Shown here: one piece after another, positions 1 through 30,579 of the stretch
How the letters are laid out: each line of letters opens with the position of its first letter
How positions within the stretch are numbered: the stretch's first letter is position 1
Virus record (IMG/VR): IMGVR_UViG_3300006754_007730
Coordinates: 1 to 30,579 of that record
Direction: 5' to 3' (one strand)
DNA length: 30,579 bases
Origin: a virus
Notes under the pieces: generated by a model
What the model was told of the DNA's origin: nothing
Database searches by the model: none
Seen by the model: only the letters and a program-made list of their open reading frames with translations
Made by a program: the position numbers and the translations under genes

Positions 1-10
1 AATGCTGTTT

Positions 11-952
11 TCAATTTATGCCCCTAACCTTTGGATAGCTATTCTTAAACCATGCACAGGTTTTTTTTAAGCCAATTCTCAAAGGAGTGTACCATTCTTC
101 TTTCCAGCCAAGATTCAACAACTTTTGGTTGCTGCTTGGTTTCCTGAATTGCCCCGATGGTTTTGCCGTGTTCCACACTATTTTTCCACCATATTCCAAA
201 AGATCACACAATATTTCAACAACTTGTTTAATCGAGTGTTCTTCCGTATTTCCAATATTTACGGGGTGCTCTTCCTCATACTCTTCCAACAAGAATAATA
301 AAATTTTTGCTATATCTTCAGAATAAGTAAATTCTCTCAAAGGAGAACCATCCCCCCAGCACTCTACCGATGGCTTTTCGTTTATTTTTGCCTCCCAGAT
401 TTTACGCATTAAGGCTGGAATGACGTGACTATTTTCTAGATCAAAATTATCATTTTCGCCATAAAGGTTGTTTGGAATTGCTGTGATAAAATTACAGCCA
501 TATTGCTGACGATATGCACGAGACATCACATCAACCATTCTCTTGGCATATGCATATCCAAAATTAGAGTGGTGAGGGGGACCCAAATGAAGTTGATCTT
601 CGGTCAGTGGGTAAGTTATATATTGAGCATCGGGATAAATACAAGTTGATAAAAGTGAAACTACCTTTTTCGATCCTGCCATCTTTGCCGACTCTAAGAG
701 TCGTTGATTCAGTTTGTGATTCTCAAAATAAAAATCACCCACGCTATTCAAATTAGCTTGAAGACCTCCCACCTTTGCTGCAAGATGAATTATGTTCTTA
801 TCCTTTAGGTGAGTTTCTCTCCAAGGAGGGCCCAGTATTAGTCCCAAGTAGGATCGGTCTGGGTAAGATGCGTCTGGCAGGGCTCTTTTCATTGCGTGGC
901 CAACCATCCCTGTTCCGCCCGTGACAATGCATTTATCTGGTAGCTCTTTCAT
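11..952 (-). CDS. fcl: GDP-L-fucose synthase
   Basis: This short-chain dehydrogenase/reductase should convert GDP-4-keto-6-deoxymannose to GDP-L-fucose by 3,5-epimerisation and NADPH reduction in the cytoplasm. The N-terminal Rossmann motif GGTGMVG is at residues 12-18. HLAAKVGGLQAN (56-67) is typical of the family. The catalytic set is Ser102, Tyr133 and Lys137 (YAYAK). NLYGENDNFD and WGDGSPLREF follow and are also family hallmarks. At 313 aa it is about the usual length. It is the last gene of the long minus-strand glycan operon, 3 bases after the sulfotransferase. Its product would feed the GT10 and GT11 fucosyltransferases upstream. The preceding enzyme, GDP-mannose 4,6-dehydratase, is not in the window. 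Seen: motifs. Known: family chemistry. Inferred: role in a phage-directed glycan. Confidence 0.93.
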   Translation of the reverse strand: MKELPDKCIVTGGTGMVGHAMKRALPDASYPDRSYLGLILGPPWRETHLKDKNIIHLAAKVGGLQANLNSVGDFYFENHKLNQRLLESAKMAGSKKVVSLLSTCIYPDAQYITYPLTEDQLHLGPPHHSNFGYAYAKRMVDVMSRAYRQQYGCNFITAIPNNLYGENDNFDLENSHVIPALMRKIWEAKINEKPSVECWGDGSPLREFTYSEDIAKILLFLLEEYEEEHPVNIGNTEEHSIKQVVEILCDLLEYGGKIVWNTAKPSGQFRKPSSNQKLLNLGWKEEWYTPLRIGLKKTCAWFKNSYPKVRGIN

Positions 953-955
953 ACT

Positions 956-1591
956 TTATTCTTCTCTAAATTTGTATCCAAAATATTCAATATCTTTTTT
1001 ATAGTGTTGTGCTACAATCTCTTGCAGTTCATCATTATAATATTCCCAATATGGCTTGTGTTCGGTTCTAAGATAGTGTGGAAGTTGACTACGGGGAATT
1101 CCTATCTTGTCAGATATAAAATCAAAATCTTTTTGCAAATTTTCAAATTGGCCAATAAAATCAAAATAATCGCATGAATTGTTTCTATCTCTAAAGAGAT
1201 CATACATGGGACGCATGTGTGCCACCACTGGTCCGCTGTGTCCAAAGAATGGTTTATGTTTTACAAACATTTCAAATGAAGAAAATTTATCTCTGTTAAT
1301 CCAGTTTTTAGTCAATACATATTTTTTACCCGTTACAAACATATAAGCGGAAAGCAGACGATCCCAGGGGTTTCTTACAAAGGTATATTTCCAAGAATTA
1401 TTAAATATTTCTAAATGACTTCTTTTAAACAGCTCGACGGTACCATTAAGAATCAAGTATAAGTGGCAGTCATCAAATGTAAGAATCTGATGCTTGCCCT
1501 TCTTCTCGTGTTTCTTCGCCTGTTCCGAAAGGCATATTCGCATACTGCTCCAGGCACATTTCGGAGTGCCTACCCATATAATATTTTTCAT
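956..1591 (-). CDS. Carbohydrate sulfotransferase (PAPS-dependent)
   Basis: Predicted to move a sulfuryl group from PAPS to a sugar hydroxyl. The 5'-phosphosulfate-binding loop is TPKCAWSSM at residues 9-17, and the 3'-phosphate-binding motif is FVRNPWDRLLSAY at 71-83 (Arg73, Ser81). Both are characteristic of the Sulfotransfer_2 (Golgi-type carbohydrate sulfotransferase) group. No signal peptide or membrane segment is visible, so it should act in the cytoplasm on a nucleotide sugar or lipid-linked glycan. The start overlaps the upstream methyltransferase stop in a TAATG, which implies translational coupling. At 211 aa it is on the short side for the family but holds both PAPS motifs. The acceptor sugar cannot be read from sequence. 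Confidence 0.85.
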   Translation of the reverse strand: MKNIIWVGTPKCAWSSMRICLSEQAKKHEKKGKHQILTFDDCHLYLILNGTVELFKRSHLEIFNNSWKYTFVRNPWDRLLSAYMFVTGKKYVLTKNWINRDKFSSFEMFVKHKPFFGHSGPVVAHMRPMYDLFRDRNNSCDYFDFIGQFENLQKDFDFISDKIGIPRSQLPHYLRTEHKPYWEYYNDELQEIVAQHYKKDIEYFGYKFREE

Positions 1592-2124
1592 TATTTTATT
1601 GCCTCCAAATTTAAGCTCATAAGTTTGCCACTCTCCTTGTCCAGGTGTGGCAAATATGCTTGGCTATAATCATCAATATGCGAATGTTTGGTTTCGCGCC
1701 AGTCGTAATGTTTGATTTCTTTAAAACCGACACCTTTCAATGCTTTAGACAAGCTTTTAAAATCAAAAATCACTTTATGATAATCATAGATATTTCTTTG
1801 GCCACCGACAACGAGCCCCATAATATCTTCAACATTCTTATTTTCCTGATACCACTGATTGACCGCTTCGAAGTTTGGAACTGATATTCTTATTTTCCCC
1901 CCGGACCTTAGTTTAGAATACCAACACTGAAGGACTTCCTTATACTCATTTCTCCCGAAGTGTTCGAGAACATGACAACCATAAATTAAACTTACAGAAT
2001 CATTATCGATCTTGTCAAGCTTAGAGACATCGTCGATTAGAACCCCTTCCTTATCACTCAAAATATCAATATTTATAAATCCTGGAATTATTTTCTCGCC
2101 GCAGCCTAGATGTAACCTCGTCAT
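1591..2124 (-). CDS. Class I SAM-dependent methyltransferase
   Basis: A compact Rossmann methyltransferase (177 aa). The SAM-binding motif I is LHLGCGEK near the N-terminus, followed by GFINIDIL for the acidic ribose-binding strand. A later CHVLEHF segment and LRSGGKIRISVPN strand are typical of Methyltransf_11/COG4627 proteins common in polysaccharide loci. I chose the second ATG of the open frame because GGAGGG sits 5-6 bases before it, while the first ATG has no such site. The stop overlaps the sulfotransferase start. The role is likely methylation of a sugar or glycan end; the substrate is unknown. Confidence 0.8.
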   Translation of the reverse strand: MTRLHLGCGEKIIPGFINIDILSDKEGVLIDDVSKLDKIDNDSVSLIYGCHVLEHFGRNEYKEVLQCWYSKLRSGGKIRISVPNFEAVNQWYQENKNVEDIMGLVVGGQRNIYDYHKVIFDFKSLSKALKGVGFKEIKHYDWRETKHSHIDDYSQAYLPHLDKESGKLMSLNLEAIK

Positions 2125-2157
2125 GTCGCCCTCCATTGAAATCCTTTTACTCCAAAA

Positions 2158-3243
2158 TTAAAGAAATTCTTTGCCAATTCGTTGATAAAGAAATTCTTTA
2201 TAATCTCCGTCATGGCCATGAAACAAATCAAATTGTTTATAAATAAGCTTGAATGCACTTTCGTTTATCTGATATTCGGAAGCTGGAGTTCTTTCGAAGC
2301 CTCTATTTATTACCCCCTTTCTGTCCATATTGTTATGCAAAAAATACAGCCTACATATCTTTTCTATGCACTTAATATATTCTGTAGATGTTGATTTCGG
2401 CATTTCGGATAAACTGAAGCTATTGTAAAATACATCCACCGCTTGATTGGGAAAATTCGGCAATTCAAAATTCGGCAAGAACAAACAATCATAATCATCT
2501 AGATTTATTTCTGCCACATTGTCATACTCTCCATACAATAATACCTTCTTATCTGGGGCGGCAGACATAATGTAATACGCACCAATCACCAACATTTCTG
2601 GCAGATCAAAATCTATATAAGTAAGGCCCGGTATTTCCTTGAGCATATAATACGCCAAGCCACAATAACCGGCACCAATTTCTGCAAATATCGGATGAGA
2701 AATATCTTTAGTTAAATTCTTTACTTGTTGGCCGTGAGTATGATAACGAGTGGCTTTCGGGACTACCACTTCTCCTTCTATCTCAAGACCCCAATGATTG
2801 CCAACATCGGGTACTCGCAAATCTTTTACATCGAGGTCGAACAGCTCCTTCCATATTAAATAATTTTTTGAAACTCGATTTACAAACCTCTCAACAAACT
2901 CAACTTCATCATTAATGATTTGATCATATTTGGCGTACTCCTTTACAATCGGACTTAGATCATTTCTCCAAAAATTCGACAAAGTTTCATAAATTCTATC
3001 ATAGTTATCTTCAAGCAAATCATTATAGAAAGAATGGCGCTCTGCTATATAATTGTCCCACTCGCCGCCCGCAACATACAATTCGTTTATATTTTTGCTG
3101 TCGGCTTTAAGCCTTTGATACATTTTGCTTATTCGTTTTAATATCTCTATTTTATCCCCACTTGACTCAGCCCTTTCCTTCATCCCGTTTGCCAAGCTCA
3201 AAGAAGGTATATTACTTTTGTCAAATCTTTTTAAAAAATTCAA
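2158..3243 (-). CDS. Putative sugar O-methyltransferase, NanM-type (TIGR04371-like)
   Basis: The C-terminal half carries HPIFAEIGAGYCGLAYYML, then YIDFDLPEMLVIGAYY, LFLPNFE and VDVFYNSFSLSEM. This succession matches the putative sugar O-methyltransferase family found beside nonulosonic-acid genes. The N-terminal ~150 residues are helical and less recognisable. The start is a TTG preceded by GGGGTGAT at good spacing. An in-frame ATG about 20 codons later is the alternative, giving roughly 340 aa. It lies between the truncated HisH-like stub and the small methyltransferase, downstream of the NeuB-set genes, which fits methylation of a nonulosonate or neighbouring sugar. The substrate is inferred from context only. 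Confidence 0.75.
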   Translation of the reverse strand: MNFLKRFDKSNIPSLSLANGMKERAESSGDKIEILKRISKMYQRLKADSKNINELYVAGGEWDNYIAERHSFYNDLLEDNYDRIYETLSNFWRNDLSPIVKEYAKYDQIINDEVEFVERFVNRVSKNYLIWKELFDLDVKDLRVPDVGNHWGLEIEGEVVVPKATRYHTHGQQVKNLTKDISHPIFAEIGAGYCGLAYYMLKEIPGLTYIDFDLPEMLVIGAYYIMSAAPDKKVLLYGEYDNVAEINLDDYDCLFLPNFELPNFPNQAVDVFYNSFSLSEMPKSTSTEYIKCIEKICRLYFLHNNMDRKGVINRGFERTPASEYQINESAFKLIYKQFDLFHGHDGDYKEFLYQRIGKEFL

Positions 3244-3264
3244 TTTATCACCCCGCCCATCGTG

Positions 3265-3345
3265 TCATTTTATTATATCAGCTTGTAGGGTTGTATTAAA
3301 CACAAAAACAAAATTACCGGGACCACAATCAACAATTCCTACCAT
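3265..3345 (-). pseudogene. Truncated HisH-like glutamine amidotransferase 5' remnant
   Basis: A 26-codon open frame starts with ATG at 3345, overlapping the last 17 bases of the PseG-like gene, and ends in TGA. Its first 12 residues, MVGIVDCGPGNF, align with the nearly invariant N-terminus of HisH (glutamine amidotransferase of imidazole-glycerol-phosphate synthase; consensus like I-x-I-V-D-Y-G-x-G-N-L). The frame then drifts and stops, so the glutaminase body with its Cys-His-Glu triad is missing. HisH/HisF paralogues are known in surface-polysaccharide loci, where they supply ammonia for sugar amidination. I read this as the 5' scar of such a gene. It could instead be a short leader peptide that resembles HisH by chance. 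Confidence 0.5.
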
Positions 3346-4351
3346 AGTGGCACCGCCCTTTTATCATTATTTCGTATATTCTATTTGATGCCAAGCCATC
3401 TATGACCCCTTTAGAGTTCAAGTGCATTATAAATAATTCTCTTCTATTCTTATTATAATATTCTATTTTTTCTGTTAGTTCTTCAGAGTCTATATTATTA
3501 ACCTTATCACACAGATTGTTCTCTACCAACTCCTGAATTAAAAACCTTTGAGATGGGTTTTCGACAAAGTTAATTGTGGGTAAACCAGCATATACAGATT
3601 CATATGTTGTAATACCACCGGGCAATATAAGAAGCGAGTTAAGACTTAAAATCTTCCACATTGAAGAATTGGTCTTAGCTAATATTATTTCATGATAAGA
3701 TTTTTTCGTTTCCTCTATTAGTTCGTCATATGAATGTTTATAGCCGTGCCCCAACATGATCCAAACAACATATTTGTTCTTCAACTTGTTAAGCTGTTTA
3801 ATCACTTTTAAGGTTTTGTTGGCTGCGTCTCCACCCCCCATTGATACAGCAATGGACATCCGGTCTTCATTCAAGTATTTTTTGTATGAAGCCGTATCTA
3901 TTTGCTCACAACCTTCTTGGATTAAAGCGTACTCAAGACCCTTATGAACTGTCGTTTTTTTATTGAATAAATAATTGTGGTATTTGGTTCTATGAAAAAT
4001 TGTCTCAACCTTATCCATATGATTAAAGAATGGAGAAAGCGAAACAATACAACTTGACGAGTTCGCCAAATTGAATAATTTATCTCCCACGGATAATAAA
4101 TCAAAAATAACTATACCATCTAAAAAAAGCTTCTCTCTCTGAGAGAACAGCTCTTCTTCCGATTTAAATATCTTATAATTGAAACACACATTAAATAACA
4201 AACCATCTAATGTTTTATTCCCGATTACGTAGTAAAAGACACGATCACTCTCGTGTTTTAATTCCTGAATAGAGCTTGCGAGCGTCTTACTTCTGATTAA
4301 ATGTCCATAACCAATTTCAGTAGACGCCTTTATTATAAAAGAAAAGTTCAT
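3329..4351 (-). CDS. PseG/SpsG-like UDP-sugar hydrolase
   Basis: Resembles the nonulosonate-pathway hydrolase PseG and spore-coat SpsG, GT-B-fold proteins that release a 6-carbon amino sugar from its UDP carrier before condensation with phosphoenolpyruvate. The N-terminus has GYGHLIRSKTLA (residues 14-25), the usual G-x-G-H-x-x-R-x-x-x-L-A signature. The second domain starts with AVSMGGGDAANKTLK and ends with GGITTYESVYAGLPTINF, matching the UDP-binding loop. At 340 aa it is the expected length. It is immediately followed (3 bases upstream on the window) by the NeuB-like synthase, the canonical pathway neighbour. The last residues overlap the HisH-like stub. The exact sugar (pseudaminic, legionaminic or other series) cannot be told. 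Confidence 0.85.
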   Translation of the reverse strand: MNFSFIIKASTEIGYGHLIRSKTLASSIQELKHESDRVFYYVIGNKTLDGLLFNVCFNYKIFKSEEELFSQREKLFLDGIVIFDLLSVGDKLFNLANSSSCIVSLSPFFNHMDKVETIFHRTKYHNYLFNKKTTVHKGLEYALIQEGCEQIDTASYKKYLNEDRMSIAVSMGGGDAANKTLKVIKQLNKLKNKYVVWIMLGHGYKHSYDELIEETKKSYHEIILAKTNSSMWKILSLNSLLILPGGITTYESVYAGLPTINFVENPSQRFLIQELVENNLCDKVNNIDSEELTEKIEYYNKNRRELFIMHLNSKGVIDGLASNRIYEIMIKGRCHYGRNC

Positions 4352-4354
4352 CGT

Positions 4355-5359
4355 TCACTGTAAATATTTCTTGGTAATTCCCGTGTGTTTTTTTACATTT
4401 ACATTTACTTTTTTTCCTATCACAAAATCAATCTCATCGGCATTCATTTCTCCTTCAGGTCGGACCACTAAAATATCTCCGGATTCGATTACATGCCCCC
4501 TGGGCAAATCTTTTGAAGCATATAACGAGCGTCGCGCTCTTTTGCGAGTATATAATTCAGCCTCAGAAAGTTCTTTTTTTTCGTCTCGGAGGGCCTCAAG
4601 CGTCATTGTAATATCTTGAATATATTTAATTAATTCATCTTTTTCCATCGCATAGGCATGATCTAGCCCCGGCTGGGATTTGTCTTCTGTAAAATGTTTT
4701 TCAAACCACGTCGCCCCCATCTGCAGGGCCAAGCAAGCCGCTATACTATCACCCGTGTGGTCAGAAAATCCAACTTCCACCTCAAATTCATTTTTTAAAG
4801 TTTTTATATACTTTAGGTTGGCTTGATCAAGGGTGGCTGGGTACGCTGACACACAATGCAATAACACAAAATTGTCAAAATTAAGCTTCGACAGCTCATT
4901 AACCGTTTTTCTGACATCCTCAATCGTTGACATTCCCGTCGATATAATCATTTTAATATTACGAGTTGCGACCTCTCTTATCAAGCTTGTATGATTTAGG
5001 TCGCAAGAAGCTATTTTTATATATGGTGGATTAAACTCCATCAATAAATCAAGCCCATCAACATCAAACACAGATGCACTAAACGCAATATCAATTTCCC
5101 TACAATGTGCTGCCAATTCAGCATACTCAAAATCTTCCATTTGGCCGCGCTCTCTGATTTTTAAAACTTCCTCGATATCGTAATGGCCATACTCATAGTT
5201 TCCAGGAAGATATAAACCCCATGGATTAATAATTTGAAATTTTACAGAATCAGCGCCAGCCACATTTGCAATTCTTGCTAAATTTTTAGCTTTTTGTAAA
5301 TCCCCATTGTTGTTGGTGCCAGCCTCAGCTATTATATGAATATCTTCCCTTTTTAACAT
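4355..5359 (-). CDS. neuB: Nonulosonic acid synthase, NeuB/PseI/LegI family
   Basis: Should condense phosphoenolpyruvate with an N-acetylated hexose (ManNAc or a di-acetamido-trideoxyhexose) to form a nine-carbon sialic-acid-like sugar. Seen: IIAEAGTNNNGD at the N-terminus, ADSVKFQ, IKIASCDL, IISTGMSTIEDV, LHCVSAYPA, VGFSDHTGD and WFEKHFTED, which together form the NeuB TIM barrel. A C-terminal SAF (antifreeze-like) domain follows with ARRSLYASKDLPRGHVI. The length of 334 aa is typical. The ATG overlaps the end of the pyruvyltransferase gene by 7 bases. PseG-like and SpsF-like genes flank it within 2 kb, completing hydrolysis, synthesis and activation. Confidence 0.92.
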   Translation of the reverse strand: MLKREDIHIIAEAGTNNNGDLQKAKNLARIANVAGADSVKFQIINPWGLYLPGNYEYGHYDIEEVLKIRERGQMEDFEYAELAAHCREIDIAFSASVFDVDGLDLLMEFNPPYIKIASCDLNHTSLIREVATRNIKMIISTGMSTIEDVRKTVNELSKLNFDNFVLLHCVSAYPATLDQANLKYIKTLKNEFEVEVGFSDHTGDSIAACLALQMGATWFEKHFTEDKSQPGLDHAYAMEKDELIKYIQDITMTLEALRDEKKELSEAELYTRKRARRSLYASKDLPRGHVIESGDILVVRPEGEMNADEIDFVIGKKVNVNVKKHTGITKKYLQ

Positions 5360-6423
5360 TTTGAATCTATCACCAATCTTGCAAATTTTTCTGAGTTGTA
5401 TGTCATTGTATTTCTTAAATCAGCCCACGTAGATTTACAAAGTTCCTGCTTTATCTCCTTCAGCTCTCCTAGCCTATTGATTCTATCCTCGACCGCTGGC
5501 AATAATTCTTGTTTAAGCAAATCAATATTCCACTCATCCATTCCCAGGGTATCCACCATACTTATGGCCCTTTGATCATAACTAATTTTAATGGCCGGGA
5601 CATCATAAGAGATGCAAGGAATAAATGAATGTAAGCGAAAAGACACACTCAACCTAGTGCTTCTCAAATATGTTAAGTACGCGTACACATCCTCCGTATA
5701 CAGGTAATCCATCTCCGCAAACGAAGCTGCAAACGGTATATCTCTATGATCGTGACATAAAAATTTTACATTCGCATATCCCTTTTTTTTCAACAGCTCA
5801 ATCATATCAACTAGTTGGTTTCTTAGCTCATATTGATAATTCACCGGTATACTCATAAGAGAGGGAGTTCGAATAGAAATTAAAGCATCGGTCTTATTTG
5901 CTTCCGTTATTGGTACCAAGTGCTGGAGAATTTCATTAATAAACAAGGTAGGGCAGCCGCCCAGTATGTTGTTACAGCCTATAGAATCTATATATTCTTT
6001 TGTTGCCTTGTCTCTTGACAGGGAGATATCGGCTCTATTGTTTATCAAAGCAATCTTTTCACTTGGCATTACGTCAGTCCTGTCTACAAAGTCAAGTTTT
6101 TGATTATAAATCTTCCCCCTCGACACGCTAAAAATCATCATAGGTTTTTCTAACGCCGATAAAGCCGTAGAATCAACTTCTAGCTCACCATTTTCGTAAA
6201 GATTGCCGCCGCCTACAATAACGCCATCTCCAAATTGGTTAATTTCATAAACGGTCTGAGCACTTAGCCCCGATTTTCTTTGATTCTCATACTTGCCCGT
6301 TGCTGGGAGTGAAATAACATTAATATTTTGTCCGAAGGCCCTCTTTATAAAATGATTTAGACCAAGGTGAATTACGTCATTACCAATATTGAATCCCTTT
6401 GGCCGTATGCAAAAAATATTCAT
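5353..6423 (-). CDS. Polysaccharide pyruvyltransferase family protein
   Basis: Matches the WcaK/CsaB-like pyruvyltransferase fold (GT-B), which attaches a pyruvate ketal from phosphoenolpyruvate to a sugar. Supporting segments are GFNIGNDVIHLGL near the N-terminus, DGVIVGGGNLYENGE, and the C-terminal SVSFRLHSFIPCISYDVPAIKISYD containing the family's R-x-H-S signature. The chosen ATG at 6423 lies in an ATGA overlap with the preceding gene and has GGAGAG upstream. A GTG five codons earlier is possible but lacks that site. It sits between the CMP-sugar gene and neuB, so phosphoenolpyruvate-dependent steps cluster here. Ketal formation would add negative charge to the glycan. The acceptor is unknown. 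Confidence 0.8.
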   Translation of the reverse strand: MNIFCIRPKGFNIGNDVIHLGLNHFIKRAFGQNINVISLPATGKYENQRKSGLSAQTVYEINQFGDGVIVGGGNLYENGELEVDSTALSALEKPMMIFSVSRGKIYNQKLDFVDRTDVMPSEKIALINNRADISLSRDKATKEYIDSIGCNNILGGCPTLFINEILQHLVPITEANKTDALISIRTPSLMSIPVNYQYELRNQLVDMIELLKKKGYANVKFLCHDHRDIPFAASFAEMDYLYTEDVYAYLTYLRSTRLSVSFRLHSFIPCISYDVPAIKISYDQRAISMVDTLGMDEWNIDLLKQELLPAVEDRINRLGELKEIKQELCKSTWADLRNTMTYNSEKFARLVIDSKC

Positions 6424-7082
6424 ACAAAATCTCTCCACGTTTTTGATGTATCGTTGTCTAGCAGCTTATTGAGTTTTTCTAGATCCAGGGGGAAGTCAAC
6501 AGTGAACCCCAAATCTTTGTTGAATTCTATTTCGCTCTTTATATTTAACAAATTAAATTTATCACTGTTTTGATACAAATAGCTTGTAACATGCTCTCTC
6601 TGAATTTCATTCATTTTTGAATAAGCAGTTTTAAAACTAGATGTTTTGATAATCTCCATCGATATTCCATATGGGTAACTTCTTTCATGAATGTTTGTAA
6701 TTAAATCGTAATCAGTGTTCTGACATATTTGCAGTCCTCTAGAAATAAGTTGCAGATCAATCATTGGTGAATCAGCATTTAGCCTAACAAAGTAATCTGC
6801 ATTATATTTTAATGCGCAGTTCAGTACTCTACCAGCAACATCAAGTAAGTCGCCTCGAAAACACTCTACGTTATTTCTATCCGCAATATCATTAATTCTA
6901 TCATCTGGTGAATTTATACTTGTGGCAACAATCACTGGCCACGGGTGGAGTGCTTTTTCCGCCCTGTTTATTACGAATTGCAATAGCGGTATCCCGCACA
7001 ACAATTGTTCCATTTTTCCCGGAAACCGCGTAGAGTTCATACGACCAACGACTATGCCAACTATTTTTCTGTTAGACTCCAC
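6420..7082 (-). CDS. CMP-sugar cytidylyltransferase, SpsF/NeuA-like
   Basis: A nucleotidyltransferase of the SpsF / CMP-Kdo synthetase superfamily, expected to activate a nonulosonic acid with CTP. The nucleotide-binding P-loop-like segment is GRMNSTRFPGKM (residues 13-24), with the R-x-x-S-T-R-x-P-G-K pattern. FVRLNADSPMID carries the metal-binding aspartate region, and REHVTSYLY and FTVDFPLDL are typical of SpsF proteins. At 220 aa it is the normal size. The start overlaps the upstream stop by one base and the end overlaps the pyruvyltransferase in ATGA. Its position with NeuB and PseG-like genes supports CMP activation of the nine-carbon sugar, as PseF does, although SpsF substrates vary. 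Confidence 0.84.
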   Translation of the reverse strand: MESNRKIVGIVVGRMNSTRFPGKMEQLLCGIPLLQFVINRAEKALHPWPVIVATSINSPDDRINDIADRNNVECFRGDLLDVAGRVLNCALKYNADYFVRLNADSPMIDLQLISRGLQICQNTDYDLITNIHERSYPYGISMEIIKTSSFKTAYSKMNEIQREHVTSYLYQNSDKFNLLNIKSEIEFNKDLGFTVDFPLDLEKLNKLLDNDTSKTWRDFV

Positions 7083-7933
7083 TATAACACCGTTTCTATT
7101 ATTTTACAACCAGATTCGACAGTAATTCCCCCGCTTGATAAGGTGCAGGTTTTTATCCCCGCGTTATTCAAGCTTGTCACATAATAACTAAAATTTCTAA
7201 TATTTGCCGATGCCGGCGGGAGGTGGCCGCCCCAAAAACGTTTGCCAACTTCCCTAGAGGTGCCGAACTTGCCCTCAAACCCAGGAACTTTTCCCAGAAT
7301 ATATTCAAACTCTTTATGCACGTTGTGAGCCTTGGCCCACATGTCGTTGCGATCATAACAATATTCATTCCAGTATTTTCTACTCTCTAAGATGCTTCTT
7401 ATATTTTTTTGCATCTTGTCTTCCAAATCATCATTCCCATTCCAAAAATGAGTATTATATTTTTCTTCAAACCCAATATAAACAATTTGGGCAGCACCCA
7501 TGATATAGGCGAGATGAGTTGCCAACAGTAACACGCTGGTGTTGCCCCTAAGCGAAATGTCACTTTCATTTTGTTTTTTATAAAGAGGCGACGATGGAGG
7601 ATCAGAAGAAAAAATAACAATTTTTTCGTCATCCCAAAAAAAGTCCTTCATATATGAGAAGGCTCGCCTTTTCTCACCTTTGTTGAAGGCTACGAACAAG
7701 GGCAACTCTTTTCGTGTATGTTCAAATAAATAAACAGCAGGTGATATATGAGCGGAAATAGCATATGATAAGCTATTAATACCTTCATAGGTATAATTCA
7801 CTCCAATCGTGGTTTTATTTTCTAGAAATTCTAACTCATCTCGCGTTAAACTTTTGAGGGAGGGGGCAGACCCCAATATGTAGATGGTCTCCCCGGCGTG
7901 CTTATCGTTATAATCATACAGTGTCTTTTTCAT
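7082..7933 (-). CDS. DUF115/MptE-like or sialyltransferase-like protein (candidate glycosyltransferase)
   Basis: The N-terminus has ETIYILGSAPSLKSL (residues 15-29), a glycine/proline nucleotide-binding loop shared by DUF115/Maf-type glycosyltransferases and, in similar form (GNGPSL), by GT42 sialyltransferases. GNTSVLLLATHLAYIMGAAQIVYIGFE in the middle is typical of the DUF115-like family. WAKAHNVHKEFEYIL follows. Its position directly upstream of the CMP-sugar synthetase makes a nonulosonosyl transferase an attractive guess, but I see no diagnostic catalytic set, so that remains inference. It overlaps both neighbours by 1-4 bases. Length is 283 aa, with no membrane segment. Confidence 0.55.
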   Translation of the reverse strand: MKKTLYDYNDKHAGETIYILGSAPSLKSLTRDELEFLENKTTIGVNYTYEGINSLSYAISAHISPAVYLFEHTRKELPLFVAFNKGEKRRAFSYMKDFFWDDEKIVIFSSDPPSSPLYKKQNESDISLRGNTSVLLLATHLAYIMGAAQIVYIGFEEKYNTHFWNGNDDLEDKMQKNIRSILESRKYWNEYCYDRNDMWAKAHNVHKEFEYILGKVPGFEGKFGTSREVGKRFWGGHLPPASANIRNFSYYVTSLNNAGIKTCTLSSGGITVESGCKIIETVL

Positions 7934-8634
7934 TCGTACCCTCCAAGTCTTTTTAATTCTTCTAGCACTATGGGCACCAAAGATTCAGATAACAAATGAA
8001 TTGTATCATACCAATAGTTTTTTTCATGCATGGTACTCGTGATCTTCTCAAAGGTTTCTATATGACGAAACCCCTTCGCCATAGATTGCTCTTTTAAAAT
8101 TTTATTAAACTTTCCAGTTATTTCCAGCCCACGTGAAGGGGCCTCACACGAAGGAACAAAACAAGTGCCTTCGTAGCCTCCATCAGTGCCACAAGAAATG
8201 TCCATCGTAAATAAATTCTTATATCCGAGTCTTTTTATTTCCTCATAAACAAGCAAATATCGCTCAACAACACTCTCAATAATTCTATTTACAGATACAT
8301 TTTGTTTTTCTGCTTGTTTCTTGATGTGGGCGCGGCAATCAATTTCTCCATAAGATAAACAAACATTAGAATCCAAAGAAACATTTTTTAGCTTTGGCAA
8401 TAAACTTGTTTGGGCTTTATCACATAGGGTATGTGCCAAACCGGCGTCTACGCGCCAACAATACAATTCATAGTCTTTGTGCTTATGCCACCGAGTCTGA
8501 GGGTGACCATACCTAACATCAAACCAGTTATACCTTCGATTTGGATTAACTGTCCCATCAGGTAAAAAGTGTTGTCCATCATTCCCTGATATTCCCAGTG
8601 CATGACTGTCGCCTATAAAATAAAACTTTTTCAT
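7930..8634 (-). CDS. SGNH-hydrolase-like protein
   Basis: Has the block layout of SGNH/GDSL enzymes. FIGDSHAL near the start supplies the nucleophile Ser in a GDSH block. LSYGEIDCRAH occupies the block III position. YDTIHL near the C-terminus gives the D-x-x-H catalytic pair. Such proteins in glycan loci add or remove acyl groups, often O-acetyl. I see no transmembrane acyltransferase domain and no signal peptide, so it would act in the cytoplasm or be a stand-alone esterase or transferase. The ATG directly abuts the GT10 stop. The substrate is not readable. Confidence 0.65.
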   Translation of the reverse strand: MKKFYFIGDSHALGISGNDGQHFLPDGTVNPNRRYNWFDVRYGHPQTRWHKHKDYELYCWRVDAGLAHTLCDKAQTSLLPKLKNVSLDSNVCLSYGEIDCRAHIKKQAEKQNVSVNRIIESVVERYLLVYEEIKRLGYKNLFTMDISCGTDGGYEGTCFVPSCEAPSRGLEITGKFNKILKEQSMAKGFRHIETFEKITSTMHEKNYWYDTIHLLSESLVPIVLEELKRLGGYE

Positions 8635-9519
8635 TTATAATACCCTCCCCGTATCAATAATTCTTTTAATGCTTGGCCACCAGTTGTATTGAGTCAGAAT
8701 CCTAATTCTCGAATCAACAATACCGTTAACAACCTCTTCATTAACTGAGTTTGAAATTATTTTCAGAAGGTCTTCACAAGCATCGGGGCTTTTTATATCT
8801 AAATTATAAAACGATTGAGACGAAAAATACTTATCAATATCTGGGGCTCCCCAGTAAATCGGCACTGTGTGCGCCATGAGTGCGTCGGTTATCTTCTCTG
8901 TAAAGTAGCCATTTAATTGGCCATTTTCAATACACAGTGCGTATTCATATTGTGATAACCACTCCAATTTTTGTATATCCCCAAACGTAGAAACCCCTTT
9001 ATAATCGTCCCCCAAGCCCTCGTTCACCATTCCCACGCCGTAAACATCTAAAACGCCAGGATGCTTACTACAAAACTCCTTAATAAATCGAAGTCTCTCG
9101 TGGTGGCCTGTGCATATTCTTTTGTTGGATGTTATAGTACAAATTTTCTTTGTTCTTGGCTTCCACTTTATATCCTGCAATTCTCGATAAGAGAGGGGGA
9201 AAGAACACACGCCAAACAAATAAGAGTTTCCCAAACTATGTTTGAATTTATATGGAGTCGAATACCTATCCCAATTACACCCTCCTATCCAGGGCGGTTC
9301 TCTCCCGCATAAAATAATCTTATTTTGATTAATTCTCGACATGTCGATATTGGAGTCCGCATCTTCAATCGCAATGAGCCAATCCGCGTCATATGGGTCA
9401 GCGACGCCAATTAGATTTTCCCATATACCATCGCCGCTTGGGGTTGATCTTTTAAGGCCGCTCAATAATCTTGAACCACTCATCCCCCACGGACAACAAA
9501 ATGCAACCCTAATCATCAT
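8635..9519 (-). CDS. GT10-family fucosyltransferase
   Basis: The C-terminal half holds the alpha-1,3/1,4-fucosyltransferase signature. YALCIENGQLNGYFTEKI (about residues 192-209) is followed by TDALMAHTVPIYWGAPDIDKYF. These match the GDP-fucose-binding segment of GT10, usually written F-E-N-x-x-x-x-Y-x-T-E-K and V-P-x-Y-W-G. The N-terminal half has CGREPPW, the usual acceptor-side position in the family. At 294 aa it is compact, like bacterial FucT. Either of two adjacent ATGs may start it; the first overlaps the preceding stop in ATGA. GDP-fucose would come from fcl at the end of the operon. Confidence 0.85.
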   Translation of the reverse strand: MMIRVAFCCPWGMSGSRLLSGLKRSTPSGDGIWENLIGVADPYDADWLIAIEDADSNIDMSRINQNKIILCGREPPWIGGCNWDRYSTPYKFKHSLGNSYLFGVCSFPLSYRELQDIKWKPRTKKICTITSNKRICTGHHERLRFIKEFCSKHPGVLDVYGVGMVNEGLGDDYKGVSTFGDIQKLEWLSQYEYALCIENGQLNGYFTEKITDALMAHTVPIYWGAPDIDKYFSSQSFYNLDIKSPDACEDLLKIISNSVNEEVVNGIVDSRIRILTQYNWWPSIKRIIDTGRVL

Positions 9520-10235
9520 GAACCTCGATTATAGGAGGTAGTCAAATCTCGCAGGTGGCGTAAAATCTTTACTCTATCATAGAGATCTTTATTATTATGA
9601 ATGTAATAATCATGAGATGAATATTTTAATTTCTCAATAATATATTTTATATTTTTAGGGATAATATTAAGAAAACAAGATAGATTTCCACGATCAAGTG
9701 CACTATCTCCTATCATCAAATAAATGGCAGACTGAATATCGCGGTGCATCCTCTGATATATCTCGTCTATTTCTACCAACGGGTCCTGGCGGGCCAGAGA
9801 ATTATACAAAGAGTTGTGAATTGGGTGTGGTTTCCCGTGCTTCATACACTCACCAGTACTTATCTGAGGATTAACTGCGATTGCGTTCGCACCTAATAAT
9901 ATAGCATGATATATCGACCCGTAGGCGCCCATCGATGACCCAAAAAAAGTAACATTGGGGGCGCCGAACTTAGAGACGTAAGGCTGCAGTAACTCTTGGT
10001 ATTCTTTTCCTTGATCCTTCTCTAGATACCAATTATTTTTGTTGTTAATAAACAATAAATTAGACTCAGGATTTTTGCTTAAAGTATTAAGCTTAAAAAA
10101 CTGATGACCTTTATCTCGTATGATACCATTTTTATCGTGCAGTCCGTGTGGAGCAAAAGAAACCAACAAAACTTGAGACTCTTCTTTGGGAATAAAAATA
10201 TAATCTTTGTTTTTATAGACTTTCGTGAAATTCAT
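9516..10235 (-). CDS. Alpha/beta-hydrolase-fold protein
   Basis: The nucleophile elbow is VTFFGSSMGAYGSIYHAILLGANAIAVNPQ (split here only for context), with a G-x-S-M-G pattern. VLLVSFAPHG early in the chain fits the strand leading to the oxyanion region. A late SSHDYYIHNN could hold the catalytic His. Proteins of this type occur in surface-polysaccharide and accessory Sec (Asp2-like) loci as acyltransferases or esterases. I chose ATG at 10235, which overlaps the FkbM stop as ATGA, over an ATG 11 codons upstream that would run deep into the preceding gene. No signal peptide. Substrate unknown. Confidence 0.6.
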   Translation of the reverse strand: MNFTKVYKNKDYIFIPKEESQVLLVSFAPHGLHDKNGIIRDKGHQFFKLNTLSKNPESNLLFINNKNNWYLEKDQGKEYQELLQPYVSKFGAPNVTFFGSSMGAYGSIYHAILLGANAIAVNPQISTGECMKHGKPHPIHNSLYNSLARQDPLVEIDEIYQRMHRDIQSAIYLMIGDSALDRGNLSCFLNIIPKNIKYIIEKLKYSSHDYYIHNNKDLYDRVKILRHLRDLTTSYNRGS

Positions 10236-10834
10236 TCCTGGCGCCCCTTCAAGTACCAATTTTCCCACACAAAAGCATAATCATAAGTAATCGAATGAGT
10301 TTCCTTTAAATTTTGGCGAATTTTATGTCTCTTTACCAAGGCATCCTCAACAAAAGAATGAAATTGCACTTGGATATTTTTCATTTTAGAGGTTAACTCA
10401 CTTTCTATGCAATGAGATAGGAGAGGGAATTCCCCTCCCTCAATATTAATTTTAATAAGATCTATATTGTCTATGGACAACTCTTGCATAACTTTTCCAA
10501 TCTCTCGTAGTTGAATAACTTCCATTTTTTGTGCGCGCTTATAAATACTCGATGCATCACCATCGACACTAATTTCCTGATCCTGGTCTCTTTCTGCAAG
10601 ACCATAATCACAAACCACAATATTCGGATTGTTCGCAAACCGGCTTACAATTGATTCATAAAATTTTTCCACAGGTTCAAAAACATAAACCTTGCAGCCA
10701 TATCTTTGATTTATTTGAGCAGCAAAATCGCCACGGTAACCACCAACATCAAAAACAACGCTATCTTTATTTAAATTATAATTTAATCGGTGAACTAAGT
10801 CTCCCTTGTCTGCAAACCATCTTTGAAATTCCAT
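10232..10834 (-). CDS. FkbM-family methyltransferase
   Basis: A SAM-dependent methyltransferase of the FkbM type, which O-methylates sugars and related hydroxyls. VVFDVGGYRGDFAAQI is motif I (D-x-G-x-x-x-G), VYVFEPVEKFYESI gives the acidic SAM-ribose position (FEP), and IDLIKINIEGGEFPLL is the conserved I-K-I-D/N-x-E-G-x-E strand. At 200 aa it is slightly short. I chose the ATG in the TAATG overlap with the upstream fucosyltransferase stop; GGGAG lies before it. An earlier in-frame start would overlap the neighbour by 24 bases with no better site. It is one of three methyltransferases in the operon. Confidence 0.82.
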   Translation of the reverse strand: MEFQRWFADKGDLVHRLNYNLNKDSVVFDVGGYRGDFAAQINQRYGCKVYVFEPVEKFYESIVSRFANNPNIVVCDYGLAERDQDQEISVDGDASSIYKRAQKMEVIQLREIGKVMQELSIDNIDLIKINIEGGEFPLLSHCIESELTSKMKNIQVQFHSFVEDALVKRHKIRQNLKETHSITYDYAFVWENWYLKGRQE

Positions 10835-11616
10835 TATATTATCTCCCACCCTGCACAATAAAGGTCTTTGGTGTTATATGCCACACTGGGGCCAAACCAC
10901 CGCTGTGGAGCAACCACCACCTTGTCTGTGTTGGCATTTAACCACGCGGCCCACCAAGAAAAACTACTATTAGCTATAATATTGTGCTTACACATTGACA
11001 TAAGATACAAATCAATATAATCGGCTTCATTCTCAACCACATGAGCCAATGATCCAAATTCGTTTTTGCACCACTCGGCATCATCACTAAACACCACTAT
11101 ATCATACTGATCAGCATCTTTAAACATGCTTAATGCTTTTTGATAATAGTGGGGAGAGCACGTTGGATGTATGTTTGGGTGATTTGTGTAATCCCCCCTT
11201 CGAACATGTATTCCTATTGTTTCTCCTTCTAGAATATGAGAATATTGTTCATCAATATACTGTTTTATTTCTTCGGTTGGCTCGAACAGGGCTTTAATGT
11301 CATCGGCCCTGTGAACAAAATATTTTTCTGATTGGAAATATCCCAACAAACACATATTTTTTTTGTAAGGGAGCTTCCCGTAATAAAAATTTGGTTCTCG
11401 GTATGTACATTCAATTTGTAAATCACGAGAAAACTCTACTTTTGAAAAAATGTTGGATAAGTACTTGCCACACTTTCTATCAAGAAATTGAGGGGGAAGG
11501 TAATGTGTAGTGGTATCAAAAATTGGTTTGTCGTCGTGGTCTTTAGCCAGAGCCACCACAGTGGCAATCTGAAACATCATGTTCCCCAGGCCGCCCATCA
11601 ATTGTATTGTAATCAT
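10834..11616 (-). CDS. GT11-family alpha-1,2-fucosyltransferase
   Basis: Carries all GT11 landmarks: QLMGGLGNMMFQIA (residues 5-18), IGIHVRRGDY with the H-x-R-R-G-D GDP-fucose motif, and ANSSFSWWAAWLN near the C-terminus. These define bacterial alpha-1,2-fucosyltransferases such as FutC and WbwK. The 260-aa length is usual. The ATG follows a 25-base gap from the RmlB-like gene, with GGAAAAAG upstream. With the GT10 gene 1.3 kb downstream in the transcript and fcl at the operon end, the cluster has a fucose donor and two linkage types. The acceptor and linkage are inferred from family only. Confidence 0.9.
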   Translation of the reverse strand: MITIQLMGGLGNMMFQIATVVALAKDHDDKPIFDTTTHYLPPQFLDRKCGKYLSNIFSKVEFSRDLQIECTYREPNFYYGKLPYKKNMCLLGYFQSEKYFVHRADDIKALFEPTEEIKQYIDEQYSHILEGETIGIHVRRGDYTNHPNIHPTCSPHYYQKALSMFKDADQYDIVVFSDDAEWCKNEFGSLAHVVENEADYIDLYLMSMCKHNIIANSSFSWWAAWLNANTDKVVVAPQRWFGPSVAYNTKDLYCAGWEII

Positions 11617-11641
11617 TATTCACTTTTTCCAAATATGGTAT

Positions 11642-12631
11642 TTATCTCCATTCTGGATTATTTAAAAACCACTCTACTGTTTCTTTGAGTCCGTCGTTTA
11701 GACTAGTTTTCGGGGCCCACCCCATCTTTTTCATCTTCTTCCCACACAGGGAGTATCTAAAATCATGTCGTGGGCGCGTCTTTTTTGGATCCACTAGTTT
11801 ATACTTTAGTGGCTTTCCAACTATTTCAGCTACCGATTTTGCCAAATCTAAATTATCACTCTCCTGATCGTAGACAATATTATATTTTTCCCCTACGGTG
11901 TGGTTAACCATCAAAAACATTACAGCCCTGCAAACATCTCTTGAATGCAGATAACAACGCCTGCTGGCTTTCGTTAGCTCGGGATTGGAGTGGATCTGGA
12001 CCGTCTCCCCATTCAAAATCTTCTTGATTATTAGAGGAATAAACTTTTCAGGATGTTGTCGAGGTCCGTATACGTTCATCGTGTGAGTTATGATGATTGG
12101 CATCATATACGTGTTTTCATACGCCACACACAACTCCTCTGCACCAGCTTTTGTTGCGGCGTAGGGATTTCCAGCACGAAACCTGGAATCTTCGTCAAAA
12201 ACAACTCCTTCGGGGGCAGCTCCAAAGACCTCATCTGTGCTAAAATATAAAAACAACTTTAAATCTTTGCAGTGTAGCCTCGCATATTCCAAAAGGTTGC
12301 AAGTGCCAACAATGTTGTCCATAACGAATTCCATCGGATACAACACGCTTCTATCAACATGGGAACCGGCAGCGAGGTGGAGGATATAATCAACTTTTCC
12401 CAATTTATCAATTGTGTAATCATTCGGGAATGCCTTCAGGTCATGCCACACAACAGTCAAGCGATTTTTCCATTCCGGATTTTGAGAGACCACATCCGCA
12501 AGACGGTTTAAGTTCCCAGATACGTCTAATCTATCCAACGACACAACTTCAAAATTAGTGTTTTCCAAAAAATATTCTATTAACGCATGGCCAACAAAGC
12601 CCGCGCCGCCAGTGATTAATACTCGCTGCAT
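11642..12631 (-). CDS. dTDP-glucose 4,6-dehydratase-like (RmlB-type) SDR
   Basis: An extended SDR enzyme. LITGGAGFVGHAL is the NAD-binding loop at the N-terminus. HLAAGSHVDRS, FSTDEVFGAAPEG (the catalytic T-D-E of RmlB), NPYAATKAGAEELC (Y-x-x-x-K) and NVYGPRQHPEKFIP follow in the RmlB order. It should form a 4-keto-6-deoxy sugar nucleotide, most likely dTDP-linked. The length of 329 aa is normal. The ATG at 12631 has GGAGG seven bases upstream; a TTG two codons earlier is less likely. The TDE motif argues against a PseB role, but related UDP-sugar dehydratases cannot be fully excluded. RmlA, C and D are not in the window. Confidence 0.8.
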   Translation of the reverse strand: MQRVLITGGAGFVGHALIEYFLENTNFEVVSLDRLDVSGNLNRLADVVSQNPEWKNRLTVVWHDLKAFPNDYTIDKLGKVDYILHLAAGSHVDRSVLYPMEFVMDNIVGTCNLLEYARLHCKDLKLFLYFSTDEVFGAAPEGVVFDEDSRFRAGNPYAATKAGAEELCVAYENTYMMPIIITHTMNVYGPRQHPEKFIPLIIKKILNGETVQIHSNPELTKASRRCYLHSRDVCRAVMFLMVNHTVGEKYNIVYDQESDNLDLAKSVAEIVGKPLKYKLVDPKKTRPRHDFRYSLCGKKMKKMGWAPKTSLNDGLKETVEWFLNNPEWR

Positions 12632-12644
12632 TACCAATCCTCCT

Positions 12645-13385
12645 TTAAATCTCTTCTAACAAATTATATTTTTTCATATGGCGGATTCTCATTTCAGAAT
12701 CTAATAATTTTCGATGATCAACCTTGTCCTCATTCAGTGGATTGGCCCTGTTATAAATGTGTAAAATCTCTTTTATATAAAAACTTCTGGTCCCAGCCAT
12801 CTCTAGCATCGGAAACATAAAAGCCAAATCCCAGGCTCCGTCACAAAAGCGACCATCTTCTTCTTGAAGATCTTCCTTTTTGATTTTTGACCAAAGCTTA
12901 TATTTAAACGTTCTCAGATGAGAGGAACACCAAGGCGCTTGTCGAAATGCCTTATTGGCAATGATTTGATCTGAAATCTGCTTTGCAAATTTTCCGCGCT
13001 GGCCGCTGGGGTATTCAGCGTAACTACCGTATGTTATCAAACAGTTGGTCTCCTCATAAACTTGTTTAAGCTTGGATAACACTTGCTTATTCGCAAGCCA
13101 ATCATCACCATCGAGAGTTACGATAATATCTTCAGGAGCAGGGTTTGAAAGCTCTATTCCATCATAAATGTTTTTCAGAGCAAGGGCTTTTTCTTTATTT
13201 TCTACGAAAACGAATCTCTCATCCCCTTCAATCTCTTTTTTGATAATCTTAGCACTATTATCTGTGGAAAGGTCATCTAGAACGATACATTGGAAATTTT
13301 CATAATCTTGTACCTTCACACTTCTCAGGCAAGCAGTTATCCACGCTTCGGCGTTGTAAAGGGGGGTGATGATTTTAAAATGCAT
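12645..13385 (-). CDS. GT2-family glycosyltransferase
   Basis: An inverting GT-A glycosyltransferase. The start IITPLYNAEAWITACLRSV and VLDDLSTDNS bind the nucleotide. IIVTLDGDDWLANKQVL supplies the metal-binding D-x-D. WDLAFMFPMLEMAG covers the acceptor/base region. There are no membrane helices, so it should work on the cytoplasmic side. The ATG overlaps the end of the preceding GT gene by 11 bases. The sugar transferred cannot be told from sequence. Confidence 0.85.
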   Translation of the reverse strand: MHFKIITPLYNAEAWITACLRSVKVQDYENFQCIVLDDLSTDNSAKIIKKEIEGDERFVFVENKEKALALKNIYDGIELSNPAPEDIIVTLDGDDWLANKQVLSKLKQVYEETNCLITYGSYAEYPSGQRGKFAKQISDQIIANKAFRQAPWCSSHLRTFKYKLWSKIKKEDLQEEDGRFCDGAWDLAFMFPMLEMAGTRSFYIKEILHIYNRANPLNEDKVDHRKLLDSEMRIRHMKKYNLLEEI

Positions 13386-14211
13386 TTTCTATTACCGTGG
13401 GAATTGTATCTCTTTGATCCACAAAATATTGAATTAATTCTTTCCCCTTCTTTTTAAACCAGGGCTCTTTTGTTGCTCCGATTAGATTATTAGACATAAC
13501 AGCCATTCCCATCATCCTGGCTTCAACCACCACCCTGGAGAGGGTTTCGGGCGTGAGAGGAAAAAACACTAAATTTTTATTTCTAGATAAATTTTCTAAA
13601 AACTTTTGGGGTGGGGCTGGATCTATCAGATCATATTTCATATTCTTCTTTTTGCAAAATCTAATCGCCCCGAAAGTATTTTTATGAGAAATATTAGAGT
13701 TCATTATTGAACTGCAATCTCGTTTTTCTCTCGTCGATAGTTGTTCTAAAAGTTGAAGAGAATCGGGCGACCACAAGTTTCCACTTAAATTTACAATATT
13801 TTCTGTTTTCAAGTTATTTGAAACAATATCAGCATGAAATTTTGTTTGACAAACAACAGCAGATGCTTCTTTATAAAATTCAAAATTTATTATATCTTCT
13901 TGGGGAGCGATATAGTCTTTATATGCTGCGGGGTTTCTCCCTCTTAAATATTTGTGATCATGCTCATATACAATATACGGAACCCCACTCTCAATAATTT
14001 GGTTACGAAGATTGGGCTTCAAGTTAATAAAATTAGATATAATGATATGTTCTGAATTAAGAATATCTTTAGTCTGTACAAGATGACTTTGCCGTGGAAC
14101 CACATCCCACAAGCGTGAAATTAGCAAGTCTATGAGTTCTTTATTATTTAATTCTGCGCCACCAGTTATCTGATCAGCAAAAAAGTCATCAATGAAAAGA
14201 AGCCTACTCAT
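13375..14211 (-). CDS. Glycosyltransferase, GT4-like (short)
   Basis: GT-B-type transferase of modest length (278 aa). The N-terminus LLFIDDFFADQITGGAELNN has the G-G-A-E acceptor loop common to GT4. YIVYEHDHKYLRGRNP and AVVCQTKFHADIVSNN sit at the domain linker. FFPLTPETLSRVVVEARMMGMAVMSNN matches the donor-binding E-x7-E segment, here with altered spacing (ETLSRVVVEA). It appears to lack the longer donor domain of its neighbours, so it may be a reduced form. It overlaps both neighbours (8 and 11 bases). Confidence 0.68.
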   Translation of the reverse strand: MSRLLFIDDFFADQITGGAELNNKELIDLLISRLWDVVPRQSHLVQTKDILNSEHIIISNFINLKPNLRNQIIESGVPYIVYEHDHKYLRGRNPAAYKDYIAPQEDIINFEFYKEASAVVCQTKFHADIVSNNLKTENIVNLSGNLWSPDSLQLLEQLSTREKRDCSSIMNSNISHKNTFGAIRFCKKKNMKYDLIDPAPPQKFLENLSRNKNLVFFPLTPETLSRVVVEARMMGMAVMSNNLIGATKEPWFKKKGKELIQYFVDQRDTIPTVIENAF

Positions 14212-15484
14212 GAACTTCTACATTTAATTCGTTGAGCCAGCCTTGTACATTAAAATCTTCTTCTGGGGCGTACTCCTCTAGGTGCCCCACAAATTGTCCC
14301 CACATTTTTCCTTCGGTGAATTTACTACGTATATATTCTTGCAAATCCTTCGCTCGATTTTCATAAATTCTATATTTTTTATGAACATCGCGCAGCTTCA
14401 TTTTGAAACTTCCCTGGTCAGCATAGGCCCACTGAGAATCCTCCTGTAAAAAACCGGCCCAGACAGCATTTTTTTGGATAACATTCACAGTGAACTCGAC
14501 TTCAGCGAATTTAGCCACCATCTGCTTCTTTCTTTTGCCTTTTATTTTTTCTGGGGCGTATAGAAAATCAGCTTGGCCGCCCCACGGATGCGTAACAATA
14601 GGCTTCCCGTATCCAGCCATCTCAAACATCGGCAAACCAAACCCTTCTCCGTGAGCAATATTTATTAATGCTTTAATTTTTGGATGTTGATACAGCGCAG
14701 ACATCTCATCATCTTTCAGATACCCGTGCAAGAGATGAACTGCACATTTTCTTTCAGAATATTTTGCGTCTGCTAATAAATTTTTAATACTATTTCTTGT
14801 GGTGTTCGCATCAATATAAGAATTGCTTGCTGAGCTGACCTTTAACAGCAGACCAACCTCTTGATCGTAGAACTCTTCTATAAACCAACGGATTGTATTC
14901 TCGACATTCTTTCGAGGACTAATTTGGGCTACAACAAGAAAATTAAAATCATATTTTAAATCAAAATCAATATTTGAAGGAATGTACGGTCTAAACGGAT
15001 AATTTACAACTTCAACCGGACCTTTAGCACCCATGTCCCTAACTTCGCCTGTTTCGGGGTTTGTGGCTTTATAGACAGTATTCACAAAAGCATGTTTTGA
15101 AAAATTCGAAACAACAATGATTTTATCTACAAGATAAGATTTTTGAACCCACTCTGGAGATATTTTTGTTGTTTCAATTCCGGCTGTGCAGCCAATATTA
15201 ATTGGAGCCAACTTTTCCCATTCATTCGGGATGGTGACTTGTAAAGAAATGTCAAACGTTCCCTTCTGCTGGCGATGGTGAACAGTCTTTAACAAAACAG
15301 AATCAATCCATTGTCGTTCTTCTGTATCTTCCCACAACCAACTTGTCTGGCCCCAGCTCAAATTTTCAAGATAAATATCAAATAAGTCTTCTCGACTTTT
15401 TAGTGCTCGCAATACAAATCTTGCATGTTCCCCATACCCGCTTTGACTTAAGGCAGGGCCCCTTATTAGTGCTTTTAATCTCAT
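14204..15484 (-). CDS. GT4-family glycosyltransferase
   Basis: A GT-B retaining glycosyltransferase. GPALSQSGYGEHARFVLRAL is the acceptor-domain loop. VVAQISPRKNVENTIRWF opens the donor domain. NIAHGEGFGLPMFEMAGYGKP is the E-G-F-G-x-x-x-x-E nucleotide-sugar site. The start is the ATG in an ATGA overlap with the preceding gene, with GGAAGAG upstream; an ATG six codons earlier lacks context. At 426 aa it is a full-length GT4. Paired with the next GT4 upstream, it likely adds successive residues of the same glycan. Confidence 0.85.
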   Translation of the reverse strand: MRLKALIRGPALSQSGYGEHARFVLRALKSREDLFDIYLENLSWGQTSWLWEDTEERQWIDSVLLKTVHHRQQKGTFDISLQVTIPNEWEKLAPINIGCTAGIETTKISPEWVQKSYLVDKIIVVSNFSKHAFVNTVYKATNPETGEVRDMGAKGPVEVVNYPFRPYIPSNIDFDLKYDFNFLVVAQISPRKNVENTIRWFIEEFYDQEVGLLLKVSSASNSYIDANTTRNSIKNLLADAKYSERKCAVHLLHGYLKDDEMSALYQHPKIKALINIAHGEGFGLPMFEMAGYGKPIVTHPWGGQADFLYAPEKIKGKRKKQMVAKFAEVEFTVNVIQKNAVWAGFLQEDSQWAYADQGSFKMKLRDVHKKYRIYENRAKDLQEYIRSKFTEGKMWGQFVGHLEEYAPEEDFNVQGWLNELNVEVHE

Positions 15485-16743
15485 AGCTCTTCCAATCTCC
15501 ATGATTTATAATTCTTTCGAGAATCCCAAGACCCATATTTTTCATATACATCTGTTAAAACCCTATCCCATTCGGTTTGGTAGCGTTCGAAACTATAATT
15601 TTTTATAACATGTTCTCTACCTTGCGTTCCCATCTCGTGTCGCTCTTTTTCGGAGAGATTATAAAACTTTTCCAGAGTATCAACGAACTCATCGCCATTA
15701 ATCCTATCTTCATAAATCCAGGGAATATCTTGTGATCCAATTATTGCACGAGAAGAAGGGCTAATACCAAACCCAAACCAATTTTCTCCATCAGTCGCCT
15801 GCTCTTGAAGGCCCCCTGTCATGTTAACAATGATGGGTATTTCACAAGCAAGAGATTCAAGAGTCGCGAGCCCGAAGCCTTCTGCATCAGATATATTAAT
15901 TGTGCAATCAGACATATTATACAATAAAGATAATCCTTCGGCTGAGATTTTATCTTTTGAAAACATCACTTGCCCCTGGTTTAGCCCAAGTTCATTAACT
16001 ATGGCCTCCAAATCTTGTCCATGCATATCCTTTGGGTCGGTGTGCATAAGCAAAGCTGCCTTGTCGTGTCCAATTCGATCTAAAAAGTCCTTAAACCAAA
16101 AAATCAAAGTTCCCGATTGTTTGCGCCTCGCGTTTCGATTGTTCCAGAAAAATATCATCTTTTCTGAGTTGTTGAACTTTTTTAAATTTTCATTCTTGAA
16201 TTCGGCAATTGTTTCAGAATCTACTTTCTTAAAAATTTCTGTGTTGACTGCGTGAGGAAGGTGAATCACTTCAGCCTCTTTCGCAACAATGTTTACAATC
16301 TCGTCGGTAAGCTTAGAAATAGTTACTATTACATCCGTTGAATCGTATGCCAAGCGATTAAATTTCGGAGGAGGATAATTATCCCAGACATGATAATAAA
16401 CCATGGGAACCAACGGACGAATCTCGTCCTCCATTTTCCAAAGCCATCCAAAAAATCGTGGATCAGTCATAAACCACAATATATCAGGTTTCTCATTTCT
16501 TAAAACCGAACGGACAATCTCTGCATTTCCATACCCATCAATTGGAAAAATTGTCCAGTCATCACCCCACTCTTCGGTTTTCATCGGCTGATAGTTCTGG
16601 TGTTTGACCGCCCCTCCGAGAGATACAACTTGGAACCGGCCTGTCTTTAACAGGCCCTCAATCATATATTTTGTTTGAGTTCCGACGCCGGAAGGAGAGA
16701 GCGGATGGTCTGAAATCGTGAGGATCTTAATTTTTTTACTCAT
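15481..16743 (-). CDS. GT4-family glycosyltransferase (first gene of glycan run)
   Basis: Full-length GT-B transferase (420 aa). ISDHPLSPSGVGTQTKYMIEGL is the N-terminal acceptor loop. FFWNNRNARRKQSGTLIFWF begins the donor domain. NISDAEGFGLATLESLACEIP holds the E-G-F-G-x-x-x-x-E motif. The ATG has AGGTGAT immediately upstream. It begins 7 bases after the nuclease gene with no terminator between, so the glycan genes probably read through from the early-type genes rather than from a promoter of their own, unless one lies inside the nuclease gene. Confidence 0.85.
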   Translation of the reverse strand: MSKKIKILTISDHPLSPSGVGTQTKYMIEGLLKTGRFQVVSLGGAVKHQNYQPMKTEEWGDDWTIFPIDGYGNAEIVRSVLRNEKPDILWFMTDPRFFGWLWKMEDEIRPLVPMVYYHVWDNYPPPKFNRLAYDSTDVIVTISKLTDEIVNIVAKEAEVIHLPHAVNTEIFKKVDSETIAEFKNENLKKFNNSEKMIFFWNNRNARRKQSGTLIFWFKDFLDRIGHDKAALLMHTDPKDMHGQDLEAIVNELGLNQGQVMFSKDKISAEGLSLLYNMSDCTINISDAEGFGLATLESLACEIPIIVNMTGGLQEQATDGENWFGFGISPSSRAIIGSQDIPWIYEDRINGDEFVDTLEKFYNLSEKERHEMGTQGREHVIKNYSFERYQTEWDRVLTDVYEKYGSWDSRKNYKSWRLEEL

Positions 16744-16750
16744 ATATCAC

Positions 16751-17533
16751 CTAAGTACAGTATTTTGTTTTATATAATTCGCAACCTCGGCAAGATAACC
16801 GATTTTTAATGAAATTCTTCTTATCGATATTGTACACAGCTTGATGAAGCAAGTTAAGGGCATTATTTGTTTTTTTTGGTCCGCTCGTAACTCTAAAGAT
16901 CTCAACTTGATCTTTTTTGGCTGTGCGCTTGAGAAGAGCAAAGTAAGTCTCAATATCTTTTGGATCAATATCATATTTTTTTGCGAAGAAGTGCTTATAC
17001 AATGTAAGCTGATATGTGGTCATCTTGTCTCTTCGGCGTTCGACATCCCAACCCCAACCACAGGTTTTCCAATCAATGATATTATATGTTCCATCTTCTG
17101 TTTTAATAATAAGATCGATGAAGCCCTTAAACTTTCTGTCTTCGATATCTAAATCTCGTTTTTCGATATCTTCATAGAGACGATCCTCGACCCCTACAAG
17201 TTCAAATTTTCCAAAATATTCTCTTAGGGCCGGGATTGCATGTGCTGCCAGCTCTACGCCCTGTGGAATCATAGATTCAAATAATTCTTGATCCAACTCT
17301 TCATGATCAGGGAGATTTTCAACCTCGTCAAGGAAAGTCTGCTTGAAAAGTTCCCCTGCTTCACCTTGAGGGGTTTTGCCCTGCACTACCTCTTCGCACA
17401 CGTGGTGGACTGCTTTTCCAAAGGCGGTAAATAAGTTGCCCTCAAACGTGCTTACTCGATCAATATAGTTAACCTTGTGATAATGTGGGCACTTTACCCA
17501 GTACTTCAGTTCACTAAACGAAATGTGTGTCAT
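16751..17533 (-). CDS. Cas4/RecB-type Fe-S PD-(D/E)XK nuclease
   Basis: A single-domain exonuclease of the RecB/Cas4 family. Cys15 and a C-terminal trio Cys248, Cys251 and Cys259 form the four-cysteine pattern that binds a 4Fe-4S cluster in Cas4 and AddB. His43 in GKAVHHVCEE, Asp140 in GFIDLI, Asp154 and Lys156 in IIDWKT, and the TYQLTLY helix are the nuclease motifs I-III and QhxxY. At 260 aa it is typical of phage members. No cas1, cas2 or CRISPR repeats occur in the window, so a role in phage recombination or DNA end processing is more likely than spacer acquisition. Confidence 0.83.
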   Translation of the reverse strand: MTHISFSELKYWVKCPHYHKVNYIDRVSTFEGNLFTAFGKAVHHVCEEVVQGKTPQGEAGELFKQTFLDEVENLPDHEELDQELFESMIPQGVELAAHAIPALREYFGKFELVGVEDRLYEDIEKRDLDIEDRKFKGFIDLIIKTEDGTYNIIDWKTCGWGWDVERRRDKMTTYQLTLYKHFFAKKYDIDPKDIETYFALLKRTAKKDQVEIFRVTSGPKKTNNALNLLHQAVYNIDKKNFIKNRLSCRGCELYKTKYCT

Positions 17534-17541
17534 GATAAACT

Positions 17542-18225
17542 CTATCTGTATTTGTTTATAAGAGTGGTGATTTTGTTATGAATCTGTGGACTAATTTTTT
17601 TAATTCGATGAGGACTTCTTACAAAGAATCCCTCAAACCCATTAGCCCAGTATTCCTGAATGGATGTGGCTCCATACGGAGAATTAAAAAGGTCTGTGGT
17701 GTGAGCGGAAAGAATCGGGTACCCCACCCCCATATAAAGAAACTCATCAAACTCCTTTGAAAAGCCAACTTGGACAAAATCATCCAAATCAACATCCCAG
17801 CCATCAGACTTTAGACGCTGAAATAGTCTTTTTCTCTTGCCGACGAATTCCGCTTCAAGCTCACTATCATAGATGTACTCGGGAAACATCCTTTCCACTG
17901 CATGGGCAGTTTCATGGACGATATCGTCGAGGAGATCCTCATCAGTTGATTGTTTATTTGTGATGAACAAAGCACCATCAGAGTAGAATGCGTTTGAATC
18001 ATTCTCATCAAACTCTTTGAAGTGTCCAATAAAAATAGAATCAATATCATGAAAAAAAACTGATGGTACCCTCTCTTCAACTGTTTCAATCACGTGTTGA
18101 AGATCAATGTGTTCTGGGAGTGGCTGGAGTGTATATACGTTCACCCGTCCAAAGAGTGAGTGTTCTCCCAATTCTTTCTTTGCTTGTTTGGACGATTTAA
18201 GGTTGAACATCTTCGCTGTCAACAT
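17542..18225 (-). CDS. Zinc metallopeptidase-like protein (HETAH)
   Basis: Contains H-E-T-A-H at residues 104-108 (numbering from the first ATG), the HExxH zincin signature, in DIVHETAHAVERMF. Acidic candidates for the third ligand follow in SELEAEF (121-127) and SIQEYWANGFEGFF near the C-terminus. The latter resembles lethal-factor-like (ATLF) peptidases. There is no signal peptide, so it would act in the cell or virion. The first ATG (18225) lies 29 bases inside the upstream gene. A second ATG at 18210 gives 222 aa and is also possible. The target is unknown; virion maturation and host take-over are both guesses. Confidence 0.65.
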   Translation of the reverse strand: MLTAKMFNLKSSKQAKKELGEHSLFGRVNVYTLQPLPEHIDLQHVIETVEERVPSVFFHDIDSIFIGHFKEFDENDSNAFYSDGALFITNKQSTDEDLLDDIVHETAHAVERMFPEYIYDSELEAEFVGKRKRLFQRLKSDGWDVDLDDFVQVGFSKEFDEFLYMGVGYPILSAHTTDLFNSPYGATSIQEYWANGFEGFFVRSPHRIKKISPQIHNKITTLINKYR

Positions 18226-18586
18226 CTGAATTTAATTCCTGTTGGTGCTCATGATACCCCTTTACCCACTCATCATCAGTCAATTTATTCTCAGTACCTT
18301 CGTCTAGTTCTGCTCTGCGACCGGAATCCACGTCTTCCAGCGCCTGATGATATCCTCGAATCCAATTTTCTTCTGCGACGACCATGAGAAATTCTGGAAA
18401 CTCCTTCGCAAAAAGTTCTACGACCATCTGCACAGTAACTTCGTTCTTCTCGCCACCGTAGTGTATAAATTCTTCTGAATTAATTCCAACATATTCTACA
18501 ATCATATTTTTTAAATCAGAATCTGGTTCGACCATCTCTTTAAGGGTTGGATTGTTAGTCGCTTCCTCTTCGGTAATTGTTTCCAT
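18197..18586 (-). CDS. Acidic hypothetical protein
   Basis: I do not recognise this 129-aa protein. It is strongly acidic, with a Thr/Glu-rich start and an Asp/Glu-rich tail. NWIRGYHQAL and EWVKGYHEHQ in the C-terminal half look like two copies of a short W-x-x-G-Y-H motif, which suggests an internal duplication. The ATG has GGAG at ideal spacing. The 3' end overlaps the metallopeptidase start, so the two are probably coupled. Confidence 0.6.
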   Translation of the reverse strand: METITEEEATNNPTLKEMVEPDSDLKNMIVEYVGINSEEFIHYGGEKNEVTVQMVVELFAKEFPEFLMVVAEENWIRGYHQALEDVDSGRRAELDEGTENKLTDDEWVKGYHEHQQELNSDVDSEDVQP

Positions 18587-18595
18587 TTTTTTCTC

Positions 18596-18928
18596 CTATC
18601 CTATAAGGTTATCGTACCATGTCTTCACAGCACTACTATTCGCAATTATCTCAATTGTATACTCAATTTGGATGGAAGTAAAGAGAATTGTTCTGTTTTT
18701 TTCGACGATAGAGGTCTTACGTATGTTTGCTGGTGTCTTTACCGTCTCTCTAAATTTCCTTATCGCCTGCATGGTAGCCACCATATTTGAAGCTTCATCT
18801 TCATGGAGATAGATTTTAACGAAAGCCATTTCATCAATATCCCACCCCGACTTATTCCCCCAGGAAGATTTCGGAAAAGAGGCCCCTAGAATTTCAAGAT
18901 CATCCCACAAAATATATGGACTCTTCAT
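18596..18928 (-). CDS. Hypothetical protein
   Basis: Unrecognised 110-aa protein. It starts with an aromatic-rich segment (YILWDDLEILGASF) and contains a long predicted helix around MVATMQAIRKFRETV. There are no cysteines, signal peptide or membrane span. The ATG overlaps the PhoH stop in TAATG, so it is translated with PhoH. Confidence 0.6.
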   Translation of the reverse strand: MKSPYILWDDLEILGASFPKSSWGNKSGWDIDEMAFVKIYLHEDEASNMVATMQAIRKFRETVKTPANIRKTSIVEKNRTILFTSIQIEYTIEIIANSSAVKTWYDNLIG

Positions 18929-20268
18929 TATAATATTTTGGCAGCGAGCGTGGCAACCCTACTCCTTTCACCTTTAATTAAGGTGACATGACCAGAAAGA
19001 TCATATTCTTTAAATTTTTCGACAGCATATGTTAATCCGTTCGAAACTTCATCAACATACACATTATCAATTTGTTCTATGTCTCCGGTTAAAACAATTT
19101 TAGTTCCTTCTCCTACTCTCGTTATTATAGTCTTTAATTCGTGCGTTGTCAAGTTTTGTGCTTCATCGATGATGATAAAAGCATTTGGAATGCTGCGGCC
19201 ACGAATATAAGTTAAAGCCTCAATCTCAATAACGCCTTGACCAATGTAGGAGTCCAAAGTCCCCTTATCGTTTCCCATAAGGTATTTTAAATTGTCTCGT
19301 ATTGGAGCAATCCACGGCATCATCTTATCCTCCATCGTACCTGGGAGGAATCCGATATCCTTGCCCATTGGCTGAACTGAGCGTGACACAATAAGATGAT
19401 TATATTTTCCTTTGCCCTCCAGCACTTGTTCCAAACCAGCACTTAAAGCCAGCAGCGTCTTTCCACTACCCGCTTTTCCGATCAACGAGACTACGGGAAC
19501 TTCGGAATCTCTCAAGAGGTTAAGGGCAAACCCCTGTTCTTTGTTTCTTGGTTTAACTCCCCACGCAGGTATTTTTTTCGTGGCGCCATTACACTCAGGA
19601 ACCTTCAAGAGCGTCGTCGCCTTATTTTTAAACCTAGCTATGGCAGTTTTCTTCTCATTGGAGCTTGACACAAGCATTACAAACTCATTTGGATAAAATG
19701 TTCTCCCCTCTTCGTTCAATAGGATCTCTTCATCATCATAGAACTGATCAATAATCTGATCATCTACCAAAACGGTTTTAAACCCCGTGTAAATATCGGT
19801 TGTATCAGATACAACTTGTTCCTTAGCATAATCTTCAGCGACAATCCCCACTGAATCACACTTCACCCGCATATTAATATCTCGGGATACTAGAATCACT
19901 TTTTTGGGTCTCTCGGCTTTATTCTGAAGATCAATTTGTGTTAACGCCGTTACAATAATTTGATTATCAGGAATTTTAATATTAAACCCTTCTGGGGCAA
20001 GTGTCGGGTCATAGTTTGCTGCACTCAGCAATCCCTTGCCGCGCTCAATCCTCACCCCCTTCACTAAACTGCCTCGCTCGCGAAGCGAATCTAGAAAACG
20101 AATAAACCCGCGGGCATTAACACCAACCCCATCTTGTCTCTGCTTGTGGTTATCAATTTCATCAAGCACTTTAAAGGGAATTAAAATGTCATTGTTTCCG
20201 TAAGACCTAACAGCGTTAAAGTCAGTTAGACAAACGCTTGTGTCAAGAACATATATTTTTTTTGCCAT
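18928..20268 (-). CDS. phoH: PIN-PhoH protein (PhoH2-type RNase/ATPase)
   Basis: Two domains. Residues 1-150 form a PIN nuclease domain with acidic positions Asp9 (VLDTS), Glu37 (LDEID), Asp101 (PDNQIIVTA) and Asp130 (VSRDINMR). Residues 240-446 form the PhoH ATPase, with Walker A GKAGSGKT at 264-271, Walker B IIIDEAQ at 365-371 and GERSR near the end. This PhoH2 layout is linked to RNA unwinding and cleavage. PhoH homologues are widespread in marine phages, where their role is unsettled. At 446 aa it is full length. It begins a new minus-strand run opposite the serine-protease gene. Confidence 0.93.
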   Translation of the reverse strand: MAKKIYVLDTSVCLTDFNAVRSYGNNDILIPFKVLDEIDNHKQRQDGVGVNARGFIRFLDSLRERGSLVKGVRIERGKGLLSAANYDPTLAPEGFNIKIPDNQIIVTALTQIDLQNKAERPKKVILVSRDINMRVKCDSVGIVAEDYAKEQVVSDTTDIYTGFKTVLVDDQIIDQFYDDEEILLNEEGRTFYPNEFVMLVSSSNEKKTAIARFKNKATTLLKVPECNGATKKIPAWGVKPRNKEQGFALNLLRDSEVPVVSLIGKAGSGKTLLALSAGLEQVLEGKGKYNHLIVSRSVQPMGKDIGFLPGTMEDKMMPWIAPIRDNLKYLMGNDKGTLDSYIGQGVIEIEALTYIRGRSIPNAFIIIDEAQNLTTHELKTIITRVGEGTKIVLTGDIEQIDNVYVDEVSNGLTYAVEKFKEYDLSGHVTLIKGERSRVATLAAKIL

Positions 20269-20379
20269 AAGAGAAACTGCGTCGTGCGCTCTGCTTATAA
20301 TTAGATATACATTTACAAAAACAGCATTTTTAGAAGTCTTTACAAAAAAATCGCCTATCTACTAATGGAGGGTAAAAAT
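20269..20379. promoter_or_regulatory. Divergent intergenic region between phoH and the protease gene
   Basis: This is the only place where transcription diverges. The 111 bases are AT-rich, with TATAAT at 20296-20301 (plus strand) and TTTACA blocks around 20312 and 20340. I cannot pair a good -35 with the TATAAT on either strand, so promoters are inferred from the divergent layout rather than from clear hexamers. GGAGGG at 20368-20373 is the ribosome-binding site for the protease GTG start. Confidence 0.4.
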
Positions 20380-21285
20380 GTGTTGTATAAATCCTTAAAA
20401 CTCGCGATAGCTCCTTTTCTCTGTTTAATTTTCCTATCTTGTTCCTGTGTGACTCCCGGACCTACCGCTCCATCTAGTAATAACATGACTGTTCCACGGG
20501 CTTCCTTTGTGAAGGTCGAAGTGGACCTTTCTGTAAGAATCTGTGATGAAGAAACTGGAGCGTGTGAAATTAAGAGTGGGCCATTTATCTCTGGATCCGG
20601 CTTTGTTGTCGGTAAAGGACGCTATAAGGGCTCTTACGTTATGTCTGCTGGTCATGTTTGTGATCCAAGTGCATACGCAAAGGTAGTTGCTGGTGGCAAT
20701 CCCTGGCAATTGGGCTTCTCCGGAGTTACAAAAGAAAAAAAGGCCTATACGATGCACGTTCTTGAAGTTGATAACGATAAGGATCTTTGCCTATTATACG
20801 CGCCCGACTTAGAGCGGATTCCAATCAAAGTGGCAAAAAGAAAACTACTTCCTGGTTCAAGGATCTGGAATGTTGCTGCTCCGCGAGGAATTCTCTATAG
20901 AGGTGCCCCTATCATCATTGATGGTATTTTTAATGGAACGAATCAAGAAACAGGACACGATATGTACACAATGTTCGTCGCAGGAGGTTCTTCAGGGTCT
21001 GCCATTTTAAGCGAAGAGGGAGAAGTAGTTGGCCTAGTGAGCATGATGGACTTAAGATTTCCCTTTATTGTGTATTCGCCGTCACATGATGATATCTCGG
21101 AATTCTTTCACCGCGCTATTGCTTATCACAGGAATGTTGGTGCGCCGGCAGAAAAAATATATAGAATTGTATTACCAAGCTTGCCTGAACTTCCCGACCT
21201 TCCAAAGATCGAGCTTCCAGATTTACCCAAAATGCCAGATTTGCTTGGTATTATTGAGGAGTGGCTAGAAAAGAAACTAGGGTAG
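20380..21285 (+). CDS. Trypsin-like serine protease, predicted lipoprotein
   Basis: The only plus-strand gene. A basic N-terminus and hydrophobic stretch (LKLAIAPFLCLIFL) lead to FLSC, a slightly atypical lipobox with Cys21 as the lipidated residue. The mature protein would be anchored outside the cytoplasmic membrane. The chymotrypsin-fold triad is His92 in SAGHVC, Asp135 in DKDLCLL and Ser205 in GGSSGSA. After the catalytic domain (about 45-245) comes a proline-rich tail with repeated L-P-D-L-P-K units and a short amphipathic helix. I chose GTG at 20380 because GGAGGG lies 7-8 bases before it. The ATG at 20365 contains that site inside its own frame. The opposite orientation suggests a separately expressed, host-altering gene. 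Confidence 0.82.
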   Translation: MLYKSLKLAIAPFLCLIFLSCSCVTPGPTAPSSNNMTVPRASFVKVEVDLSVRICDEETGACEIKSGPFISGSGFVVGKGRYKGSYVMSAGHVCDPSAYAKVVAGGNPWQLGFSGVTKEKKAYTMHVLEVDNDKDLCLLYAPDLERIPIKVAKRKLLPGSRIWNVAAPRGILYRGAPIIIDGIFNGTNQETGHDMYTMFVAGGSSGSAILSEEGEVVGLVSMMDLRFPFIVYSPSHDDISEFFHRAIAYHRNVGAPAEKIYRIVLPSLPELPDLPKIELPDLPKMPDLLGIIEEWLEKKLG

Positions 21286-21516
21286 ATAGCGGAGTTTAAC
21301 CATAAACTGTTTCCCGCCAGTCCCACAACGCTTGACTTTAACCTGAAAATCTTGCCCCTTGTTGCTTTGTTTTTCGAGGCCCAGTTCAACAACTAGCTCA
21401 TTCCTCTTTTTATCAGCTTCCTCAAAAGAATTAAAAAGCCCTTTCTTTTTCCAGGGCTTCCCTTGTTTTTGTTCTTCCACTTGATCTCCTTTTTTGTGTT
21501 TAGTATGGCGGGACAT
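21277..21516 (-). CDS. Small basic hypothetical protein
   Basis: 79 aa, very lysine-rich at the N-terminus (MSRHTKHKKGDQVEEQK). It then has a helix FEEADKKRNELV and a C-terminal beta-like KVKRCG...FMVKLRYLP. I do not recognise a family. It starts inside the last 17 bases of the glutamine synthetase gene with GAGG upstream, so it is coupled to it. The 3' end overlaps the convergent protease gene by 9 bases, leaving no room for a normal terminator between them. Confidence 0.6.
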   Translation of the reverse strand: MSRHTKHKKGDQVEEQKQGKPWKKKGLFNSFEEADKKRNELVVELGLEKQSNKGQDFQVKVKRCGTGGKQFMVKLRYLP

Positions 21517-22549
21517 ATTTGTTTCCAACCTCAAAGCTTTCACGCTCATTGGCACAAGCAGTGTTTATTATTGTTTTTGTTACAAGGTAAGGGTCACAAT
21601 TTGCGTTTGGTCTTCGATCTTCGATATATCCCTGCCCCTCTTCTCGGACTTGCCAAGGAATTCGAACTGAAGCTCCGCGATCTGACACACCAAACTTAAA
21701 ATCCTTATATGAGCAAGTCTCGTGGTTCCCTGTTAACCTTTTTTTTATTCCTGCACCATAGTTTTCAACATGTTTGCTGGGGTCTTTCGCCAAAGATTCA
21801 CAGGCAGCAATACAAGCAGCATAAGACTTTCTCATTAGTGCTGTGGAAAAGTTGGTGTGACATCCAGCACCATTCCAGTCACCCCCAACAGGCTTACCAT
21901 CAAAAGATACAACAATATCGTGATCTTCCGCTATCCTGTGAAGAAGCCATCGGGCAATAATCAAATGATCAGAACTTTCAGTGCCAGATGCTGGCCCAAT
22001 TTGAAATTCCCATTGTCCTGGCATTACTTCAGCATTAATCCCAGAAATTTTAAGACCCGCGACCAAACAAGCGTCCAAATGTGCTTCAGCCACCTTTCGA
22101 CCAATTGCCAAACCAGTTCCAGCTGAACAATAATAGGGGCCCTGGGGAATAATTTTATTGTCCGACCGGCGAGCATGTTTAAAACCATACGGGTACCCGC
22201 CCGGTGTCAGTAAAGTATATTCCTGTTCAAGGCCAAACCAACACTGGTGTTCTGAATAAGCTTTTTGACTGCTTGCGCATCCCGCTCTCGTATTTGATCT
22301 ATGTGGTGATCCGTCCACATTCAGAACTTCGCAGAGAACTAAAATATTATCTCCCTTGCGAATAGGATCTGGGCAAGAAAACACAGGGTTTAATACACAA
22401 TCAGAAGAATGCCCTTCTGCTTGATTTGTGGATGATCCATCAAATCCCCAAACTGGAAGATTTTCTGATTCTTCAATTACTTTTGTTTTTGACCTAACTT
22501 GTGCTGTTGGTTCAGTGCCGTCAAGCCAAATATATTCTGCTTTTATCAT
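21500..22549 (-). CDS. glnII: Glutamine synthetase, type II (eukaryotic-like)
   Basis: Should make glutamine from glutamate, ammonia and ATP. The 349-aa chain aligns end to end with GSII: VWGFDGSSTNQAEG (catalytic Asp37 in FDGSS), CWFGLEQEYTL (103-113, metal-binding Glu residues), GINAEVMPGQWEFQIGP (170-186), NGAGCHTNFST (226-236), KRLTGNHET (270-278) and GYIEDRRPNANCDP (307-320). All catalytic segments look intact and nothing is truncated, so an active enzyme is expected. The ATG at 22549 has a perfect GGAGGA seven bases upstream; a longer frame lacks support. It follows the QueF-like gene and tmRNA and is coupled to a small basic protein. GSII in a phage setting is unusual. Confidence 0.93.
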   Translation of the reverse strand: MIKAEYIWLDGTEPTAQVRSKTKVIEESENLPVWGFDGSSTNQAEGHSSDCVLNPVFSCPDPIRKGDNILVLCEVLNVDGSPHRSNTRAGCASSQKAYSEHQCWFGLEQEYTLLTPGGYPYGFKHARRSDNKIIPQGPYYCSAGTGLAIGRKVAEAHLDACLVAGLKISGINAEVMPGQWEFQIGPASGTESSDHLIIARWLLHRIAEDHDIVVSFDGKPVGGDWNGAGCHTNFSTALMRKSYAACIAACESLAKDPSKHVENYGAGIKKRLTGNHETCSYKDFKFGVSDRGASVRIPWQVREEGQGYIEDRRPNANCDPYLVTKTIINTACANERESFEVGNKYVPPY

Positions 22550-22566
22550 ATTTTTCCTCCTGGAGC

Positions 22567-22989
22567 TTACCACTCTTCTGGCTGTCCAACCCAATCGTTA
22601 AAAGAATCTTGTCCTCCGCGAATGCTCCAATCAGAATCAATCGTCAATTTAGAAGAAATGCCGCCTCTTGGATTACAGACTATCACAATCCTTAACCTTG
22701 CCGGGTCATAAACCTTTATCAAGTCATCATAAATAACATTAATGATTCTTTCATATGAAAAAATTTGATTGCGAAATGCAAAGAAATATTCCTTAAGCGA
22801 TTTAAGTTCAATGACCTTATCGGATGGATAAAAGGTGAGATATAATTGAGCGAAATCAGGTTGTTCTCTCACTCCCTCGAATGTTAATTCAGGGATTTTC
22901 ATTTTTATTTCATAAGCATCACGCGTGGGATTTGGGATTGATCTTAATAGATGTCTATTCTTTTCCCAGTTTTGATTCTTATTTTTCAT
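22567..22989 (-). CDS. QueF-like T-fold protein lacking the catalytic cysteine
   Basis: Aligns well with unimodular QueF, the NADPH-dependent 7-cyano-7-deazaguanine reductase. Shared segments are EQPDFAQLYLTFYP (42-55), IELKSLKEYFFAFRN (60-74, the E-x-K-S-x-K signature), and NPRGGIS (106-112). However, the region that should read F-T-x-x-C-P-x-T-x-Q-P-D is LTFEGVREQPD. It is one residue shorter, and Gly39 sits where the thioimide-forming Cys belongs. The position of the active-site His (F-H-E) is Tyr79. Asp45 and Glu80 remain. It therefore probably binds a deazapurine or pterin-like ligand without nitrile reduction. The ATG starts 2 bases after the tmRNA 3' end, with no clear ribosome-binding site. 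140 aa. Confidence 0.75.
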   Translation of the reverse strand: MKNKNQNWEKNRHLLRSIPNPTRDAYEIKMKIPELTFEGVREQPDFAQLYLTFYPSDKVIELKSLKEYFFAFRNQIFSYERIINVIYDDLIKVYDPARLRIVIVCNPRGGISSKLTIDSDWSIRGGQDSFNDWVGQPEEW

Positions 22990-22991
22990 AA

Positions 22992-23267
22992 TGGAGATGG
23001 TGGGAGTCGAACCCACGTCCTGCTCTGCTTCAACTATTCTTTCATTCACAAGGTTAGTTGGTTTTAGGCTCCAACAAGCACAATCAATTAAAAATCAACA
23101 TCAATACAGTGTTGGTTAGCAAGGCCACTGCAAGCCCCGGCAATAACTAAGCTGCCATTGCGTATTCGAAGTAATCTTCGTCAATTAATATTTTTGAACT
23201 TTTTAAAGTCTGTTCAAACTTCCTTGCAAGAATACCCTCCACAACCAGTCGATACCATTTCATCCCC
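22992..23267 (-). ncRNA. ssrA: Transfer-messenger RNA (tmRNA), compact phage form
   Basis: A one-piece tmRNA of about 276 nt before CCA addition. The acceptor stem pairs GGGGATG (5' end at 23267) with CATCTCC (22993-22999), seven pairs with one G-U. The 5' end continues with GGTATCGAC, as in bacterial tmRNAs. The T arm has stem GTGGG/CCCAC and loop TTCGACT. A helix TATTCTT/AAGAATA (23228-23234 with 23035-23041) closes the tRNA-like domain. Pseudoknot PK1 is explicit: AAGT/ACTT with TTGAAC/GTTCAA (23194-23221). Eleven bases later the tag frame opens at GAC (23182) and reads DEDYFEYAMAA, then TAG at 23147-23149. CCA is not encoded. The post-tag region is short, so fewer pseudoknots than usual are present. 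Confidence 0.9.
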
Positions 23268-23274
23268 AAAGGGT

Positions 23275-23298
23275 GATCGCTACTCCTCGCGAGCGATC
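23275..23298 (-). other. Hairpin just upstream of tmRNA
   Basis: GATCGCT and AGCGATC form a perfect 7-bp inverted repeat around a 10-base loop, ending 7 bases before the tmRNA 5' end. It could guide 5' processing of the precursor, or bind a regulator. No terminator T-tract is present. The rest of 23299-23417 is AT-rich, with a TATAAT on the minus strand near 23380, but I find no matching -35. Confidence 0.4.
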
Positions 23299-23417
23299 TA
23301 GCCAGCCTATCTTCAATGAAAGTGTGCATCACCCCCTATTTCTGCGCTCGTTATAGACAATGAGTCGCTATTTTAGAAAATTATAAATTTAATTTTACGG
23401 ACCTGCTCGAATATACA

Positions 23418-23792
23418 TCACCTTTCTTCAAAGTAACTGTAAAGATCGAATTTCTTATAAAGTTTGTGTAATTTTATACGATCAATGCCAAGAACCCTGG
23501 CAGCTTCAGTCCTAGATCTTGAGGCTGAGATAACATATTTTAATACTGCATCTCTCGTGATATTGGTTAGGGCTCCCCACAACGGAAGACCATACATCAT
23601 ATAACCCACAGACCTAGAAGCTAACTCAAGTCTAAGTGCAATAATCTCTTCCAAGGTTAAACTGGATAACATTATCTCAAATTCATCAGTTATCTTCTTT
23701 TCTTTTTTTAGTTTATTGGAAATTGAATACTCTTTTAAAGCACCATCGTGTCTTCTTGGCACTTTCCTGTAAAGTTTTCTTGTCCATGCCAT
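23418..23792 (-). CDS. Fis-type helix-turn-helix DNA-binding protein
   Basis: 124 aa. The C-terminus reads SRTEAARVLGIDRIKLHKLYKKFDL, the Fis/NtrC C-terminal HTH pattern (A-A-x-x-L-G-I then a recognition helix ending in K-x-x-x). The N-terminus is highly basic (MAWTRKLYRKVPRRHDG). The middle has LTLEEIIALRLELASRS. It probably binds DNA as a dimer and regulates phage transcription. It lies directly upstream of the tmRNA, 11 bases after the DUF3310 gene. Confidence 0.72.
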   Translation of the reverse strand: MAWTRKLYRKVPRRHDGALKEYSISNKLKKEKKITDEFEIMLSSLTLEEIIALRLELASRSVGYMMYGLPLWGALTNITRDAVLKYVISASRSRTEAARVLGIDRIKLHKLYKKFDLYSYFEER

Positions 23793-23803
23793 AATAAATT
23801 ATA

Positions 23804-24016
23804 TCAAGTTTGTTTAAGTAATTTAACTTTTCTTTCTAGATACCAGAGTGCTTTTTCTAGATCTTCAACATCTGTAGAGAAATTCTTTTTACCGGCTCTA
23901 CAAATATATTTTACAGTATTACCTAGATGAAAGTCAAGGCTCCAATCTTCAATAACATCGATTGCTTCAATATTTCCATGATTATAGTGCTTGGGGTGAT
24001 CTACTGATTTCTTCAA
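23804..24016 (-). CDS. DUF3310 protein (T7 gp1.7-like)
   Basis: 70 aa with the full DUF3310 pattern: VDHPKHYNHGNIEAIDVIEDW, then LGNTVKYICRAGKK, then DLEKALWYLERKV. Homologues include T7 gene 1.7, reported as a nucleotide kinase. Such proteins are nearly confined to phages and prophages, which supports the phage assignment. The start appears to be TTG; no in-frame ATG precedes the conserved DHPKHY. An upstream AGAG is a weak ribosome-binding site. Confidence 0.85.
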   Translation of the reverse strand: MKKSVDHPKHYNHGNIEAIDVIEDWSLDFHLGNTVKYICRAGKKNFSTDVEDLEKALWYLERKVKLLKQT

Positions 24017-24025
24017 CTTTTACTC

Positions 24026-24054
24026 TTGACTTTTTAAAAAAAACATGATAAAAT
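24026..24054 (+). promoter_or_regulatory. Sigma70-like promoter facing against the gene direction
   Basis: TTGACT (24026-24031), exactly 17 bases, then TAAAAT (24049-24054), with TG one base before the -10 as in extended -10 promoters. On the plus strand it points into the 3' end of the minus-strand gene at 24066-24854. It may drive an antisense RNA, or be a chance match in an AT-rich spacer. Confidence 0.3.
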
Positions 24055-24065
24055 CAAAAACCTAG

Positions 24066-24854
24066 TTAGAAACTAAACTCTTCTTCTTCTACTTCTTCAC
24101 TATTACTCTCAAAAGTAGATTCTTCTTTAGTATTTTCACCATGAAGTTCAATATTCTTTGTTAACCATTCTTCATAAATTGCTGCAATTTCGGGATCAGG
24201 TAAAGCCATCTTATGAATTCTTTTAATTTGTTTAGTTACTTTGGGCCAAGTTGTTTCTTTGGCATATCTAAAACCAACTTTTTCTGCATCGGAAAGGGTT
24301 AAGAACAATTCTTCTTCTCTTGTTTCTTTCGGATCTTCTTCTTCAATCTCAACTTCACCCTCTTCTTCTTCTTTGTCATCAATAAACATTGCATGATCAG
24401 AGGGCTTAATCTTAATATCTAATCTATCATCACCATCATCGAGAAATTCTTGTAAAACAATTTCTTGCGCCCCTTCAATATTCTCTTCGCCCTCTTCCCC
24501 GTGGTCTTCTTCGAAGTCGTTCTGCAAAGCGAGCATACAATATTTAATAAAACCATCCTGAACTTCTGGGTCTTTGAATTTAGATTGATCTGCTTTGATA
24601 ATCTTAACGACGGCAAGAAGCGTATCCCTTACCAAGGAGATGGCAACATCTTGCTTCGTTTCTGTGGAGTCTTCGAAAAGAATTTTTGGAATAAGAGATC
24701 GCACAACACGCCTTAATGACTTCTCTTGTCTGTTGTGTTCTACTATAACAGATTTCGTTTCCGATTGCCAGCTGTTTGTCAGGCTTTTTAGAACTTTTTG
24801 AATATGTTCTCTAAGAAAAATCTCTTTTGCCAGTTCGTGTCTATCGATTTGCAT
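24066..24854 (-). CDS. Acidic hypothetical protein (possible structural or scaffold role)
   Basis: 262 aa with no family I recognise. The N-terminal ~120 residues are helical and mixed in charge (HELAKEIFLREHIQKVLKSL). A long central and C-terminal part is very Glu/Asp-rich, with runs such as DDKEEEEGEVEIEEEDP. A Trp-containing segment TWPKVTKQIKRIHKMALPDPEIAAIYEEW follows. Acidic, low-complexity proteins like this near assembly genes are often scaffolds or chaperones, but that is inference. I chose ATG at 24854, one base after the nucleotidyltransferase stop, with AAGGG upstream. A TTG three codons earlier is the alternative. Confidence 0.6.
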   Translation of the reverse strand: MQIDRHELAKEIFLREHIQKVLKSLTNSWQSETKSVIVEHNRQEKSLRRVVRSLIPKILFEDSTETKQDVAISLVRDTLLAVVKIIKADQSKFKDPEVQDGFIKYCMLALQNDFEEDHGEEGEENIEGAQEIVLQEFLDDGDDRLDIKIKPSDHAMFIDDKEEEEGEVEIEEEDPKETREEELFLTLSDAEKVGFRYAKETTWPKVTKQIKRIHKMALPDPEIAAIYEEWLTKNIELHGENTKEESTFESNSEEVEEEEFSF

Positions 24855-24855
24855 T

Positions 24856-25770
24856 TTAATCAACCCTTATAACATTAGTGTTCATTAAATAGTCATAAAC
24901 TTCACGAATAATCGTATCTTGTTCATCTCTTTTTGTGTCTACACCACCACCCGCTACATTTCCACCTGCCATCGAAGAAACTTCTTCCATAGTTTCATCG
25001 CCCTCTTCCTCTTTTTCATCGTCTGATTCGTCTTCACTCAATAATCCTTGAATAGAGTTTTTAAGACTTTCAAGAATCATTTCATTTAATTGTTCGTTAT
25101 CAATATTATTCACAGGTAACTCCCTCCCTAAGATCTTCTCCCAGATATATCCGGCCTTATTTAAGGAACTTTCCGGTATATATTCTTTAAATTCCTCAAA
25201 ATTATTATTATTTATCGCGGCCCTCATCCCAGTGGCACTTAATTCTACCCCAGCACCTGTAACCGGCGTTACTTCAGTCTCCAAGCCCACTACTGTAATA
25301 TCTGGTCTCTGTTTTGCTATTCGACTTTTGAAAACATCTGGACGTGTTTCATCTTTTTTGCTCGTTGGGTTGACAATAATACTGCCTTCAGGCACCGCTT
25401 CTCGGTCTAGGGCTATTTGTACCATCGCATCCATAGGGTTTAATGGTCTAAGTCGGCCTGCCCTTCCTAAATCTCTGTTTCTTTTATTGTCTGTGTAGGG
25501 AATATCAGTGTTTCCCTTCACGGGAATCACGTCCACCCTCCCATTTCCATTTCCAGAGAGGATACCCGCATCATTTAGGAAGATATTAAGCATTTCAAGG
25601 CTTTGGTCGAGGGTAATACCACCCCTTTCGCTTTGGCCAATAAATATCTTATAACTTGAGCCCTTAGCGGCGGCTTCTCCAACCGCAGCCTTGATCATAT
25701 GGACGTGACCTTTGTGGGGTGGTTTAAAGCCAACAGCGCTCATAAAATACACGTTGTTGCCCTTTGCCAT
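24856..25770 (-). CDS. HxGH nucleotidyltransferase (NMNAT/cytidylyltransferase-like)
   Basis: An HxGH-superfamily nucleotidyltransferase. GFKPPHKGHVHMI places H-K-G-H at residues 19-22, and LSATGMRAAI gives the second signature S-x-T-x-x-R at 178-183. It should transfer AMP or CMP from a nucleoside triphosphate to a phosphorylated substrate, as in NAD or CoA synthesis or capsule precursor activation. After about residue 230 comes an acidic Ser/Asp/Glu tail, then REVYDYLMNTNVIRVD, a short helix. The tail is not part of the enzyme fold and may link it to the acidic neighbours. The substrate is undetermined. AGGA lies upstream of the ATG. Confidence 0.77.
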   Translation of the reverse strand: MAKGNNVYFMSAVGFKPPHKGHVHMIKAAVGEAAAKGSSYKIFIGQSERGGITLDQSLEMLNIFLNDAGILSGNGNGRVDVIPVKGNTDIPYTDNKRNRDLGRAGRLRPLNPMDAMVQIALDREAVPEGSIIVNPTSKKDETRPDVFKSRIAKQRPDITVVGLETEVTPVTGAGVELSATGMRAAINNNNFEEFKEYIPESSLNKAGYIWEKILGRELPVNNIDNEQLNEMILESLKNSIQGLLSEDESDDEKEEEGDETMEEVSSMAGGNVAGGGVDTKRDEQDTIIREVYDYLMNTNVIRVD

Positions 25771-25787
25771 TTTTTAGATTTCCTGAT

Positions 25788-26054
25788 CTATTCGTCGTCA
25801 GTCTTTTTAGACTTTTTTGAAGATTTGCGCTTTTTACGAGGTGTCACAACCTCTACAACTTCTTCGACGACATCTTCGACAACATCTACAACATCCTCGA
25901 CAAGCTCTACAACTTCTTCGACAACATCCTCGACGACATCTTCAACTTTCTCAAGCAGGGTTTCTTCTTTCTCTTCTTTGGGGGCGGGGTCCAATCGACC
26001 TGCCCTTTCTAGTCTTAGCCGCTGCCGAATCTTTCTCATTCTTGAACTAGCCAT
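25788..26054 (-). CDS. Low-complexity Val/Glu repeat protein with basic ends
   Basis: 88 aa. A basic N-terminus (MASSRMRKIRQRLRLERAGR) is followed by repeated V-V-E-D / V-V-E-E units (about residues 38-70), then a lysine-rich tail (RKKRKSSKKSKK). The gene product looks like an amphipathic spacer between two positively charged ends, which would suit binding to nucleic acid or an acidic partner. No homologous domain is recognised. The ATG has GGAG upstream. The coding repeat is listed separately. Confidence 0.55.
   Translation of the reverse strand: MASSRMRKIRQRLRLERAGRLDPAPKEEKEETLLEKVEDVVEDVVEEVVELVEDVVDVVEDVVEEVVEVVTPRKKRKSSKKSKKTDDE
25851..25957. repeat. Imperfect tandem repeat coding Val-Val-Glu-Asp units
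   Basis: Built from 12-15 base units rich in TTCGACGACATC and related words. The 18-base word at 25851-25868 recurs at 25905-25922, giving a 54-base higher-order period. The repeats stay in frame inside the 25788-26054 gene. Such arrays can change length by slippage. Confidence 0.7.
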
Positions 26055-26066
26055 TATATTAATCTC

Positions 26067-26240
26067 CTATTTTGTCCACTTTTTTACAAGTGAGTCATAA
26101 AGTGAATTCTTATACCATTCTCTATCTGAAATCTTCTCCTCAGCGTTAATTATAACCTCTTCTGTAAGAACTTTTTCTTCTTTGTCTTCGAGGATTTCTT
26201 GAATCTTTTTTTGAAGATCTTTTTTTACTTGTTCGCTCAT
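26067..26240 (-). CDS. Possible nested product from internal in-frame start
   Basis: Codon 146 of the metallopeptidase gene is ATG, preceded by AAGGAG at 9-base spacing, a much better ribosome-binding site than that of the full-length start. The 57-aa product (MSEQVKKDLQKKIQEILEDK onward) would be a charged helical protein ending in WYKNSLYDSLVKKW. Either the phage makes both forms, or two adjacent genes fused when a stop codon was lost. Confidence 0.35.
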   Translation of the reverse strand: MSEQVKKDLQKKIQEILEDKEEKVLTEEVIINAEEKISDREWYKNSLYDSLVKKWTK

Positions 26241-26675
26241 TATGTTGTTCTCCTTTTTAATTTTATCCTCAAAATCTCGAAAGATCATAAGGTCGTCTCC
26301 GTTGCTCAGTAAATAGGCTTCAATTTCCATTTTTCTCATGTGTTCGTCATCTTGAGCATATCCTTGGTCAACTTCTCGCGAATCATCGAATTCACCTCTA
26401 CAGTTCTGCGCATGGTGGATAAGTTCATGAGAAATTGACCTTAAAATATCTTTTGGGTGCCGATCATCAATATAAACGACCACTTCGTTGTTGTCTGGGT
26501 CATAATACCCGGTTTTCCCGAGAATTTGTTGAGCATTTGAGCTATCAGACCTGAGAACAATGGTAACGGGCTGATTTATACCAAGTCTTTCTTGGGCGTA
26601 GGGATAAAACCTGTTAACAAACCCTTCAACGTCCGACAGATCCCTGCCAGATTTATTTAAGAGTTCAAATTCCAT
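26067..26675 (-). CDS. Zinc metallopeptidase-like protein (HELIH) with helical tail
   Basis: H-E-L-I-H at residues 83-87 in RSISHELIHHAQ is the HExxH zinc motif. KMEIEAYLL (115-123) offers the third acidic ligand, giving a gluzincin-like layout. GYYDPDNNEVVVYIDDRHP before it is the usual edge strand. Residues 1-143 form the peptidase. From Met146 onward the chain is a charged helical segment that has its own ribosome-binding site (see the nested entry). There is no signal peptide. The 202-aa gene overlaps the 3' end of the acidic 384-aa gene by 19 bases. Partner and substrate unknown; processing of a virion protein is a guess. Confidence 0.68.
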   Translation of the reverse strand: MEFELLNKSGRDLSDVEGFVNRFYPYAQERLGINQPVTIVLRSDSSNAQQILGKTGYYDPDNNEVVVYIDDRHPKDILRSISHELIHHAQNCRGEFDDSREVDQGYAQDDEHMRKMEIEAYLLSNGDDLMIFRDFEDKIKKENNIMSEQVKKDLQKKIQEILEDKEEKVLTEEVIINAEEKISDREWYKNSLYDSLVKKWTK

Positions 26676-27811
26676 TTTTTCATTAGTTTATCACCAATTA
26701 GGTGACTTCTTCTTCTATAACTCTCGCTTAGTGTTTGGGGTTGATTATTAAGATACGGAGAGAGACAAATTAAAAGAATTTCTTCTCCATCCTTGGTCAA
26801 TTGAGAATAATCAAGAGATTCTTTAAGTTGGTCCGCGCGACCACCCTTTATATAAAAGCTTTTTAGAACTTCAATTGCATTATCGAAAGCATCTGATAGT
26901 GGCTTAAGCCCTTTTTCTTTAAACTCCTTATTTATTTTTAAAAGGGCTTCTTTGGCCCGCCCCTTTTCCTTTGCGGTCACCCCGAAGCGCCCCACGTCCG
27001 ACTCGATTGCCCCATCAACAAACCCATCTATTCCACGCACGCTGCTGCTTTTATATGCGATAAGCTTTCTAATATACTCTTTTACGTCAAATATATCTGA
27101 ATCGAGCAGATCAAGGGCTTGTTTCAAACTATAACGTTGAAGAGCAGCCTCTTTTCGAGCATCATCTGGCGTTTCCACCGGCTCTGCGCGCCCATCAGTA
27201 TCAATATCTGGTTCTTTTTCTTCTGGTTCCGCTTTTATATCTTCAGAACCGAGCGTAAAGTCGTATTCGTCGGCTTCTTCTTCTGGTTCTGGCTTGTTTT
27301 CTTCTCCAGGTTGCTCATGTTTGTCGAAAATGGCCGCATTTGCGTTCAATTGTTGCTCAACATCTTTAACCAGGGCCCTCAAAACGCTTGCGGGGGCCTT
27401 ATCCCCGTCTATTCGAGGTACTGCGGCTAGGCTTTGTAGCAGAGATCGCCGCCCTTCTTCTTCGAATTTATACTCTCTTAGTGCTGATATCTCAATTTGA
27501 CCGGGTGGAATCTTCTTATTTTTAAGATAATCCAAGAAAAATTGGTGAATTATCTCTTTAACCTTCTTTGTGTAGCCACTTTGGAGGTCAAATCCCGCTG
27601 CCTTTAGTCGATTATTGATCAATTCCGAAGAAAAGACCTTTCCTGGCTCTTTTTTTACCCGTCCACCGACGTTTAAAGCGTGTGGTTCCCTTTTAACCTT
27701 TTCTATTTCCTTACCTAGAGTGGATTTACTGGACAGCCCCTCCTCTAAAAGGGCCTTTTTTACCTCCTCCTGGACTATTTTATCTAGTTTTGAGCGCTTA
27801 ATATGGGTCAT
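26657..27811 (-). CDS. Large acidic hypothetical protein, possible virion assembly factor
   Basis: 384 aa, unrecognised. The N-terminus IKRSKLDKIVQEEVKKALLEEG is a charged helix of the same style as QSYLRQLIKEELEVIL in the gene at 30307-30579, so the two may share a docking motif. A middle section (about 165-220) is acidic and disordered (PEPEEEADEYDF, EPEEKEPDID). The C-terminal ~150 residues are helical (LKQALDLLDSDIFDVKEYIRKL). No signal peptide or membrane span. GAGGACC precedes the ATG. A scaffold or tail-assembly role is inferred only from composition and position. Confidence 0.6.
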   Translation of the reverse strand: MTHIKRSKLDKIVQEEVKKALLEEGLSSKSTLGKEIEKVKREPHALNVGGRVKKEPGKVFSSELINNRLKAAGFDLQSGYTKKVKEIIHQFFLDYLKNKKIPPGQIEISALREYKFEEEGRRSLLQSLAAVPRIDGDKAPASVLRALVKDVEQQLNANAAIFDKHEQPGEENKPEPEEEADEYDFTLGSEDIKAEPEEKEPDIDTDGRAEPVETPDDARKEAALQRYSLKQALDLLDSDIFDVKEYIRKLIAYKSSSVRGIDGFVDGAIESDVGRFGVTAKEKGRAKEALLKINKEFKEKGLKPLSDAFDNAIEVLKSFYIKGGRADQLKESLDYSQLTKDGEEILLICLSPYLNNQPQTLSESYRRRSHLIGDKLMKKWNLNS

Positions 27812-27871
27812 TTTGGGTCCTCAGAGCCTCTTTTGGGGGGTATATAGGCCCCTTTTTACCCACTAAATAGC

Positions 27872-28858
27872 TTAAATCTTGGCTTTATCGCCGGAAAAAT
27901 AGATAGAAATTCCGGTTTTGGAGAGATTTTGATGAATGAAACCCTGAAAATGACCTTCGGAGCTGAAATTTAGCAAATTTTCGCCAAAAAAGGCCTTCCA
28001 AACGTCGATTTCACGCAAAACATCCATTTTATTGACCACTAGGTGGGTTACACCATTGATTTTAATGGCTTTTTCGACCAAATCCCAGTTAAACCAGTTA
28101 ATTTGGCGCTTTCTGCCCGTTGTAGCCCCATATTCTTGCCCAATTTCGCATATTTTCTCGAAAATAGGGTCATTTCCCTGAAAATCCTTCGTTCCAACGT
28201 AAGTTTCGTAGGCTTTTGCCACTCCCCACACGTTTCTGACGGCTTTTGGGGGTATTCCATTGAGTAAAGCACCTGCAACAGTGCAGTGAGAGGACGTAAC
28301 ATAGGGGTAATCGCCCCAATCTATGTCCAAACCGAAGCCTTGAGCCCCCTCAAATAGGGCAATTGTGTCTTCCTGGTGCATTTCTTCGAGGAAATCGACC
28401 AAAAAAGGCTGTAATTCGGGTACTGATTCGGCTCGAACACCTGTTCTGGCGTACTTATCGCTGTATGCAGGCCCATTTCCACGCTTCGTGGTGCCTATTT
28501 TGGTGTCTGCTTCATCAAAATTGAGGTGTTCGGGTGTGATAATGTGTGTATTTTTCGCGATTTTTACTAAATTACGGACTTGAAGGCCCTCTGACTCCAA
28601 TTCTTTGATCTCTTCGAAGAACTTTTGGGGATTTACGACGCATCCGGGCCCAATAATTGACTTAATTCCGAAAAAAACACCCGCAGGGATGTGATGAGTG
28701 ACAAATTTCTTTCCATTATGGTAAATTGTGTGTCCTGCGTTGCCCCCACCGTTATATCTAACGACATGAGTGTACTTTCCTGTGCTACAAAGGTAATGGG
28801 TGATCTTTCCCTTACCACAATCTCCGTATTGCAAGTCAACAATAACGTCCGCAATCAT
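27872..28858 (-). CDS. purA: Adenylosuccinate synthetase-like (short, archaeal/phage type)
   Basis: GTP-dependent ligation of aspartate to IMP, or to a related purine nucleotide. YGDCGKGK (11-18) is the P-loop-like motif with catalytic Asp13 retained; Cys replaces the usual Glu next to it. NGGGNAGHTI (37-45) keeps the catalytic His43. GNGPAYSDKYARTGVR, FEGAQGFGLDID, PYVTSSHCT and GATTGRKRQINWFNW follow in family order. At 328 aa it is about 100 residues shorter than bacterial PurA, like archaeal forms and phage PurZ. PurZ, which makes the 2-aminoadenine precursor, is reported to carry Ser in place of this Asp, so the sequence favours a PurA-like activity. GGAGG lies before the ATG. Confidence 0.87.
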   Translation of the reverse strand: MIADVIVDLQYGDCGKGKITHYLCSTGKYTHVVRYNGGGNAGHTIYHNGKKFVTHHIPAGVFFGIKSIIGPGCVVNPQKFFEEIKELESEGLQVRNLVKIAKNTHIITPEHLNFDEADTKIGTTKRGNGPAYSDKYARTGVRAESVPELQPFLVDFLEEMHQEDTIALFEGAQGFGLDIDWGDYPYVTSSHCTVAGALLNGIPPKAVRNVWGVAKAYETYVGTKDFQGNDPIFEKICEIGQEYGATTGRKRQINWFNWDLVEKAIKINGVTHLVVNKMDVLREIDVWKAFFGENLLNFSSEGHFQGFIHQNLSKTGISIYFSGDKAKI

Positions 28859-28885
28859 AAATCCTCCTATAAAATGGTTTATTAG

Positions 28886-29131
28886 TTAGAAACAGTAACT
28901 TTCTTCGAAATTCCATCGACATTCATTGTATCCGTGACGATCTAGGTCTGAACACCAGACTTCCACGCAATGTCTCGACGCTTTCCACTCACAACACTCT
29001 TCGTAATATCGATTCACCCAACAATCTATTGGATATTTACCTTTAATTTCGTAACATACGTCATCTTGGTCTTGGGGAACGACTAAACACCCAGAAATTA
29101 CCAAAAAAAATAAAAATAGTGTTCTTTTCAC
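28886..29131 (-). CDS. Small Cys-rich lipoprotein
   Basis: A GTG start at 29131 with AAGG upstream gives KRTLFLFFLVISGC, a short signal peptide with a good lipobox (I-S-G-C). The mature part is about 67 residues, with the lipidated Cys and eight more cysteines (DVC, DC, ECC, HC, WC, EC, YC), many Trp/Tyr and a net acidic character. That pattern suggests a disulfide-stabilised exported protein. A longer frame to an upstream ATG would place the signal peptide inside the chain, so I reject it. No family recognised. Phage lipoproteins at the cell surface often block superinfection, but this is inference. Confidence 0.65.
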   Translation of the reverse strand: MKRTLFLFFLVISGCLVVPQDQDDVCYEIKGKYPIDCWVNRYYEECCEWKASRHCVEVWCSDLDRHGYNECRWNFEESYCF

Positions 29132-29153
29132 AGCAGTACCTTGTTGTAGGGTC

Positions 29154-29182
29154 AGTATAACGTATTGACGTTGACCTTTAAA
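29154..29182 (-). promoter_or_regulatory. Candidate promoter after terminator
   Basis: On the minus strand, TTTAAA (29177-29182), 17 bases, then TATACT (29154-29159). It lies directly between the UUCG terminator and the lipoprotein gene, so it could restart transcription for the lipoprotein and purA-like genes. The hexamers match sigma70 consensus at 4/6 and 5/6. Confidence 0.4.
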
Positions 29183-29183
29183 C

Positions 29184-29213
29184 AAAAAAAAGCACCCCGA
29201 AGGGTGCTTTTTT
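29184..29213. terminator. Bidirectional-looking intrinsic terminator with UUCG loop
   Basis: AGCACCC and GGGTGCT (29191-29197 and 29202-29208) form a 7-bp stem. On the minus strand the loop is the very stable C(UUCG)G tetraloop. A-runs on the left and T-runs on the right give U-tracts in both directions. It ends the transcript of the decoration-like gene, whose stop is 15 bases away. Confidence 0.93.
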
Positions 29214-29227
29214 GTTAAGTACTAACT

Positions 29228-29668
29228 TTAGGTGAGTGGATTCCAGTCACCACCTCCAGGACCATCAAGATACCAAGTGACACCATCACAGAAGATTTCT
29301 AATTTTGCGCCCACGCTGGTCGTCCGGTTGCTGGCGCCTGAATTCGCCTGCACTCCGCTGTGGATACCAACAGCCAGCGGCTGCTCTGCCGGCACCATGC
29401 CGGCACTAACCCCAGCCTGCCCTGCGACTGTATCGGTTACTTGGTCAACCCTTTCTACCGAGTGAGAGTGGTCAGATGCCAACAAGACTGTACAGAAGAA
29501 ACCAGTTTCTACAGCAGAAGCAGACGGCAAAGAACAAGTCAACGCTGAAGTTCCGCTAACAATTAAAAGTTTCCCTGTATCAAACCGATCAAGAACTAAA
29601 TCGGCATTTACTGCCTGCTGGTGTCTCTGTGAGACTCCAATTCCCGCAATGTTTACTTGTTGTGCCAT
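29228..29668 (-). CDS. Beta-rich structural protein, possible capsid decoration
   Basis: 146 aa. The chain is rich in Ala, Ser, Thr, Val and Gly. It contains GTSALTCSLPSASAVETGFFCTV and ends GAKLEIFCDGVTWYLDGPGG, which resembles the last strands of small phage head-fibre or decoration proteins. There is no signal peptide and few lysines. The central part of the gene (about 29310-29430) is clearly richer in G+C than the rest of the window, which may mean different codon selection for an abundant protein or a recent origin elsewhere. A terminator follows directly. GGAG lies upstream of the ATG but at long spacing. Confidence 0.55.
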   Translation of the reverse strand: MAQQVNIAGIGVSQRHQQAVNADLVLDRFDTGKLLIVSGTSALTCSLPSASAVETGFFCTVLLASDHSHSVERVDQVTDTVAGQAGVSAGMVPAEQPLAVGIHSGVQANSGASNRTTSVGAKLEIFCDGVTWYLDGPGGGDWNPLT

Positions 29669-29717
29669 CTTTTATTAAATCTCCTTGTGAATCTTAAATT
29701 CTAAACTTAAATAGTAT

Positions 29718-29802
29718 CTAAACTGGGAAATCGGTTAAATCAATAAATTGTTTTTGATTATATGCCGTGTTTCCCTGCAAATAAATAGTATCTTGAACCC
29801 AT
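29718..29802 (-). pseudogene. Frameshifted micro-gene after the 29812-30057 gene
   Basis: GGAG overlaps the upstream stop and is followed at good spacing by ATG at 29802, but this frame stops after 14 codons. Removing one G from the GGG after the ATG would open a 27-residue frame (MVQDTIYLQGN... ending TDFPV) that runs to TAG at 29718-29720. The interval is 85 bases, 28 codons plus one. It is either a decayed or misread small gene, or a coincidence. The remaining 29669-29717 spacer shows only the next gene's ribosome-binding site. Confidence 0.4.
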
Positions 29803-29811
29803 AATCACTCC

Positions 29812-30057
29812 TTAAACAGTAAGATTTTTTTGTCCCTTCCAAAAATCCCTCATCCATACGACCTGAAGAACATGAAGAGCATTTTCTCCCCCCTCGTATG
29901 GCAGTAAAATTATTAAATGTTCTGGAAAACTTTTTATGTTGGCCGCAACGAATTCATTATAGGTTTTGAATTTTTTTGGATCAAGATAATCGTCGTCTGC
30001 GTCAATATCGAGAAAATCTAAATGACTATTTACGGCCTCTCTTTTCTTATCCATCAT
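29812..30057 (-). CDS. Hypothetical protein
   Basis: 81 aa, unrecognised. The N-terminus is polar and acidic (HLDFLDIDADDDYLDPKK). The C-terminal half is hydrophobic and aromatic (HLIILLPYEGG, VLQVVWMRDFW) without a clear membrane helix. Two adjacent ATGs could start it; neither has a strong ribosome-binding site. Confidence 0.5.
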   Translation of the reverse strand: MMDKKREAVNSHLDFLDIDADDDYLDPKKFKTYNEFVAANIKSFPEHLIILLPYEGGENALHVLQVVWMRDFWKGQKNLTV

Positions 30058-30081
30058 AATAACTATGCTTCACTTTTTTTA

Positions 30082-30303
30082 TCACGGAATTATCTTCCAC
30101 AATGCAGTTTCATCTTCCCCGCAAAACCACCCAAGCTCAAAATGTAGATAACTAACGAACAGTTCTTGTCTAAACCAATAAATTTCTATGTAACGATCTG
30201 CTTCTTCTCGGTTTTTAATTTTTGTGACGATACCGATATCGGCTTTTTCAAAGAAGACCCCCTCTCTCTGAACGATCAAAGCGCCGACTCTGATATTCTC
30301 CAT
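30082..30303 (-). CDS. Hypothetical protein
   Basis: 73 aa, unrecognised. Strand-rich, with many aromatics in the second half (IEIYWFRQELFVSYLHFELGWF). The start GALIVQREGVFF followed by GIVTKIKN has the look of a small SH3-like barrel, which is only an impression. It begins 3 bases after the upstream gene ends. Confidence 0.5.
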   Translation of the reverse strand: MENIRVGALIVQREGVFFEKADIGIVTKIKNREEADRYIEIYWFRQELFVSYLHFELGWFCGEDETALWKIIP

Positions 30304-30306
30304 ACA

Positions 30307-30579
30307 TTAGATTTTTATTTTTGTCAAACCTTCTTTCTTCTCTGTTATATCGATACCGAACATTTCTTTCACCTCATCGTCGGTGAGGATCACCTCTAAT
30401 TCTTCTTTGATGAGTTGTCGGAGATAAGATTGGGTGATAATTTTATTTTCTTTTTTTAGTCTCGGAACAACCGCAGTAGTTCCCCCTAGAGAATGCGCCG
30501 ACTGCGTCCTTGCATAGGGGTCAACTTCATCATGTTCGTCAGGAACGCGCTTGCCAAGTGCCTTTAATGCTGGGGGCAT
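30307..30579 (-). CDS. Hypothetical protein, possibly continuing past window edge
   Basis: 90 aa visible. An ATG occupies the last three bases of the window, so the true start may be there or further right. It has a disordered N-terminus (DEHDEVDPYARTQSAHSLGG) and then a charged helix QSYLRQLIKEELEVILTDDEV. That helix resembles the N-terminus of the 384-aa protein at 26657-27811, hinting at a shared partner. Function unknown. Confidence 0.5.
   Translation of the reverse strand: MPPALKALGKRVPDEHDEVDPYARTQSAHSLGGTTAVVPRLKKENKIITQSYLRQLIKEELEVILTDDEVKEMFGIDITEKKEGLTKIKI

Follow-up and report, generated by a model that had tools for sequence, protein, structure and literature searches.

A hypervariable sugar-gene island at a fixed locus of T4-like phages, a candidate system for virion glycosylation

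The window analyzed here (30,579 nucleotides, IMG/VR record IMGVR_UViG_3300006754_007730) carries one allele of a hypervariable island of predicted glycosylation genes that occupies a fixed locus in T4-like phages of a large clade, most of whose members are uncultured. Comparison with related loci shows the fixed position, the constant glycosyltransferases, and the replacement of the sugar genes. The first-pass annotation, which described an operon for a charged, fucosylated nonulosonate glycan, overlooked that the window holds a single allele; what matters is therefore the system, and the particular glycan is secondary. One fixed place, differing sugar sets, constant transferases, and no export machinery point most likely to a coat on the virus's own particle. 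Judged from its genes, the island would be a cytoplasmic glycosylation system with a constant core and variable outer sugars, and its most likely target is a virion protein, with about even chances. Sugar clusters have long been described in marine T4-like phages, and the candidate roles put forward for them, none established, are host LPS, DNA glucosylation, and stuffer DNA. A constant core with a variable tip and no export machinery leads to a direct prediction, virion glycoproteins, which two cultured relatives (Flavobacterium phage immuto and Microcystis phage Mel-JY01) allow to be tested.

A tightly packed operon on a phage contig

Nineteen minus-strand open reading frames (ORFs) are packed across positions 11-16743 of the window according to its ORF listing, a block of ~17 kb. 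Junctions are at most 25 bp in 16 of 18 cases and 11 overlap, in line with the single tight run described previously; the exceptions measure -37 and +85 bp. The earlier count of about 19 genes holds within the window, but the run continues beyond it: a 20th operon gene, encoding GDP-mannose 4,6-dehydratase (GMD), lies past the left edge and overlaps the fcl gene by 4 bp (contig G002). Shine-Dalgarno sequences are used by 11 of 34 genes.

The sugar operon is linked to the T4-type genes gp55 (late sigma), gp25 and gp6 (baseplate), and PhoH, and the first three share a molecule with it, which confirms that it is phage-borne. Contig G002 and the window agree at 99.97% where they overlap, and the junction between island and phage is found in two other IMG/VR contigs at 99.97-99.98%. 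Since assemblies agree at ~99.97% with T4-type genes linked to the operon, the contig is phage and contains no visible misjoin. A bacterial glycan locus fused to a phage contig during assembly might be suspected from the window alone, a 30.6-kb fragment with unlike halves, but the presence of the junction in the two further contigs, and again in diverged loci and sequenced isolates, reduces the probability of such an artefact almost to nothing. Misassembly and chromosomal origin, the two grounds on which the first-pass annotation would have been abandoned, were both checked and are ruled out by this recurrence. The structural genes gp25 and gp6 are thus present on the molecule of the operon, and T4-type gp23 was found in 15 of 19 relatives, longer ones and both isolates included. 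With a T4-like carrier and nucleotide-sugar enzymes together with glycosyltransferases, the locus belongs to the sugar clusters already known in T4-like marine phages (P-SSM2, pelagimyophages). A megablast search of the window DNA against sequenced phages found no similarity.

Predicted sugar pathways and decorations

The enzyme families named in the first pass were recovered by HMM searches, several of them below family cut-offs; all features given here are on the minus strand. GDP-fucose would be made by GMD, whose first bases lie at 1..14 (remainder G002:18922-19914; TIGR01472 gmd, 450 bits, cut-off 415), and a Fcl-like GDP-L-fucose synthase (11..952; PF01370; best family NF047922, 232 bits, cut-off 500), and it would be attached by a GT10 alpha-1,3-fucosyltransferase (8635..9519; PF00852, E 7e-11; PDB 2nzw, E 4e-17) and a GT11 fucosyltransferase (10834..11616; HxRRGDY motif; PF01531, E 4.5e-33; phrog_2644). 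The GMD-Fcl pair is complete, and the fucose part of the proposed glycan stands.

The nonulosonate part is partly supported, its final three steps being represented by a PseG/SpsG-like nucleotide-sugar hydrolase (3329..4351; TIGR03590, 78.8 bits against a cut-off of 153.6; GxGHxxR motif with His17; no match in a PDB search), a NeuB/PseI-like synthase with a SAF domain (4355..5359; PF03102, E 4e-65), and a SpsF-like cytidylyltransferase (6420..7082; CTP_transf_3, PF02348, E 2e-21; PDB 6oew, E 4e-24). The synthase obtained family scores of 257.9 and 234.4 bits, neither of which reaches its cut-off, and its top PDB match is the pseudaminic acid synthase 8h2c (E 8e-43), followed by SpsE (1vli). 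All three enzymes remain below the equivalog cut-offs and neither an aminotransferase nor an N-acetyltransferase of the pathway was found among the window genes, so that the full set for pseudaminic or legionaminic acid is not present. The label nonulosonate is plausible; with the upstream pathway incomplete, the type of sugar cannot be named. The three enzymes may finish a CMP-nonulosonate from a precursor supplied by the host, and a MptE-like (DUF115) protein is a candidate NulO transferase (7082..7933; PF01973, E 1.6e-4, below cut-off); its AF2 model, computed without an alignment, had a pLDDT of 34.5 and was discarded.

Further variable genes would add sulfate, pyruvate, and methyl groups. 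These encode a carbohydrate sulfotransferase (956..1591; PF03567, Sulfotransfer_2 in the HMM search, E 5e-15), a polysaccharide pyruvyltransferase (5353..6438; PS_pyruv_trans, PF04230, E 4e-17), a putative sugar O-methyltransferase of the NanM type (2158..3243; TIGR04371, 77 bits, cut-off 44), an FkbM methyltransferase (10232..10858; PF05050, E 3e-9), and a SAM methyltransferase-like protein (1591..2136) assigned by an LHLGCG motif alone, with no Pfam match and similar proteins in five islands. Motifs alone, again with no Pfam match, suggest a putative SGNH-like esterase or acetyltransferase (7930..8634; GDSHA) and a putative alpha/beta-hydrolase-like protein (9516..10268; GSSMGAYG). A dTDP-glucose 4,6-dehydratase-like SDR (11642..12637; RmlB-like; TIGR01181, 265 bits, cut-off 365) lies next to the core transferases.

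A constant core and near-complete turnover of the remaining genes

After the phage nuclease come the two GT4 genes, which together form a conserved module, and the variable part consists of the genes to their left. GT4a (15481..16743; PF00534, E 3e-12) is the constant first gene of the island. In a comparative scan anchored on GT4a, both GT4a and GT4b (14204..15502) were present in all 80 loci, with identities of 58-73% for GT4a across the 78 further loci and of roughly 40-67% for GT4b across the clade; GT4b was found in 45/45 islands examined. The right flank is equally stable: a PD-(D/E)XK exonuclease (16751..17533; PF12705, E 2e-19; 78 scan loci) precedes a syntenic group of m227, d129, d110, and PhoH-PIN (17542..20268; PF02562, E 2.5e-50), and exo, m227, PhoH, and d129 lie upstream of GT4a in constant order wherever the contig of a scanned locus reaches. 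On the other side, gp55 was present in 50/50 records searched, on the same strand as GT4a and 4.8-27.6 kb downstream of it (median 15.4 kb, 49 records measured). Overall, the locus reads exonuclease, GT4a-GT4b-orf278(-GT2), variable sugar genes, p65-FmdB-like-gp55-gp33. The nuclease-GT4a-GT4b order also occurs in the isolates that infect Flavobacterium and Microcystis, which belong to separate phyla.

The third core enzyme, orf278 (13375..14211), has no family match and is by its predicted fold a GT-B transferase: its AF2 model (pLDDT 95.1) matched BshA, GtfC, and HepE in Foldseek (E 1e-6 to 1e-5), with the T4 alpha-GT also among the GT-B matches. As this last match illustrates, a glycosyltransferase fold does not reveal whether the acceptor is protein, lipid, or DNA. 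Another 58 loci have a homologue, either as a free gene or in an apparent fusion, and most islands carry one. In 22 relatives they reach 523-561 aa, apparently through fusion to the semi-conserved core transferase GT2 (12645..13385; PF00535, E 2e-20), and overall they are either free or lengthened as if joined to GT2 or GT4b, as expected if these enzymes carried out sequential steps.

Of the 324 gene families in 45 islands, 5 come close to being universal, and the Jaccard index of the variable genes has a median of 0.037, exceeding 0.5 in 3 of 990 pairs. Such near-complete turnover would suit neutral cargo, that is, stuffer DNA for headful packaging, a possibility raised for cyanophage LPS clusters in PMC3037559. 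This explanation is very improbable here: the ORFs are intact and tightly packed, the sugar pathways come as linked modules (GMD-Fcl here; HldE-kinase-HAD-cupin, also in P-SSM2), and GT4a and GT4b keep the identities given above across the clade.

Absence of export machinery

Export, polymerase, and initiating membrane enzymes are absent from the island and, for the families searched, from long relatives. At least two transmembrane segments were predicted in 15 of 962 ORFs from 45 islands, mostly small or antisense, with a maximum of three segments (controls: nine for Wzx, six for Wzy), and no polytopic exporter was found among the 962. With positive controls, Wzx (PF01943), WbaP (PF02397), and GtrA (PF04138) were each unmatched in 22 relatives and Wzy_C (PF04932) in 13. 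The flippase, polymerase, and initiating transferase of a Wzx/Wzy-type O-antigen or capsule locus are thus missing, and the island does not make up a gtrABC serotype-converting module, being without GtrA and having a GT2 that is weakly GtrB-like (phrog_841, E 1e-8). What was found is a viral nucleotide-sugar pathway and transferases without an exporter, one of the two features expected of chlorovirus-like autonomous virion glycosylation; the other would be a glycan on a structural protein.

These results bear on the main rival to a virion acceptor, the remodelling of the host surface. LPS, O-antigen, or capsule precursors would be altered or extended in the cytoplasm and exported by the host, and infected cells would be masked from competing phages or progeny spared from sticking to debris. 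The lack of a flippase is compatible with this, since sugars or transferases could feed the host's lipid-linked pathway. Surface glycans typically contain sugars such as heptose, nonulosonate, and fucose, the weak likeness of GT2 to GtrB points the same way, the clusters of cyanophages were named LPS genes (PMC3037559), and the glycosyltransferases of pelagimyophages were interpreted by their authors as modifying the O-chain (PMC7029224). Nevertheless, remodelling of the host surface is less likely than a virion acceptor: apart from the four unmatched families, a GT4a/GT4b pair common to Flavobacterium and Microcystis phages fits poorly with a host-specific acceptor, and adaptation to one host glycan predicts the reverse of conserved transferases with variable sugars.

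The acceptor of the glycan

Constant transferases, variable sugars, and the missing exporter favour the virion, short of proof. In the cytoplasm of the host, GT4a, GT4b, orf278, and GT2 would assemble a short core on an acceptor that stays the same, and the variable genes would provide and attach the outer sugars. The acceptor would be a virion protein of the tail, baseplate, or capsid, which is the least certain step; given such an acceptor, the phage would therefore bear a self-made, diversifying glycan coat. A Ser/Thr-rich acceptor was not seen among the neighbouring structural proteins, a 2648-aa structural protein not being rich in these residues, and a motif search for the T4 late promoter TATAAATA gave a frequency not above chance.

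Alternatively, the glycan could be placed on modified bases of the phage DNA as a protection against restriction, like the glucosyl-hmC of T4 but with longer glycans. Base glucosylation occurs in T4-like phages, the T4 alpha-GT is among the matches of orf278, isolate immuto has DpdA and QueF annotations (7-deazaguanine in DNA), and glycosyltransferases associated with diverse glycans on phage DNA have been described (Pyle et al. 2024, as cited in PMC12619734). The hydroxymethylase expected for T4-type DNA glycosylation was not found in the marine relatives: the thymidylate synthase / dCMP/dUMP-hydroxymethylase family PF00303 was unmatched in 17 long marine island relatives with positive controls, the window's own genome being incomplete. 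Tet_JBP (PF12851) was unmatched in 22, a weak result because its control was silent. Outer sugars with sulfate, pyruvate, or nonulosonate are, to our knowledge, not known on DNA, which also counts against DNA hypermodification, and overall this explanation is improbable.

Returning to the virion, it is possible, with somewhat less than even confidence, that a widespread T4-like clade coats its own virions with serotype-like, quickly exchanged glycans, in which GT4a, GT4b, and orf278 build a protein-linked core that carries interchangeable outer sugars, with diversifying selection acting through receptor choice or the evasion of binding. Among viruses of prokaryotes, such a system would correspond to the capsid glycosylation of chloroviruses. 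If true, phage particles would differ in their glycan coat much like bacteria differ in O-antigen, with a bearing on adsorption, host range, and recognition.

Comparison with known systems

The LPS clusters of T4-like cyanophages (P-SSM2, S-SSM7, S-SM2; described in the available text of PMC3037559) are likewise marine and T4-like, encode cytoplasmic sugar enzymes, and lie near phoH; that text describes no variable island with fixed ends. The HldE-kinase-HAD-cupin heptose module of P-SSM2 has its best island matches at 45-66% protein identity, and similar genes occur in 10-16 islands. P-SSM2 differs in that no GT4a/GT4b homologue was found at the threshold used and that its sugar genes lie upstream of phoH, flanked by tail fibre genes, and not in the exonuclease-gp55 interval. 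The host recognition cluster of pelagimyophages (PMC7029224) is also a hypervariable, glycosyltransferase-bearing island of T4-like marine phages but lies in the structural region, from VrlC to gp14, together with tail fibres, and GT8 is its main transferase family.

Immuto (Immutovirus) and Mel-JY01 share the nuclease-GT4a-GT4b order, after which the sugar genes are unrelated; their cassettes contain no predicted membrane segment. They differ in other island contents and in GT4a and GT4b that are ~30% identical, and no function of the cassettes is reported in the literature found. Immuto also carries a member of the PF00303 family.

Virion glycosylation by phage-encoded enzymes has a precedent in mycobacteriophages, where capsid and tail-tube proteins are modified (Freeman et al. 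2023, as cited in PMC12619734); these are different phages. The logic of the proposed coat is that of chlorovirus capsid glycosylation. Chloroviruses encode a GDP-fucose pathway and combine it with multidomain transferases and a core glycan that is conserved, all without organelles (PMC4691112, PMC7826918), and PBCV-1 resembles the island in its viral GDP-fucose pathway, constant core, and independence from organelles and exporters. It differs as a eukaryotic virus with an unrelated virion, whose N-glycans are proved by experiment, whereas the glycan of the island is a predicted one. The top PDB match of GT4a is the chlorovirus NY2A glycosyltransferase B736L (3oy2).

Linkage of the Glycan Genes to a T4-Like Phage

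In the window, an IMG/VR virus record of 30,579 bp, the interval 11-16743 is filled by 19 minus-strand ORFs with tight spacing (16 out of 18 junctions ≤25 bp, 11 overlapping). The enzyme families named for these ORFs in the first-pass annotation were backed by Pfam and NCBIfam profile matches, and the MptE-like, SGNH-like, and alpha/beta-hydrolase-like proteins and one methyltransferase were assigned from motifs or sub-threshold matches only. None of the PseG-, NeuB-, and SpsF-like proteins reaches its equivalog cut-off, and the sugar product can therefore not be named by homology.

Two further contigs contain the same junction between glycan and phage genes: IMGVR_UViG_3300025096_003536 spans the entire window with 99.98% identity, and IMGVR_UViG_3300010151_007942 matches window positions 1-17024 at 99.97% (both assemblies are possibly not independent of the window's sample). 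The second contig reaches 19.9 kb farther left and encodes a GDP-mannose 4,6-dehydratase (450 bits, above cut-off) whose gene overlaps fcl by 4 bp, which completes the route from GDP-mannose to GDP-fucose. Farther leftward are p65, an FmdB-like zinc ribbon, gp55 (late sigma), a gp33-like gene, the baseplate genes gp25 and gp6, and a gene for a 2648-aa protein. The repeated junction and the presence of gp55, gp25, and gp6 on the overlapping contig uphold the earlier proposal that the cluster is phage-borne; the glycan and phage halves of the window form one unit. T4-type gp23 was identified in 15 out of 19 longer relatives, including the isolates Flavobacterium phage immuto and Microcystis phage Mel-JY01; the source of the window is a T4-like phage.

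A Hypervariable Island with a Constant Core

A scan with the glycosyltransferase gene GT4a (15481-16743) identified 80 loci, two of which are the window's own sequence. GT4a and the neighboring transferase gene GT4b (14204-15502) are present in all 80, and the flank genes upstream of GT4a (exo, m227, PhoH, and d129) keep a constant order as far as the contigs extend. The gp55 gene was found in 50 out of 50 records searched and lies downstream of GT4a on the same strand at 4.8 to 27.6 kb (median 15.4 kb, 49 records measured; 17.2 kb in the window's phage). Among 45 islands compared, only 5 out of 324 gene families reach at least 30 islands (GT4b, a 104-115-aa protein, FmdB-like, p65, and the broad SDR superfamily) and 223 are restricted to a single island; the variable-gene Jaccard index has a median of 0.037 and exceeds 0.5 in only 3 out of 990 island pairs. 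A close relative (L181) shares 84-86% nucleotide identity with the window in the gp55-side flank and 79% in gmd-fcl, and no nucleotide similarity farther into the island. Modules that recur in other islands include UDP-glucose dehydrogenase, DegT aminotransferase, CMP-transferase, UDP-GlcNAc 2-epimerase, APS kinase, and a heptose-type kinase/cytidylyltransferase pair. The heptose module is common to the islands and cyanophage P-SSM2 (best matches 45-66% protein identity).

The core consists of two near-constant transferases and a common third, often with GT2 (12645-13385) next to it. The best PDB sequence match of GT4a is a chlorovirus transferase. The third, orf278 (13375-14211), has no family match, and its AlphaFold model (pLDDT 95) resembles GT4-type GT-B enzymes such as BshA, GtfC, and HepE. 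Homologues in 58 other loci occur as a free gene (22), as 523-561-aa forms (22), and as 695-705-aa forms (14); judged by position and length, the two longer forms are apparently fusions with GT2 and GT4b, respectively.

Export Machinery and the Likely Acceptor

HMM searches, in which the controls were detected, covered 22 relatives and isolates for Wzx, WbaP, and GtrA and 13 for Wzy_C, and identified none of these families. Two or three membrane segments were predicted in 15 out of 962 island ORFs, mostly small or antisense ORFs (control: nine for E. coli Wzx, six for E. coli Wzy), and a single APS kinase has a membrane segment (DUF2061) that does not constitute an exporter. Without exporter matches, the glycan product has no recognized phage-encoded exit from the cytoplasm. 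A base hydroxymethylase is absent from all 17 long marine island relatives, and the family is present in immuto.

Constant transferases combined with exchangeable outer sugars, in Flavobacterium and Microcystis phages alike, suggest a fixed, phage-owned acceptor. Because both the exporter and, in the long marine relatives, the hydroxymethylase are absent, we infer that this acceptor is most likely a virion protein; a search for such a protein found none. The outer glycan of the window's allele would contain fucose, added via GT10 and GT11, probably a nonulosonate completed from a host precursor, and also sulfate, pyruvate, and methyl groups. The nearest working parallel is the glycosylation of chlorovirus capsids, in which the virus encodes its own GDP-fucose pathway and multidomain transferases make a conserved core glycan without organelles (PMC4691112, PMC7826918).

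Sugar clusters are already known in T4-like cyanophages (PMC3037559), and pelagimyophages are known to have a hypervariable island that contains glycosyltransferases (PMC7029224). Neither has a known target, and the authors of these studies consider stuffer DNA or host O-chain modification (PMC3037559, PMC7029224). The locus, the constancy of its core, and the lack of export over about 50 genomes appear new relative to the open-access literature, and turn the old ambiguity about the target into a testable question in cultured phages.

Neighboring Genes

A full-length tmRNA (Rfam RF00023, 89.8 bits) is located at 22989-23267 (-) and encodes the tag DEDYFEYAMAA; the tmRNAs of three relatives (L105, L139, and L150) have different tags (ANDNVEFDYAMAA, ANDDIEIFEDFALAA, and ANNNNHFEQRLAA). 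The glutamine synthetase at 21500-22594 (-) has relatives in at least 80 IMG/VR loci; the gene adjoins GT4a in two loci (L165 and L179) and a PLP-dependent cysteine-synthase-like gene (PF00291, G003:11164-12024) in the related contig G003. The sole plus-strand gene here (20365-21285) encodes a trypsin-like protease with a lipoprotein-like signal, and its relatives occupy the equivalent position in 46 of the loci identified with GT4a. The adenylosuccinate synthetase at 27872-28858 (-) matches PurA better than PurZ (288 versus 139 bits) and retains the Asp in its QYGDCGKG motif, so that the scores do not point to 2-aminoadenine DNA synthesis.

Past the right edge of the window, the T4-like phage contig G001 encodes a tubulin/FtsZ-like GTPase (G001:31747-32898, equal to L089:11747-12898) with the motif GGGGGTGSS and a PF00091 match slightly below cut-off (28 bits); the GTPase also occurs in G003. 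Several proteins encoded within G001:33121-44210 share an ENW(R/N)K(F/Y)(L/I/V)NE-like N-terminus that could serve as a tag for targeting to the virion or for packaging.
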